Assembly: GCA_017397935.1 (NCBI GenBank)
Contig: JAFQHN010000007.1
Span: 1-52,770 of the forward strand
Direction: 5' to 3'
Length of the DNA stretch: 52,770 bases
Source: Bacillota bacterium
Lineage (GTDB): Bacteria; Bacillota; Dehalobacteriia; UBA4068; UBA4997
A program made the translations under genes and the position numbers. The notes beneath the pieces were generated by a model that was not told the DNA's origin, ran no database searches, and worked only from the letters and a program-made list of their open reading frames with translations. This document shows, one piece after another, positions 1 to 52,770 of the stretch. The stretch's first letter is position 1, and every line of letters begins with the position of its first letter.

Positions 1-1347
1 GCCGGTATAGCTGTCTCCGTTGCACACATAGTTGTGAACAACGAAATAACGAATGACCTGTTCAATATCCACCACGGATTCAATCTGTTCGCCGTTCGTA
101 AGCTTTTCAAGGGATTCAATCAGACGCAGCTGGTCTGCTTCGGTTATATCGGTCTTTGCGTTATTCCAGATGTTTGAATAGCTGTCGATACTGTCATCGA
201 TATACTGCAGCTTGACATCAGAGGAACCCATACCAAAACCGCCAAAGCCACCCATATTGCCAAAATCGAAGCTGCCGCCAAAGGAACTGTTGCCCATAAG
301 TTCCTGCATCAGCGCTTTCATCGTTTCATCATCCAGAGAGGAAAGAACGGACTGGATATTTTCCATCGTGATATTTTCAAAATCAATACCGTCAAGGAGT
401 GCTGTATCGAGTTCGAGCTTCTCAAAAGCAGCACGAAGGGTTTCTTCGTCAATCGAGAAACTGAAATCACCTCTGCCATCGCCAACGGAGGACTTATCGC
501 CGTTTTCAGCACCGCCCTGTGTCATACCGGGCATCTGTGGCATATCGCCCTGCATCTGTGACGTATCGAAGTTGCCCATATTGGGCATATTCCCACCAAA
601 CATAGCGGACGGATCAAAGTTACCTCTATCGGGCATCTCTGTTCCTTGCTCGGAGTCATCAGCAGATTCTTCACGATTCATAAAATCGTCCATATTGAAG
701 TCTTTACCATTTCCACGACCGCCACCGAAGCTCATGCTGTCCGGCTTGTACAGTTCGCCATAATCCGAACCGTAATTCCGTTCAAGAAAACTGTCCTCAA
801 CACCCTCTACCGCAAGATACAGTCCCCAATCTTCGCCGTTGACGGTGATATACACAAAACTGCAAAGGGGCGCAGCGGCACCAAACTCATTCATCATAGT
901 ATAGGTAAGATAGTCCTTCATCATGGTGGCATCCTGTATGAGATTATTCAGACTGAGTTTGTCAAGTCCGTGATAGGTTATGGAATTGTCGTAGTGGTCA
1001 AACTCCACCTTGAAGCTGTAGCGATCACTGTTCATGGAGGAAACCGTAGACAAAGATGTATTACCCTTGCCACGGATGCCTACGTTTTTATAGGCTTCGC
1101 CGTCGATCACCATAGCGGCAGTATAGTATTCCTCGCTGGTGGCGTTAGCAATAAACTCATCCCAATCATCCATGACAATATCAATGGTATGCACCCTTGT
1201 ATTATCGAACAATCGGTTTTCATAGCCCATGGTATGCTTCATGACTGTAAGGCCAAGAGAAGTGCCGTTCATAAATAAAATGGTAAGTATGAACATCAGA
1301 GCAGTAACGGCCCAGGCTATTTTATCAAAATGTTTGCTGCCGGACAT
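1..1347 (-). CDS. CotH-family kinase (partial, C-terminus outside window)
   Basis: The frame is open from the ATG at 1347 to base 1, giving 449 residues, and the 3' end is cut off. An N-terminal membrane anchor (about residues 10-32) precedes a CotH domain with the segments IRGKGNTS and YITVNGEDWGLYL and, at the cut edge, VVHNYVCNGDSYTG, which resembles the H-N...D-S active-site motif of CotH kinases. Between them is a long low-complexity insertion rich in Gly, Met, Asp and Gln (roughly residues 215-300). Known CotH proteins are atypical kinases that phosphorylate spore-coat proteins; many Clostridia also have membrane-anchored relatives beside VTC and DUF4956 genes, as here. The start lies 4 bases after the stop of the DUF4956 gene, so the genes are probably co-transcribed. 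The specific substrate is unknown. Confidence 0.85.
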   Translation of the reverse strand, partial: MSGSKHFDKIAWAVTALMFILTILFMNGTSLGLTVMKHTMGYENRLFDNTRVHTIDIVMDDWDEFIANATSEEYYTAAMVIDGEAYKNVGIRGKGNTSLSTVSSMNSDRYSFKVEFDHYDNSITYHGLDKLSLNNLIQDATMMKDYLTYTMMNEFGAAAPLCSFVYITVNGEDWGLYLAVEGVEDSFLERNYGSDYGELYKPDSMSFGGGRGNGKDFNMDDFMNREESADDSEQGTEMPDRGNFDPSAMFGGNMPNMGNFDTSQMQGDMPQMPGMTQGGAENGDKSSVGDGRGDFSFSIDEETLRAAFEKLELDTALLDGIDFENITMENIQSVLSSLDDETMKALMQELMGNSSFGGSFDFGNMGGFGGFGMGSSDVKLQYIDDSIDSYSNIWNNAKTDITEADQLRLIESLEKLTNGEQIESVVDIEQVIRYFVVHNYVCNGDSYTG

Positions 1348-1351
1348 ATTC

Positions 1352-2023
1352 TTACCCCATATAATCGCCGTTATAAGAAACGATTATTGCACTGCTGACA
1401 CCGGGTATTTCAGCGAGTACATTGATAAAATCTGTGTTATCGTTTCTCAGGCGAACTTCAATATTCAGTTCAATCGCACCTTTTACCGCAGATTTGCTTT
1501 TAAGTACATTACGAACCACATTTTGGGCAATAAAATTCATGGCTTTTTCCTCCACATCATGATCTGCGCAGTTCAGCACCACCATATATGGACGCGTGGG
1601 CGATGTATGATTGACAAATATCAGCAAAACCAGGCCAATGCAAACGCTGCCAAGAACTGCCAGCGGGATCATGCCTGCCGCCAGGATAATACCGGCACCG
1701 ATCGACCAGAACAAAAAGCAAATATCAAGTGGATCCTTGATAGCGGCACGAAAACGGACGATAGACAGTGCGCCGACCATACCAAGAGAAAGCACCACAT
1801 TGGAAGATACTGCCAGAATGATTATGGCAGTAATCATTGTTAGGGCTATCAATGTTGTGCCAAACCCGGAAGAATACATCACACCGCGGTAGGTTTTTTT
1901 ATAAACGAGAAAAATAAAAATACCGATACAAAAAGACAATACAATGGTCAGCAGCATATCCAGTACGCTGATTGAAGATACGTTTTCCAGAAAACTGGAC
2001 TTGAAAATATCATTGAAAGTCAT
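1352..2023 (-). CDS. DUF4956 multi-pass membrane protein
   Basis: This 223-residue protein has about four hydrophobic segments in its first 135 residues and a soluble C-terminal domain. The conserved segment GMVGALSIVRFRAAIKDP after the second membrane segment is typical of DUF4956. The family has no proven function. It is often found between a VTC polyphosphate polymerase and a CotH kinase, which is the arrangement here (33 bases from the upstream VTC gene, 4 bases from cotH). A role in assembling or exporting a polymer or surface structure is inferred from the neighbours only. Confidence 0.85.
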   Translation of the reverse strand: MTFNDIFKSSFLENVSSISVLDMLLTIVLSFCIGIFIFLVYKKTYRGVMYSSGFGTTLIALTMITAIIILAVSSNVVLSLGMVGALSIVRFRAAIKDPLDICFLFWSIGAGIILAAGMIPLAVLGSVCIGLVLLIFVNHTSPTRPYMVVLNCADHDVEEKAMNFIAQNVVRNVLKSKSAVKGAIELNIEVRLRNDNTDFINVLAEIPGVSSAIIVSYNGDYMG

Positions 2024-2056
2024 AGTTTGCGTTGCTCCTTTATTTGTTAATGTTTT

Positions 2057-2728
2057 TTAATCATACATACGGCTGGCAGCATATTTGGAAAACGCTGCGC
2101 TTCGTCTGCCATCAAGCTGTACGGCATCCCGAATCACATCGGGCAGATAATTGTCCCATTTAACCTCCATAACACAGGGAGAATCCTTAATTGGCACAGT
2201 AATACACTCAGGATTCAGAAAATCGGTACACCTGATACCTGTGCGGATATTGGAATCTAATGTAACTCTCACATTACCGGGTGCGAACAAAAACGGTTCA
2301 CGGATATAATCCACGATAACCTTTGCCCGTAAACTCTCGCTTCTGATACGGGAATAAAAGGTGCGTATCAAATCATTATCGTGTTTTGCCATCCATTCTA
2401 CATCCCCGTCGGCAATCGCCTGTGCCTGCTCCGGCGTCAGTTTGGCCGAGTTTTTGTAACCCAGACCACAATGCTTGAATTTTCTCTCCAAACGGATCAT
2501 GGAAGTATCATGATTATACAGACGAATACGGTATTTTTCTCGAGTCCTTATGCCATCCAGCTTTTCGCGCAGGGCTTTATCATCAAAGTTGTCAAAATAC
2601 AGACTTCGTATCAGATACTTTCCGTTTATGGCGTGAGCATCCGGTTTCATCACCGCCCGAAGCCTTTGCCGCAGAATCAGCATATCGTGATGGCTGATCT
2701 CATGTTTTACTTCATGTCTGAATTGCAA
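2057..2728 (-). CDS. VTC-domain polyphosphate polymerase-like protein
   Basis: This 223-residue protein resembles the catalytic tunnel domain of VTC proteins, which make polyphosphate from ATP. Basic and acidic tunnel-type residues are visible in RHEVKHEI near the N-terminus, in REKYRIRLYN and IRLERKFK, and in VMEVKWDNYLPD near the C-terminus. I chose the TTG start at 2728 because a GGAGG lies 9 bases upstream and the family similarity begins there; the in-frame extension to 2833 would run back through the terminator hairpin. It heads the VTC-DUF4956-CotH module. Enzymatic activity is inferred from the family. Confidence 0.8.
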   Translation of the reverse strand: MQFRHEVKHEISHHDMLILRQRLRAVMKPDAHAINGKYLIRSLYFDNFDDKALREKLDGIRTREKYRIRLYNHDTSMIRLERKFKHCGLGYKNSAKLTPEQAQAIADGDVEWMAKHDNDLIRTFYSRIRSESLRAKVIVDYIREPFLFAPGNVRVTLDSNIRTGIRCTDFLNPECITVPIKDSPCVMEVKWDNYLPDVIRDAVQLDGRRSAAFSKYAASRMYD

Positions 2729-2786
2729 AACGGCATTCCTCCTTTCTATGGTTAAATTATATGCTGCCAACCTATGAGCTACATTA

Positions 2787-2824
2787 GAAAAACCTTCCCG
2801 TATGTGAACGAATACGGGAAGGTT
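2787..2824 (-). terminator. Rho-independent terminator after the histidine kinase gene
   Basis: A 13-bp perfect inverted repeat (AACCTTCCCGTAT, 2791-2803, pairing with 2812-2824) has an 8-base loop. On the minus strand it is followed by a short run of T. It lies between the end of the kinase gene at 2845 and the VTC gene start, so it separates the two-component operon from the VTC module. Confidence 0.85.
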
Positions 2825-2844
2825 TGTGAACATTTATTGAAATC

Positions 2845-4062
2845 TCAAAATCTGGCAGTAAAGCGGATGCTGTCGGCAGAGGAATATTCTGCTGTCAGCT
2901 TGCCGCCGAAGTTCTCGCAAATGGCACGAGCCGCAGACAAACCGATACCATAGCCGGAGGATTCTTTCTGTGTCCTTGCAGCATCCCCTCGGTAAAACCG
3001 TTCAAACAGTCGCTCCGGGTCTGGCTCAAGGGACGGGTCACAGGTATTTTCTTCGATGATCTGAATATGTCTGCCATCTCTTGCGAGAGACAAACGAACA
3101 AAGCCACCGTCAGGCGTGTATTTAATCGCATTATCCAGTAAAACGGTTAGCATCTGACGGAAGCTGTCCTTATTCGTCTGAATGACAATATCCGGATCGA
3201 TTTGCACAGTAAAACGGAGATTTCGTGCCTGCGCATCTTCCGTATAGGCAGGAAGCAGCTCGCCTGCAACATCGCTAATGTTTACGGTTTCTGTCGGCAG
3301 AGGGATTTCTTCATCCAGTTTGGCAAGGGTCAGAAGATTGGACATCAGTACGTTCAACCTCTTAGTCTGATTGCGGATATGCACATTGTATTTGTTTTCG
3401 CCGTGGATCAGCGCCATGGTGTCATTGTTGGACTGAATAATAGCAAGGGGTGTTTTCATTTCATGTCCGGCATTGGTGATAAACTGCTTTTGCTTTTCCA
3501 TACCCACAAGTACAGGGCGAATTACCTTGCCCGAAAGCAGAATAACAATAATAAGCAGAATCACCCAACACAGCACCGCTATTGCTGAGGATGCGAATAA
3601 AACCATGCAGAAGTTTTCACTTTGCTCAGAAGTATCCATAAAGAACGTCAATTTGTTCGGTCCTAACTCTTTTACCGCATACTTGTATCCATGCACCCGA
3701 CCGGATGTATCATCCGTTTTCAATACTTCCAAAGCATAACTTTTTGCAGTTTCTTTGTCGATAGCGGATATTTGGTCGATATTTACATCCATGATATTGC
3801 CGCTAAAATCACTTCGGACAGTAAAGAAACGAGAAGCTCGCATTCTGTCCATATCCAGCGGGCGTGAGAAAGGTGGAGGACGGTTGAAATCCATTTGTTG
3901 AAAGATACCGTCAGCATCCACAAGCGTTTCCAGTACCATATCTGACTGGCGTTCAAGCATCATCCAGTTAAGGCTGTTGATTGCAAGGACGATGAACACC
4001 AGCAGACAGGTAACTGCCGTCATGGTGAATATGATAAATCGCTTTTTTAGTGTCTTTGTCAT
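2845..4062 (-). CDS. Sensor histidine kinase
   Basis: A 405-residue membrane sensor. One membrane segment lies near residues 9-30 and a second near 152-177, with an extracellular domain of about 120 residues between them. The H-box ITNAGHEMKTPLAI puts the phosphoacceptor at His200. The N-box (LLDNAIKYTPDGG) and a G-box (SGYGIGLSAARAI) follow. No clear HAMP domain is visible between the second membrane segment and the H-box. The gene overlaps the response-regulator stop by 4 bases (ATGA), so they are translationally coupled. The signal is unknown. The neighbouring VTC/CotH module is a possible target, but the terminator at 2787 shows it is a separate transcription unit. Confidence 0.9.
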   Translation of the reverse strand: MTKTLKKRFIIFTMTAVTCLLVFIVLAINSLNWMMLERQSDMVLETLVDADGIFQQMDFNRPPPFSRPLDMDRMRASRFFTVRSDFSGNIMDVNIDQISAIDKETAKSYALEVLKTDDTSGRVHGYKYAVKELGPNKLTFFMDTSEQSENFCMVLFASSAIAVLCWVILLIIVILLSGKVIRPVLVGMEKQKQFITNAGHEMKTPLAIIQSNNDTMALIHGENKYNVHIRNQTKRLNVLMSNLLTLAKLDEEIPLPTETVNISDVAGELLPAYTEDAQARNLRFTVQIDPDIVIQTNKDSFRQMLTVLLDNAIKYTPDGGFVRLSLARDGRHIQIIEENTCDPSLEPDPERLFERFYRGDAARTQKESSGYGIGLSAARAICENFGGKLTAEYSSADSIRFTARF

Positions 4063-4733
4063 GGCTGAAACTCCAGTTTATATCCAATATTACGCTTTGA
4101 AACAATCTCGACCTTGGAGTTCATGGCAGTAAGGCGTTTACGCAGATAGGAAACATACAGCCAAACGCTGTTAATGTCCGTTTCCGCATTATACCCCCAC
4201 GCTTTAACAAGTAAATCTTCCGTGGACATAAACATCGTGTGATTGAGCATGAGTTGTTCCATCAGACGATATTCCTGCTTGGGTAACTGAAAAGAAATCT
4301 CTCCCACACTGATCTCGCCGGACTGCATATTCAGCGTTAAGTCTCCAAAGTGAATCAAATCGGGATGAAATTCCTCTCTTCGTCTGAGCATTGCACGTAT
4401 TCTGGCAATCAGTTCTCCCATATCAAAGGGCTTGGGAAGATAATCATCCGCACCTGAATCCAAGCCTCGGATGCGATCCTCCACTTGAGTCTTTGCGGTC
4501 AGCAGAAGTACCGGTGTTTGGCATCCGCTTCTGCGGATAGCAGAGAGCACTTCCAGACCGTTTCGTTTGGGCATCATAATATCAAGAATAATGCCGTCAT
4601 ATTCGCCGGACATAGCATAGTCATAAGCATCCTCGCCGTTATACACGGCATCCACGATATATTTGTTATAAGTCAGATAATCAACAACGGCTTCGGATAA
4701 AGCCGGTTCATCTTCGGCATATAATAGCTTCAT
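4059..4733 (-). CDS. OmpR/PhoB-family response regulator
   Basis: The 224-residue protein has a receiver domain with the acidic pocket at Glu7/Asp8, the phosphoacceptor Asp51 in ILDIMMPKRNG, the conserved Thr in LLLTAK and Lys in LPKPFDMGEL. A winged-helix DNA-binding domain follows from about residue 125 to the end. It is the first gene of the two-gene operon with the histidine kinase. The ATG is preceded by AAGGAG at a spacing of 6-7 bases. Its regulon is unknown. Confidence 0.93.
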   Translation of the reverse strand: MKLLYAEDEPALSEAVVDYLTYNKYIVDAVYNGEDAYDYAMSGEYDGIILDIMMPKRNGLEVLSAIRRSGCQTPVLLLTAKTQVEDRIRGLDSGADDYLPKPFDMGELIARIRAMLRRREEFHPDLIHFGDLTLNMQSGEISVGEISFQLPKQEYRLMEQLMLNHTMFMSTEDLLVKAWGYNAETDINSVWLYVSYLRKRLTAMNSKVEIVSKRNIGYKLEFQP

Positions 4734-4857
4734 TTTAGTCTCCTTAAAACAGGTTTTTTTATATTATAACACACAAGTATTACAATTTCTTCATCACTGT
4801 GTGCAAAAATATAAAAACACATTATAATTATACTGTTACAAACTTAGACATACATAA

Positions 4858-4901
4858 GAAAAAGCCACGGTATCAGTTAAAAATAAACATCAACCGTGGC
4901 T
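4858..4901 (-). terminator. Rho-independent terminator after the ABC importer operon
   Basis: AGCCACGGT (4863-4871) pairs with ACCGTGGCT (4893-4901) and, on the minus strand, is followed by TTTTTC. It sits 42 bases after the stop of the substrate-binding protein gene and upstream of the response-regulator gene's own end-to-end unit. Confidence 0.8.
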
Positions 4902-4942
4902 AAAATTTGACTGTGTAAGTATTATATTCGTAAATGTTTTAA

Positions 4943-5719
4943 TTATTCGGTAACAGAGTACTGGTCGCCGAGCTCAGCAATTTTGCCGGCATCAAGCAGT
5001 TCCTGCAAGGAAGCATTGATCATTTCGAGCAGCTCAGTATTGTCTTTCTTTACAGCAATCGCATATTCTTCGTTAGCGAATGCTTCAGCATCTTCAACGA
5101 TCTTTAAGCCTTCGTTGTCGGCTACATACTTGCTGGCAGTTGCCGAGTCAATTACTACAACATCGGCCTTGCCGTTTACCAGTTCCATAACAGCATCGGT
5201 GCCCTTCTTGAAGGAAGAGTACTCGAAGTTCATATCGCTTACGCACATTTCACCGGTATAGCCCTGAATAACGGCAATCTTCTTGTCAGCCATATCGGCA
5301 GCCTTGGTAATGGTGGAATCTTCCTTAACGATCATAACCTGAGTTGCCTGATAGTAAGGAATGGAGAAGTTAACCTTCTCAGCTCTCTCCGGGTCAACAG
5401 ACATACCTGCAATAACTGCATCTACCTGGCCGTTGTCCAAAGCGATCAACAGAGAGTCAAATTCCATGTTGGAGATTTCTGCGGTCATGCCGTTGTCTTT
5501 GGCAATCAGGTCAGCAATAGCCATGTCGATGCCGTCGAACTCACCGATAACGCCGCCGTTGTTGGCAACGAATTCAAAGGGCGGGAACTCTGCATTGGTA
5601 CCAAATATGATTTTTTCGCCTTCATCAGAGGGGGCATCATTCTGGCCACAGCCGGCAAAGGTGAGTGTCAGGGTTGCAAACGCTAACACAAGTGCGAGGA
5701 ACTTCATTGTTTTTTTCAT
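4943..5719 (-). CDS. Amino-acid ABC transporter substrate-binding lipoprotein
   Basis: A 258-residue periplasmic-binding-protein type 3 (SBP_bac_3). It starts with a lipoprotein signal peptide ending in the lipobox LTFAGC, so it is anchored outside the membrane by a lipidated Cys. Typical family segments are IIFGTNAEFPPFEF, GEFDGIDMAIADLIA and VDAVIAGMSV. I chose the ATG at 5719 because AAGGAG lies 9 bases upstream and it starts the signal peptide. It is the third gene of an importer operon with ATPase and permease. The substrate is likely a polar amino acid such as glutamine, histidine or cystine, but the exact one cannot be read from the sequence. Confidence 0.92.
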   Translation of the reverse strand: MKKTMKFLALVLAFATLTLTFAGCGQNDAPSDEGEKIIFGTNAEFPPFEFVANNGGVIGEFDGIDMAIADLIAKDNGMTAEISNMEFDSLLIALDNGQVDAVIAGMSVDPERAEKVNFSIPYYQATQVMIVKEDSTITKAADMADKKIAVIQGYTGEMCVSDMNFEYSSFKKGTDAVMELVNGKADVVVIDSATASKYVADNEGLKIVEDAEAFANEEYAIAVKKDNTELLEMINASLQELLDAGKIAELGDQYSVTE

Positions 5720-5807
5720 GATAATAACTCCTTTTGTAAATATTATATTTATCAAGAAGATCACTTCTTTGATAACGAGATTTGATAACAAAATTTGTGG
5801 TGGCTTA

Positions 5808-6530
5808 TTAGAGCACCTTACTTAAAAAACTCTGTGTTCTTTCATTCCTGGGGTTAGAGAACACTTCTTCCGGTGCGCCCTGTTCCATCACAATGCCCTG
5901 GTCCATAAACAGTAACCGGGTGCCGACTTCTCTGGCAAAACCCATCTCATGGGTGACAACCACCATAGTCATTCCCGAATCTGCCAGGTCCTTCATAACA
6001 TCCAGAACCTCACCGACCATTTCCGGGTCCAGCGCGCTGGTAGGTTCATCAAAAAGCATAATTTCCGGCTGCATTGCAAGTGCTCTTGCAATCGCTACTC
6101 TCTGTTTCTGGCCGCCGGACAACTGAGAAGGATAATTGTTGGCTTTTTCGGCAAGCCCAACTCTTTCCAGCAATTCCATTCCTTTTTTAATCGCGTCCTG
6201 TTTGGACATTTTTTTGAGTTTTACGGGTGCCAGCGTTATATTCTCCATAATTGTAAGGTGCGGGAAGAGATTAAACTGCTGGAAAACCATGCCCATCTTT
6301 TGGCGAATCAAATTTACATCTGCCCCGGGCGATGTGATCAGCTGGTCATCAATATAGATTTCTCCGGCAGTCGGCTGCTCCAACAAATTCAAACAACGCA
6401 GGAAGGTACTTTTACCGGATCCTGACGGGCCGATAATAACCACAACCTCACCTTTGGAAATGTGTTCGTCAATACCGGTGAGAACGTGCACATCTCCAAA
6501 ACTTTTATGTAGATTTTTAACTGTTATCAT
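5808..6530 (-). CDS. Amino-acid ABC transporter ATP-binding protein
   Basis: This 240-residue ATPase of the GlnQ/HisP class shows Walker [10 protein letters not shown], the Q-loop [11 protein letters not shown], the signature [15 protein letters not shown], Walker [14 protein letters not shown] and the switch His in VTHEMGFA. It powers uptake through the permease encoded immediately upstream (11-base gap). The spacing and shared strand indicate one operon with the binding protein gene downstream. Confidence 0.95.
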
Positions 6531-6541
6531 TTGAATCCTCC

Positions 6542-7240
6542 TTATTTAGCCTCTGACTTGCGGAGTGCCTTTTCAACACGAGCCATAATAACTGTTAAAA
6601 TCTTGATGAGTACAAAATAAATTATCGCAGTTGCGATAAGAGGCATAAACGCTTCGAACGTCTGGCTCTTGATGAAATCGCCGGCCTTTTGAATATCTAC
6701 AAGACCGATGTAACCAACAATAGCCGTTTCCTTAATCAGCACAATAAACTCGTTGCAAAGCGCCGGGAAGATGTTTTTTACAGCCTGCGGAATTACAATA
6801 TATGACATAGTTTGTGCTGCGTTCAGACCAAGCGATCTGCCTGCCTCTGCCTGTCCTTTATCAATGGACAAAATACCTGCACGAATAATCTCCGAGACGT
6901 ATGCACCGGAGTTAATGCCGAATGCAATCGCCGCAATAATCCATTTCTCCCAGTTTACCGTAGCAAAAACAACGAAGTAAATGATCATAAGCTGGGTGAC
7001 AGAGGGGGTGCCGCGGATAATATCAGTATAAATTCTGCCGAACAAATTTAAGATCTTACTTTTGGACAGATTGCAGAAAGCAATAACCAAACCTATCGCA
7101 ATACCAATAACAACTGCAAGAAGAGATATTTTAATGGTAATTCCAATGCCATCCAGCAAGAGCATATATCGGTCTTCTCTTATAAAGCATTTCACAAAGG
7201 TGGCAACCAAATCATTCCACCATTCGGTAAGTCCAATCAT
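6542..7240 (-). CDS. Amino-acid ABC transporter permease (HisM/GlnP type)
   Basis: The 232-residue membrane protein has about five hydrophobic segments and the EAA loop that contacts the ATPase ([20 protein letters not shown]). It is the first gene of the importer operon. A good sigma-A type promoter lies about 60 bases upstream. The length is normal for the His/Glu/Gln/opine permease family. Confidence 0.93.
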
Positions 7241-7297
7241 CGTATATCTCCCTTACAATATGTAATGCAGGTTTATGCTTAAATAAATATTTAAAAT

Positions 7298-7326
7298 ATT
7301 ATACATCATTTAATCTTTTATTGCAA
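7298..7326 (-). promoter_or_regulatory. Sigma-A-type promoter of the ABC importer operon
   Basis: On the minus strand TTGCAA (7326-7321) and TATAAT (7303-7298) are separated by 17 bases. The expected transcript starts about 50 bases before the permease ATG. Confidence 0.65.
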
Positions 7327-7354
7327 TCCCACTTGTCATAAATTAGAAAATAAG

Positions 7355-8686
7355 TTACAAAATTGGTTTGGACAATAAACATACCGTCTCGACGTGATGG
7401 GTACGCGGAAACATATCCACCGGCTGAATATACATTGGACGGTATTTTTCGGCACAGAGGCTGTTCAAATCCCGTGCCAGAGTAGCCGGGTTGCAGGACA
7501 CATAGATGATTTTATCCGGTGCCAAATCAAGCAGACCATCCAGCAGGGCCTGGTGGCAGCCGCGGCGCGGCGGGTCAATAATAACAGCATCGGGTCGCTG
7601 GTAACGCTGCACAATTCTGCCAAAAACCTTCTCAGCTGCACCGCAGGTAAATTCGGCGTTGTTGATATGGTTTATGGCAGCATTGGCGGTGGCATCATGT
7701 ACGGCGCTGGGGTTAATTTCAATTCCTACCAGTTGGCGCAGATGCGACAGATTTTTGGCCAGATAAAGCCCAAGCGTGCCGATACCGCAGTAAGCATCCA
7801 GCAAAAGCTGCTCATTTCCACCAAAGAAACCGGCCACCGTTTGCAGCAGTTTAAGCGTTTGGGCGTTGTTGACCTGAAAGAAAGCCGGAGCGGAAATCAG
7901 ATAATCGGTATTGCCCAGCGAGTCTGTAATCTGCCCGGCGGCTGATAAATTATGCCAGCCTTGGGGTGTTTGGCAGGCCATAACTTTAAGCTGGGGGAAT
8001 TTATCGGCTGCCCGGTGCAGCAAGGGTGATACAGCCGGGATATTTTCATCAGCAAGCTTGAAGCTCAGCAGCAAATCACCGCTGCCGGGGGCATAACGCA
8101 CCATTACATCCACGATGTTTGGCGGCAGTTTTTGGTTGGTCAGCCATTCGGTCAGGTTGTTGATGGCCGGTGGAAAAAGCAATTTGCAGGTGTCTGCTGC
8201 CGGCTGGTGAGAATTCTCATCCCAGAAAACCAAACGCACTTGCTCTTGCATACGCGCCACATGGAAAACACCCTTGTTGCGGTAATGAAACTGCTGCTCG
8301 GCGGCAATAATCGGCTGCATGGGTAAATTATGCAGGCTGCCCAGCCTCTTTAAGGCGGATTCCACCTGCCCCTGCTTAAAACGCAGCTCCTCATCATAGG
8401 TCATGTGCTGTAAATGGCAGCCGCCGCAGCTGTGATATGCAGGGCAAATCGGCTCGGTACGTTCCGGCACAGGCCGCAAAACTTTCAGTAAACGGGCAGA
8501 GAAGATTTTTTTCTGTTCAGCGGTGATAATTAGCTCTGCCTGTTCTCCCAACAGTGCACCGGGTACAAAAATCACCCGCCCGCCAACGCGGGCCACACCG
8601 CGCCCATCATGGGTATAGCCGGTGATTTTGGCCTGATAAACACCGCCGATTTCAATTTTATGATTTTCAGAAAAATTATTGGTCAC
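7355..8686 (-). CDS. 23S rRNA (uracil-C5)-methyltransferase, RlmD/RlmCD type
   Basis: The 443-residue protein has an N-terminal TRAM domain (about residues 10-65), a four-Cys iron-sulfur motif around CPAYHSCGGC, and a class I methyltransferase domain with LLDAYCGIGTLGLYLA and the catalytic segment YVSCNPATLARDL. It methylates C5 of uracils in 23S rRNA. Gram-positive members often modify both U747 and U1939. A GTG at 8686 with GAGG 10 bases upstream is the best start; the longer in-frame extension crosses the divergent ybaK promoter and lacks family similarity. Confidence 0.9.
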   Translation of the reverse strand: MTNNFSENHKIEIGGVYQAKITGYTHDGRGVARVGGRVIFVPGALLGEQAELIITAEQKKIFSARLLKVLRPVPERTEPICPAYHSCGGCHLQHMTYDEELRFKQGQVESALKRLGSLHNLPMQPIIAAEQQFHYRNKGVFHVARMQEQVRLVFWDENSHQPAADTCKLLFPPAINNLTEWLTNQKLPPNIVDVMVRYAPGSGDLLLSFKLADENIPAVSPLLHRAADKFPQLKVMACQTPQGWHNLSAAGQITDSLGNTDYLISAPAFFQVNNAQTLKLLQTVAGFFGGNEQLLLDAYCGIGTLGLYLAKNLSHLRQLVGIEINPSAVHDATANAAINHINNAEFTCGAAEKVFGRIVQRYQRPDAVIIDPPRRGCHQALLDGLLDLAPDKIIYVSCNPATLARDLNSLCAEKYRPMYIQPVDMFPRTHHVETVCLLSKPIL

Positions 8687-8688
8687 GG

Positions 8689-8716
8689 TTGACAATCCTC
8701 GGAAAAAACTTATAAT
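8689..8716 (+). promoter_or_regulatory. Near-consensus sigma-A promoter of the ybaK-type gene
   Basis: TTGACA (8689-8694) and TATAAT (8711-8716) are both perfect consensus hexamers, 16 bases apart. The -35 box begins 2 bases from the start codon of the divergent rRNA methyltransferase gene, and that gene's ribosome-binding site lies inside the promoter spacer. Confidence 0.85.
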
Positions 8717-8756
8717 GTAATTATTGCAAAATTGGGTGAAAAAGGTGGTAGATAAT

Positions 8757-9242
8757 ATGGCAAAACCTAAAAAACCGACCAAAACCAACGCTTTAAGAGA
8801 GTTGGATACGCTGGGCATCAGTTATGAATGTACCTCTTATGATTGTGATGGCTTTATGGATGGCGTCAGCGTGGCCGCGGCCATTGGTAAAAGCTGTGAT
8901 GAGACCTATAAAACACTGGTGACTGTGGGCAACAGCCGCAGTAATTATGTTTTTGTGATACCGGCTGATAAAGAGCTGGACTTGAAGAAGGCTGCTGCTG
9001 CCGTAGGTGAAAAATCCGTGGCGATGATTCATGCCAAGGACATTACCCCCACCACCGGCTATGTTAAGGGCGGCTGTTCTCCCGTGGGGATGAAGAAAGC
9101 TTTTCGTACGGTTATTCATGCGGCGGCTGCGGATTTACCCACGATTACGGTCAGTGCAGGAAAGCTTGGTATGCAGATGACCCTGGCGCCTGCGGATTTG
9201 GCATGGGCCTGCAAGGCGGAATTTGCCGAGATTATCCACTAA
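8757..9242 (+). CDS. ybaK: YbaK/EbsC-type aminoacyl-tRNA(Pro) deacylase
   Basis: The 161-residue protein belongs to the YbaK/ProX editing family, which hydrolyses mischarged Cys-tRNA(Pro). Key segments are ETYKTLVTVG, the conserved Lys region (LDLKKAAAAVG) and the GYVKGGCSPVGMKK loop that forms the active-site pocket. I chose the ATG at 8757 because AAAGGTGG lies about 9 bases upstream; an upstream TTG at 8724 sits too near the transcription start. It is a single-gene transcription unit with its own promoter and a shared terminator. Confidence 0.9.
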   Translation: MAKPKKPTKTNALRELDTLGISYECTSYDCDGFMDGVSVAAAIGKSCDETYKTLVTVGNSRSNYVFVIPADKELDLKKAAAAVGEKSVAMIHAKDITPTTGYVKGGCSPVGMKKAFRTVIHAAAADLPTITVSAGKLGMQMTLAPADLAWACKAEFAEIIH

Positions 9243-9266
9243 ACTTTAATGCATAAAATAATAACT

Positions 9267-9302
9267 AAAAAGGCACGGAGTTAACTTATCTGTGCCTTTT
9301 TT
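9267..9302. terminator. Bidirectional terminator between ybaK and rpe
   Basis: AAAAAGGCAC (9267-9276) pairs with GTGCCTTTTT (9292-9301). The A-run on one side and T-run on the other let it work for both convergent genes, ybaK (+) and rpe (-). Confidence 0.85.
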
Positions 9303-9313
9303 GTCTGCATTTT

Positions 9314-9988
9314 TCAGTTAATCTTGTTCTGAACGTTCTCCGAGATTTTACGCATCTCCGAGATGGCTGCCTGGTAATCCGGCTGACCGAAGATACCGGT
9401 TCCGGCTACAAAAACATTGGCACCGGCAGCTGCAATTTTTTCAATATTGCCGGTATAAACACCGCCGTCCACTTCAATATCAATATCCAGCCCGCGTTCT
9501 TTAATCATGGCAGAAAGCTTGGCAATTTTGTTATTGCTGTTTTCAATAAAGCTTTGTCCGCCAAAACCGGGGTTTACACTCATAATCAGCACCATATCCA
9601 AATCGGGCAGAATATCCTCCAAAACGGATACGGGGGTGGCAGGATTAAGGGCCACGGCAGCTTTGATGCCTAACTCTTTAATATGCTGAATAACGCGGTG
9701 CAGATGGCGGCAGGCCTCATAATGCACACAGATGGAATCGGCACCGGCGGCGGCAAAATCCTGCAAATAACGGCCGGGCTCCTCCACCATCAAATGCACA
9801 TCAAAGAACAGTTTACTGTTTTTACGCAGGGTTTTGATGATGGCCGGGCCATAAGAGATGTTGGGCACAAAAGTGCCGTCCATAACATCCAGATGCAAAT
9901 AATCGGCACCGGCTTTTTCAACCTTGGCAACGGCATTACGCAGGTCACCCATATCGGCGGCCAGCAGAGAGGGGGCAATTTTTATCAT
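9314..9988 (-). CDS. rpe: Ribulose-phosphate 3-epimerase
   Basis: A 224-residue TIM-barrel enzyme that interconverts ribulose-5-phosphate and xylulose-5-phosphate in the pentose-phosphate pathway. The metal-binding segments YLHLDVMDGTFVPN and the C-terminal Asp in EVDGGV, plus MSVNPGFGGQ, are all present. The ATG at 9988 has AAAGGAG 8 bases upstream and is preferred over an in-frame start 7 codons earlier. It is the last gene of the rsgA-prkC side of the cluster. Confidence 0.95.
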   Translation of the reverse strand: MIKIAPSLLAADMGDLRNAVAKVEKAGADYLHLDVMDGTFVPNISYGPAIIKTLRKNSKLFFDVHLMVEEPGRYLQDFAAAGADSICVHYEACRHLHRVIQHIKELGIKAAVALNPATPVSVLEDILPDLDMVLIMSVNPGFGGQSFIENSNNKIAKLSAMIKERGLDIDIEVDGGVYTGNIEKIAAAGANVFVAGTGIFGQPDYQAAISEMRKISENVQNKIN

Positions 9989-10040
9989 GGCAGAAACTCC
10001 TTTGTCCAAAAATATTCAGAGAAAATTTATCGGGTAATTT

Positions 10041-10979
10041 TTAATAATTACGGTCATTTTTATTGGCCAGCAGATTAAGCAGCGCCAGATAACGCTGATA
10101 ACGCTCGGTCGATAATTCACCGGCGGCCACCGCCTCTTTTACCCGGCAGTCCGGTTCGTTCTCATGTCGGCACATATCAAAGCGGCATCCGTCGGCCAAG
10201 GCGGTAAAATCAGGGTAAAAACCGGCCAAATCCTCGGCTTTGATCTCCGGTGGAAAATCCAGGCGTGAAAAACCCGGTGTGTCGGCAATCCAGCCGCCGG
10301 CGGAAAGCGGCAGCAGTTCTACCGTGCGGGTGGTATGGCGGCCGCGCTGTAATTTGCGGCTGATGTCACCGGTGGCCAGCTGTTGGTTGGCCTGCAACAG
10401 ATTAAGCAAAGTAGATTTACCAACGCCGCTTTGCCCCGCCACAGCACTTATCTTGCCGTTTAGCAGGGATTTTAACGCCTCTATCCCCTGCTCTTTGGCG
10501 GCACTTACGGGCAACACGGGTATGTTGGCCGCCCGGTAAACCTGCAATTCATTCAGCAGCTTTTCAGCCCCGTTTTGGTCCATTTTGTTCAGCACAATAA
10601 CAGGCTGGATCTGTATGGCCAGCAGCGCGACGATCAGCTTGTCCAGCAGCAGAAAATCCGGCTTGGGGTGCTTGGCCGCCAGCACGATAATACATTGTTG
10701 AACATTGGCAATCTTGGGGCGGATGAGATAATTGCTGCGCGGCAGTATGGCCTCGATAACCGCCTTGGGCATATCGGCAGGGGCACCGGCAAAAGCAGCC
10801 TCCATGCCTGCCAACTGCTCGTTCAGCGGCGTAATTTCCACGCTGTCCCCCACAATCAAGCCCAGCGGCAGTTCTTTAAGTTCCAGTTTCAGGCGGCCGC
10901 GCAGACTGCAAGAGAAAACTTCGCCGGCAGCCTGCACAAAATAAAACCCGCCAAAGGCTTTTAATAATGTTCCCTGCAT
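10041..10979 (-). CDS. rsgA: Ribosome small-subunit biogenesis GTPase RsgA
   Basis: This 312-residue circularly permuted GTPase has an N-terminal OB-fold, then G4 (VLNKMD), G1 (GQSGVGKSTLLN) and G3 (DTPGFS) in the permuted order. A C-terminal zinc site is visible as Cys-x4-Cys-x-His-x5-Cys (CRFDMCRHENEPDC). It checks maturation of the 30S subunit and is released by GTP hydrolysis. It lies directly downstream of the PASTA kinase gene, a common arrangement in Bacillota. Confidence 0.95.
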   Translation of the reverse strand: MQGTLLKAFGGFYFVQAAGEVFSCSLRGRLKLELKELPLGLIVGDSVEITPLNEQLAGMEAAFAGAPADMPKAVIEAILPRSNYLIRPKIANVQQCIIVLAAKHPKPDFLLLDKLIVALLAIQIQPVIVLNKMDQNGAEKLLNELQVYRAANIPVLPVSAAKEQGIEALKSLLNGKISAVAGQSGVGKSTLLNLLQANQQLATGDISRKLQRGRHTTRTVELLPLSAGGWIADTPGFSRLDFPPEIKAEDLAGFYPDFTALADGCRFDMCRHENEPDCRVKEAVAAGELSTERYQRYLALLNLLANKNDRNY

Positions 10980-11005
10980 TTATAACCTCTTTAATTTATA
11001 TTTTG

Positions 11006-12922
11006 TTATGATACATCCTGGCTGTAAACAGCGTCGCCGTCCAGATAAACCTTGATGGTGCCGCTGCCGATAATATTGATGTCACGGACAACGGTCTCTC
11101 CGCCTCGGTGAACAGCTGTATAATCCTTGTGCGTGCCCGAATCATCGGTAACCTCGATGACCATATTATACTCGTTATCGTTGCCGGATGGCAAGGTGTA
11201 AGTTAAACGGGCGGTTTTGCTGGCCGGCCCCGGGCCGGAGGATACCACCAAATCGATCTGGCTGCCTTCCATGGCCATATCACCGGCTGTCAGGCTTTGG
11301 TGTATAACATAACCGGCATCGTACTGGGTGCTTTCCTCTCGGGTGACCTGCCCCAGATTAAATCCCTGGATGACCAGATAAACCATGGCATCTTCCTCGG
11401 TGCGGCCAATCAGCTGGGGTACGGCAATTTCCTTGCCCTTGCTCAGGGTGATGGTAACAACTGCACCGGCACTAACTTCTTCACCCTCCACCGGCAGCTG
11501 GCTGATAATTTGGCCGGCCGGCACTGTATCATCAACAACCTCGGTGCTTTCAATCTTTACATCATATTTGCTGAGAATCACCTTGGCTTGCGATAAGGTC
11601 ATATCGGTGACCGAGGGCATTTTGAAGGTTTGGCTGCCCTGGCTTACGGTCAGGTCGATAAAACGGCCCTCCTTCACCTTCTGCCCAGGAGAGATGTTTT
11701 GCCGCATAACCACATCCTTGGCATATTCGGCGCTGAATGCGTAATTAACGGTGGATTTTAACCCGGCTTCGGTCAGCATCTGCTCGACTTCAAGCAGCGG
11801 CTTACCAACATAATTGTCTACTGTGATTTCCTCGTTATTGCCGGTCAGCGTACTCATTATGCTGGCCATTGAGCCAAGCAGGGTAAGTATCAGCAGCACG
11901 GCAAACAGGGTGATAAAGAACAGCGGTGTCGGCTTTTTATCACGGAAGAACTGCATTTTGGTGTTTGCAGGTTCCGGCATAGACACATGGCGCTTGATAA
12001 CAATGGTGCGTTCTTCGTCCGGCTTGCTGGGGTTTTCCTGATTGACGCCCGGTGTTAAATCCAGCGTTTGCGGTTTAATTACCACACGGCGGTTTTTGTT
12101 CTGTACGGCTTTCAGCTCGGCCAGCATTTGTTCGGTGTCGGCAAAGCGCAGATCCTTATCGCGCCGCATGGCTTTCATAATCAATGATGAAAGTTCGGTG
12201 CTGACCGCCGGGTTGATTTTATGCGGCGGAATACAGCTGCCCTTTAAGTGCTGGCGGGCAATTTCCACAGCGGTTTCACCGTTAAACGGGCGGCGGCCGC
12301 AGAGCATTTCATAAAGCAGTACACCGGCAGCGTAAATATCGGTGGCCACCGTTACGCTTTCGCCTTTAATCTGCTCGGGCGACATATAATAGATGGAACC
12401 CATAATATCGCTGCCCTTGTTATCCATAGCCAAATCACCGGCATTTACGGCCAGACCAAAATCGGTCACATGAACATTATGCTTGGTGTCCAGCAGGATG
12501 TTGTGCGGTTTAATATCACGGTGGATGACATTATTCTCATGGGCGTGCTGCAAGGCCTGTAAAAGCTGCTGAAAGATATTCAGCGCCTCATCGACTGGGA
12601 GCGGTGCGTTTTTATCCAGATATTCCTTTAAGCTCTGCCCCTCCACATACTCCATAACCAGATAATGCAGGCCGCCGGAGAAGGTCACATCATAAATGCT
12701 GACGATGTTGGGATGAGAAAGCTTGGCAACGGCCTGAGCCTCGTTGCGGAAGCGGTTTAAGAATTTACTGTCGGTATCCAGCTGCTCACGCAGAATTTTA
12801 ATGGTTACCAGACGGTTAAGTATGGTATCTTTGGCTTTATAAACCACCGAGGTGCCGCCGGAACCCAGAATATCCAAAATCTGGTAGCGGTCATGGAATA
12901 TGGTGCCAATCATGTTAGTCAT
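11006..12922 (-). CDS. prkC: PASTA-domain Ser/Thr protein kinase (PrkC type)
   Basis: The 638-residue protein has an N-terminal Hanks-type kinase with a Gly-rich loop (LGSGGTSVVYKA), catalytic Lys in VTIKIL, HRDIKPHNILLD and DFGLA. A basic juxtamembrane region follows, then one membrane segment near residues 337-360, then three extracellular PASTA repeats (about 370-575) and a short Ig-like C-terminal domain. The PASTA repeats bind peptidoglycan fragments; in Bacillus the orthologue signals spore germination. The start ATG has GGAGGTG at 7 bases and overlaps the phosphatase stop by 8 bases, so kinase and phosphatase are coupled. Confidence 0.95.
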   Translation of the reverse strand: MTNMIGTIFHDRYQILDILGSGGTSVVYKAKDTILNRLVTIKILREQLDTDSKFLNRFRNEAQAVAKLSHPNIVSIYDVTFSGGLHYLVMEYVEGQSLKEYLDKNAPLPVDEALNIFQQLLQALQHAHENNVIHRDIKPHNILLDTKHNVHVTDFGLAVNAGDLAMDNKGSDIMGSIYYMSPEQIKGESVTVATDIYAAGVLLYEMLCGRRPFNGETAVEIARQHLKGSCIPPHKINPAVSTELSSLIMKAMRRDKDLRFADTEQMLAELKAVQNKNRRVVIKPQTLDLTPGVNQENPSKPDEERTIVIKRHVSMPEPANTKMQFFRDKKPTPLFFITLFAVLLILTLLGSMASIMSTLTGNNEEITVDNYVGKPLLEVEQMLTEAGLKSTVNYAFSAEYAKDVVMRQNISPGQKVKEGRFIDLTVSQGSQTFKMPSVTDMTLSQAKVILSKYDVKIESTEVVDDTVPAGQIISQLPVEGEEVSAGAVVTITLSKGKEIAVPQLIGRTEEDAMVYLVIQGFNLGQVTREESTQYDAGYVIHQSLTAGDMAMEGSQIDLVVSSGPGPASKTARLTYTLPSGNDNEYNMVIEVTDDSGTHKDYTAVHRGGETVVRDINIIGSGTIKVYLDGDAVYSQDVS

Positions 12923-13661
12923 TGACGCTCACCTCCTCGGTATCTTCCTGCCACAACAAAACTCCGGTGATGTCATCATTACTGCCGGCTTCTTTGGCAA
13001 GCTCGGCCAGCACCGGCAGCATTTGTTCGGGTTTTACACGGGCGGCAATATGCGGCAAAACCTTCTCCATAGGCAGATAAGCGCTTAAACCGTCGGAGCA
13101 TATCAGCAGAAAACCGGGGATGGGCTGCTCGAAAACGCTGATGTCCGGCAGCACCTGCTCCTCTACCCCCAAGGCTCTGGTAAGCACATTTTTTTGGGGG
13201 TGGTTAATGGCCTGTTGGGCGGTGATAACACCTTCACGCAGTAAATCACCTACCAGAGAATGGTCTCGGGTAAGGCTGCGTGCCTGTTCATCATTAAAAA
13301 CATAAACACGGCTGTCGCCCACATGGGCCACATACAGCAAATCATCCTGCTGCCAGACTGCCGCCAGCGTAGCGCCCATATTCTGGTGTCCGTCGCTTTT
13401 GCGGCTGTCGGTCAAAATTTGCTCATTGGCGTATGATACAGCTTCTTCCAGCAGAATATCGGCCGGTTTATGGCCGGCATTTTGGCGCAGATAATAAGCC
13501 ACCGCGTTAATGGCAATATTGCTGGCCACTTCACCGGCGTTATGTCCGCCCATGCCGTCGGATACCATAAAAAGTCCGTCATCGGGCAGAACGCTGTAAC
13601 AATCCTCGTTATTGGTACGGCCCTGTCCCTGCATGGTCAAAGCCTGATATTTGATAATCAT
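12915..13661 (-). CDS. prpC: PP2C-family Ser/Thr phosphatase (PrpC/Stp type)
   Basis: The 248-residue phosphatase shows the metal-binding motifs of the PPM family: the N-terminal RTNNEDC, SDGMGGHNAGEVAS, VAHVGDSRVYVF, CSDGLS and SNDDITGVLL. It reverses phosphorylation by the PASTA kinase encoded immediately downstream. The ATG at 13661 has AAGGAGG 6-7 bases upstream; the longer in-frame extension overlaps rlmN and is not supported. Confidence 0.94.
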   Translation of the reverse strand: MIIKYQALTMQGQGRTNNEDCYSVLPDDGLFMVSDGMGGHNAGEVASNIAINAVAYYLRQNAGHKPADILLEEAVSYANEQILTDSRKSDGHQNMGATLAAVWQQDDLLYVAHVGDSRVYVFNDEQARSLTRDHSLVGDLLREGVITAQQAINHPQKNVLTRALGVEEQVLPDISVFEQPIPGFLLICSDGLSAYLPMEKVLPHIAARVKPEQMLPVLAELAKEAGSNDDITGVLLWQEDTEEVSVND

Positions 13662-13677
13662 TGGCCACCTCCTTGGG

Positions 13678-14763
13678 TTAGCGGTTATGATTTCGGCGCA
13701 GCTGGCCGCAGGCACCGTCAATGTCCGACCCGCGCTTTTCACGCACGGTGGTTTCAATGCCGCGGCTGTTCAGAATAGCTGCAAATTCATTTAAGGTTTC
13801 GGCGGGGCTGGGCAAAAATCCTGTTTCCTCCACAAAATTTACAGGGATAAGATTGACATGGGCCAGCTTGCCGCCAAGCAGTTCAGCCAGGGCCTGCGCC
13901 TGCTCTTTGCCGTCATTTACACCTTGCAGCAGCGCGTATTCATAGCTGATACGGCGGTTGGTTTTGGCGGTGTAATAATCACAGGCAGCCATTAAATCTG
14001 CCAGGCCGTAACGGCGGTTGATGGGCATTAACCGGGAGCGCAACTCATCATTTGGGGCGTGCAGAGAAATTGCCAGACCAAACTCGGCAGCTTCATCGGC
14101 AAAGCGTTTGATCTCCGGCACCAGACCGCAGGTAGAAACGGTTACCCGCCGCTGCCCCAGATTTAAGCCATCGGGGTGATTGATGATGCGCAGGCTTTGC
14201 ATAACCTGCTGATAATTGGCAAAAGGCTCACCCATGCCCATGTAAACCAGATTGGTAACTTCTCCCAAACCGTGTCGGTTAAGCCAGAGCTTGCCGGTTA
14301 ACACCTGTGCCACAATCTCACCTGCGGTTAAGTTGCGGTGAAGGCCTGAGAGGCCGGTGGCACAAAAAGCACAACCCATGGCACAGCCGGCCTGTGTACT
14401 GATGCAAAGAGTATGCCGGCTGCGGCTCTCCCTGCGGTTATACAGCATGATTACCAGCTCAATCTGCACACGCTGAGGGTTATCATAGTTATCGGCACCG
14501 TAATCCAGCAGTAATTTGGCGGTGGTGCCGTCTTTGCTAACCTGCTCCTTGATAACTTGCGGCAGGCTCAGCGGATAAAGTGCGGCCAACTGCTCGCGGT
14601 CTTTGCGGCTTAGGTTGGTCATGGCGTTATAATCCACCACACCCTGTTGCAGCCAGCCAAATAAAATATCACCCTTAAAGGCGGGCAGTTTTAACTCCTT
14701 GCAGAGGGCACGCAATTCATCTTTGGTAAGCCCCAACAGGCCTGTTTGGGCCTTAAAATCCAT
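13678..14763 (-). CDS. rlmN: Dual-specificity 23S rRNA/tRNA adenosine-C2 methyltransferase RlmN
   Basis: A 361-residue radical-SAM enzyme with the cluster motif CAMGCAFC and the second catalytic Cys near the C-terminus in DIDGACGQL. It makes m2A2503 in 23S rRNA and m2A37 in some tRNAs. The protein is of normal family length. Its start overlaps the rsmB stop by 1 base, and the phosphatase gene follows 16 bases downstream, so it belongs to one long operon. Confidence 0.95.
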   Translation of the reverse strand: MDFKAQTGLLGLTKDELRALCKELKLPAFKGDILFGWLQQGVVDYNAMTNLSRKDREQLAALYPLSLPQVIKEQVSKDGTTAKLLLDYGADNYDNPQRVQIELVIMLYNRRESRSRHTLCISTQAGCAMGCAFCATGLSGLHRNLTAGEIVAQVLTGKLWLNRHGLGEVTNLVYMGMGEPFANYQQVMQSLRIINHPDGLNLGQRRVTVSTCGLVPEIKRFADEAAEFGLAISLHAPNDELRSRLMPINRRYGLADLMAACDYYTAKTNRRISYEYALLQGVNDGKEQAQALAELLGGKLAHVNLIPVNFVEETGFLPSPAETLNEFAAILNSRGIETTVREKRGSDIDGACGQLRRNHNR

Positions 14764-16106
14764 TATTTATCCCCCACTTTTGTAAACTTGGCAAAGTAAA
14801 AGCCTTCCAGACCGTGCTGGTGCGGCAAAAATTGCATTTCGGTTTTATACTCAAACAATTCCGGCAGATAAGTTATCGGCTCGGGCGCAAAATTCGGGTG
14901 CTCGGCCAGAAAACGCCGTACATTCTGCTGATTTTCCAATTCGCTGACGGTACAGGTGGAAAACAACAGCTTGCCGCCGATTTTTAGTTTGGTGGCTGCC
15001 TCACAAAGAATTTGGTAAGCAATTTCGGCCAGCTCTGCCGAGGTTTGCTCCTGTTTGCGCCAACGGGAATCCGGACGGGAACGCAGCACCCCAAGGCCCG
15101 AACACGGCGCGTCCACCAGAATATAATCAGTCGAATTGGGCGGAATACTGTCTAATCGGCGGCTGTCCGCGGCGGCAGTCTGGATAATTTCAATCCCCAG
15201 ACGCTGGGCATTGGCGTTGATAAGCTGCAATTTGTGTTCATGCACATCAAAGGCGTTGATTCTTCCTTCATTTTGCATAAGAGCTGCCATGTGTGTGGTC
15301 TTGCCGCCGGGTGCGGCGCAGGTATCAACCACTACGCTGCCGGCCTTGGGTGCCAGAATATGCGCGGCCAGCATAGAGGTAATTTGCTGCGGATAAACCA
15401 GACCTTGGCTGATAAATTCCGCAGGGTTGCCGCCGGTTATCAACATAGCCTCCTCGGGGAAGGACAGCGGCTCGGCAGTTATACCCTGTTCGGTCATTCG
15501 AGTCAGCAGCTCATCGCGGCTGATTTTCAGCGTGTTGGTGCGCAAAGTGTACGGCGTGGGTTGGTTATCAAACTCACACATTTTTTCGGCATCGGCCAAA
15601 CCAAAGTTGTTCAGCCACTCTGCCGCCAGCCATAACGGATGTGAGTATTTGGCCGCCAGATATTCCGCCGGCTGCTGCTGTTTATCGGGGTAAAAATCGT
15701 CGGCCGCAATTTCTGCGCGTTTACGGTCAATATTCCTCAACATCGCATTGGTGAGGGATGCCGTACCCTGGTGGCCGAAGCGTTTGGCCAGCTTAACCGC
15801 CTCATTTACTGCGGCCGAAGGCGGAATTTTATCCATAAACAGCAGCTGATAAGCACCCAGACGCAAATTCAGCAGAATTTTGGGCGGCAGCTTGTGCAGC
15901 GGCTGTTTGATAAATTTGCTTAAAATATAGTCAATGGTACCCTGACGGCGCAGAGTACCATAGACAAGTTCGGTGCAGAAGCCACGGTCAGCAGGGGCAA
16001 GCTCCTGCCGATTCAGGGCCGAGGAAAGTGCAATATTGGCATAGGAGCCCTTGCTCTGCACCTCATATAAAATTTGCAGCGCCAGTTGGCGGGCATTAAC
16101 GCTCAT
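14763..16106 (-). CDS. rsmB: 16S rRNA m5C967 methyltransferase RsmB
   Basis: The 447-residue protein has an N-terminal NusB-like RNA-binding domain (about 1-140) and a Rossmann methyltransferase domain with the SAM motif DTCAAPGGKTTHMA, the DAPCSGLG motif and the catalytic Cys segment LFSTCTVSELENQ. It methylates C5 of C967 in 16S rRNA. It lies between the yugP-type and rlmN genes in the translation operon. Confidence 0.95.
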   Translation of the reverse strand: MSVNARQLALQILYEVQSKGSYANIALSSALNRQELAPADRGFCTELVYGTLRRQGTIDYILSKFIKQPLHKLPPKILLNLRLGAYQLLFMDKIPPSAAVNEAVKLAKRFGHQGTASLTNAMLRNIDRKRAEIAADDFYPDKQQQPAEYLAAKYSHPLWLAAEWLNNFGLADAEKMCEFDNQPTPYTLRTNTLKISRDELLTRMTEQGITAEPLSFPEEAMLITGGNPAEFISQGLVYPQQITSMLAAHILAPKAGSVVVDTCAAPGGKTTHMAALMQNEGRINAFDVHEHKLQLINANAQRLGIEIIQTAAADSRRLDSIPPNSTDYILVDAPCSGLGVLRSRPDSRWRKQEQTSAELAEIAYQILCEAATKLKIGGKLLFSTCTVSELENQQNVRRFLAEHPNFAPEPITYLPELFEYKTEMQFLPHQHGLEGFYFAKFTKVGDK

Positions 16107-16125
16107 ATCAAAACCTCTTTAATAA

Positions 16126-16845
16126 TTACCAGCGGTTGCGACGATAAGTTAAGACCATTCTGAGCACGCCGAACAGCGAGATGATGGGCTTGATCAATGC
16201 AGCAACGTATGTAAGGGCAGCGGCAGAAAGTACCTTTTTGGCAGCTGCCATTTCAGTATCTGCCAAAATTTCATTGGTTTGCAAAAGATTCAGCGCACGG
16301 GAAGATGCATTTAACTCTACCGGCAACGTTATAAGCTGCAAAATGGTGGCGATACCGAGGAGATAAATACCGCCTACGGCAAAATCAAACATAACCAGAA
16401 TAAGGCCGGCCAGAATAAACAGCCAGGCTGCCTGAGAGGCAAAGGTGGCCAGCGGAGAAATTACAGTACGCATACGCAGCGGCTGATAAGAGGTTACGTC
16501 CTGAATTGCATGGCCGCATTCATGGGCGGCAATTACCGCCGCTGTCAGCGAGGTACTTTCATAGACATCATCAGAGAGACGAATGACTTTACTTTTCGAA
16601 TCATAATGGTCAGGTTGTTCACTGGCGGTGTGCTGGATGGCGATGTGTGAAAGGTTGTTGTTATTAAGAATTCGGCGGGCAGCTTCAACACCGGTAAGAC
16701 GGTTTTTGTTTTGTACCTTGGAGTATTTGCCGAAATTTATCGCAACCTTGGCCTGAGCATAACCGGCAATCAACAGGCAGGGAATCATGATAATAAATGC
16801 AATCAAATAAAAAGGTTCGCTGTAATAATAGGGCAATTCGGGCAT
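16126..16845 (-). CDS. YugP-type membrane zinc metallopeptidase
   Basis: The 239-residue membrane protein has hydrophobic segments at the N-terminus (about 10-26) and in the middle (about 135-175), and the zinc motif HECGH (H-E-x-x-H) in VIAAHECGHAIQD. A second acidic ligand region may be ETEMAAAKK near residue 195. The family (neutral zinc metallopeptidase 2) often sits next to fmt and rsmB in Clostridia, as here. Its natural substrate is not known. Confidence 0.88.
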   Translation of the reverse strand: MPELPYYYSEPFYLIAFIIMIPCLLIAGYAQAKVAINFGKYSKVQNKNRLTGVEAARRILNNNNLSHIAIQHTASEQPDHYDSKSKVIRLSDDVYESTSLTAAVIAAHECGHAIQDVTSYQPLRMRTVISPLATFASQAAWLFILAGLILVMFDFAVGGIYLLGIATILQLITLPVELNASSRALNLLQTNEILADTEMAAAKKVLSAAALTYVAALIKPIISLFGVLRMVLTYRRNRW

Positions 16846-16875
16846 TGTTGTTCCTCCTAAAAAACTTAAATCAGA

Positions 16876-17862
16876 TTATTCAAAAATCAGCTTGGCGGCC
16901 TGCAAATCCCGTCTGCCTCGCCACCAGGCAGCAGCATTCATCTGGTTTTTGCCGGCAGGCTGCACGGTGATAAGCTTTAACACTCCCTGGCCGGTGGCCA
17001 CCATTAAGCTGTTGCTGTCGGCCTTAATAACTTCACCGGGGGCAGCATTTCCGGCTTCCGTATCGGCAACCTCGGTCTGCCAGATTTTAAGCCGTTGCTG
17101 CTCATCCTTGGCCGGTTCAACATAACAGGTATATGCTGATGTATCAGGGGTTAAACCGCGCACCAGATTATGCAGCTCAGCAGCAGGCTTTTGCCAGTCA
17201 ATCTGCTCGGTGGCGATGGTGATTTTGCCGGCATAAGTGGCGGCTGCTTCATCCTGCACTTCGGGTATAATATCACCTGCACGCATTCGGGTGATGGTTT
17301 TCAGCAGCAAATCAGAGCCGATTTCCGACAGACGCTCCCGCAGAGTACCGGTGTTATCCTGCGGTTTGATTTCGCAGGTGGCCTTGGCCAGCATATCACC
17401 GGCATCCAATCTGGGAGCAATATACATAATGGTAATGCCCGTTTCGGTTTCTCCGTCGATAATTGCCTGTTGAATAGGCGATGCACCGCGATACTTGGGT
17501 AGAATTGAGCCGTGAATATTGATGGCACCCATGGGGGCGGTATGAACCAGCTCCTCACCCATCAACTGGCCAAATGCCGCCACCACCAGTAAATCCGGCT
17601 GTACGGTCTTAATTTCCTCAATAATTTCAGGTTTATTGGCGTTGGGCGTGGCCAGCACTTTAATCCCCTTCTCCTCGGCGACCTGTTTAACCGCGGTGGG
17701 GGTAAGCTGGCGTTTGCGGCCTTTGGGTCTGTCCGGCTGGGTGATAACCAGCGGCACATTGTAGCCGGCATCCAACAGGGCAAGCAGCGGTTTTACGGCA
17801 AAATCCGGGCTGCCCAGATAAACTATGGTAAAATTTTGGTTTTCTGTTAAATTCTCGGTCAT
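16876..17862 (-). CDS. fmt: Methionyl-tRNA formyltransferase
   Basis: The 328-residue enzyme puts a formyl group from 10-formyl-THF on the initiator Met-tRNA. The catalytic Asn-His-Asp set is visible in INIHGSILPKYRGASPIQ and the downstream LDAGDML. A C-terminal OB-like tRNA-binding domain occupies the last 120 residues. Its start overlaps the def stop by 4 bases, so formylase and deformylase are translationally coupled. Confidence 0.96.
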   Translation of the reverse strand: MTENLTENQNFTIVYLGSPDFAVKPLLALLDAGYNVPLVITQPDRPKGRKRQLTPTAVKQVAEEKGIKVLATPNANKPEIIEEIKTVQPDLLVVAAFGQLMGEELVHTAPMGAINIHGSILPKYRGASPIQQAIIDGETETGITIMYIAPRLDAGDMLAKATCEIKPQDNTGTLRERLSEIGSDLLLKTITRMRAGDIIPEVQDEAAATYAGKITIATEQIDWQKPAAELHNLVRGLTPDTSAYTCYVEPAKDEQQRLKIWQTEVADTEAGNAAPGEVIKADSNSLMVATGQGVLKLITVQPAGKNQMNAAAWWRGRRDLQAAKLIFE

Positions 17863-18341
17863 TCTTCCTCGGCCTCCAATGCGGCAATTTCCTGCTTGCT
17901 GGGGCTGGCCAGTTTATCCACATAAAGCACACCGGAAAGGTGGTCAATCTCATGCTGGCAGGCACGGGCAAACAAATCCTCGGCATCAAATTCAAAGGGC
18001 TCACCAAAGCGGTCCTGTGCCTTTACGTGCACCTTTTGTGCACGATACACATAACCCTGCTGTTCGGGCACGCTAAGACACCCTTCTACTCCCAGCTTGT
18101 TGCCGTGCATTTCGGTAATTTCGGGGTTGACAAGCTCCAACAGGCCATCACCCACATCAATAACCACAATGCGCTTGCTTACGCCGATTTGCGGTGCGGC
18201 CAGACCAACGCCGTCATAATCATACATGGTGTCGGCCATATCATCCAGCATACGGTGCAGACGCGCATCAAAGCGGCGTACCGTGGCTGCTTTTGCCCGC
18301 AAAACATCATCACCGATTTCAATAACATTATAAGTTGCCAT
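17859..18341 (-). CDS. def: Peptide deformylase
   Basis: The 160-residue metallohydrolase removes the N-formyl group from new proteins. All three signature motifs are present: GVGLAAPQIG, EGCLSVP and QHEIDHLSG, giving the Cys/His/His metal ligands and the catalytic Glu. The gene lies just upstream of fmt with a 4-base overlap. Confidence 0.96.
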   Translation of the reverse strand: MATYNVIEIGDDVLRAKAATVRRFDARLHRMLDDMADTMYDYDGVGLAAPQIGVSKRIVVIDVGDGLLELVNPEITEMHGNKLGVEGCLSVPEQQGYVYRAQKVHVKAQDRFGEPFEFDAEDLFARACQHEIDHLSGVLYVDKLASPSKQEIAALEAEEE

Positions 18342-18436
18342 AATTGCAAAACCTCAAATTTCCTGAATTTTAATAAAACTAATAATAAGCTAAATTATAT
18401 TATAACATTTTTTTGGCGTATCAACAACAGCCAATT

Positions 18437-19228
18437 TCAGATATAACGCTTAATCTGCAAAAATAAACGGTCTTTTTTGCTGGTGCCGCTGATGTTTTGG
18501 AAAATTGCCTTGCCCTTACCGCGCCAGGTTATGCTGTCGCCCTCGGAGAGAATAAAATCCGGTTTGGTGGTTTGCAGGCTGTTTACCGCCAACAAACCTG
18601 CCGCAATCGCATCGCTGCACTTGCTGCGGGATATGCCGAAAATTCCCGCTGCCACGCTGTCTAATCTAAGCGACGGTACATTGATTTGCAGTTCATCAAA
18701 GGGTGCCTGGATATTGGCCAATACCGTGGTGGGCATAATTTCGGCCTCAATACTGTGCCGTCCCACCTGTGTGTAATTCAGCAGCAGATAATCGGCCATC
18801 TCACGCAGGATCACAATATCGGCGCCTTCCGGGGATACCAGCAAATCTCCCAGCTTGGCGCGGTTGATGCCCAAAGCCATCAGTGCACCCAGATAATCAC
18901 GGTGAGTCAGCCTGGTCTGGCGCACGGTAGGCCTTACACGCAGTACCGCCAGCGGATTACCGTCGGGGTCGGCGGCAGCATAATCATTGTGCGCCTGTTC
19001 GGTGTTCAAATAATCCGGCAGAAAGATGATTATACGGCGTTCAGCCTCGGCATAACCGCCCCAAAAGCAGTAATCAGCCGTTTTTTGCCGCAGAAAATTC
19101 TGCGCCAGCTTTTGCTGATGGGCGTCCAGAAAGCTGCTGTTGGTGGGGTACATATTATCTTCACATTGGCGCAGCTTGTCTTGCAGCGAGGCTAAAAATA
19201 TTTGCTCCTGTTTGGTTTCGGCTGACAT
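18437..19228 (-). CDS. ylmH: YlmH-type S4-domain RNA-binding protein
   Basis: The 263-residue protein has a C-terminal S4 RNA-binding domain (LRLDSVAAGIFGISRSKCSD through the stretch ending near residue 245). The N-terminal two thirds match the YlmH layout, including a stretch around RAKLGDLLVSPEGADIV. In other Bacillota it binds ribosomal particles and is linked to division genes. The ATG at 19228 is preferred because TTGAGGTG lies 6 bases upstream; an in-frame GTG three codons earlier lies within that Shine-Dalgarno sequence. It is the first gene of the minus-strand run; a 95-base gap separates it from def. Confidence 0.88.
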   Translation of the reverse strand: MSAETKQEQIFLASLQDKLRQCEDNMYPTNSSFLDAHQQKLAQNFLRQKTADYCFWGGYAEAERRIIIFLPDYLNTEQAHNDYAAADPDGNPLAVLRVRPTVRQTRLTHRDYLGALMALGINRAKLGDLLVSPEGADIVILREMADYLLLNYTQVGRHSIEAEIMPTTVLANIQAPFDELQINVPSLRLDSVAAGIFGISRSKCSDAIAAGLLAVNSLQTTKPDFILSEGDSITWRGKGKAIFQNISGTSKKDRLFLQIKRYI

Positions 19229-19295
19229 TATCGGCACCTCAATACGTATCTTGGTTGGAATTATCTTTTAACGGATGTTTAACGCTTATTATAAT

Positions 19296-19324
19296 ATGAT
19301 AACACAAAAATCGGCGTCTGGCAA
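19296..19324 (-). promoter_or_regulatory. Candidate sigma-A promoter for ylmH
   Basis: On the minus strand TTGCCA (19324-19319) and TATCAT (19301-19296) are 17 bases apart. A TATAAT-like hexamer overlaps the -10. The same 185-base intergenic region must also hold the divergent cotJ promoter. No convincing sigma-E or sigma-K match was found there by eye. Confidence 0.5.
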
Positions 19325-19423
19325 ATTATGTTGCAGGCCAATAAATATGCTCTGCTGCCCTCACCTTTTGCGTCAAGAAAAATATACTGAGAATATACCA
19401 TTTGATATTAAGGGGGAATAACC

Positions 19424-19639
19424 TTGAAGCAAAATCAATGCAACAACTTGGCGATAGCCAGCGTACCGATGCAGGTTTGGCAGGATACTTACCGGCCAGA
19501 GGCTGCCTTTATGCACGGTACGATTTTTCCGGAACTGAATTTGCCGTATATTATTGCTGGGTGTCCGCATATGCCGGGTGCTGACAAACCGGGCAGCGGT
19601 AATTGGGGCGCCAACTGTAAGGAGGGATGCAAGTGGTGA
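19424..19639 (+). CDS. cotJA: Spore coat-associated protein CotJA
   Basis: The 71-residue protein matches the CotJA pattern: YRPEAAFMHGTIFPELNLPY followed by a short Gly/Pro-rich tail. It starts with TTG at 19424, supported by AGGGGG 7 bases upstream. It is the first gene of the cotJ operon, which in Bacillus is read in the mother cell under sigma-E. Its end overlaps cotJB by a few bases. Confidence 0.9.
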   Translation: MKQNQCNNLAIASVPMQVWQDTYRPEAAFMHGTIFPELNLPYIIAGCPHMPGADKPGSGNWGANCKEGCKW

Positions 19640-19962
19640 ACTATATGGATGATATGAATGTCGTACATGATATGATGGGTATGCCCAATATGATGAAAAA
19701 ACCTGAGATGTCTGCCAAACAGCAGTTATTCAGGGATATTCAAATTGTGTCCTTTTTAATTAAGGATGCCCAGCTTTTTTTGGATACCCATCCCAAGGAT
19801 GAAACTGCTCTTAGTTTCTTTGATTATTATAACCAGCTGTTGTGCACGCTGACCGAGGAATATGAACGGCAGTATGGCCCACTGACTGTTACAGGAGTAA
19901 ATGTTAAGGACGGTTGGAGCTGGATTGAGCAGCCTTGGCCGTGGGAAAAGGAGGCTTGGTAA
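19633..19962 (+). CDS. cotJB: Spore coat protein CotJB
   Basis: A 109-residue CotJB family protein with the helical core FLIKDAQLFLDTHPKDETAL and a C-terminal Trp-rich end (WSWIEQPWPWEKEAW). I chose GTG at 19633 (7 bases after AGGAGG); a second GTG at 19636 is also possible, while the ATG at 19627 is directly against the Shine-Dalgarno sequence. It overlaps cotJA and is followed 3 bases later by cotJC. Confidence 0.9.
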   Translation: MVNYMDDMNVVHDMMGMPNMMKKPEMSAKQQLFRDIQIVSFLIKDAQLFLDTHPKDETALSFFDYYNQLLCTLTEEYERQYGPLTVTGVNVKDGWSWIEQPWPWEKEAW

Positions 19963-19965
19963 TTT

Positions 19966-20172
19966 ATGTGGATTTATGACCGTAAACTGCAATTCCCGGT
20001 GAATATTAAAAAACCTGATGCCCGTGCTGCCAAAGTTATCATTACTCAGTACGGCGGTCCTGACGGTGAACTTGCCGCATCGCTTAGATACTTATCCCAG
20101 CGTTACAGCGTGCCGTACCGTGATGTGGCCGGTGTGTTAACCGATATTGGTACCGAGGAATTGGCACATTGA
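19966..20172 (+). pseudogene. cotJC: cotJC 5' part (manganese catalase, interrupted by prophage)
   Basis: The reading frame encodes the first 68 residues of CotJC, a spore-coat manganese catalase. Glu35 in GPDGELAA and the Glu65-x-x-His68 motif in GTEELAH are the expected first metal ligands. A TGA stop follows directly after the 11-bp att core, so the protein loses the rest of the four-helix bundle. The missing part resumes in the same frame at 52556. As it stands the product cannot form the dimanganese centre. Precise excision of the prophage would restore the gene without any base change. Confidence 0.95.
20158..20168 (+). other. attL core of the prophage
   Basis: The 11-bp sequence GAATTGGCACA is identical to 52556-52566. 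The flanking bases differ (G/C before, T/C after). The core encodes Glu-Leu-Ala-His of the CotJC metal site. Downstream, TACCTAAA (20178-20185) is one arm of an inverted repeat whose partner lies next to attR. Confidence 0.92.
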
Positions 20173-20263
20173 TGATGTACCTAAATAATCAAACAGGATT
20201 TGGCAGGATTTTTACAACTGTTCTCCTAAAAAATTATCTTAATTTGATGTATCTACCCAAACA

Positions 20264-20306
20264 AAAAGCCTCCCTGCCGGGCATCCACACCCAGCAAGGA
20301 GGCTTT
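20264..20306 (-). terminator. Terminator of the phage late operon
   Basis: GCCTCCCTGCCGGG (20268-20281) pairs with CCCAGCAAGGAGGC (20290-20303). On the minus strand the two mismatches become G-U pairs, giving a 14-bp stem followed by TTTTTG. It closes the late operon 3 bases after the M23 gene and may also stop cotJ transcripts entering the prophage. Confidence 0.88.
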
Positions 20307-20308
20307 CC

Positions 20309-20884
20309 TTATCTCTGCTCTATTACTTCTACAACCGGCAGCTTCCTGGTAGCATCATACCCCACGCTGATTTTATCATCCCGCAGGTCCTGCAATTTCA
20401 CATAGTTGTTGCCGTCCTTTTCGATTGCCGTCACGGTTTTCTCGATACCGTTCAGCCTAATTTTGATTTTCTTCGTAATCTCCAACCTTTCCTTGATAAA
20501 TTCCAGCGGGTCAATGCTTGCTGGGTAGCTGTAATTGCCCCGGTGTACCTCTATATGCAAATGCCGTCCGCTGGCATTACCGGTCGCACCCTCGGCACCC
20601 AGCACCGTCTTTTCGTTTACCTCCATCCCGACTTTTACATACACATCCCGCAAGTGTGCGTACAGCGTCATATACCCATCAGCATGGCGCACATACACAC
20701 AGTTTCCGTAGCTGCCGCTATGGCCCACTTTATACACCACGCCGGCATACAACGGATACACCAGACCATCACCGCCGGCGGCCACCGATACCATATCCAG
20801 TCCACTATGCCAGCCGCATTTCCAGCTCTCACCCTGCTCACCGTAGCGCGTCCCCAGACCAAACTTATCAAACGGATATCTCAC
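20309..20884 (-). CDS. M23 peptidoglycan endopeptidase with stalk-like C-terminal domain
   Basis: The 191-residue protein has a LytM/M23 fold: His26 and Asp30 in GWHSGLDMV and the second zinc motif HLHIEVH. These peptidases cut peptide cross-bridges in the cell wall. The C-terminal 60 residues (from about KIKIRLNGIEKTVT) resemble the copper-amine-oxidase N-terminal/stalk-like fold. I chose GTG at 20884 because GGAGGTG lies just upstream. It is the last gene of the late operon, so it is likely an endolysin component. No signal peptide is visible. Confidence 0.88.
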   Translation of the reverse strand: MRYPFDKFGLGTRYGEQGESWKCGWHSGLDMVSVAAGGDGLVYPLYAGVVYKVGHSGSYGNCVYVRHADGYMTLYAHLRDVYVKVGMEVNEKTVLGAEGATGNASGRHLHIEVHRGNYSYPASIDPLEFIKERLEITKKIKIRLNGIEKTVTAIEKDGNNYVKLQDLRDDKISVGYDATRKLPVVEVIEQR

Positions 20885-20945
20885 AAAATCACCTCCATAC
20901 AACAAAGCAGGCGAAGGACCACATCCCCCGCCTGCTTCACTTTTC

Positions 20946-21926
20946 CTACGCTCTGATGGTAATAATCCCCTCTTTATAGTCCACCCGGCAGCCCAGCGCC
21001 TCCGCAATAAAGCGCAGCGGCACAAAGGTTCTGCCTTGTGATGCAAACGGAGCACAATCCAGAGCCACACTTTCGCCGTTTACCTCCGCAGCGTGGCTGC
21101 CAATGGTCAATACGATTTCCATACTCTCATCCTCACTTTCCATAACTTCCTGCTCCGGCACTTCTACCTCTTGGCAAGTGTCCGGCATCACAAAGAATCC
21201 GTAGCCACTCATGCTGTCCTTCCCGGTTTCATCCATATCCCGGCAGTTTGCCTTTATCATTTCCCGCACCACGCCAACCGGCGGCACTTCCCGGCCGGTA
21301 TAGTATGTAGCCAGCATTCCGGAGAGCCACGGTGCAGCACAGCTTGTCCCATGGAAAGGAATTGCTCTGCCCTTGGTGTTCAGCGCATACACGCCGGTGT
21401 AGGCCACACAATCCATACTCTCTCCGATGGTATTGCAATGCTGCAAAGTGCCGTTTTCATAGATGCCGCCCACACCGATAGTCCAATCAAAACGGGCAGG
21501 CTCAGCCAAATCGGATTTATCTTCGCCGTCATTGCCACCTGCCGCCACCACCAACGCATCCAGCGCCTCCATATCAGGCCACAACCAATCACAGCTGCCC
21601 AGCTTCATCGACATATTGATAATATCAACATGGTTTTCCTTTAACCAGGCAATAGCTTTCTTCTTGTCTTCGGTGCTATTAAAAAAAGGCAGCATAACAA
21701 TCTTTGCACCCGGCGCAGCTTCGTGGACTACTTGTGCCACCCAAGTACCGTGCGTGATGCTCTTGCCCTCACCAAGCGGCGCGGAATAGATTTCTCTGTC
21801 CATATACTCGGTGATAAACGGCCATTCATCCAGCACCGCCACCGTGATACCCTGCCCCTTCAAGCCCTTATTATGCCATTCGGTCAATCCGCATTTTTCA
21901 CGCTTAGCGTCATTGTATGTAAGCAT
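20946..21926 (-). CDS. Subtilisin-like (S8) serine protease with stalk-like C-terminal domain
   Basis: The 326-residue protein carries the full S8 triad: Asp33 in VAVLDEWP, His59 in THGTWVA and Ser195 in HGTSCAAPWLSG, with Asn132 as the oxyanion residue. The last 70 residues (IGSHAAEVNG, FVPLRFIAEALG, KEGIITIRA) form a copper-amine-oxidase N-terminal-like domain, as in the neighbouring M23 protein. There is no signal peptide. The start at 21926 has AAGGAG 8 bases upstream. It lies between the holin and the M23 gene, where phages normally carry an amidase or muramidase. A proteolytic role in lysis or coat penetration is inference. Confidence 0.9.
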   Translation of the reverse strand: MLTYNDAKREKCGLTEWHNKGLKGQGITVAVLDEWPFITEYMDREIYSAPLGEGKSITHGTWVAQVVHEAAPGAKIVMLPFFNSTEDKKKAIAWLKENHVDIINMSMKLGSCDWLWPDMEALDALVVAAGGNDGEDKSDLAEPARFDWTIGVGGIYENGTLQHCNTIGESMDCVAYTGVYALNTKGRAIPFHGTSCAAPWLSGMLATYYTGREVPPVGVVREMIKANCRDMDETGKDSMSGYGFFVMPDTCQEVEVPEQEVMESEDESMEIVLTIGSHAAEVNGESVALDCAPFASQGRTFVPLRFIAEALGCRVDYKEGIITIRA

Positions 21927-21931
21927 ACACA

Positions 21932-22207
21932 TCACTCCTTATTCGGTTCGGTATAGCCCAGCGCCCGAGTGCTGTCCGTAACACCGCTGGTAGTCGGGTC
22001 ATTTACAGCGTTCCAGATATTACACAGCACCAAGAACAGGCAGTAGGGGTTGGTAAAAGTACCCTCCACAATCTCCCAGACTGCACCCCAGCTCGTCATA
22101 TCTGCCTCGGTCATACCGGCATAAGCCAGAGCCGTAGCAAAAGCGCCCAACAATACCTGCACCCAGAACACCGGATTTTTCAATCGCACAGGAATATTGA
22201 TTTTCAT
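21932..22207 (-). CDS. Phage holin, phi-LC3/holin_1 type
   Basis: The 91-residue protein has a hydrophobic segment near residues 11-31 and another near 54-66, and a polar C-terminus, in the layout of small phage holins. The conserved ending with VNDPTTSGVTDSTRALGY is typical of phi-LC3 holins. It would form membrane lesions that release the lytic enzymes. Start ATG 22207 is supported by GAGGTG upstream. The S8 protease gene follows after 5 bases. Confidence 0.9.
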   Translation of the reverse strand: MKINIPVRLKNPVFWVQVLLGAFATALAYAGMTEADMTSWGAVWEIVEGTFTNPYCLFLVLCNIWNAVNDPTTSGVTDSTRALGYTEPNKE

Positions 22208-22272
22208 AACACAACACCTCTTTTTTCTATTTAACATAATACCATTCATCTCGCCGGACATTCTATGCCATC

Positions 22273-22530
22273 CTATACCGGCACATAATGCCTGATCTCA
22301 TCCTCGACTTCCTTCTCAAACGCTTCCAGATCATCAATACGATGGTTGGCCACCCGCATTTTTTCCTCCAACACATAAGTGCGCTCAACAAGGCTGTTGT
22401 GCCTCTCCACCTTCTTTTCCAGCTGTTTCAGACGAAAATCCGTCAGCTTGCCGGCGGCCACAATACCGCCGAATGTCCCCACTAATGTTCCGCAAAAAGC
22501 AATAACTGCCACAATAATCTCACTGCTCAT
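22273..22530 (-). CDS. XhlA-like membrane protein
   Basis: An 85-residue protein with an N-terminal membrane helix (about 5-26) and a charged coiled coil (about 35-80, LKQLEKKVERHNSLVERTYV). The layout matches XhlA-type helper proteins that work with phage holins. Its membrane helix is N-terminal rather than C-terminal as in classic XhlA, so the family assignment is tentative. The ATG overlaps the XkdX stop by 4 bases. Confidence 0.65.
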   Translation of the reverse strand: MSSEIIVAVIAFCGTLVGTFGGIVAAGKLTDFRLKQLEKKVERHNSLVERTYVLEEKMRVANHRIDDLEAFEKEVEDEIRHYVPV

Positions 22531-22670
22531 CCACTCACCCCACCCTGCTCATCCGCTGTGATTTCGTCAAATTCTCCTTGGGTTAACTTCCCAGCGTTAA
22601 GCAAGGCAGTCAACCTATTAATATCCCACAGTCGGGGATAGTATTTCTTTGCCATTTCGTATACAGTCAT
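22527..22670 (-). CDS. XkdX family protein
   Basis: A 47-residue protein read from the ATG at 22670: it contains AKKYYPRLWDINRL and AGKLTQGEFDEITA, the hallmark of XkdX proteins encoded at the end of phage tail modules. It overlaps the upstream gene in a TAATG and the XhlA-like gene in an ATGA. Its function is unknown; the position suggests a link between tail and lysis genes. Confidence 0.85.
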   Translation of the reverse strand: MTVYEMAKKYYPRLWDINRLTALLNAGKLTQGEFDEITADEQGGVSG

Positions 22671-22954
22671 TACAATTCAACTCCTGTCATAACAGCAATA
22701 AAGTCAACATCAGCACGCAGCCGTTCAAGTTCGGTCGGCTCTGGGGCGGTTTCCTCGACAACAGGAATTTCACCAGCCGTCCAGCTTGTTACGGTCATAA
22801 CACCGTTAATTTCCTCGGCTGTTACATCTCCAAAAGGAAAGTTTGGTGTTTCCATATCGGCAGGGATAACCGCCCAGCCATCAGGCAAAATGCCGTGAAA
22901 AGTTTGATTTCTGTGTCCTCCGTTATCCAGAGCAATAATTTCAATCATTCTCAT
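22670..22954 (-). CDS. Tail-region phage protein of unknown function
   Basis: A 94-residue protein starting MRMIEIIALDNGGHRNQTFH. It has the segment GILPDGWAVIPADM, seen in small proteins that sit between the tail fibres and XkdX in siphophages of Bacillota. The C-terminal third (ELERLRADVDFIAVMTGVEL) could form a helix. It is coupled to xkdX by TAATG. No function can be assigned. Confidence 0.75.
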   Translation of the reverse strand: MRMIEIIALDNGGHRNQTFHGILPDGWAVIPADMETPNFPFGDVTAEEINGVMTVTSWTAGEIPVVEETAPEPTELERLRADVDFIAVMTGVEL

Positions 22955-22969
22955 TGTTTATCCCTCCTT

Positions 22970-23476
22970 TTAACCGATAGCAATATAGTGATGAATATTA
23001 TTTGTGTATTCCACATAATGATATGAGTTTGACGCGCTTTCGGACTTACTAATAGTAATACTGTTAGTCCCCCATCCAGCTGCAGTAAAATAATAATTGG
23101 TTTGCGCACCCATAACCTGTGAATGGTCATCAGATGTTTCATTTGCCGCACTAACAATCAATAAAGCTGGTTGTAAAGAGGATGAAACCGTTACAACTAA
23201 AATCACCATAGACGGTGCAAAACCAAAAGTAAGCGTTTTCGTGCTAAGGTTTTGCACTCCCACATAACTACCGCACTCTATCCTCAGTGTTCCAAGCATT
23301 CCTGTGCTTAACGCTTCAATTATCGTATCAATCACATTCTGCCGGTTCACCTTGTTGCCGTCCACCACCGGCTCGTCCGCCAGTTCCAGCGTGGCATAAA
23401 AAGCTTCGCCGCCATTCTCCGGTGTTACCAGCACCCGCCCCGGTTTACCCGGCACTCTGTCCTCCAAAACCGCCAT
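22970..23476 (-). CDS. Putative tail fibre/receptor-binding accessory protein
   Basis: The 168-residue protein is composed mainly of predicted beta strands in its second half, with repeated Ser/Thr and Tyr residues. The N-terminal half (VNRQNVIDTIIEALSTG) looks like a short helical adaptor. It lies directly after the large fibre protein, with 15 bases between stop and start. I do not recognise a specific family. A role at the tail tip follows from position only. The start at 23476 (ATG) is preferred over a TTG one codon earlier. Confidence 0.7.
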   Translation of the reverse strand: MAVLEDRVPGKPGRVLVTPENGGEAFYATLELADEPVVDGNKVNRQNVIDTIIEALSTGMLGTLRIECGSYVGVQNLSTKTLTFGFAPSMVILVVTVSSSLQPALLIVSAANETSDDHSQVMGAQTNYYFTAAGWGTNSITISKSESASNSYHYVEYTNNIHHYIAIG

Positions 23477-23495
23477 CAAAAATCACTCTCCTTTA

Positions 23496-25358
23496 TCAAA
23501 ATGGATACGCACCGCTGTAAATTATATCTGCATAGGGCAATTCGGCTATCATATTTTGCAGCAGCAAATGCACATCCTCAACAATCTTTTCAATGTCATT
23601 TGCCTGCTGATGGCTGCGCACCCAGTCCGGCGTATTCGGCGTATCGGCAAACACCGCCAGACGTTGCCGCAGCCCCTCCACCGCCGCCAGATACTCCCGC
23701 AGGTCTGCCGCATAAAAATACTCTGCCGCCGTCCAATTTGTCCGCATATCTGGATAATAGGGATAACCCCACTCAGTCAGCAACTCCGCCACATAGTTTA
23801 TCGCCGCACCCACACGGTTCAGGTCGCTGGCATTATATGCCCCCTTGTGGGATACGTCCAAATACTCCTGCTGTTCTGCTTCGGTCAGCTTGTCCCATCC
23901 TTTGGTCATCAAAGCTTCCAGTCTGTCCACGTCAGCCTGCGTGCGATCGGTTATCAGGTGCAGAGTACCGCCAGTATCACTTGTAAGCGTGGTGAACGTT
24001 GTAGTTGCATTACCCCCAGTAGCCGCCGCATCGGTTTCAGACCAAATAACGCCGTAGACTGCGTAATCGGTGGCAGGGGTCAGACCAGTAAAGGTGTGGC
24101 TCTCGGAATGGGAAGTTCCTGCGAACAGTTCGCTTGTCCATGTGGGTTCAAGCGTGGTGTCCAGACCGCCAGAGCCGACCTTGCTGACTTTTAGCGCATA
24201 AGTTCCTGCGGCTTCGGTGTAAATCATTAGGAAGCCGTTGATCGATACGCTCACGATGAAAAAGGGATAGTTTGCGAAACTCGGTTCAGAATTATCTTCC
24301 AGTAGTTCACCTACACAAGCGGCTTGCGTACCAATCACTTCGCTGAAATCCTGTGCAACAAACTTGTATGTCACCCCTTCAAACTCAACAATCAGCGTAT
24401 CTCCTTCATTGAACACTGGCGCTGACGTATACAACACCGGAGCAACATCGGATTCGTCAGCCGTAGTAGCACTGCCATCAAACAGCACTTCCTTGCTCGG
24501 CTCATACACCCACGCCTTGATGCGGTACACGGAATCGGTGTAAAGCAGGTCGGAACAGGTGAAGTTGACCGTCGCCGTGGTGGAAGTTATGCTACCGCCA
24601 AACGCATTAGGGAGATAAAGGGCAGAAAGCCAACCAATAACACCATCACCAGAAATATAGCGCACATATGTGCCATCTTCGGGTACTACAACAAAACCAT
24701 CCTCATAACTTCCTGCTTGTGCAGAAAGAGCAATTAGAGCCTCCGTGTTGATGTTAAACACCAAACCGAATCCATCGTACCCGTCGGCACCAGTAGCCAT
24801 ACCAGTGTAATCCGCAAGGTTTCCGCCACCATCATAAGTTGCACCAGTTAGTTCCTCGATGGCAAAAACCTTGTCGGAAACCTTGTAAAACGTACCAAAA
24901 CCCTCAACCGAAAAATTAGGTAATCCCGTAGTATCGCCGTTCCAAGTAATCGTTGTTCCGAAGAGGGTGAGTTTGCTATCATCCACAGGAACAGGCTCAC
25001 TTGCGGCGAGGTAGACAACTGATGTGTCTTCATAGGTAACAATGTCATGGTTCGACCAAAAAATACGAAACCCGTCACTAATATTCGTTCTGAATAGATA
25101 ACCGTTCGCTTCTTGAGAACCAGAGATGTACGACTCCCATGTAGTGCCATCGGTTAAATATGTTTGAAACACAAATGCTTCTGGATGGATGTCAGACGTG
25201 TAATCGCCTACGGTACTAAATTGTGTTTTGGAGCTTGTCAAACACAAGCCCATTACACCAACCACATCACAAATATATGCATACGGATATGTTTCCTTAT
25301 CCGTCCAGACGGTGTTAATGTCAGGCAGACTTACCCCGCCGTAGCTGTACTTTGCCAT
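23496..25358 (-). CDS. Large tail fibre protein with FN3-like region
   Basis: A 620-residue tail protein. The N-terminus (MAKYSYGGVSLPDINTVW) and first 250 residues are rich in Tyr/Gly beta structure. A fibronectin-type-3-like segment with FTGLTPATDYAVYGVIW follows near residue 440. The C-terminal 150 residues, beginning DRTQADVDRLEALMTKGWDKL, are helical, as often seen in tail proteins of phages from gut Clostridia. It likely binds the host surface. The ATG at 25358 has GGAGGTG upstream and overlaps the DUF5658 stop by 1 base. Confidence 0.82.
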   Translation of the reverse strand: MAKYSYGGVSLPDINTVWTDKETYPYAYICDVVGVMGLCLTSSKTQFSTVGDYTSDIHPEAFVFQTYLTDGTTWESYISGSQEANGYLFRTNISDGFRIFWSNHDIVTYEDTSVVYLAASEPVPVDDSKLTLFGTTITWNGDTTGLPNFSVEGFGTFYKVSDKVFAIEELTGATYDGGGNLADYTGMATGADGYDGFGLVFNINTEALIALSAQAGSYEDGFVVVPEDGTYVRYISGDGVIGWLSALYLPNAFGGSITSTTATVNFTCSDLLYTDSVYRIKAWVYEPSKEVLFDGSATTADESDVAPVLYTSAPVFNEGDTLIVEFEGVTYKFVAQDFSEVIGTQAACVGELLEDNSEPSFANYPFFIVSVSINGFLMIYTEAAGTYALKVSKVGSGGLDTTLEPTWTSELFAGTSHSESHTFTGLTPATDYAVYGVIWSETDAAATGGNATTTFTTLTSDTGGTLHLITDRTQADVDRLEALMTKGWDKLTEAEQQEYLDVSHKGAYNASDLNRVGAAINYVAELLTEWGYPYYPDMRTNWTAAEYFYAADLREYLAAVEGLRQRLAVFADTPNTPDWVRSHQQANDIEKIVEDVHLLLQNMIAELPYADIIYSGAYPF

Positions 25359-25651
25359 TACATTTTCACCTCCAACGTACAAGCTATACCCACACCGTGA
25401 TACAGCAGCAAAGCGGCATATACTGCCATACAACAGGGCATTCCAACCCTTGCAACACGCTCACGCCTGCCGGAAAGCAGCATAAGCAAACTGCCCACAA
25501 TCACAGTCTTATAAAAGACCATAAAAGGGACGTTCTGCATAAACGGATTCAGTTCTTTTACGCCCAGGCGCAATGCGCACAGGGTGCATAACAGGTCAAT
25601 CAGGTTCAGTATATAGGTTGTGCTGCTTATCGCTTTGGCTTCGAAATTCAC
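25358..25651 (-). CDS. DUF5658 small membrane protein
   Basis: The 97-residue protein has about three hydrophobic segments. The segment NLIDLLCTLCALRLGVKELNPFM carries the D...T...L..G..E.NP pattern of DUF5658 membrane proteins. It is inserted between two tail genes and is coupled to the fibre gene by a TAATG overlap. A membrane protein in this place is not part of the virion tail as usually known; its role is unknown. Confidence 0.75.
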   Translation of the reverse strand: MNFEAKAISSTTYILNLIDLLCTLCALRLGVKELNPFMQNVPFMVFYKTVIVGSLLMLLSGRRERVARVGMPCCMAVYAALLLYHGVGIACTLEVKM

Positions 25652-25667
25652 TTAACACCACCCCGTA

Positions 25668-27779
25668 TCAATAATAAATAATGGCACACCCGGCAGCTCC
25701 CTTGCCGCCGGCGCCACCGTCCACCGGGCTGCGCTTATACACCCATTTCTCGCCGTTCCAGGCACGCGCACCCTGTCTGCCGCCACCGCCGCCTTGGCCG
25801 CCACATCCGCTGCCCGGCTCGCCGTCTGCACCATTGGTCACGCTCTTGCAGTTTTCGGCACCTGCCGCACCGGGGGCTGCATATACCTTGCCGGTATAAA
25901 CATCACCCCAGCCGCTGTCATATCTCTTGCCGTCGGCTGATGTATAACTGCCGCCAAAGGTAGTATTATCACCGATAACAATGCCGTATTCACCACCGGA
26001 TGTTACATTAACCCGGCCAACCCACACCCGGCCGCCCTGGCCACCGATGCCCGGCTGGCCGCTGTCATTCCAGGTACCATCCTCACCCGGGCTGCCGTCA
26101 CTGCCTCTGTCGATAAGTACCAGCCATATCTGTGTCACACCCTCAGGCGCTGTCCACACTCCATCAGCTGTTATCTCAGCCCGTCCGGCATATTCTGCCG
26201 CCCAACCGGCCTGTATATGCCAGCTTGGTGTCTCCTGCATCACGCCGCTGCTGAATTTCAACTGCTGCTTATAGCGCCGTGCCGTCACCTTCTCGGCAAA
26301 TATTGTCTCAAAGATGTCCACATCTCCCAGCTCACAGGCCGGGTCGCCGCGCCCGGCGATTTTGAACTTACTGCCGCCGCACAGCCGCAGTATATTGCCC
26401 GCTGCCGTCAAAGCTTTCGCCTCGGTACGGATGAAGGGGTTATCTATCTTCTGGCTCTGCTCAGCGGCGCTGTTGTTGCCGCCTACGGTATACAGCACGC
26501 CGTTCGCCAGCTTAAAGGTAATATCCGCCCACTCGTCACCGGCCGATTCGGCGGGATAGCCGTACTGCTCCGACAGGCTGATATACGTCCCCTGCCGGTC
26601 ACTGATCTTCTGTATCGTCAGCCGGCCCGTAGCCGCATCTGCGCCATACCATGCGCCAATGGCCATGCAGATATAACGCAGCAGTACACCGCAGGTCAGC
26701 GCTTCCACCTCCTCGTGGGCGGCAGTCAGCGTTTGGGCAGCCAGCGTTTCATCAATGATATAGCGCTGTGTAAAGTTCTCGCCGACAGTTGCCAGCAGCA
26801 CCTCAACCCAGCCCTGCACCGTCTCCGGCAGCTCCTCCGGCAGCAACACCACCCGGTCGGCCAGCAATCCCACGATGCTCACACAGTTAAAGGTAAAAGA
26901 GCTGTCCGTTGCGGCCGTTTCCCAGCCGCCTTTCTGCATATAATACACGCCCACCGGCACCGTTTCCACTCTGCCGCCCGGTACGCTTACGCCATAATAT
27001 ATCGCCACCGCCTGACGGTCTTCAATGCTCCGGAAGATGCTATCCTTGGCTCTGGGATGAAAACGCCTGTTCTCATTACGCAGCACTATCCTGGCATTGC
27101 CGTATGCTACGGTCAGGTTGGTCAGATCGGTAGATTGCAGCACATCCATCTCATAGATATCCGCACCCGTCCACTCTTCCAAAACTCCCGCATATATTTC
27201 CAAAATCCGTGGACGCCGCCTTGGCAGACTCCATCTTCCGAACACTATCCTGATAGCCGTTGGGTCATACACCGTAAACCCTTCCAGCACAATGCTTCGC
27301 TCGGTGTTCCCCACAACTTGCTGCTGCCAAACGATAGAAGAGCCGACATATATCTGCATATCAAATTCCACCGGCCATCCCTCGGCCGCACCGTCTGCAA
27401 AAATCAGCGTCACCGCTTGCAACACCTGTATGTTGCTTACCGGCTGCTCGATATAGGCATCCTCACCAAAGGTACCGTCCTCACCGCTCATCACATCAAA
27501 GGCTGCCGCCACTTCTTCGCTGATTACCGTATCTTTCTCCGGCAGTTCCGCATTACCGTCCAGCAGCCAGATATTATGTTCCAGCGTGGTCATTGTTTTA
27601 TCGCTGACCTTTTTGCGGTTATGCAGATGCTCTGTATCACAAAAAGGTAATATTTCACCTCCGGCAAACGGTTCATCATATACAGCATCAGGGTCGCCCA
27701 GGTCTATCAGGGCCATGGGCGTCACCACTCTGGGGTTGGCGTGTACCGCTGCAAGATACGTTTCACTCGTTTCCTGCAT
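25668..27779 (-). CDS. Tail tip/fibre protein with glycine-rich C-terminus
   Basis: A 703-residue protein. The N-terminal 500 residues resemble the tail-associated (baseplate hub or Tal-like) proteins of siphophages, including LQSTDLTNLTVAYGNARIVL and a helical segment near 340-400. The last 140 residues are very rich in Gly (for example GSGCGGQGGGGGRQG) and end GCAIIYY, as in glycine-rich tip domains of phage adhesins. Start and distal-tail gene stop overlap as TGATG. Likely part of the tail tip; the exact role is uncertain. Confidence 0.75.
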   Translation of the reverse strand: MQETSETYLAAVHANPRVVTPMALIDLGDPDAVYDEPFAGGEILPFCDTEHLHNRKKVSDKTMTTLEHNIWLLDGNAELPEKDTVISEEVAAAFDVMSGEDGTFGEDAYIEQPVSNIQVLQAVTLIFADGAAEGWPVEFDMQIYVGSSIVWQQQVVGNTERSIVLEGFTVYDPTAIRIVFGRWSLPRRRPRILEIYAGVLEEWTGADIYEMDVLQSTDLTNLTVAYGNARIVLRNENRRFHPRAKDSIFRSIEDRQAVAIYYGVSVPGGRVETVPVGVYYMQKGGWETAATDSSFTFNCVSIVGLLADRVVLLPEELPETVQGWVEVLLATVGENFTQRYIIDETLAAQTLTAAHEEVEALTCGVLLRYICMAIGAWYGADAATGRLTIQKISDRQGTYISLSEQYGYPAESAGDEWADITFKLANGVLYTVGGNNSAAEQSQKIDNPFIRTEAKALTAAGNILRLCGGSKFKIAGRGDPACELGDVDIFETIFAEKVTARRYKQQLKFSSGVMQETPSWHIQAGWAAEYAGRAEITADGVWTAPEGVTQIWLVLIDRGSDGSPGEDGTWNDSGQPGIGGQGGRVWVGRVNVTSGGEYGIVIGDNTTFGGSYTSADGKRYDSGWGDVYTGKVYAAPGAAGAENCKSVTNGADGEPGSGCGGQGGGGGRQGARAWNGEKWVYKRSPVDGGAGGKGAAGCAIIYY

Positions 27780-28168
27780 CAGGCGTTCACCACCTTCACG
27801 CTCTCCAATGTAAAGCTTATATTATGCCACAGCAGCACGCCGCCCTTGGCAAAGGCAGCGCGTGGCTGCGGGTACCTGGTACAGAAGAAGCTCATCGTTT
27901 GCGGGTAGTCATCGTCATCAGGCAGAAACTGCACCACCAATTCCCGGCCGCTTCTAAGCGCCGCCAGCAGCTGCCGGGTTTTCTCATTTCCCAGGTAGTC
28001 AATCTCATAATTGATTTGCCGCCGCCAGCCACGGTGCTCGCGTATCACCGTTCCGTCAATAGCCTCCTTACTGCTTTCCAACGCCACCAGCGGCGCGCTG
28101 TAACGGTCGCGTGATACCGCAGGCAGCTCAATGCCGTTTATCACCAGCATCTGGTTTTCCAGCCACAT
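27779..28168 (-). CDS. Short tail protein, probable distal tail component
   Basis: A 129-residue protein next to the tape measure gene. It starts MWLENQMLVINGIELPAV and has a beta-rich domain ending in TLESVKVVNA. Position between tape measure and tip protein fits a distal-tail or baseplate adaptor function. The ATG at 28168 overlaps the tape measure stop (TGATG). No confident family assignment. Confidence 0.7.
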   Translation of the reverse strand: MWLENQMLVINGIELPAVSRDRYSAPLVALESSKEAIDGTVIREHRGWRRQINYEIDYLGNEKTRQLLAALRSGRELVVQFLPDDDDYPQTMSFFCTRYPQPRAAFAKGGVLLWHNISFTLESVKVVNA

Positions 28169-31100
28169 CAAAAATCCACCTCCACCACAGGGTTCTCTGC
28201 CCCAGCACGCCGAAACGCCGGCAGCGTCGCCCTGGCAAAGTCAATATCATTGATACGGAATATCACCGTCATATCCCCACCGGGCATAGCTGATGCGCCA
28301 AACATCGTACCCAGGGCGTCCAGCATAGTGCCGTCACGCTCTCTGCCGCCGGCGGCAGCATAATTTACCGTCAAGTCACTCGGCACAGCAGATAACACCG
28401 ATTCACGGAAGGTATCCAGCTTTTCATCCCAACCCAGCAGCAAGCCGTCACCGGCCATCTCGCCCAGGTTCATCAAACGGCGGCTGGGGCTGTGCATATC
28501 CAGACTCTCACGCAGTCCCTCCTCGATCACGTCGGCAATCTCCTGCATCTGTCGGTTAAGCTCTGCCTCCTTGGCTTCCATACCGTTTATCAGTCCGGCC
28601 ACCACGTTCTCGCCTGCATTGTTGGAGATTTCTTTCAGCCCGTCCAGGCCTTCCCGCAAAGCGGCCGCATAATCCTCTTCCAGCGCATTCAGCTCATCGC
28701 GGTAAAATTCCTCGGCAATTTCAGCGGCCAAAGCCTGCTTTTCTTCCCACTGCCGGTTATATTCCGCCCATTCGGCGTCCGATTTTTTCAGCAGCTCACG
28801 CCCATAGCGTACTGCCTCGTCCACGTCCATGCCCAGCACTTCATCCATCAGGCCGCCGTTTAGCTCCCGTTCTTCCAGGCTGTCCAACACCGCCCGATAT
28901 TCCCGCAATGCCTCTATCTGATCGTCCAGATCAGCCAGCCGGTAATATTCCCCGGTACTGCCGTCACTATATTTCAGGCTGGTTTCATTATAGAGCTTGC
29001 TATAGTCCGCCAGAGTGTTCCGCATCTTCTCCTGCTCTTTCAGCAGGTCGTTATACTCATCCTTTATGCCGTCCAGAACATCCTCGGTAGCCGCGGCGGC
29101 CCCTTCCAGGGCAGCTTCATAAGCCTTCAAAAAATCATTTATGGCGTCTTCCAGCTTGTCAGCCTCATATTTGTATATATCCAGGCTGATGTCCGTCCAA
29201 TCGTCACCACCGGGCGCCAGATACATATCACGCAGCGCCGCCAGTTTTTTGTAGTACATTTCTTCCGAGAACAAATCAGCCTGCCGGGCATTTTTCAACG
29301 CTTTTTGCAGGCTGTCAAAATCACGGTAGCTGCTTTGTGCTAGTTTCCAGGCGGCATCGGCCTCGGCCTGCATAGCGGCCATGGTGGCAGTGCTGCCGGC
29401 AGCAGCCCCATCACCGAAGCTGTCCAGAGCTGCCCGGCCTATGCTCTGCATGGCCTCTCTTACGCTGTCCGTCAGTTCTCCCGCGCCGTTTATATAGCCC
29501 TGCATACTGTTGCGGCCGGATTTTGCAAACTCACGGCTGGGGCTGTGTATATCCAAAGCAGCATTAAAAGAGCTTAGCGCACCGCCCGCCACGGTTCGCA
29601 TTTTGGCATAAAGCACCCCGCTGCTGCTTTCGATACCGTCGATATATCCTTGCAGCGTGTTTGCCGCCGATTGCCGTGCATCCTCTGATACATCCATACG
29701 CCGGGCCGCTTCCTGCATATTCCGGTCAATACTGCTCAATATCTCATCCGCACCTGTCTGCCAGTAAGCAATCTCCTCCGCCAGATAATCCTTAGCCGCC
29801 TGCGTTTCCGCAAAGCTGCTGTTGATTCTGGCGATCTCCGTTTCAGCAGCATCTGCCAATGCGGCCAGAGCCGCTGCGCTTTCCTGGCTGCCGTCCTGCA
29901 ACTTGGCCAAAATGCCTTCATCCACACCGCGCTCCGCCGCCCGGCGCAGATTGTCCGCATAGTCCTCCATAAATTTTGCCTGGCTGTCCAACGCTTGCTG
30001 CAATTCCGCTATGCTCGTTACTGCGGTAAGCGACATATCCTCAAAAAGGCCTGTCTGCTCATCCAGGCTCTGGCGGGCAGCAGCACGCACCGTCTCATAA
30101 TCCTCCGCCAGGGTATTCAGCCTGCCTATGGCGCTGTCCACCGCACCTGCCACATCATACAAAGAACTCTCGGCTGTATTGTTTTGGGCGGTCCAACCGG
30201 CCGTTGCCGCCTCCAATTCCTCCTGCTGGCGCAGCAGCTCTGTTTCGGCTCTTTGCAGCTCATTGGCGGCCGCCGCCAATTCCACCATTCGTTCACACTT
30301 TTCGCGCATTGCCGGGTCCAGCTTGCTGTAACCCCCGCCGGCGGCTTCGGCCAACGTTATGCCCTCGGCTTCCAGCCGCTGCATCTCGGCTTCACGGGCA
30401 AAAAGCTCGGCCTGCACTTCGCTTAACTGTGCGGCCACAGCGGCTTTTCGCTCCATAGCTGCGGCCTGCTCATCGGCTGCCGCGGCATTTTCCAGCGCCT
30501 GCCGCCAGTTGCCCTCCAATGCTCCGGTCTCGGCATTGATATATGCCGTCAGGGCAGGTGCAGCCTCCAACAAGGCCTGCTGCACATTCTGCAAGGCCTG
30601 GCTTGCGGCTGCACTTCCGTCTGCACACTTCTGCAAATAAAGCAGTTGGTCTGCCAGCTGCCGTGTCTTATCCGCCTGTGCGGTTATCTGCTCGATGCTT
30701 GTGTGCCATTCCCTGCCGGCTTCACGCACGCTGCCTGCCAACCCGGCAAACTCTCCCTGTGCCCTTTCCGACGTTGCCGCAAATGTCAATATAGCAGCTG
30801 ATAACCCCGCAGCACCGGCCGCAGCCAAGGCCCAGGGATTACTCATCGCAGCCACCTTGATAGCCGCCAGAGCCTTGGCAGCACGTTCACCGTATGTAGC
30901 CACGGTCAAAAAACCGGCTGACACAGCAACAAAGGTTGCTGCGCTGCTTGCAGCCGCTGTCAGTCCACGTGCCAGCTCAGGATATTCCTCCACCAATTCG
31001 GCCGTAGCATTTACCACATCGGTTGTGCTCTCAGTAAACCTGTCGATTGCCGGTGTCAGCGTATCACCGTATGCTGCCGCCAGCCGCTCATTGGCATTAG

Positions 31101-32466
31101 CCAACAGCTGCAATTTACTCTCGGTGGTATCATAACGCTGCTCGGCCTCTTTGGTCAGCGCGGTATTTTCCGCCCACGCCCCACTTGCCAGCTTTACCGT
31201 CCCCGTCAGCTGTTCCCCGGCCAGAGACAAAGAGCGCAGCATATTGCTCTGCCGCACCCCGCTCATACCCAGCTCATCCAGCACCATAATACTGCTTTCG
31301 CCCTCGGCTTCCAGACGCCCCAGGCCCAAAATAAACTGTTGAAGGGCGCTTACTGCATCCTGTGCCCACAGTTGGCTGAAGCTCTCTGCCGACATTCCGG
31401 CCACACGGGCCAGCTTATTCAGCTTGTCCCCGCCCAGCTCGGCCGCTTCGCTGATCGCCGCCAGCGTTTGCGTCATGGCGGTGCCGCCCGCCTCTGCTTC
31501 AATGCCGACGCTGCTCATTGATGCCGCCAGCGCCAGGATCTCGGCCTCAGAAAGTCTCGCCAGCGTACCTGCCGATGCCAGCCGCTGTGCCATCTCGGTG
31601 ATCTCACTCTCCGTGGTGGCAAAGTTATTGCCCAGCGCCACAATCACCGAGCCCAGGCGGCTGTAATCCGCCGCATCCGTACCGGCCACATTGGCAAACC
31701 GCGCCAGTGCTGTTGCCGCTTCATCGGCTGACATATTGGTAGCGGTGCCCAGCATCGTCATAGTCCGGGTAAAGTCCAGTATGTTCTCCCGGGCAATACC
31801 CAGCTGGCCGGCGGCTTCGGCCACCCCGGCCAGCTCAGTTGCACTTGCCGGTATTTCCCCTGCCAATTCCTTTATGCCCTTGGCCAATTCCGCCAAGTAG
31901 GCAGGTGTGCCGTCAACCGTCTTGTATACACCGGTTATGGCGCTCTCAAACTCCACCGATGCCTCGACCGTGCTCCACATAGCATCGGCCAGCGTTTTCA
32001 GCCCGGCGGCCAGCCCGGCCCCGGCCAACACCCCGCCCAAATCAGAAAGTGCTGTTACGTTGCCATCCACAGCGACGGCATTTTCCTTAACGATTTTGGT
32101 ATTTTGGACGATTGCTGACTGCGTCTGTTTGATGGATTTTTCCAGCTTTGCCTGCTCGGCCTCGCTTTTGGCAATCACCAGCCGCCATTTATCCGCCTGG
32201 GCACTGCTTTCGCCGTATGTTCTGGCTGCATTCTGCAAGGCAAGTCCGGCCCTTTCCTGCTGCTCCCTTAATAGTTTCAGCTGCCGGTGCATTACCACCA
32301 GCGCCTCGGCAGACCGCTTGCATGATTGCTCGCTGTCCTCAAAAGAGTTGATCACCTTGTCCATCTCGGCGCGTGTGATTTTCAGCTGATTGCCGATGCT
32401 CTGCAAATCGCGGCGAAAAGCCCTTTCGCCGCTTATGCCTACTCTGGGGCCAATATCTACGGTCAT
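28168..32466 (-). CDS. Tail tape measure protein
   Basis: This 1,432-residue protein is the largest in the element. Extended coiled-coil segments occur near residues 30-110 and in several later blocks. A TP901-type core lies at about residues 150-480, with VAEAAGQLGIARENILDFTR and EAGGTAMTQTLAAISEAAEL. Hydrophobic helices follow near 515-570. Near residues 1015 and 1320 the phrase DIHSPSRE / DMHSPSRR is repeated, a common motif in tape measure proteins. Its length sets tail length. The start ATG has GGGAGG 9 bases upstream. Confidence 0.95.
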   Translation of the reverse strand: MTVDIGPRVGISGERAFRRDLQSIGNQLKITRAEMDKVINSFEDSEQSCKRSAEALVVMHRQLKLLREQQERAGLALQNAARTYGESSAQADKWRLVIAKSEAEQAKLEKSIKQTQSAIVQNTKIVKENAVAVDGNVTALSDLGGVLAGAGLAAGLKTLADAMWSTVEASVEFESAITGVYKTVDGTPAYLAELAKGIKELAGEIPASATELAGVAEAAGQLGIARENILDFTRTMTMLGTATNMSADEAATALARFANVAGTDAADYSRLGSVIVALGNNFATTESEITEMAQRLASAGTLARLSEAEILALAASMSSVGIEAEAGGTAMTQTLAAISEAAELGGDKLNKLARVAGMSAESFSQLWAQDAVSALQQFILGLGRLEAEGESSIMVLDELGMSGVRQSNMLRSLSLAGEQLTGTVKLASGAWAENTALTKEAEQRYDTTESKLQLLANANERLAAAYGDTLTPAIDRFTESTTDVVNATAELVEEYPELARGLTAAASSAATFVAVSAGFLTVATYGERAAKALAAIKVAAMSNPWALAAAGAAGLSAAILTFAATSERAQGEFAGLAGSVREAGREWHTSIEQITAQADKTRQLADQLLYLQKCADGSAAASQALQNVQQALLEAAPALTAYINAETGALEGNWRQALENAAAADEQAAAMERKAAVAAQLSEVQAELFAREAEMQRLEAEGITLAEAAGGGYSKLDPAMREKCERMVELAAAANELQRAETELLRQQEELEAATAGWTAQNNTAESSLYDVAGAVDSAIGRLNTLAEDYETVRAAARQSLDEQTGLFEDMSLTAVTSIAELQQALDSQAKFMEDYADNLRRAAERGVDEGILAKLQDGSQESAAALAALADAAETEIARINSSFAETQAAKDYLAEEIAYWQTGADEILSSIDRNMQEAARRMDVSEDARQSAANTLQGYIDGIESSSGVLYAKMRTVAGGALSSFNAALDIHSPSREFAKSGRNSMQGYINGAGELTDSVREAMQSIGRAALDSFGDGAAAGSTATMAAMQAEADAAWKLAQSSYRDFDSLQKALKNARQADLFSEEMYYKKLAALRDMYLAPGGDDWTDISLDIYKYEADKLEDAINDFLKAYEAALEGAAAATEDVLDGIKDEYNDLLKEQEKMRNTLADYSKLYNETSLKYSDGSTGEYYRLADLDDQIEALREYRAVLDSLEERELNGGLMDEVLGMDVDEAVRYGRELLKKSDAEWAEYNRQWEEKQALAAEIAEEFYRDELNALEEDYAAALREGLDGLKEISNNAGENVVAGLINGMEAKEAELNRQMQEIADVIEEGLRESLDMHSPSRRLMNLGEMAGDGLLLGWDEKLDTFRESVLSAVPSDLTVNYAAAGGRERDGTMLDALGTMFGASAMPGGDMTVIFRINDIDFARATLPAFRRAGAENPVVEVDF

Positions 32467-32485
32467 TCATTTATCACCTCCCGGT

Positions 32486-33063
32486 CTAATCAAACTGCCT
32501 TACGTAATCCCAAAACTCCACCTCCGGTGCTTTTTCCTTTGCGCCGTGCATGATTTGCCAGCAGGCCACCATATCAAACAGCTGGCCCACCCCGGTCAGC
32601 ACCCATTCACTACGCGGTACCTGCAACAGCCGCAGATAAAACAAAAGCCACGCAAGGGTTATTTCCCCTGCGTGGTTTTCGCTTTTTTTGGGTCTGCCTC
32701 GGTCTCCACGGTGCGCTCCATGCCTGCCTGTACGGCCTTGATCACCGCTGCGTGCAGGCAGATAAATTCGCTGCTGCTCAGCAGCACTTCCAACTCAGAC
32801 GCCGTATAACGGGGTACTTCCTCTCCATACAGCACCCGGCGATACTCCGCTCCGGCCGCCAGCAATTCTTCTGCCACCAAAGCCACATTGGCCATGGTTT
32901 CCCGGCTAAGCGCTCCGGCCGCGGTGTCGGGCAGAATTGCCCGCATAACCGCCGCCACCGTCCCCTTCTCGCCGAAAACCTCGCCCAGGTGCAGCAGCGC
33001 CGATACGCTGAAATTCAGCCAGCATTCCTGCCCGGCAATCTTAACTGCCACCATACGCTCCAT
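32486..33063 (-). CDS. Tail assembly chaperone, G and -1 frameshifted G-T product
   Basis: Two proteins are predicted. The short one (134 residues, 33063 to 32659) starts MERMVAVKIAGQECWLNF and ends after KKAKTTQGK. A -1 slip on AAAAAAA at 32683-32689 continues into a second frame that begins SENHAGEITLAWLLFYLRLL and stops at 32486, making a fusion of about 192 residues. Such G/GT pairs help the tape measure fold before the tail is built. It lies immediately before the tape measure gene, exactly where this pair is found in other siphophages. The second frame has no start codon and no Shine-Dalgarno sequence of its own. Confidence 0.88.
32648..32689 (-). promoter_or_regulatory. Programmed -1 frameshift signal (slippery site plus hairpin)
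   Basis: On the minus strand the slippery AAAAAAA (32689-32683, codons CCA AAA AAA GCG) is followed after 7 bases by an 11-bp hairpin. CCACGCAGGGG (32675-32665) pairs with CCCTTGCGTGG (32658-32648), with one G-U pair and a 6-base loop. The hairpin also covers the zero-frame stop. Slippery tract, spacing and stem fit the known G/GT signals. Confidence 0.85.
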
Positions 33064-33082
33064 TCAGACGCCACCCCACTTT

Positions 33083-33679
33083 TTAAGCTGTTACGGTACT
33101 GTCGCCCAGTTCCTGCTTGATATACGCTTCGGCAGCTGCCTCGGTGTCAAAATCAACCCAGTCACGCCAGTTCCGTTCTGCGGTATCGTCGCGCATCACG
33201 CTGGCAGTCAGCGAAGGCGTCTTCCAGCTGATAGTCTTGCCCTGGGTTTCATAATCATCGCCCGGATAAGCAAACTGCACCTTGCGGAACACCACCGCCA
33301 TAAACTTAAGCACATTGTTTACACTCTTTTTGACGATCACGCCATAACCAATGTACGGGATGCTGCCGCTGCCGCCAAAGGTGATTTTTCTGCCGGTGGC
33401 CTCACCGACCTTTACTTCCTCTACTGTCAGGCCGAACAGCACAGCCGCCACATCAAGCGGCAGCTCGGTGGTACCAACAGTCAGCGTACCGCCGCCAAAG
33501 GTCTTATCACTCTCCGCCGGGCCGTTATCGCCGTACAGGATGTTATCCTCACTGCTGTCCGGGCTGAAGCTGGTGCTCACAGCCCTGTCAAACTGCACGC
33601 CGTCGGTATAGCTTACAGCGCCTTCCTCGCTAACATTATAACGTGCCACATAGGGCTTACTCAAACCCACTCTTGCCAT
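33083..33679 (-). CDS. Major tail protein
   Basis: The 198-residue protein starts MARVGLSKPYVARYN and is rich in beta strands. It has the segment FGLTVEEVKVGEATGRKITF and a C-terminus ending LGDSTVTA. It matches the phi13-type major tail (tube) protein family in length and in its place between the neck genes and the tail chaperones. It would polymerise to form the tail tube. Confidence 0.85.
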   Translation of the reverse strand: MARVGLSKPYVARYNVSEEGAVSYTDGVQFDRAVSTSFSPDSSEDNILYGDNGPAESDKTFGGGTLTVGTTELPLDVAAVLFGLTVEEVKVGEATGRKITFGGSGSIPYIGYGVIVKKSVNNVLKFMAVVFRKVQFAYPGDDYETQGKTISWKTPSLTASVMRDDTAERNWRDWVDFDTEAAAEAYIKQELGDSTVTA

Positions 33680-33692
33680 ATTTCATCCTCCC

Positions 33693-34214
33693 TTACCGTT
33701 TCATTCTGTTTTCAATCTGCTTTTCCAATTCACGCTGCATCTCGGCCACCACCGTCCTTCGGACGCGGTTTACCGTCGGGCGTACAAAAGGCACTTTCTG
33801 CGAGAAGCTGGTGCCGCTTTCTATTGACCGGGCCACCACCACAGTCGGTATGCCTTTTTCACGCCGGGCCCTTTCCTTGCTGCCCATTTCCCGGCGCATG
33901 GCACGCAATTCAACCTCCGGGGGCTTATAATAGCCGTCAAAGCCCAGCTTTACGTTCAAAAAGTCATCATCCCAGCTCATCGGCGTGATACCCAGCCCTT
34001 CCAGCAGGGCCTCCTTTTCGTACTCCCGCACACCGCCGGGCGCACCCTTTTGGTGTACCGGCAGCGCCACTATCGTTTTGCGCATCTCATCGGTGGCCAC
34101 CCTTGCACCTTCGTATACCGACGCTTTCAGCACCGGCTCACAATTATGCTGCAATTCGGCCAGCCTGCGCAGATAGGCGTCAAACCTCGCTGTGTCCAGC
34201 TCAAGCTTCGCCAC
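33693..34214 (-). CDS. HK97 gp10-like neck/tail-completion protein
   Basis: The 173-residue protein has the HK97-gp10 layout: an N-terminal helix (ARFDAYLRRLAELQHNCEPVL), the segment EGARVATDEMRKTIVALPVH and a C-terminal PFVRPTVNRVRRTVV. I chose GTG at 34214 because GGGAGG lies 6 bases upstream; it overlaps the preceding gene by 14 bases. It is placed with the head-tail joining genes. Confidence 0.82.
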   Translation of the reverse strand: MAKLELDTARFDAYLRRLAELQHNCEPVLKASVYEGARVATDEMRKTIVALPVHQKGAPGGVREYEKEALLEGLGITPMSWDDDFLNVKLGFDGYYKPPEVELRAMRREMGSKERARREKGIPTVVVARSIESGTSFSQKVPFVRPTVNRVRRTVVAEMQRELEKQIENRMKR

Positions 34215-34587
34215 AGCATACCTCCCATACCCATTCGTGGTGATAAAACCCCGTTTCCGGCTCATACGCTACGCTGTTCAGATACCACCATACACCGGCA
34301 GCCGTCAGCTCGCGCTCCAACGCCGCTGGCCACGGGTCAAATTCCTGCCTGGTAAAAAGGTCCGTCGTGCCGGTGATCGCTGTCTCAACCGGGCCGTCTC
34401 CGCTTATCAGGCTGTTCTGTCCGTCCTCCTGCCAGACAAAATACCTGTCCGAGGACAACCTGGCACTATGCGATACCGCATCACACACCGCCAGATGTGC
34501 ATTGATTATCCTTTCCGCCCATGCGGGTGCATCATTTAACATATCGGCCGCCTCCCTGTCAGATATTTTCCCGTTAAGCGCCGTCAA
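34201..34587 (-). CDS. Neck protein, possible tail terminator
   Basis: A 128-residue protein with an N-terminal helix (DREAADMLNDAPAWAERIIN), a middle region with short strands, and a C-terminal Trp/Tyr-rich beta part (NSVAYEPETGFYHHEWVWEV). Its place between head-closure and gp10-like genes fits a tail-terminator or connector protein. The family is not certain. It overlaps both neighbours by 14 bases, so translation is tightly coupled. Confidence 0.65.
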   Translation of the reverse strand: MTALNGKISDREAADMLNDAPAWAERIINAHLAVCDAVSHSARLSSDRYFVWQEDGQNSLISGDGPVETAITGTTDLFTRQEFDPWPAALERELTAAGVWWYLNSVAYEPETGFYHHEWVWEVCCGEA

Positions 34588-34966
34588 AAATTTGCTCCAC
34601 CTTCGCCAGCGTCAGCTCCCAGCTCGGCGGCATTACTCCCTCAGCCAGCTGCACCAGGTCAATGCGGTACTGACTGCCATCCTCGGTGATTGCCACCTGC
34701 TGGCTGTGCAGGCCCTCGATGCGAGGCACCCTAAGCACCCTCTCCACTTCGATCTGGTTCTGCCGGGCGCTGTAATACCGCTGAATGCCCAGCTTTTTCT
34801 CGGCATAGCACAGCGTCGCCACAAACTCCAATGCCGCCATTGGCTTTCGTCCCGGCGGCGCCTCGTCTTTCGCATTATATATCCTCACTATGCCGTCGCT
34901 GTATACCTGAGTAACGGTGTTTTTGTCGGCTTTCGGCCGGTATGGTGCCTTACGTGCCGCTGCCAT
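34574..34966 (-). CDS. Head closure/head-tail joining protein
   Basis: The 130-residue protein starts MAAARKAPYRPKADKNTVTQ and is beta-rich, with VYSDGIVRIYNAKDEAPPG and RVPRIEGLHSQQVAITEDG. The latter resembles the Arg-rich loop of phage head-tail adaptor proteins. It overlaps the connector gene upstream by 17 bases. It would close the portal channel after packaging. Assignment rests on position and general pattern. Confidence 0.7.
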   Translation of the reverse strand: MAAARKAPYRPKADKNTVTQVYSDGIVRIYNAKDEAPPGRKPMAALEFVATLCYAEKKLGIQRYYSARQNQIEVERVLRVPRIEGLHSQQVAITEDGSQYRIDLVQLAEGVMPPSWELTLAKVEQIFDGA

Positions 34967-35243
34967 AACGCGCCACCTCTTTCTGGTCTCTGGCCGCCAG
35001 CAGTCCGGAGCGGTAATTGGCCTCAAAAACGTCCAGCGCCTCATCACGGGCATAGCGCGCATAATCCATCAACAGCGATCGGGCACGGCCGGGGGTATGA
35101 TAATCCCCGGCCTCTCCCAGTATATCGTCGATATACGCCATACCGTCGGCGATAATATCACGCATCCGCCCGTCGGTGTGCTCGTCGCTCCACGTTATGT
35201 TCAGCCGCCGCTTGACATCGGCCAACAATACTTCGTCCGTCAC
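34950..35243 (-). CDS. Gp6-like head-tail connector protein
   Basis: The 97-residue, mainly helical protein with LLADVKRRLNITWSDEHTD and RARSLLMDYARYARDEALDVFEANY matches the phage_connect_1/gp6-like family that binds below the portal. The GTG start overlaps the previous stop as GTGA. Confidence 0.85.
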   Translation of the reverse strand: MTDEVLLADVKRRLNITWSDEHTDGRMRDIIADGMAYIDDILGEAGDYHTPGRARSLLMDYARYARDEALDVFEANYRSGLLAARDQKEVARYGSGT

Positions 35244-35527
35244 TCGGCATCACTCTTTCCGCCCTTTTTACGGGAGGTTTTGGGCTTGTTCGCCGTTTGT
35301 TTCTTATCCTCGGCCGTTTGTTCCGTATCCTGCGGCTGATTTACCGCCTCCTCGGCCGTTTTTTCCTGCTCATCCTCTCCGTTATTCACGGATACCACAA
35401 AACCGGACGGCAAGGTGCTTAAAATCTCTTCTGCCCTTTCTTCTGTTACTGTCAGCAGTCTGCCGGGACGGTACTCCTCACCGGTATATTTATCACGAAA
35501 CTTTTTGATAACCACAATTTGTCTCAT
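35240..35527 (-). CDS. Small phage head-region protein with acidic-basic tail
   Basis: A 95-residue protein. The N-terminal half (IVVIKKFRDKYTGEEYRPGR, then a helix EERAEEIL) looks like a small SH3-like fold. The C-terminal half is disordered, rich in Glu, Gln, Thr and then Lys (ending KTSRKKGGKSDAE). It lies just after the capsid gene. Proteins of this type sit there in many HK97-like prophages, but a function is not known. Confidence 0.7.
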   Translation of the reverse strand: MRQIVVIKKFRDKYTGEEYRPGRLLTVTEERAEEILSTLPSGFVVSVNNGEDEQEKTAEEAVNQPQDTEQTAEDKKQTANKPKTSRKKGGKSDAE

Positions 35528-35549
35528 CCGTCTGCATCCTCCTTGCCGT

Positions 35550-36746
35550 CTATGCTGTTACACTTTCCTCTACCAGCTGCATTTTGCCGGCCAGCGGTTT
35601 CAGGCCGCTGATATCCAGCAGCATAAAGGCGTTGTTGTCTTTGGGCTGGCCGTGGCCGTACAGCTTGGTCAGATATACACGCTCATCTTCCAGGAAGCGG
35701 CACTCATCGGAATAGGCAATAATGCCCTCTTTGCCGCTGCCGGTCACAAAGCAGTATTTTTTGCCCAGACCCAGCACCGCCTCACCTTCGGTCACGCAGG
35801 TGCTCTGGATAATTTTGCAGGGATAAGGCAGCACATTGTTGGCATAAGTACCAACAGGTGTCAGAATAGTGGTCGCCGGCATAATTTTCTTGAAGTAATC
35901 CACCGGGTTTACCACCAAAATCAGGTGATCTACCTTTCTGGGGCGACCATTCTCATCCTTGGCCAACCCCGCCAGCAAGGTGCCGAAGCTCTCTGCGTCC
36001 AGCGCAGTCACGGCAACTGCGGTTTTCTTGGCATAGCCATTGGTCTGGTCAACAGCTGCCGCCAGATCGCGCACCATACCGATGGGCTCATGCAGCGTAT
36101 TGCTCTGGCCACGGCCGTTGATCAGACCGTCCTCCAAACCTACGGCCAGCGCTTCGCCCAGCACAGCACGCACATATCTGTCCAGCCAGGCCGGGCCAAG
36201 GTCCAGCATAGCCTTGCTGATAGGCAGGAAAGCCGACAGCTTGTTTTGCGCCACATCCATCTCCTTAAAGCCGCCGACAATCTCCTTGATGATCTCGGCC
36301 GAAAGTGCCGACCAGGTAGCCAACTGAGCTTCGGCAGCATTCATCAGCCATTTGGTCACGCCCTTGCCATAGTGGAAGTCGATCTCGGCCAGCAGCGGAT
36401 GCTCGGTCTTCAAGTCATCAAAAACCTCGTTAATGATGCTCTCCGGCATTACAACGTCCAGATTTTCCAGTGCGTTGCGCGGGTTGGCCGAACGCATCGC
36501 ACCGATAACGGCGTTATAATATTTATTTTCGGCGGCGGTCAGCTGGCGCACGCCTCTTGCGGCCAGCACGGCCACGTCCTGCTCATCACGCAGGCGCTCG
36601 GCCTCGGCCAGCACATTAGCCTCAATCAGCTGCGCAAACTCAATATACGCCTGCTCAAATGCACCGGCGTCCTCACCTTCTGCCGCCTCGCGCAGTCTTG
36701 CGGCGGCAGCGTTATATTTTTCTGCATTCTGCTTGTTGATTGCCAT
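35550..36746 (-). CDS. HK97-type major capsid protein
   Basis: The 398-residue protein has an N-terminal helical delta-domain-like region (about 1-95) and then an HK97 fold, with segments VVMPESIINEVFDDLK, LGPAWLDRYVRAVLGEALA and GRGQSNTLHEPIGM. It follows the ClpP-like protease gene by one base. The protease probably removes the N-terminal scaffold region during head maturation. The ATG has GAGGAGG upstream. Confidence 0.92.
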   Translation of the reverse strand: MAINKQNAEKYNAAAARLREAAEGEDAGAFEQAYIEFAQLIEANVLAEAERLRDEQDVAVLAARGVRQLTAAENKYYNAVIGAMRSANPRNALENLDVVMPESIINEVFDDLKTEHPLLAEIDFHYGKGVTKWLMNAAEAQLATWSALSAEIIKEIVGGFKEMDVAQNKLSAFLPISKAMLDLGPAWLDRYVRAVLGEALAVGLEDGLINGRGQSNTLHEPIGMVRDLAAAVDQTNGYAKKTAVAVTALDAESFGTLLAGLAKDENGRPRKVDHLILVVNPVDYFKKIMPATTILTPVGTYANNVLPYPCKIIQSTCVTEGEAVLGLGKKYCFVTGSGKEGIIAYSDECRFLEDERVYLTKLYGHGQPKDNNAFMLLDISGLKPLAGKMQLVEESVTA

Positions 36747-36747
36747 A

Positions 36748-37500
36748 TTATTCCTCCTCTGTCTGCTTAAAGTTAAAAAATTTCCTGCCGGCCGGCTTTG
36801 CTTCCGGCGGTTTTGCTGCTTTGGGTGCAGCTTTTTTCGGTTTCTGCTGCACTTTTGCAGCGTCCTCGGCCATGTCTAAGCCGCGTCGTACCGCATCCAG
36901 CAGCGCCGTTCGGCCGCTCATCCCGGCCATGGGCGTTTCCGGCCATTTTTCAATGCCAGTGGCAAAACCCTTGGCCAGCGCATCATCTGCCGGCAGCCAT
37001 GTTTCTGCCGCCAGCAGTTCGGTCAGCTCGTCATCGTCAATGTTCACCCTGCCGCGGAAGGCATTAGCTGCCGCCTTGCTGATTTTCTCCACATCATCCG
37101 CAGCCTTGCGCAGAGCTGCGGCGTTGCCCCGCTCGCTTGTCCAGGCTTCATGGATCATCAGCATACCCAGGTCGCTTATCAAACGTTCGTCACCGGCCAT
37201 AAAGACCACCGATGCCGCGCTGCAAGCAAAGCCGTCACAATGAGTAACAACTTTTGCCTTGTGTCGGCACAGCGCAGCATATATCGCCACACCTTCTGCC
37301 ACCTCGCCGCCATAGCTGTTGATATAGACGTGCACCTCATCTACATCCAGCCCGTCGATCTCAGCCGCCAGATCATAGCTGCTGACGTCGCTGTCCAGCC
37401 AGGGCCAGCTGGTAATATCACCGTAGATATAAATATCCGCAGTATTTTCCTGCTGTACCAGGTTGTAATAACGGCGCGCATTCATTTGCTGTTTGCTCAT
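36748..37500 (-). CDS. ClpP-like (S14) prohead protease
   Basis: The 250-residue protein has the ClpP fold with INSYGGEVAEGVAIYAAL, the catalytic Ser97 in ACSAASVVFMAG and His117 in MLMIHEAWT. The C-terminus is a Lys/Ala/Pro-rich tail that is probably flexible. Such proteases process the capsid protein in HK97-like phages. The gene overlaps the portal stop by 4 bases. Confidence 0.92.
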   Translation of the reverse strand: MSKQQMNARRYYNLVQQENTADIYIYGDITSWPWLDSDVSSYDLAAEIDGLDVDEVHVYINSYGGEVAEGVAIYAALCRHKAKVVTHCDGFACSAASVVFMAGDERLISDLGMLMIHEAWTSERGNAAALRKAADDVEKISKAAANAFRGRVNIDDDELTELLAAETWLPADDALAKGFATGIEKWPETPMAGMSGRTALLDAVRRGLDMAEDAAKVQQKPKKAAPKAAKPPEAKPAGRKFFNFKQTEEE

Positions 37501-38663
37501 TCAGTCACCCCCTTTCCATCCTTCACGCTGGCGAAGTTTTTGGTAAAATAATGCTCGTTTGCCCACTCGGCGTCAATTTCATTGCCGCCGATGGCTCTCT
37601 GAATATCGTTATAACTCCAACCACTGCCCACCAGCTTCTCCACACTCCCGGCATTGGCAAACAGGTCAAAATGCTGCAAACCGCTGGTGTCCACCCGCAG
37701 ATAATCGCCGCGCAGCCACCGCTGCGGGCCGTAGCACTTGCGGTTGATCTCATCAGCTATCGTTTCGGCCAGGGGGTCTATTGCCACCGTCAGCCAACGG
37801 CTCACCGCATCCTTGCTGTCAGCCACTTCGCCCGATACCAGCACCGGCGGTATCAGGCAGGCGCGGGCGGTAAAATCAAACACATCGTCGATCATCTTGC
37901 GTATCTCCCGCCCGGCCTCGGCCAATCTGGCGCCGTTTTTCTCCTGTCCAAACATCTGATAATTCCAGCCGTCATACTCCGGCAGTGCCGCATTTTCCGA
38001 TTCCAGAAACGGCTTGATCTGCGCCTCAATGATAGCCTGAAAAGTTTGGTTAAACTCCTTATCACCCTGTGCCATACGGTCGATGTGCACTTTGACGTGC
38101 TGCCCCATTTGCCAGCGCAGGCTCCTTTGCGCCACGTTGATCAAACGGCACTGTGTATCGGCCAGAGCCGCCAGAGCCGCACCGGGATACACCGCACCGG
38201 CGCTGATATGCAGCACCTCATCATCCGATAGCGTCCGGCCGACCGGCACATCATTGACCGATACATTCTCCCAGCGGTTAGGAGCAAATGGCCGCTGCTT
38301 TTGCTCCAAATCAAAGCCGGATGCCACCCAGACACAATCCTGACCGGCCACCGGCCGCATCACCAGCAGCGCCTCGCCCTCGGTCATCAGGCTGTGCACT
38401 ACCTTGTGCCAGAACTGTGTCCCGGTCTCATTGGGGTTCGGCCTGATATTCCAGGTGTAATGGTCGATGCCGCGCACTTCCTGGCCATTCTCAAAGGTTC
38501 TCAGCACCGCCCGCCCCAGCGCATTGGCTGTCATGTTGGTACATACCGCCAGAGCCAGACGGCGCACCTGGGTTTCAATGGCCAGCTCGGCCAGCTCCTC
38601 CACACTCACTTTATGAAAATCAGCCTCATAGCTGCTTTTGCGCAGCCAACTGAAAATCCCCAA
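37497..38663 (-). CDS. HK97-type portal protein
   Basis: The 388-residue protein starts MGIFSWLRK and contains the HK97-portal segments VCTNMTANALGRAVLRT, GIDHYTWNIRPNPNETG and KDAVSRWLTVAIDPLAETI. It forms the dodecameric ring for DNA entry and exit. The start is TTG at 38663, supported by AAGGAGG 7 bases upstream. Confidence 0.92.
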   Translation of the reverse strand: MGIFSWLRKSSYEADFHKVSVEELAELAIETQVRRLALAVCTNMTANALGRAVLRTFENGQEVRGIDHYTWNIRPNPNETGTQFWHKVVHSLMTEGEALLVMRPVAGQDCVWVASGFDLEQKQRPFAPNRWENVSVNDVPVGRTLSDDEVLHISAGAVYPGAALAALADTQCRLINVAQRSLRWQMGQHVKVHIDRMAQGDKEFNQTFQAIIEAQIKPFLESENAALPEYDGWNYQMFGQEKNGARLAEAGREIRKMIDDVFDFTARACLIPPVLVSGEVADSKDAVSRWLTVAIDPLAETIADEINRKCYGPQRWLRGDYLRVDTSGLQHFDLFANAGSVEKLVGSGWSYNDIQRAIGGNEIDAEWANEHYFTKNFASVKDGKGVTE

Positions 38664-38691
38664 TCTACCACCTCCTTTTTCGTTTGATGTT

Positions 38692-40368
38692 TCACCAGGT
38701 TATTACCGGCACCTCCGGCAGCTCCAGCACTCCGCCGCCGTTTAACTGGTCCTCAATGGTCATACTGGCCACCAGCGCCATAAAAGGGTCGGTCTTGCGG
38801 CTTTTCGGCTCTATCTTGGCGTAGTAGTAATTGCCGGTGTCGCTGCCGATGCGGCGGCTGCCGGCACAGCGCTTGGTATTGTTTACCGCCCAGCGCAGAT
38901 GCGGCTGATCACCCCAGCAAAACAGTCCCAAATCAAAACAGTGCTGAACCGTCGGCTCCACACGGTAAATGTCCTTGGGTTTTACCAGCTTCACATTCTT
39001 GCGCTGCGCCGCGTCAAAGCCAATCTGCTGCAAATAACCCGCCAGCAGCGTATACCGGTAATCATCCAGCGCCACGCCGCGGATGTTGTAGCGCCGCCCG
39101 GCCTGCCGTATATATTCCATCAGCATTTCGGGCGGGATCTCCACATCATCCACCAGCGTCAGGTGCCCGGCCTCGGCCCAGGCTTGATACGGCGCTTTCA
39201 GACGGTGCAAGTCGCGGCCGTGCAGACACACCCAGGCGTGGTTGATATCCAGCCGCAGTTCACCCTGCATAAAGTGCAGGTTAATGGCCGCCCAGTCATT
39301 CAGGCTGGCATAGTCCAGCCCCACCGTGCATGGTTGGCCGGCCATATCCGGCCTCGTCCGGTTGGTGGCCTTGATTTTCTCATAATCTGTCACGCGGATG
39401 TCAGCGCTGGATGTTCTCAGCCCCATGCGCTTGGTCATAAAATCGCCGTTTTGCTCCGGGTGTTCCAGCCATTCGGCATATTCCTCCTCAGTCTCGGCCA
39501 TCAGCTCCGGCAGATACGGCAGGCTGGGGTTGGCCATCGCCCAGTTGGCTTTATCATGCACCTGCTCGGTATTCGTCAGACAGCAGATAAACGGCAAAAA
39601 GCCCTTATCCGGCTCACCGTCGAACAGGATGCGCCGCCCACGGGCCAGATAATCGTCCAGCGGTCCGTCCGATACATCGCCGTTTGACGTAAAAAAACCG
39701 ATCCTGGCTTGTCCTACCTTGCCAAGGCCGGTCGTAAACACCTTGATATTCGCATAATTCTCATACTGGTGCACCTCGTTCAGGATGATCTTGCCGCTGC
39801 GCATACCGTCCTTGCCTTTGGGGTTGTTGGTACGCCCCCGCATACAGCCACGGTTTTTTCTGCCGCGTACAGCTTGCTTGGTGTGGTAAAAATACCTGTC
39901 CAGCCTGGCCTTGTGCTCCGGCAATTCCAGCACCTCCACCAGATCAGCCACCGGCCGCACCGCCTGCTCCTCGTTATTGGCGCAGATATCCACATCATAG
40001 TGACGCACCGGGTTATACGGCGAGATACCGCAAAAGCTGTCAAAGGCAATAAACCCATCCTTGCCGCCGCCACGCCCCATCATGGCAAAAACCGTTTTCC
40101 AGCGCGGCCGCCCGGTAGCCCGCCAGTAGGTACAATCCCACAGCGCCACCAGAAATTTCTCCCAAGGAAACAGCTCATAGGGGAAGTATTTTGCCAGGCC
40201 CAAATACCCGGTCAACTGCTCCTCGTCCACCCAAATATCATCCTCCGCAAAAGCTCGCCGCACCAAAGCCGCCAGCGCTTCCTGCTCCGGGCAAAACCGG
40301 TAAACCTTCTGCTCAATCAGCCGCAAATATTCCTCAACCGCGAGCGGTATCTTACAGCGGTTCATCAT
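38692..40368 (-). CDS. Terminase large subunit
   Basis: The roughly 558-residue packaging motor has an ATPase domain with an atypical Walker A (MMGRGGGKDGF) and Walker B-like IILNEVHQYE. A nuclease domain follows, with Asp residues in VGLDYASLNDW and VALDDYRY. It drives DNA into the head and cuts genome ends. It begins inside the end of the small terminase gene. Two consecutive ATG codons at 40368 and 40365 are possible starts. Confidence 0.93.
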   Translation of the reverse strand: MMNRCKIPLAVEEYLRLIEQKVYRFCPEQEALAALVRRAFAEDDIWVDEEQLTGYLGLAKYFPYELFPWEKFLVALWDCTYWRATGRPRWKTVFAMMGRGGGKDGFIAFDSFCGISPYNPVRHYDVDICANNEEQAVRPVADLVEVLELPEHKARLDRYFYHTKQAVRGRKNRGCMRGRTNNPKGKDGMRSGKIILNEVHQYENYANIKVFTTGLGKVGQARIGFFTSNGDVSDGPLDDYLARGRRILFDGEPDKGFLPFICCLTNTEQVHDKANWAMANPSLPYLPELMAETEEEYAEWLEHPEQNGDFMTKRMGLRTSSADIRVTDYEKIKATNRTRPDMAGQPCTVGLDYASLNDWAAINLHFMQGELRLDINHAWVCLHGRDLHRLKAPYQAWAEAGHLTLVDDVEIPPEMLMEYIRQAGRRYNIRGVALDDYRYTLLAGYLQQIGFDAAQRKNVKLVKPKDIYRVEPTVQHCFDLGLFCWGDQPHLRWAVNNTKRCAGSRRIGSDTGNYYYAKIEPKSRKTDPFMALVASMTIEDQLNGGGVLELPEVPVITW

Positions 40369-40666
40369 CCATACCAAACCCGCCGCCCTTGGGCGCAGAC
40401 AAGCCCAGGGCCTCCAAAATCCGCAGCATCGAGGAATGTACTTTCAGCAGCTGGTCAATGCTCTCGTTGTTCACGGTTTGCAGCTGCCCCCGACTGTCAC
40501 GCTTCTCCACCTTGCAGCCACGCTTGTTTATATCCGTCTGCAATTTCCGGGCAATCGCCCAATACTTCACATAATCTGCCACCAGATCCCGGTAGTGCTC
40601 ATCCATCAACCCCCGGTCACGCAGCTGCCCCAACAATGACTCTGTAATCTCTTTTCTGGTAGCCAA
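40352..40666 (-). CDS. Terminase small subunit (P27 family-like)
   Basis: The 104-residue protein has the helical pattern of P27-type small terminases (RKEITESLLGQLRDRG, YRDLVADYVKYWAIARKLQ, then LLKVHSSMLRILEALGLS). It binds the packaging start site. I chose TTG at 40666 because GGGAGGTG lies just upstream; the longer frame has hydrophobic, unrelated sequence. The stop overlaps the large subunit start. Confidence 0.82.
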   Translation of the reverse strand: MATRKEITESLLGQLRDRGLMDEHYRDLVADYVKYWAIARKLQTDINKRGCKVEKRDSRGQLQTVNNESIDQLLKVHSSMLRILEALGLSAPKGGGFGMDDEPL

Positions 40667-40895
40667 TACATCACCTCCCTGATATTTTCCGGCAACAAAA
40701 AAAGCAACCTGTACCATAACAGATTGCCTGATATATGCCACCCAACACAAACAAACGTTGCCAATCAGCAACGCCCACTCAAACACTCATCCACCAGCAA
40801 AAAAAACCTACGCGCACGCGAGGCCCCAACACTGTCTCTAAACCCTCAGACCTAACACCCTGGCCAAATAAGCCGTTTTTTCTAAGGGGGGGGGA
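40667..40895 (-). other. Non-coding region between HNH and small terminase genes (cos candidate)
   Basis: The region has no supported gene. It contains a small hairpin CGTTGC-n6-GCAACG (in 40774-40793), a GC-rich block with CGCGCACGCG (40811-40824 area), and a run of nine G (40886-40894). The HNH-terS-terL order is typical of cos-type packaging, so the cohesive-end site may lie here. This is inference from position. Confidence 0.4.
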
Positions 40896-41246
40896 TCAAT
40901 CCCAGCGCTCCTCAGTCAACGGCTCATGCCGTATCTGTGAGTATTGCAGATTCTCCGGATGTTCAACAGCATGGCAGTCCTTGCAAAGCGTTATCAGCTG
41001 TCGCTCTCCGGTCACAGGATCCCAAATACTTAAAGCCAGATCCGGTCTGTCTTTTAAGTGCCTGACATGATGCACTATCTCTCCCGGAGCATAGTGGCCT
41101 TTGGCTTTACAATGCTGACACTCATGCTTGTCCATGCGCTTTACTTTGGCGGCAAGTTTGCGCCAGCAGCGCCAGCCATAAAAATTATCGCCCTTGCCAT
41201 ATGCCAGCAATTCCCGGAGGCGACAAAGCAGGTGTTCACTTATCAT
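40896..41246 (-). CDS. HNH endonuclease
   Basis: The 116-residue protein has two zinc Cys pairs, HECQHCKAKG and LCKDCHAVEH, and the HNH core IVHHVRHLKDRPDLAL. HNH nucleases encoded next to the terminase help cut cos sites in many phages. The ATG has GGAGG upstream. Confidence 0.92.
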   Translation of the reverse strand: MISEHLLCRLRELLAYGKGDNFYGWRCWRKLAAKVKRMDKHECQHCKAKGHYAPGEIVHHVRHLKDRPDLALSIWDPVTGERQLITLCKDCHAVEHPENLQYSQIRHEPLTEERWD

Positions 41247-41311
41247 TTTTGCATCCTCCTGGCAGTTTATATTTTAGCACAGGCAAATGTGTTATTGTGT
41301 GTTAAGTTTTG

Positions 41312-41749
41312 TTATCTTTGCTTATCCCGCCATTGCCTGCACATATACTGCCGAAAGCTGCGCAAGGCAGCGTTATGTAAGGCACCGCGTGCATGGTCTG
41401 CCGAATATTGCATCTCATTGGCTATTCTGCGCCATGATTTATATTCCACATAGCGCTTATATAATACCTCGCTATGAACGGGGTCAGAAAGTGCCTGGAT
41501 ATTTCCGACTATCTCCTCACGCAAAGCTGCAAAGTTCATTATCTCAATCCGCAGCCGGTTGCTCATATCAACGATTTGCGCCACTTGGCTGCCGATACTG
41601 TCCTGTGGCCCGGAACTCTGCACGCGCTCCCCGGATGTAGCCTGTCCATGATAAACAGCCTGTTCACGAAGCATCTTTATCTCTAAACTCTTCTGCTTGA
41701 TTGCAACGTCCAGTTTTCGTAACTGACGCAGATATTCCAGCGCATCCAC
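41312..41749 (-). CDS. DUF1492/ArpU-like phage transcription regulator
   Basis: The 145-residue protein has an N-terminal helix with LRKLDVAIKQKSLEIKML and a C-terminal sigma-region-4-like helix-turn-helix (YKSWRRIANEMQYSADHARG). It belongs to the group of phage late regulators that sit just before HNH and terminase. The GTG start is 10 bases after GGAGGGG and overlaps the Rep-like gene by 86 bases. Confidence 0.85.
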   Translation of the reverse strand: MDALEYLRQLRKLDVAIKQKSLEIKMLREQAVYHGQATSGERVQSSGPQDSIGSQVAQIVDMSNRLRIEIMNFAALREEIVGNIQALSDPVHSEVLYKRYVEYKSWRRIANEMQYSADHARGALHNAALRSFRQYMCRQWRDKQR

Positions 41750-42623
41750 GTTTTAGCTTCCCCTCCTTCTGCGGCAGAGTATCCTCGTTCTTTCGAAAGC
41801 GCATACTGAGATACCATGCTCCCATACCGTCAACATATTCCGGTGAGTATTCCACCAGGCGATACCCCGGATATTTAGCACACCACTTATCGTAATTGAT
41901 CAGATTGCGGCAATCGCTGCCATAAGCCTTATATGCTTCGCCGGCAATCATGCGCTCAACCTGGCGTTTGCGGTATCGACTGTCGTTGGTGCTGCTTTCC
42001 GGCTTGCACAGATTGGTCGAGCTGGTCCAGCGTTTCTTATGGGCAGGCTGCTCGGTCAGATAATTGGCCAGACCGGCAATACCGGTGTCCGGGTCAAACT
42101 GCAACGGTGTATAACTAACAAACCCGTAGGTTCGACCATTCTTGCCGCGCCTTTTCCACAGACCCATAATCTCGCTAACCGACAAACCAGCATTGACAAT
42201 CAGATGATGATGCGGCCGCACCATTCGCCCTGTTTTGGCAGATATGCCATAGGCATTTATCAACACGTACTTCAACGGCGGCAGACCAAGCTTTTTACGC
42301 AAATCGCCCAGCCTTCTCAAAAAGTTGCGGGCATTCCGCGCCAGTTTCTCCGGAGTCTCCGGGCAACTCTCTCTGTTGTAGGTCAAATCCAGGCGATAGT
42401 CGGCAGAGGTAAAATTTGTATGTACCAGGCGGATGAAATATTTGCGGGCATTCTTGTCATTCAGATTACGCTGGGCGGGACAACTTTCTTTGACCCTTGC
42501 CCGACGGCCTCTGCCCTCCGGCTGATGATAGGCAGGGTAAATATCTACCTCCAACCAATTATCACCGCAGTATATTTTCTTCTCCCGCTCTACCAGCACC
42601 ACACGCGCCTTGCTTCTGCCCAT
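41664..42623 (-). CDS. Rolling-circle (HUH) replication initiator-like protein
   Basis: The 319-residue protein has an HUH motif as RPHHHLIVNAG (His138-140) with a preceding strand DYRLDLTYN, and a candidate catalytic Tyr188 in ANYLTEQ. This matches the G2P/ORF2 type of replication protein, which nicks one strand at the origin. It is unusual in a siphophage with HK97-type heads. No helicase, primase or polymerase gene is seen in the element. The tail of this gene overlaps the next gene by 86 bases. The assignment as a Rep is by motif only. Confidence 0.75.
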   Translation of the reverse strand: MGRSKARVVLVEREKKIYCGDNWLEVDIYPAYHQPEGRGRRARVKESCPAQRNLNDKNARKYFIRLVHTNFTSADYRLDLTYNRESCPETPEKLARNARNFLRRLGDLRKKLGLPPLKYVLINAYGISAKTGRMVRPHHHLIVNAGLSVSEIMGLWKRRGKNGRTYGFVSYTPLQFDPDTGIAGLANYLTEQPAHKKRWTSSTNLCKPESSTNDSRYRKRQVERMIAGEAYKAYGSDCRNLINYDKWCAKYPGYRLVEYSPEYVDGMGAWYLSMRFRKNEDTLPQKEGKLKRGCAGISASVTKTGRCNQAEEFRDKDAS

Positions 42624-42671
42624 ACCCCGACCCCTATCGTCACCTTTTTAATACCCATTACGAGGTTTAAT

Positions 42672-42709
42672 GGGGCGGATAACGTTTGCAGCGGCCAACT
42701 GCCCGCCCC
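42672..42709. repeat. Inverted repeat upstream of the HUH-type gene (possible replication origin)
   Basis: GGGGCGG (42672-42678) and CCGCCCC (42703-42709) form a 7-bp inverted repeat with 24 bases between, which contain the palindrome AACGTT. The site lies in the 146-base gap before the Rep-like gene. An origin role is inferred from position. Confidence 0.4.
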
Positions 42710-42769
42710 TATAATTCTGCGGCCTGTTTGCTATTAAGTTCTTCTATTATAAGATAAGCCCGTTAGGCT

Positions 42770-42964
42770 TTACGCTTCTTTGCCATTGTTTAACTCTTGC
42801 ACAAGGCCTTCATTGTCTAATTCCCAAAGAGCCGGAAACAATCTTGCGGGACATATAGAGCCCCGAAACATACAGATATTGCCCGAAGTAAGACAGCTGT
42901 GTGCCTGACAATACTTCTTGACCTCCGCCAGCGTCCATTCACTCAAAGGCTTGTTTATATTCAT
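42770..42964 (-). CDS. Small Cys-containing phage protein
   Basis: A 64-residue protein starting MNINKPLSEWTLAEVKKYCQ, with Cys residues in YCQAHSCLTSGNICMF and SICPARLF. Four Cys (C-x4-C-x6-C-x6-C) could bind a metal. The start overlaps the ParB-like stop as ATGA. No family is recognised; small proteins of this type are common in Clostridia prophages. Confidence 0.7.
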   Translation of the reverse strand: MNINKPLSEWTLAEVKKYCQAHSCLTSGNICMFRGSICPARLFPALWELDNEGLVQELNNGKEA

Positions 42965-44559
42965 AGTTCATCCCTCTTTGCTGCAAACACTTCATGCGTA
43001 CCGTCCCGCATGGCCTTTTCCTCATCTGACATCTCATAACCCAAAGAAATCAGCCAATCATACAGAGCATTCAGCCGGACATTCTTCTTATACTCCGGCC
43101 AACTGCCTTTGTAGCCTTTGGCATAGCTCACGCCCTTGTTATCGCCAAAATTGGCGTATACCAATGTCGGATAGTCCTTTGCGCTCATATTGTTAAATGC
43201 AGCCATAGCCTTTGCAGCTCTCTGCGAATCATACACGCTATCATCCAGGCCGAGAGTGCCGCAAAACAATTCCCTGTCAGCACTGGCATAATCTATACAT
43301 CGGAGGATATTGGCCGAGACTGCGCCTTTCAGAATCAGCGTTATGTTTTTGCTGTTCAGGGATATACTCTTGATGAAATCCATCCGCAGCTTATATGCCA
43401 GCGCATTGAATTCATCCACCTGCGCCCAGGCATTAGCAATCGCCTTTTCGCGGTCAATCTCTGCCTGCGGCCTTTTGACTGGCTTGGCCTTCTGGCGCTC
43501 AACATAAAAGCGCAATTCACCATAATCCTCATCCAGATAATAAAACAGCTTGTGCTTCCCATCCTTGGGCAGCAATGTTTGGTCCTGCTGCCAGTTTTGC
43601 AGATAAATCCTCTGCCCAAGCATTTCATATTTACCGCCCCATGTTTCGCTTTGAGAGATTTTCTTGGCCTTCAAGGCTTTGATGCGCGCCTTGACATCCG
43701 GCAGCGCTTTGCGTATAGCCTGCTTTTTAAGCGCTTTTTCAATGCTCTGATTAAAATTACCGGTGCCAATATCTTCCAGGCACTTGTTGCGGGCTGTCAA
43801 ATCCTCAATATGGGCCAGTTTGTCAAAATCACCCAGCGACAATGGCCGGTCAGATACCTGTTTCAGGACCTTCTGGTCCAGCTCAGTCATTTTCAGGCGG
43901 CGCCGTACGGTGTTGGATGAAAAGCCGGTCTTTTGTGCCACACTTTCCACGCTCTCGCCCATGCCTATCAGCATTTGGAAGCTCTGCGCCTGCTCATAAA
44001 CCGTCAAGTCAGAGCGCTGCATATTCTCCAACAGCATAGTGCTGAGCTGCTCCTGCGGCGTCATCTCAGCAACCACGCACGGCAGCTCCGTCAAACCCGC
44101 CAGCTTGGCCGCAGCACAGCGCCGGTGACCGATAATTATGGTATAATTACCGTTCCATTTCTTAGTGATCTCGCCAAGCTTCTCAACTACCGTCAGGTTC
44201 TGAAAAACACCGTTGGCCTTGATGCTGGCCGCCAGCTCAGTCAAATCTCCCAGTTCTTTGCGGGGATTGTCCGGATGAGGGCGCAGTTTATCAATGGGTA
44301 TGTAAATCAATCGTCCTTTGGCAGATTCTTTCTCCTGCGGTTCCGCATCTTCATCCGGCAGCTCCGCCATCATTTCTGCCCAGTAAGCCTCATCACTCCG
44401 GTGTTCAATTTCCCGGCGCCGTTCTTCCTGGTCCTCAATCTCATAATCCGGGCGAGCATTGAACTTATAATATTCGCAGTCCAGCTCATGCCCTTCATGC
44501 TTGCAGGTACGCTCGCACTCGGCTTGCAGCGGACAGCGTTTGTTCGAATTCTTTTTCAT
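42961..44559 (-). CDS. ParB/RepB N-domain nuclease-like phage protein
   Basis: The 532-residue protein has an N-terminal Cys cluster (CPLQAECERTCKHEGHELDC), a ParB/Srx-type domain (IPIDKLRPHPDNPRKEL and the GHRRCAAAKLAG motif) and a KorB-like helix-turn-helix region (SVAQKTGFSSNTVRRRL). The C-terminal half has no family I recognise. I chose the ATG at 44559 because GAGGTGG lies 7 bases upstream. It may bind phage DNA and help replication or segregation. No ParA partner is visible. Confidence 0.85.
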   Translation of the reverse strand: MKKNSNKRCPLQAECERTCKHEGHELDCEYYKFNARPDYEIEDQEERRREIEHRSDEAYWAEMMAELPDEDAEPQEKESAKGRLIYIPIDKLRPHPDNPRKELGDLTELAASIKANGVFQNLTVVEKLGEITKKWNGNYTIIIGHRRCAAAKLAGLTELPCVVAEMTPQEQLSTMLLENMQRSDLTVYEQAQSFQMLIGMGESVESVAQKTGFSSNTVRRRLKMTELDQKVLKQVSDRPLSLGDFDKLAHIEDLTARNKCLEDIGTGNFNQSIEKALKKQAIRKALPDVKARIKALKAKKISQSETWGGKYEMLGQRIYLQNWQQDQTLLPKDGKHKLFYYLDEDYGELRFYVERQKAKPVKRPQAEIDREKAIANAWAQVDEFNALAYKLRMDFIKSISLNSKNITLILKGAVSANILRCIDYASADRELFCGTLGLDDSVYDSQRAAKAMAAFNNMSAKDYPTLVYANFGDNKGVSYAKGYKGSWPEYKKNVRLNALYDWLISLGYEMSDEEKAMRDGTHEVFAAKRDEL

Positions 44560-44573
44560 AGCTTGTCCACCTC

Positions 44574-44795
44574 TTACGCCAACCCTAACATGGTAATCAC
44601 CACACAGGCCGTCATGGCTCCAGCAGCACCCATCATAAAGCAATCAAATATCCTGTCCCAGCGCTCACGGCGACTTACTTCCTCCCGGTGCGCTTCATCC
44701 AGAGCGGCAGCCATTCGGCGGTACTGTGCCTCTGCCTTCTGTTTGTTGCTATCCTCTGCCACGCAAATCGGCAGTAATGTCAGTTCGTTATTCAT
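44574..44795 (-). CDS. Small membrane protein
   Basis: A 73-residue protein with a charged N-terminal helix (KQKAEAQYRRMAAALDEAHR) and one C-terminal membrane helix (FMMGAAGAMTACVVITMLGL). It is coupled to the upstream gene by TAATG and has GGAG upstream. Function unknown. Confidence 0.65.
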   Translation of the reverse strand: MNNELTLLPICVAEDSNKQKAEAQYRRMAAALDEAHREEVSRRERWDRIFDCFMMGAAGAMTACVVITMLGLA

Positions 44796-45055
44796 TATAA
44801 TCGCTCCTTATCCCACTTGGCCGCATGGCCAACTTGATATGTAATCGATATTGCACAATCTGAAAGCAGTATTGCCCAGAGTACATAATCATTCATACTG
44901 ATAACCCCCACAACCGGTGTCAAATAAAGCCATCGCATCACACCAACAGAATGGCCTGCAAGCCACTGATAGCAACGCTTATATCTCTCCAAACGCCTAT
45001 GCTTATACCTTTCCCGGCCAATATCATCAGCGCCGAAAAGCATCCGCAAAAACAT
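44795..45055 (-). CDS. Small membrane protein
   Basis: An 86-residue protein with an Arg-rich N-terminus (GRERYKHRRLERYKRCYQWL) and one or two hydrophobic segments near residues 38-75. Four bases separate it from the upstream gene. A GGGAGG lies upstream of the ATG. Function unknown. Confidence 0.65.
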   Translation of the reverse strand: MFLRMLFGADDIGRERYKHRRLERYKRCYQWLAGHSVGVMRWLYLTPVVGVISMNDYVLWAILLSDCAISITYQVGHAAKWDKERL

Positions 45056-45058
45056 AAA

Positions 45059-45667
45059 TCATTCCTCCCTCGTTAGTTCCATCTTCCAGCATTGATTCTG
45101 CCCATCTGCAAACCATACTGCTGCCGAAAGCACTTTTACTTCCAGCGGCAAACTATCAAATAGCATAGCCAATGGATTGATAGCACTCGCAGCATTGTCT
45201 GATTCGAGGGGGGGCAACTCTTCGGCGCCGCCGTTACTATAATTTTCAGTCTTGGCATTTGATGTGTCGGCGCACTTGCCTTTCAATCGTGGGAATATGT
45301 AACCGGCAGCGGTAAGTCTACCCTTCCGTCTTTTAACCTGTGCCACATCCAGGCCCATCCGCTCGGCTATGTCCTGGGGCTTCATGCCTTCCTCACAGAG
45401 TTTTATCAGCTCTTTGTCCATATCTACTGTCCACTTAACAGGTGTTGCACGTTTGCCTCCGGGCTTGCCAGCCTGCTTGTCGCTCATGGCCTTCTGTATA
45501 GGCTCCTGTTGCTTTGGCGGCATACCGCTTATCATGCCTCCATCAGTCAGCACATTAAGCACCTCCTTTGTGCTGCAAGCATTCAAATCCGCCAGCACCT
45601 TTATCTGGCCATTCTTATCCTTCGCTGCTGCATAGCTGCGGCATATCTCACCTGTATCCATTTGCAT
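45059..45667 (-). CDS. Phage DNA-binding-like protein with helix-turn-helix
   Basis: A 202-residue protein with a helix-turn-helix of homeodomain/GcrA-like type (WTVDMDKELIKLCEEGMKPQ, then IAERMGLDVAQVKRRKGRL) in the middle. The N-terminus has MDTGEICRSYAAAKDKNG and a short helical domain. The C-terminal part is acidic. I prefer the ATG at 45667 because AAGGAGG lies 8 bases upstream. It overlaps the next gene's end by 20 bases. A regulator role is inferred. Confidence 0.7.
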   Translation of the reverse strand: MQMDTGEICRSYAAAKDKNGQIKVLADLNACSTKEVLNVLTDGGMISGMPPKQQEPIQKAMSDKQAGKPGGKRATPVKWTVDMDKELIKLCEEGMKPQDIAERMGLDVAQVKRRKGRLTAAGYIFPRLKGKCADTSNAKTENYSNGGAEELPPLESDNAASAINPLAMLFDSLPLEVKVLSAAVWFADGQNQCWKMELTREE

Positions 45668-46094
45668 CAGCTCTACCTCCTTCATCAAGCAAAAGCCGCT
45701 TGTTGGTATACATTTGATACAAAGTCTCGCCCTGCTTATTAGTCAGATAGGGTAAAAAGATTTCATCAAGTGTTGCATTTCCAGCTTCAATAAAAGCCAT
45801 CTGAGCCAGTACCCAGTCACGAACATTTCGCCATGCAGTTCTTTCAGCTTGTGCACGGTCTGGTTTGATTTTTTGTTTAGCAAATACTGCCAGCACTCCA
45901 TCAACCTGTGCCGGCAGACTAAACAACATCATTCCATTGATAGGACTATTTATGGCAAACATCAAGCCAATCGGTCTGCCAGCGCCATCATAATCTATCA
46001 TCAGTTTGCATGCACCATTCTTAGCCAATGCACCCTGTATCTCTCCCAGGCTGGTATATACATCTACCCTGGTTGTGTAGTTCTTAATTGCCAT
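45648..46094 (-). CDS. Phage protein of unknown function
   Basis: A 148-residue protein with a beta-rich front (KLMIDYDGAGRPIGLMFAIN) and a helical back half (RTAWRNVRDWVLAQMAFIEA and DEIFLPYLTNKQGETLYQMY). The pattern is like small single-strand-annealing or DUF phage proteins seen in early operons of Clostridia prophages, but I cannot name the family. It overlaps both neighbours. Confidence 0.7.
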   Translation of the reverse strand: MAIKNYTTRVDVYTSLGEIQGALAKNGACKLMIDYDGAGRPIGLMFAINSPINGMMLFSLPAQVDGVLAVFAKQKIKPDRAQAERTAWRNVRDWVLAQMAFIEAGNATLDEIFLPYLTNKQGETLYQMYTNKRLLLDEGGRADANGYR

Positions 46095-46401
46095 CTGCTA
46101 TTCTCTCTCTTGTCAACTCGTTTATTTCATTCAGTAACTCCAAAAGTTGAAGGCATATTTCTATCCGTGTTTTTGCTGCTTCATATTCAGAAAGCAACAC
46201 TATAAACCGCTGAAACTTGTCCGCTTCCGCAAAATCACAAACTGCAAGTGCCGCCAGTTCCTCATCCTCCAACATAGACAGGTTTATTCCTTGGTATTCT
46301 GCCAATGTAAATATCGCTTTGTAAAGCTCGGCTTTTGCACGTTTATTGGTTTGTAATACACAGTCAAGCACACGGCGACGGCCCTCAAAATTATGATCCA
46401 C
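46084..46401 (-). CDS. Phage protein of unknown function, helical
   Basis: The 105-residue protein is almost fully helical, with acidic segments (LSMLEDEELAALAVCDFAEA) and a C-terminal coiled-coil-like stretch. The start is GTG at 46401, 9 bases after AAAGGAGG and 1 base before the upstream gene's stop. Function unknown. Confidence 0.7.
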   Translation of the reverse strand: MDHNFEGRRRVLDCVLQTNKRAKAELYKAIFTLAEYQGINLSMLEDEELAALAVCDFAEADKFQRFIVLLSEYEAAKTRIEICLQLLELLNEINELTRERIADGN

Positions 46402-46722
46402 TTACAAATGCCTCCTTTTGTGGCAATCATGCACCTTGAAGCCGAGTGTGCAGCCTCCCCAGCCGCGGTCCACGGCCTGTCCGTGAACAAACTCTCCCTT
46501 CCGGCTGAGAAAGGTCTGCTTTTCACCCGGCATTACACCGGGATTGATAATATGCAGGTCCTCCTCTACGGGCAGCCACGCTCCATTTTCCGCCCTGACA
46601 AAACGGATTTTGCGGCGGCAAAACTGGCAGCGTGCATTGGCCAGCGGAATTTTTATTGGTTTCAGGGGAGTGCCATCTCGGTGATAAACAGTAACCTTTT
46701 TGTAATTCTTTGCATTTACCAT
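46402..46722 (-). CDS. Small phage protein with Cys pair
   Basis: A 106-residue protein with CQFCRRKIRFVRAENGAWLP near residue 31, a Cys pair of rubredoxin-knuckle type, and a second Cys pair (GGCTLGFKVHDCHKRR) near the end. This looks like a zinc-ribbon. The ATG at 46722 overlaps the upstream stop as TGATG. Function unknown. Confidence 0.7.
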   Translation of the reverse strand: MVNAKNYKKVTVYHRDGTPLKPIKIPLANARCQFCRRKIRFVRAENGAWLPVEEDLHIINPGVMPGEKQTFLSRKGEFVHGQAVDRGWGGCTLGFKVHDCHKRRHL

Positions 46723-46892
46723 CAGGCTTGTCCACCTTCTTTCTTCTTTGCGTCCGGCCCGATGCCAAGCCGACACCACGGGCAAAGATATCCAATTTTC
46801 GGCACGTACGCCGTCTTGGCTATATACCATCTTCGCCCGCACTGTCGGCAATCAGCCGAGCGTGCATCTTCTGTATGTACTCTTGTTCCCAA
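46722..46892 (-). CDS. Small zinc-ribbon protein (TTG start)
   Basis: A 56-residue frame encodes DCRQCGRRWYIAKTAYVPKI followed by GYLCPWCRLGIGPD, a two-knuckle CxxC...CxxC zinc ribbon. It is not preceded by an ATG; the TTG at 46892 has AAAGGAG 11 bases upstream. The stop overlaps the next start as TGATG, typical of this operon. The conserved Cys spacing supports it as real. Function unknown. Confidence 0.65.
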   Translation of the reverse strand: MGTRVHTEDARSADCRQCGRRWYIAKTAYVPKIGYLCPWCRLGIGPDAKKKEGGQA

Positions 46893-46908
46893 CTTACCTA
46901 TGACTCCT

Positions 46909-47151
46909 TTATATCTCCTGCATTTTACGCAGGGCTGCTCTGGTCATAATTTCCAAAGCTATTCTTTCAGAATTTTCCCGAATCATTTGCAGCTGCTCCG
47001 GGGTTTTATTACGATATGCCGCATCCATCACGACTACCTGCGTGCCATCTGCCAGCGTAAACTCGGCAGCAACATCGCCTTTGGCGGGAGAATCACAATT
47101 CATCCAACCTATGCAGGATTTGTGCGGACATCCGTCGCATTGCCTCGACAT
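46909..47151 (-). CDS. Small Cys-rich phage protein
   Basis: An 80-residue protein that begins MSRQCDGCPHKSCIGWMNCD, with four Cys in a compact N-terminal cluster, then a short beta hairpin (AEFTLADGTQVVVMD) and a helical tail. A metal-binding head is likely. GGAGGTG precedes the ATG. Function unknown. Confidence 0.7.
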   Translation of the reverse strand: MSRQCDGCPHKSCIGWMNCDSPAKGDVAAEFTLADGTQVVVMDAAYRNKTPEQLQMIRENSERIALEIMTRAALRKMQEI

Positions 47152-47289
47152 ATCTGCACCTCCTATATTTTTTTACCCAAGTCTATGCTGCAATCGTTTG
47201 TCCACTTGCCCGGCATATTGACTTTGGAGGTTCTGCTATGTTAATATATAGTTGTAATTATTTATGAGTGCCTTCGGTCCGGAGGCCTG

Positions 47290-47324
47290 CGCCGTCAGCG
47301 TTGCAGCGTTGGCGGCGTTTTTTT
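47290..47324 (+). terminator. Plus-strand Rho-independent terminator in the early region
   Basis: CGCCGTCAGCG (47290-47300) pairs with the GCG-UUGGCGGCG side ending at 47317, closing a 5-base loop with G-U pairs, and is followed by seven T (47318-47324). The stem works only on the plus strand, opposite to the surrounding genes. The 90 bases upstream hold a second hairpin GCCTTC-n5-GGAGGC and a possible short transcript (see findings). Confidence 0.65.
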
Positions 47325-47328
47325 GTGT

Positions 47329-47658
47329 TTATACGTCAACCGCAGACATTTGAGCAGACATATATTCAAACAGATCCGTGACGTCGCGAATATCCAGTTC
47401 GTGGCCGGCTGCTGCCTCAATAGCCGCTGACGCTCCATGTCCCAGAGCAGCATCAACACTTGCAGTCATTAACCGTCGTACTTCATCCGTAATATCATCA
47501 GTACCCCCAGTGTTTACGGCCAGAGCCTGCATTCTGGCAGCATTCATTCTTAATACCGCCAGCGATTCTTTATTGGGAGCATAAACAAACTCTAATCCCT
47601 CAATTTCCAGCACAACTTGCCGAGGGCGAAACTTAAAACCTTCCTGTTTCTTTGCCAT
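47329..47658 (-). CDS. Phage protein of unknown function
   Basis: A 109-residue protein with a front part FKFRPRQVVLEIEGLEFVYA and an Ala-rich helical rest (ARMQALAVN, then VDAALGHGASAAIEAAAGHE). It resembles small tail-assembly-like proteins in sequence style but lies in the early region. It overlaps the upstream gene by 26 bases. Function unknown. Confidence 0.65.
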   Translation of the reverse strand: MAKKQEGFKFRPRQVVLEIEGLEFVYAPNKESLAVLRMNAARMQALAVNTGGTDDITDEVRRLMTASVDAALGHGASAAIEAAAGHELDIRDVTDLFEYMSAQMSAVDV

Positions 47659-47866
47659 TATTGATTACCTCTCTCGTTATACTATTTTCCTTGTTTTTTT
47701 TGACGGGCAGCAACTTTGTATTAGTTATTAACCGATCAAGATATGCCTCCATTTGTGGAATAACATATTTTATCTCGCCTACTGCATAACCCTCATTAAT
47801 CATCTGTTCAACCAGGCGACGTGCCATCTTGTGGTATTCGCGCATATCTCTGCTCGCAAAACACAT
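47633..47866 (-). CDS. Small phage protein of unknown function
   Basis: A 77-residue, mainly helical, basic protein with REYHKMARRLVEQMINEGYA and YVIPQMEAYLDRLITN. GAGGGTG precedes the ATG at 47866; an internal ATG at codon 8 is an alternative. Small, basic and early, it is one of several possible excision-factor candidates, but nothing in the sequence proves it. Confidence 0.65.
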   Translation of the reverse strand: MCFASRDMREYHKMARRLVEQMINEGYAVGEIKYVIPQMEAYLDRLITNTKLLPVKKNKENSITREVINNGKETGRF

Positions 47867-47947
47867 CTCTCACACCCTCTCTTGATGTCACTTTACCTGC
47901 CATTGCGTGTATAGTGGCATTTGTGAATTATATGGCATATATCACTG

Positions 47948-48139
47948 TCATAAAAATTGAGCAATGATATATGTCAAAACAAAAAGCAAGGTGGCAGCAG
48001 CCGATAGCAATTTGCCGTCAATGACATATTGTGCGCTGCCTACTGCAACACCAAGCGGCACCAACAAATCTGCAATAAAGAACATCAAAACTGCCGTTAT
48101 CCCAAATAGCATTGCTATTACCCAAGCAAACCTTTTCAT
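47948..48139 (-). CDS. Small membrane protein
   Basis: A 63-residue, very hydrophobic protein with two membrane helices (about 5-30 and 43-62). GGAGGGG lies upstream. It sits just after the Cro-like gene. Function unknown; a membrane-acting early protein is possible. Confidence 0.65.
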   Translation of the reverse strand: MKRFAWVIAMLFGITAVLMFFIADLLVPLGVAVGSAQYVIDGKLLSAAATLLFVLTYIIAQFL

Positions 48140-48163
48140 CTAACTTCACCACCCCCCTCCCAT

Positions 48164-48403
48164 TTAACTTGTGCCAACACTTTTCTTGTGATTTTCGCAA
48201 GTATCATCGCAAAAAAAATACTCCTCAATATGCCCAAATATATCAAACTTGGATGCAATGGCAACAATCTCATCAGCTCTGAACTTTGCTTTGCCAGCCA
48301 ATTTCGCATTTAAGGTGCTCTCATTCAAGCCTATTTCTGTTGCCAACTGCTTTTGAGATATATTTTTTTCCGCCATCAATCCGCGCAGCTTGCTATACCG
48401 CAC
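48164..48403 (-). CDS. Cro-like XRE-family regulator
   Basis: The 79-residue protein has an XRE helix-turn-helix (ISQKQLATEIGLNESTLNAK). The C-terminal tail has two Cys (FFCDDTCENHKK). GTG at 48403 is the start, with GGAGGTG 5 bases upstream. It is the first gene of the leftward early operon, driven by the promoter at 48437-48465. Its 3' end carries a copy of the operator palindrome (48185-48201). Confidence 0.85.
   Translation of the reverse strand: MRYSKLRGLMAEKNISQKQLATEIGLNESTLNAKLAGKAKFRADEIVAIASKFDIFGHIEEYFFCDDTCENHKKSVGTS
48185..48201. promoter_or_regulatory. Operator-like 17-mer inside the cro-like gene
   Basis: CTTGTGATTTTCGCAAG differs by one base from the perfect palindrome at 48445-48461. 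It is about 260 bp away from it, within the coding end of the cro-like gene. Confidence 0.55.
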
Positions 48404-48436
48404 AATAACACCTCCATTCATGTTAGCTTTGCCATT

Positions 48437-48465
48437 ATTATACGCTTGCGATTTTCGCAAGTCAA
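48437..48465 (-). promoter_or_regulatory. Leftward early promoter of the cro-like operon with operator O1
   Basis: On the minus strand TTGACT (48465-48460) and TATAAT (48442-48437) are 17 bases apart. The spacer contains the perfect palindrome CTTGCGA-TTT-TCGCAAG (48445-48461), which overlaps the -35. A repressor bound there would block RNA polymerase. Confidence 0.88.
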
Positions 48466-48482
48466 GTGTTATAACAAAAATA

Positions 48483-48534
48483 TTTTGGTTTTTCGCAAGC
48501 CTTTCTTGACTTTTTGCAAGTTCATCACTATACT
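48483..48534 (+). promoter_or_regulatory. Rightward repressor promoter with operators O2 and O3
   Basis: TTGACT (48506-48511) and TATACT (48529-48534) are 17 bases apart. A palindrome-like site CTTGACTTTTTGCAAG (48505-48520) covers the -35 and start of the spacer, and a weaker half-matching site ending TCGCAAG lies at 48483-48499. This suggests autoregulation of the repressor. Confidence 0.85.
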
Positions 48535-48554
48535 AAAAGCAAGGAGGACTATTT

Positions 48555-48959
48555 ATGACTACTTATCTTGTATCGAATTTTGCGAGCAGGCTCCAAGAAG
48601 CTCTTGCGGCAAGAGATATGACAGCTGCTGAATTATCGAAAGTAACCGGCATAAACGAGGGAACAATAAGCAATTACAAGCAAGGAAAATACAAACCTAA
48701 ACAAGACAAACTGGAATTGATATCCACGGCGTTAAATGTTTCAGCAGGTTGGCTGTTGGGTGCAGATGTGCCAATGACCAATACTCCAACATCAACTTAC
48801 TCTGCCACTCAGCCTATTTTCTCCGAACCGTTAAAGACTGCTATCGAACTCTTTGCTCGGTTGGACAGCGGTGATCAGCACAAAATAATCGGACGCATGG
48901 AAACTATGCTGGAGGATGAAAAATATTTACAGCAAGAGGCGTCATCCAAAAACGCATAA
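48555..48959 (+). CDS. CI-like XRE-family repressor
   Basis: The 134-residue protein has an N-terminal helix-turn-helix (MTAAELSKVTGINEGTISNY) and a short helical C-terminal part, without the peptidase domain of lambda CI. Such short repressors rely on an antirepressor or other inactivation. AAGGAGG lies 7 bases before the ATG. It is transcribed divergently from the cro-like gene and likely keeps lysogeny. Confidence 0.9.
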   Translation: MTTYLVSNFASRLQEALAARDMTAAELSKVTGINEGTISNYKQGKYKPKQDKLELISTALNVSAGWLLGADVPMTNTPTSTYSATQPIFSEPLKTAIELFARLDSGDQHKIIGRMETMLEDEKYLQQEASSKNA

Positions 48960-49027
48960 ATAATATAATTTTCCTGATTTTTTGACTGGTTGGAGCACAA
49001 TATTGGATAGAAAAGAAAGGTAATATC

Positions 49028-49642
49028 ATGCCTGTATGTACTAAATGTAATCAAAAGAAACCCTTTTGGAGTTTTGGGCCTAATGGTATTTGCTCTGAAT
49101 GTGCAGCAAAAGAAACGGTGTCCATTACGCCCAAACCGGTTTCATTGGAAACTGTTAATAAATATTCCGTTGGGTTGACAGTTTACTTAAAGCATCTTAG
49201 CGGAATGGAAAACTTGAACATTACAGACCCAAACAAATATGTGAAAATTACTATTGATGCCAAAGAGAGAAAACTGCATTTTGATAATGCTAATGATAAG
49301 ACACCTATTGCCGTTCTGGATATAACCAAAATTACTGATGCCCGAGAGGCAACACAAGTTGTTTCAGAAAATAAAAGTGTTACCGGTCGTGCTGCTATTG
49401 GAGGTCTGATATTTGGACCGGTTGGAGCTATTGTTGGCGGTCTATCTGCCCTCGATGAACAAACTGGCATCGCAACTCGTGTGGTGATATTCACCTATAA
49501 ATCACAAGAAGAGACAAAGCAAATAGTAATGGCTTGTATACCGTCTATATCATCTGGATATCAAAATTTTATTGAATATTTACCCAAGGATCCTAATTCA
49601 CCTTATGCACCACCAGCTAATGGCGAGCCGGTAGAATTATAA
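49028..49642 (+). CDS. Zinc-ribbon/glycine-zipper protein of unknown function
   Basis: The 204-residue protein starts with a zinc knuckle (CTKCNQKKPFWSFGPNGICS, then EC) and has a central beta domain (KYVKITIDAKERKLHFDN). A glycine-zipper helix AAIGGLIFGPVGAIVGGL at about 122-139 could enter a membrane. It lies in the lysogeny arm next to the repressor, in the same direction, so it is probably expressed in the lysogen. A superinfection-exclusion or host-modifying role is possible; nothing proves it. Confidence 0.75.
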   Translation: MPVCTKCNQKKPFWSFGPNGICSECAAKETVSITPKPVSLETVNKYSVGLTVYLKHLSGMENLNITDPNKYVKITIDAKERKLHFDNANDKTPIAVLDITKITDAREATQVVSENKSVTGRAAIGGLIFGPVGAIVGGLSALDEQTGIATRVVIFTYKSQEETKQIVMACIPSISSGYQNFIEYLPKDPNSPYAPPANGEPVEL

Positions 49643-49653
49643 GCAAATTACAG

Positions 49654-49693
49654 AAAAAAAGCCCCCTGCCCTGCTGCAACAGGACAAGGAGCC
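49654..49693 (-). terminator. Minus-strand terminator left of the nuclease gene
   Basis: The sequence 49661-49693 forms a stem with two C-A mismatches on the plus strand, which become G-U pairs on the minus strand; the plus-strand A-run at 49654-49660 is a T-run on the minus strand. Thirty bases (49664-49693) are repeated exactly at 50766-50795. Confidence 0.75.
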
Positions 49694-49737
49694 GTACAAT
49701 TTGGTAAAATAATAAATCTATTTGGAGGTACTAAGAA

Positions 49738-50739
49738 ATGAAAAGAAAATTATCGATTATCCTGGCAGCCCTCTCCCTTTGGCTGATGATGTCAGTGCCG
49801 GTTTTTGCGGCCAATGACATTCAGATTTTTGTTGATGGCAAAACCTTGGCAATGGACGCCAAACCCACCGTAAGCAACGGCACAACACTGGTTCCTATGA
49901 GAGCCATCTTCGAGGCTCTGGGCGCCACCGTTAATTATGATGCCACAACCAAACAGATTACCGGCACCAAAGCAGCCGACGTCGTCCTGCTTATTCTGAA
50001 TCAGACTACCGCAACCAAAAATGGCGCCGCAGTCCAGCTGAGCGTTCCGCCGCAGGCTATTGACGGCCGCACTATGGTGCCCCTGCGCTTCATTTCTGAA
50101 TCCCTTAAATGCTCTGTCGTTTGGGATGGTACGACCAAGACCGTTACCATTACCTCTGGCGGCGCTGCCAACACAGCCACCCTGTACGATGTCGTTCGCG
50201 TTGTCGATGGTGATACCATCGTTGTCAACTACAACGGCACAGAAGAAAAGGTAAGAATGATCGGCATTGATACCCCCGAGAGCGTCCACCCCGACACCGA
50301 CAAAAACACCGAGGCCGGTCAGACCGCATCTGAATATACCAAAACCCTGCTGGAAAACAAAGCCGTATCCTTGGAGTTTGACGTACAAGAGCGCGATCAG
50401 TACGGCCGCCTGCTGGCGTATGTCTACCTCAACGGCACTATGGTCAATAAAACCTTGCTGGAAGACGGCTATGCCAATATTGCCACCTACCCGCCCAACG
50501 TGAAATATGTTGATGATTTCACCGCCATCGTTGCCGCTCGGGATAATTCCGACGTCACGATCAGCGACACAACCGAAACCACAGAACAGACTGATACCAC
50601 CGGCACACAATACTACCGAACCAATACCGGCAAGAGATACCATGACGATCCTACCTGCAATGGCGGTACATACTATCCCTGCACATTAGAGGAAGCCAAA
50701 GCATCCGGCCTCACACCGTGCGATAAATGCATTGAGTAG
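49738..50739 (+). CDS. Secreted thermonuclease with stalk-like domain (lysogenic gene)
   Basis: The 333-residue protein has a signal peptide (residues 1-24), a copper-amine-oxidase N-terminal/stalk domain (27-145, with TLVPMRAIFEALGA and MVPLRFISESLKC) and a staphylococcal-nuclease domain (150-270). The catalytic set is visible: Asp in VDGDTI, Arg and Asp/Glu in VRMIGIDTPES and Arg in QYGRLLAYVY. The C-terminus has a Cys-containing YHDDPTCNG...CTLEEA...CDKCIE motif (Ada-like metal-binding). It is flanked by two matching terminators, so it looks like a moron cassette expressed in the lysogen. Confidence 0.92.
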   Translation: MKRKLSIILAALSLWLMMSVPVFAANDIQIFVDGKTLAMDAKPTVSNGTTLVPMRAIFEALGATVNYDATTKQITGTKAADVVLLILNQTTATKNGAAVQLSVPPQAIDGRTMVPLRFISESLKCSVVWDGTTKTVTITSGGAANTATLYDVVRVVDGDTIVVNYNGTEEKVRMIGIDTPESVHPDTDKNTEAGQTASEYTKTLLENKAVSLEFDVQERDQYGRLLAYVYLNGTMVNKTLLEDGYANIATYPPNVKYVDDFTAIVAARDNSDVTISDTTETTEQTDTTGTQYYRTNTGKRYHDDPTCNGGTYYPCTLEEAKASGLTPCDKCIE

Positions 50740-50753
50740 ATTTCATACCAAAT

Positions 50754-50795
50754 AAAAAAAAGACTCCCTGCCCTGCTGCAACAGGACAAGGAGCC
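50754..50795 (-). terminator. Minus-strand terminator right of the nuclease gene
   Basis: A near copy of the terminator at 49654-49693. Bases 50766-50795 are identical to 49664-49693. On the minus strand the 12-bp stem is followed by a T-rich run (the plus-strand A-run 50754-50761). Confidence 0.75.
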
Positions 50796-50901
50796 ATAGG
50801 TAAGTTTAGGCTGTACTAAAACCCAAACGCAATTACAGTATAGCATAAGCCTGCCTTATTTTCCAGTACAATTTTTTCGGGCAGGTCTATTTTTTTGCCT
50901 G

Positions 50902-50928
50902 CTCCTGTAAAGTGAAAATACAGGAGGG
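50902..50928 (+). promoter_or_regulatory. Hairpin covering the integrase ribosome-binding site
   Basis: CTCCTGTA (50902-50909) and TACAGGAG (50919-50926) are perfect inverted repeats with a 9-base loop. The right arm contains the first six bases of the Shine-Dalgarno AGGAGGG (50922-50928), 8 bases before the ATG at 50937. An adjacent repeat GCAGG (50881-50885)/CCTGC (50898-50902) could form a competing stem. In the folded RNA the integrase would be poorly translated. Confidence 0.6.
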
Positions 50929-50936
50929 TACATACA

Positions 50937-52493
50937 ATGGCATACTGCGCCTATTTAAGAAAATCCCGTGCCGATGCCGAGGCCGAAGCCAAAGGCGCCG
51001 GCGAAACGCTCGCCCGGCACGAAGCAGAGCTGCTGCATCTGGCAGCTCGCCTAAATATAAATCTCACCGCCATCTATAAGGAACTCGTCAGCGGCGAAAC
51101 TATCGCCAGCCGTCCCAGGATGCAGCAGCTTCTCGCCGAGGTCGAATCCGGTAAATGGCAAGGCGTTCTGGTGGTAGAGATCACCCGTCTTGCCCGCGGC
51201 GACACGATAGATCAGGGTATCGTTGCCCAGGCTTTCAAATACTCCGGCACCAAAATCATCACCCCGGCCAAGATTTACGATCCTGCCAATGAGTTTGATG
51301 AAGAATATTTTGAATTCGGGCTCTTTATGTCCCGCCGAGAGTATAAAATGATCAATCAGCGCCAGCAGCGCGGCCGTCTGGCTGCCATACAAGAGGGCAA
51401 GTTTGTCGGCAACAAAGCCCCTTACGGTTATCGACGCATCAAGCTGGAGCACCAAAAAGGCTGGTCGCTCGAACCGGACGAAAACGCTGATACCGTACAG
51501 CTGATATTCGATCTTTTCACTAAGGAGCGCCTCGGTTGCAGCAAAATCCGTCGCAGGCTCAATGACCTGCGCATACCTACCGTTACGGGCAAGCCCTGGA
51601 CCGACTGCGTTATCAGAGGGATTGTAACCAATCCGGTATATGCCGGCTGGGTACGCTGGGGATACCGTCCCACGCAGAAAAAACCACAGGACGGCGTCAT
51701 TAAGAAAAGCCGCCCACGGGCAGCAGGGGAAAACATTACGTTGACCCACGGACTTCACCAACCCATTATAACGCAAGAGCAATTTGATACCGCCCAGGAA
51801 ATACTACAAGCCAATCGTTCTACACGCGAGAGGTGTGACCTTGGGCTGCAAAATCCCCTTGCCGGCATTGTAACCTGCGCTTGCTGCGGCAACACCATGA
51901 CCCGCCGCCCGGGCGCAAATGACGGCCAGACCGGCACTATGCTGATGTGCTATACCCAGGGCTGCCCTACTGTCGGCAGTGTATTAACGAAGGTAGAGGC
52001 TGCGCTGCTCGATTCCCTGCGGCAATGGCTGCACAACTACCGTATGTCAGCCACTATTCCGGAAGAACAGAACGACACTACCGATATTCTGCACAAATCA
52101 GCCGCGGCCCTGCAAAAGGAGCTTGACGCTACCCAGCAGCAACTGTCCCGTATTCACCAGCTGTTGGAGCAGGATATTTACAGCGTAGAGGTGTTCCTAA
52201 ACCGTTCGGCCGAGGTAACTGCTCGACAAGAGGAACTGCAAAGTAAACTGGAAGGCATACAAAAAGAAATAGCGACCAAGGAAAGCGCCGCCAAAGCCAG
52301 CACCATATTGATACCGCGCATTCAAAGCGTGTTGGATGCCTACCCCACGGCCGCCAGCCCAGAGGACAAAAACCGCTTGTTAAAATCAGTGCTAAAAAAA
52401 GTAGATTATTACAAAACCACTCGATGCAAACGCAACGATCCGGCAGATAACCTAAAACTAATTATTTATCCTCGTCAACCGGAAGAATTATAA
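50937..52493 (+). CDS. int: Large serine recombinase (phage integrase)
   Basis: The 518-residue protein has a resolvase N-domain with the catalytic Ser10 in YLRKSR and Arg residues in SRPRMQQLL and EITRLARG. A recombinase domain follows (about 160-300, with GNKAPYGYRRIKL and GIVTNPVYAGWVRWGY). A zinc ribbon uses Cys314/316/317 and Cys338/343, and a long coiled coil lies at about 385-450. It recombines attP and attB; excision normally also needs a directionality factor. It lies 62 bases from attR with no terminator between, so its transcript would continue into the cotJC 3' part. Confidence 0.95.
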   Translation: MAYCAYLRKSRADAEAEAKGAGETLARHEAELLHLAARLNINLTAIYKELVSGETIASRPRMQQLLAEVESGKWQGVLVVEITRLARGDTIDQGIVAQAFKYSGTKIITPAKIYDPANEFDEEYFEFGLFMSRREYKMINQRQQRGRLAAIQEGKFVGNKAPYGYRRIKLEHQKGWSLEPDENADTVQLIFDLFTKERLGCSKIRRRLNDLRIPTVTGKPWTDCVIRGIVTNPVYAGWVRWGYRPTQKKPQDGVIKKSRPRAAGENITLTHGLHQPIITQEQFDTAQEILQANRSTRERCDLGLQNPLAGIVTCACCGNTMTRRPGANDGQTGTMLMCYTQGCPTVGSVLTKVEAALLDSLRQWLHNYRMSATIPEEQNDTTDILHKSAAALQKELDATQQQLSRIHQLLEQDIYSVEVFLNRSAEVTARQEELQSKLEGIQKEIATKESAAKASTILIPRIQSVLDAYPTAASPEDKNRLLKSVLKKVDYYKTTRCKRNDPADNLKLIIYPRQPEEL

Positions 52494-52555
52494 AGGACAG
52501 CTTAATAGCGCCCAGGTGGTACACCCAAGTTTAGGTATAACATCTTGGCGCGTAC

Positions 52556-52566
52556 GAATTGGCACA
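52556..52566 (+). other. attR core of the prophage
   Basis: GAATTGGCACA is identical to 20158-20168. On the left flank TTTAGGTA (52530-52537) is the inverted partner of TACCTAAA (20178-20185). In a circular phage DNA both arms would flank the core with 38 bases between them, a layout expected for a serine-integrase attP of about 50 bp. Confidence 0.92.
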
Positions 52567-52770
52567 CATGGAGATGATCAGCGCCATGGTTTATCAGCTG
52601 ACGCGCGATTTGACTATTGAGCAGATTAAAGAGCAGGGTTTTGCAGATTATTTTGTTGACCACACCACCGGCATATATCCGATTGCTGCATCCGGTGCGC
52701 CTTTTACCGCAACTTATTTCCAATCCAAGGGCGATATTATCACCGACTTGCATGAGGATATGGCAGCAGA
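52556..52770 (+). pseudogene. cotJC: cotJC 3' part (partial, continues beyond window)
   Basis: Read in the frame that joins exactly to the 5' part, the bases encode ELAHMEMISAMVYQLTRD and then a segment ending in GDIITDLHEDMAA, as in CotJC/manganese catalases. It follows the att core and lacks its own start signal. The remaining metal ligands (Glu and His of the second half) lie beyond the window. With the 5' part the gene is intact except for the prophage. Confidence 0.95.

Follow-up and report, generated by a model that had tools for sequence, protein, structure and literature searches.

The coat catalase gene cotJC in the DNA analysed here is cut at codon 65 by a prophage of 32,398 bp, and joining its two parts at an 11-bp direct repeat yields a single open frame from which no base is lost. 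We consider it probable that this prophage is excised in the mother cell during sporulation and that cotJC is thereby repaired, as is the case for the genes interrupted by skin and SPbeta. The comparative evidence (recurrence at the same codon, the existence of minimal elements, a promoter box and purifying selection on the split gene) favours such a developmental excision.

The analysed window is a stretch of 52,770 nucleotides that makes up the entire contig C5 of a bacterial genome of the Bacillota. It carries cotJA, cotJB and cotJC in the order of the operon (19424–20172), so that the element sits in a sporulation gene, downstream of cotJA and cotJB (Table 1). The 11-bp repeat GAATTGGCACA occurs exactly twice in the window. 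An earlier note on this DNA had described both the split and its repair without loss of a base, and the reanalysis bore this out, including the resumption of the gene at 52556; the position that it gave for the end of the 5' part (20172) corresponds to an accidental stop within the element, since the host sequence already ends inside the repeat core. The restored CotJC has 201 residues, the last of which are encoded on a second contig (C13). The window terminates within cotJC, and its end overlaps the start of C13 by exactly 141 bp, a k-mer length at which a widely used metagenome assembler commonly runs; the end of the window is thus the end of an assembly graph and not a biological boundary. 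The host genome (1.59 Mb, 99.4% complete) encodes both SpoIIID and SpoIVA. The earlier proposal would have suffered from a second intact cotJC, and none was found in this genome, in which the sole other Mn catalase is an intact paralogue (contig C4) with 31% identity.

Table 1. Features of the window (positions in the 52,770-nucleotide stretch)
Feature	Position	Strand	Basis
cotJA-like gene, first in cotJ operon	19424..19639	+	ORF; upstream position conserved at related loci (tblastn)
cotJB, 111 aa	19627..19962	+	ORF; conserved partner at related loci
cotJC 5' exon, codons 1–67 plus core	19966..20168	+	PF05067 match
attL core GAATTGGCACA	20158..20168	+	Direct repeat, in-frame join
Prophage, 32,398 bp core to core	20169..52555		Complete phage module set
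Lysis module: endolysin-type peptidases, holin	20309..22261	-	PHROGs
Tape measure, major tail protein, connector proteins	28168..34265	-	PHROGs
Major head protein, head protease, portal, large and small terminase	35550..40786	-	PHROGs
Candidate recombination directionality factor, 80 aa	46909..47151	-	Small-protein family in 100+ integrase loci
Box GGACAAACGATTGCAGCATAGACT: SpoIIID-like site and sigma-E/K-like -10	47180..47203	-	Ahead of candidate directionality factor
Divergent Cro-like (-) and CI-like (+) repressor genes	48164..48959		PHROGs, Pfam HTH
Large serine integrase, 518 aa	50937..52493	+	Pfam Resolvase, Recombinase; SPbeta YokA/SprA alignment
attR core GAATTGGCACA	52556..52566	+	Direct repeat
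cotJC 3' exon from codon 65, up to contig end	52556..52770	+	Continues on contig C13

From its gene content, which also includes replication genes and ParB-like genes, the element looks like a gene-complete temperate siphovirus; for a complete phage of this kind, induction alone would suffice for excision. Its serine recombinase adjoins the right junction, where the earlier note had placed it, and the gene is intact. The Pfam Resolvase and Recombinase domains of the enzyme score above their cut-offs and its zinc ribbon slightly below, and residues 5–502 align to SPbeta YokA/SprA (PDB 9dxh) with an E-value of 2.8e-54. By this alignment, the enzyme is a full-length SprA/YokA homologue, and hence a large serine integrase of the SPbeta type.

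The same codons of cotJC are interrupted in many other genomes, as a search proposed in the earlier note made clear. Among 160 relatives of the integrase (the 80 best found in 84,980 genomes, plus 80 found in viral contigs), 73 abut a cotJC half that is severed at the codons for the motif GTEELAH. In 46 of these the integrase gene is neighbour to the 3' half and shares its strand, and in 27 it adjoins the 5' half and is read from the other strand. The hosts are found in Clostridia, Tissierellales, Alkaliphilus, Lachnospiraceae, Oscillospiraceae, Paenibacillus and Candidatus Avidehalobacter. A split cotJC is present in the cultured type strains of Clostridium viride, Tissierella praeacuta, Alkaliphilus transvaalensis and Lachnotalea glycerini. 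Splitting of the same codon beside homologous recombinases in dozens of other genomes excludes a chance event in the window. The remaining 87 loci comprise 33 with a flank too short to judge and 54 in which a cotJC half did not turn up; another gene seems to serve as the target in some of these 54, examples (named by eye) being an asparagine-synthase-like gene and a LysM gene similar to that for the spore enzyme YaaH/SleL. Two loci without a cotJC half, L011 and L012, have a core like that of cotJC and may represent un-integrated att sites. Intact palindromic attP sites whose core resembles that of cotJC are present in several viral contigs (L136 among them), so that free forms of this family seem to exist.

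Whole-genome searches with CotJC revealed that the gene is cut at three places, at codon ~29 (QYGGPDGE), at codons 62–67 (GTEELAH) and at codon ~135 (EDMAAEQKAR), hereafter sites 1, 2 and 3. All three motifs are conserved in an alignment to solved Mn catalases, and the metal ligands, which in the Lactobacillus enzyme are Glu35, Glu66/His69 and Glu148, presumably lie within them. The elements range from 3 kb, with little beyond a recombinase, to complete phages, and each one whose recombinase end was covered has its own serine recombinase near an exon. A single gene can hold several of them. In an Intestinimonas sp., three exons lie within ~10 kb, the first two separated by a 3.7-kb element and the last two by one of 5.7 kb, and the repaired CotJC has 198 residues; two elements are likewise present in the cotJC genes of Lachnotalea glycerini and two further genomes (G093 and G103), and that of a Lachnospiraceae genome (B68) has three elements and four exons. 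Joining at the repeats gave an open frame in most cases checked, of ~180–207 residues or, in one case with a repetitive tail, of 345 residues; automatic joining failed for three genomes (G072, G098 and G036) and placed the site-3 joins of three others (G006, G107 and G097) poorly. Site-3 joins were taken separately for G001, G006 and G107, where the product is one Ala shorter than that of the likeliest join. We rejected an origin of the split at a contig end wherever both exons lie on a single contig, and left one genome (G049) out of the counts because it may represent a contig break. In a tree of the recombinases, the site-1, the site-3 and a second site-2 set are each split off from the large site-2 family by a well-supported branch; these separate groups indicate that at least four lineages target cotJC, in a tree that was quickly made and whose deep joins are unsure because of long branches.

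If a split cotJC were dead, it should not show purifying selection of the kind that we observed. Three sister species of one genus (G012, G015 and G017) have in common an element of 4.4–4.7 kb, which carries a recombinase, an ORF of 62–91 residues and two collagen-like (GXY repeat) genes. Between their cotJC genes, pN is 0–0.02 and pS 0.55–0.78 in both exons (the divergent C-terminal end of the G015 gene being excluded), and the resident recombinases are only 66–72% identical, with pS 0.74–0.75. Two Alkaliphilus genomes with different small site-2 elements encode CotJC proteins that are 97% identical, with 76 synonymous versus 9 non-synonymous changes. Retention of the protein with synonymous sites near saturation implies that the split gene is still selected as a working gene; the alternative that remains is that the element circulates in a pool spanning the genus and has recently been inserted several times over.

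Within the class of the window's host, about 11 of the 39 genomes with a match (43 genomes in all) have a split cotJC. Of the congeners, three have an intact gene (G003, G005 and G008) and four a split one (G001 at site 3, G004 at sites 1 and 2, G006 at sites 2 and 3, and G007 at site 1). Across the phylum, 299 evenly sampled genomes added, by an approximate count made by hand among the matches listed, roughly a dozen further splits versus well over 100 intact genes. The control gene spoIVA showed contig-edge fragments and no element-type split in the same class, and the paralogous Mn catalase is full-length in the same genome tables.

Most of the minimal elements (3–7 kb) retain a small protein in addition to their recombinase. 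A profile seeded by the small ORFs of minimal Alkaliphilus and Tissierella elements picked up an undescribed family of ~50–87 residues at over 100 loci, the small gene commonly lying on the strand opposite to the integrase at a distance of ~2 kb. The protein is present in 10 of 12 site-2 elements examined (11 of 3–7 kb and one of 13 kb), and the member from the window is 43% identical to that of Ca. Avidehalobacter. Searches of the family against Pfam, NCBIfam and PHROGs gave no match apart from one marginal Pfam hit for one member. Its structural model, a beta hairpin and a long helix, found no match in a structure search, and profile hits in the PDB were rejected as short chance matches. Neither at the level of sequence nor of fold did we find a link to a known directionality factor; from its co-occurrence with the integrase and its position, we infer that the protein is a candidate directionality factor.

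Upstream of the small gene lie two patterns that we take to resemble the sigma-E/K -10 element and the SpoIIID consensus. In figures that are descriptive, since the patterns were picked after the sequences had been viewed, ACA-N9-15-CATANNNT precedes 22 of 91 small genes versus 14 of 706 other genes from the same loci, and TAGGACA 21 of 91 versus 4 of 706. TAGGACA is present at 18 of 39 cotJC-linked copies versus 1 of 18 others, a contrast that is blurred by the cotJC-like core of L011 (the one positive among the others) and L012. About half of the cotJC-linked copies are without these patterns. The window's own box, GGACAAACGATTGCAGCATAGACT, lies 29–52 bases before the start codon; such a box arose in 0.6% of Markov-simulated spacers, and it is conserved in outline in Ca. 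Avidehalobacter. The elements shared by G012, G015 and G017 have a conserved ATA-N15-CATANNNT ahead of the small ORF and the recombinase. These boxes suggest a promoter that would act in the mother cell.

Judged from sequence, the cotJC pattern fits the known elements that intervene in sporulation genes (skin, SPbeta, vfbin, gin and yin), with which it shares a serine recombinase and a reading frame that precise excision at a short direct repeat would restore. SPbeta interrupts spsM in B. subtilis and relies on the integrase SprA and the directionality factor SprB (PMC4191935). Like the window element, it is a prophage that splits a spore-envelope gene (and leaves it precisely), and the window element has both a SprA homologue and a small candidate directionality factor, for which no similarity to SprB/YotN was detected; it differs in the gene that is split, in that excision from the window is predicted from the DNA, and in the minimal relatives and multiple elements that are found in cotJC. 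The skin elements interrupt sigK in B. subtilis and C. difficile, and that of C. difficile has a small directionality factor under the control of sigma-E and SpoIIID (PMC5025042). They too use a serine recombinase and a mother-cell gene that is repaired, but sigK controls development whereas cotJC encodes a coat protein, so that a milder effect on the host is expected of a cotJC element. The elements gin in gerE, vfbin in spoVFB and yin in yabG (PMC5595907, PMC10747680) are likewise serine-recombinase elements within sporulation genes, and gin resembles the small cotJC elements in its lack of phage genes; each is confined to one gene, one site and one or a few strains, whereas cotJC is entered at three sites by four lineages in many families. 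Several excisable elements per gene are also known among the heterocyst gene-interrupting elements of cyanobacteria, where a nifD holds four and sizes start at 1 kb (PMC4874684), but in another phylum and another cell type and, as far as tested, with no relation by descent. The prophage phi027 of C. difficile R20291 is similarly located at a CotJC-like locus (PMC11222575, PMC12122855); its published description sets it apart, as it is reported to be adjacent to the gene rather than to split it with in-frame repair. What sets the cotJC elements apart from the known sporulation elements is which gene they interrupt, at how many sites, by how many recombinase lineages and with how many elements per gene. 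A literature search that left subscription papers and preprints mostly outside its scope found no paper describing a cotJC element.

We propose that the element is a temperate siphovirus and that its SPbeta-type integrase takes as attB the GTEELAH codons, which are strongly conserved in cotJC. During growth, the gene would lie in two pieces and be unneeded. In the sporulating mother cell, the small protein would be made from its own sigma-E/SpoIIID-type promoter and would turn the integrase toward excision; the 11-bp core would be rejoined to give full CotJC for the coat, and the forespore chromosome would retain the prophage. The broader reading, of which we are only slightly more confident than not, is that cotJC is a bacterial gene that can consist of as many as four exons, with four recombinase lineages cutting it at three conserved catalase motifs, each element being excised in the mother cell and a new family of directionality factors acting under sigma-E/SpoIIID control; in some species, one coat protein would then require every one of several excisions to succeed.

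Ordinary lysogeny would instead make cotJC a conserved but dispensable attB, leaving lysogens cotJC-negative and tying the exit of the phage to induction and not to sporulation. We think this unlikely, even though the window element is gene-complete, the host has a second, intact Mn catalase, CotJC-type catalases are reported to be redundant in C. difficile (PMC11222575), and serine integrases often use conserved coding sites (relatives here using other genes as well): it sits poorly with purifying selection on the split gene in sister species that share an element, with the retention of the recombinase and mostly the small protein in elements stripped of phage genes, and with the enrichment of mother-cell-type promoter boxes. 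Wrongly joined contigs, from two strains or from phage and host, are very improbable given that the same type of junction is found in isolate genomes and inside single contigs, although the genome has the style of one derived from a metagenome and the window does stop at a graph end inside cotJC. Equally improbable is that the two halves act as separate proteins and are never rejoined. Purifying selection on both exons would suit that idea, but the cuts hit conserved motifs of one catalase domain, the 3' exons have neither an obvious start nor an obvious promoter, and halves that act alone would have no need of repair in frame at short repeats.

A variant of the preferred reading accepts mother-cell excision and denies that it is a switch: the promoter of the small gene would have evolved to spare the spore of the host, and the element would exert no host regulation at all. 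We give this variant an even chance, a figure that by design overlaps with that for mother-cell excision. The cotJ operons are already mother-cell genes, as is established for B. subtilis, so the split adds no obvious control, and it is likelier that the element curbs the harm it does than that it adds regulation; its presence also varies among congeners, three of which have an intact cotJC. The retention of small elements with non-phage cargo through speciation hints, in the other direction, at tolerance or benefit. The suggestion of the earlier note that the element is a developmentally regulated intervening prophage is upheld in part: the split, the in-frame repair and the recombinase are right, and developmental excision gains comparative support, but a 'switch' by which CotJC is made only in the mother cell is probably an overstatement. 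We would describe this as the harm-avoiding repair of a gene of the host, and would not speak of a proven regulatory switch.

If mother-cell excision of these elements is true, then DNA excision in the mother cell of Bacillota would have evolved repeatedly and be more than a curiosity of sigK and spsM, and one coat gene would be a main hotspot. The small-protein family would provide candidate directionality factors for many large serine integrases, and the series from complete phage to 3-kb element would illustrate the way in which a developmental gene comes to tolerate a phage as part of itself.

Elements occupy the same cotJC codon in either orientation with respect to the integrase (the L034 and L013 types versus the L018 type of locus), and the integrase tree contains many changes of orientation at that codon. 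The polarity of the central dinucleotide seems to be easily flipped.

Three genomes (loci L219 and L221 of G192 and G364, and contig C1 of G259) carry, besides a full-length cotJC, a displaced copy of codons 27–192 at a distance of 9–50 kb. The arrangement looks as though a site-1 (codon ∼29) element had carried in its own replacement 3′ end. In the one-contig genome G359, 483 kb separates the two cotJC pieces, which are on opposite strands; they would therefore not be rejoined by simple excision. The CotJC C-terminus of G015 diverges from its sisters past HFQRFGE, close to a fourth conserved motif, and may mark a fourth insertion site.

In one genus (loci L170, L171 and L172; genomes G012, G015 and G017), the small cotJC element contains two collagen-like (GXY-repeat) genes, both resembling exosporium BclA-type proteins. 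Small elements at site 2 (codons 62–67) carry varied non-phage cargo, as assigned by eye.

Coordinates of cotJC pieces, elements and the candidate site
Locus	Position	Strand	Feature
G359 C1	198167-198274	-	cotJC piece
G359 C1	681477-681968	+	cotJC piece
L171	around 3520		possible fourth site
L170	5222-9721		collagen-like gene element
L203	2037-4983		iron-transport-like genes
L206	2844-6580		agr-like cluster
L200	3777-8421		kinase/regulator pair
L197	2540-3346		nucleotidyltransferase/HEPN-like pair

Relatives of the window integrase also lie within an asparagine synthase-like gene (DEIFGGYPW motif; L049, L055, L064 and L144), and the targets of this family are therefore not exclusively sporulation genes. 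Further relatives are positioned at the end of LysM genes resembling the spore enzyme YaaH/SleL (L059, L087, L088, L146, L152 and L168); these genes may represent a second target for the family among sporulation genes. The collagen-like cargo may itself be a spore-surface product.
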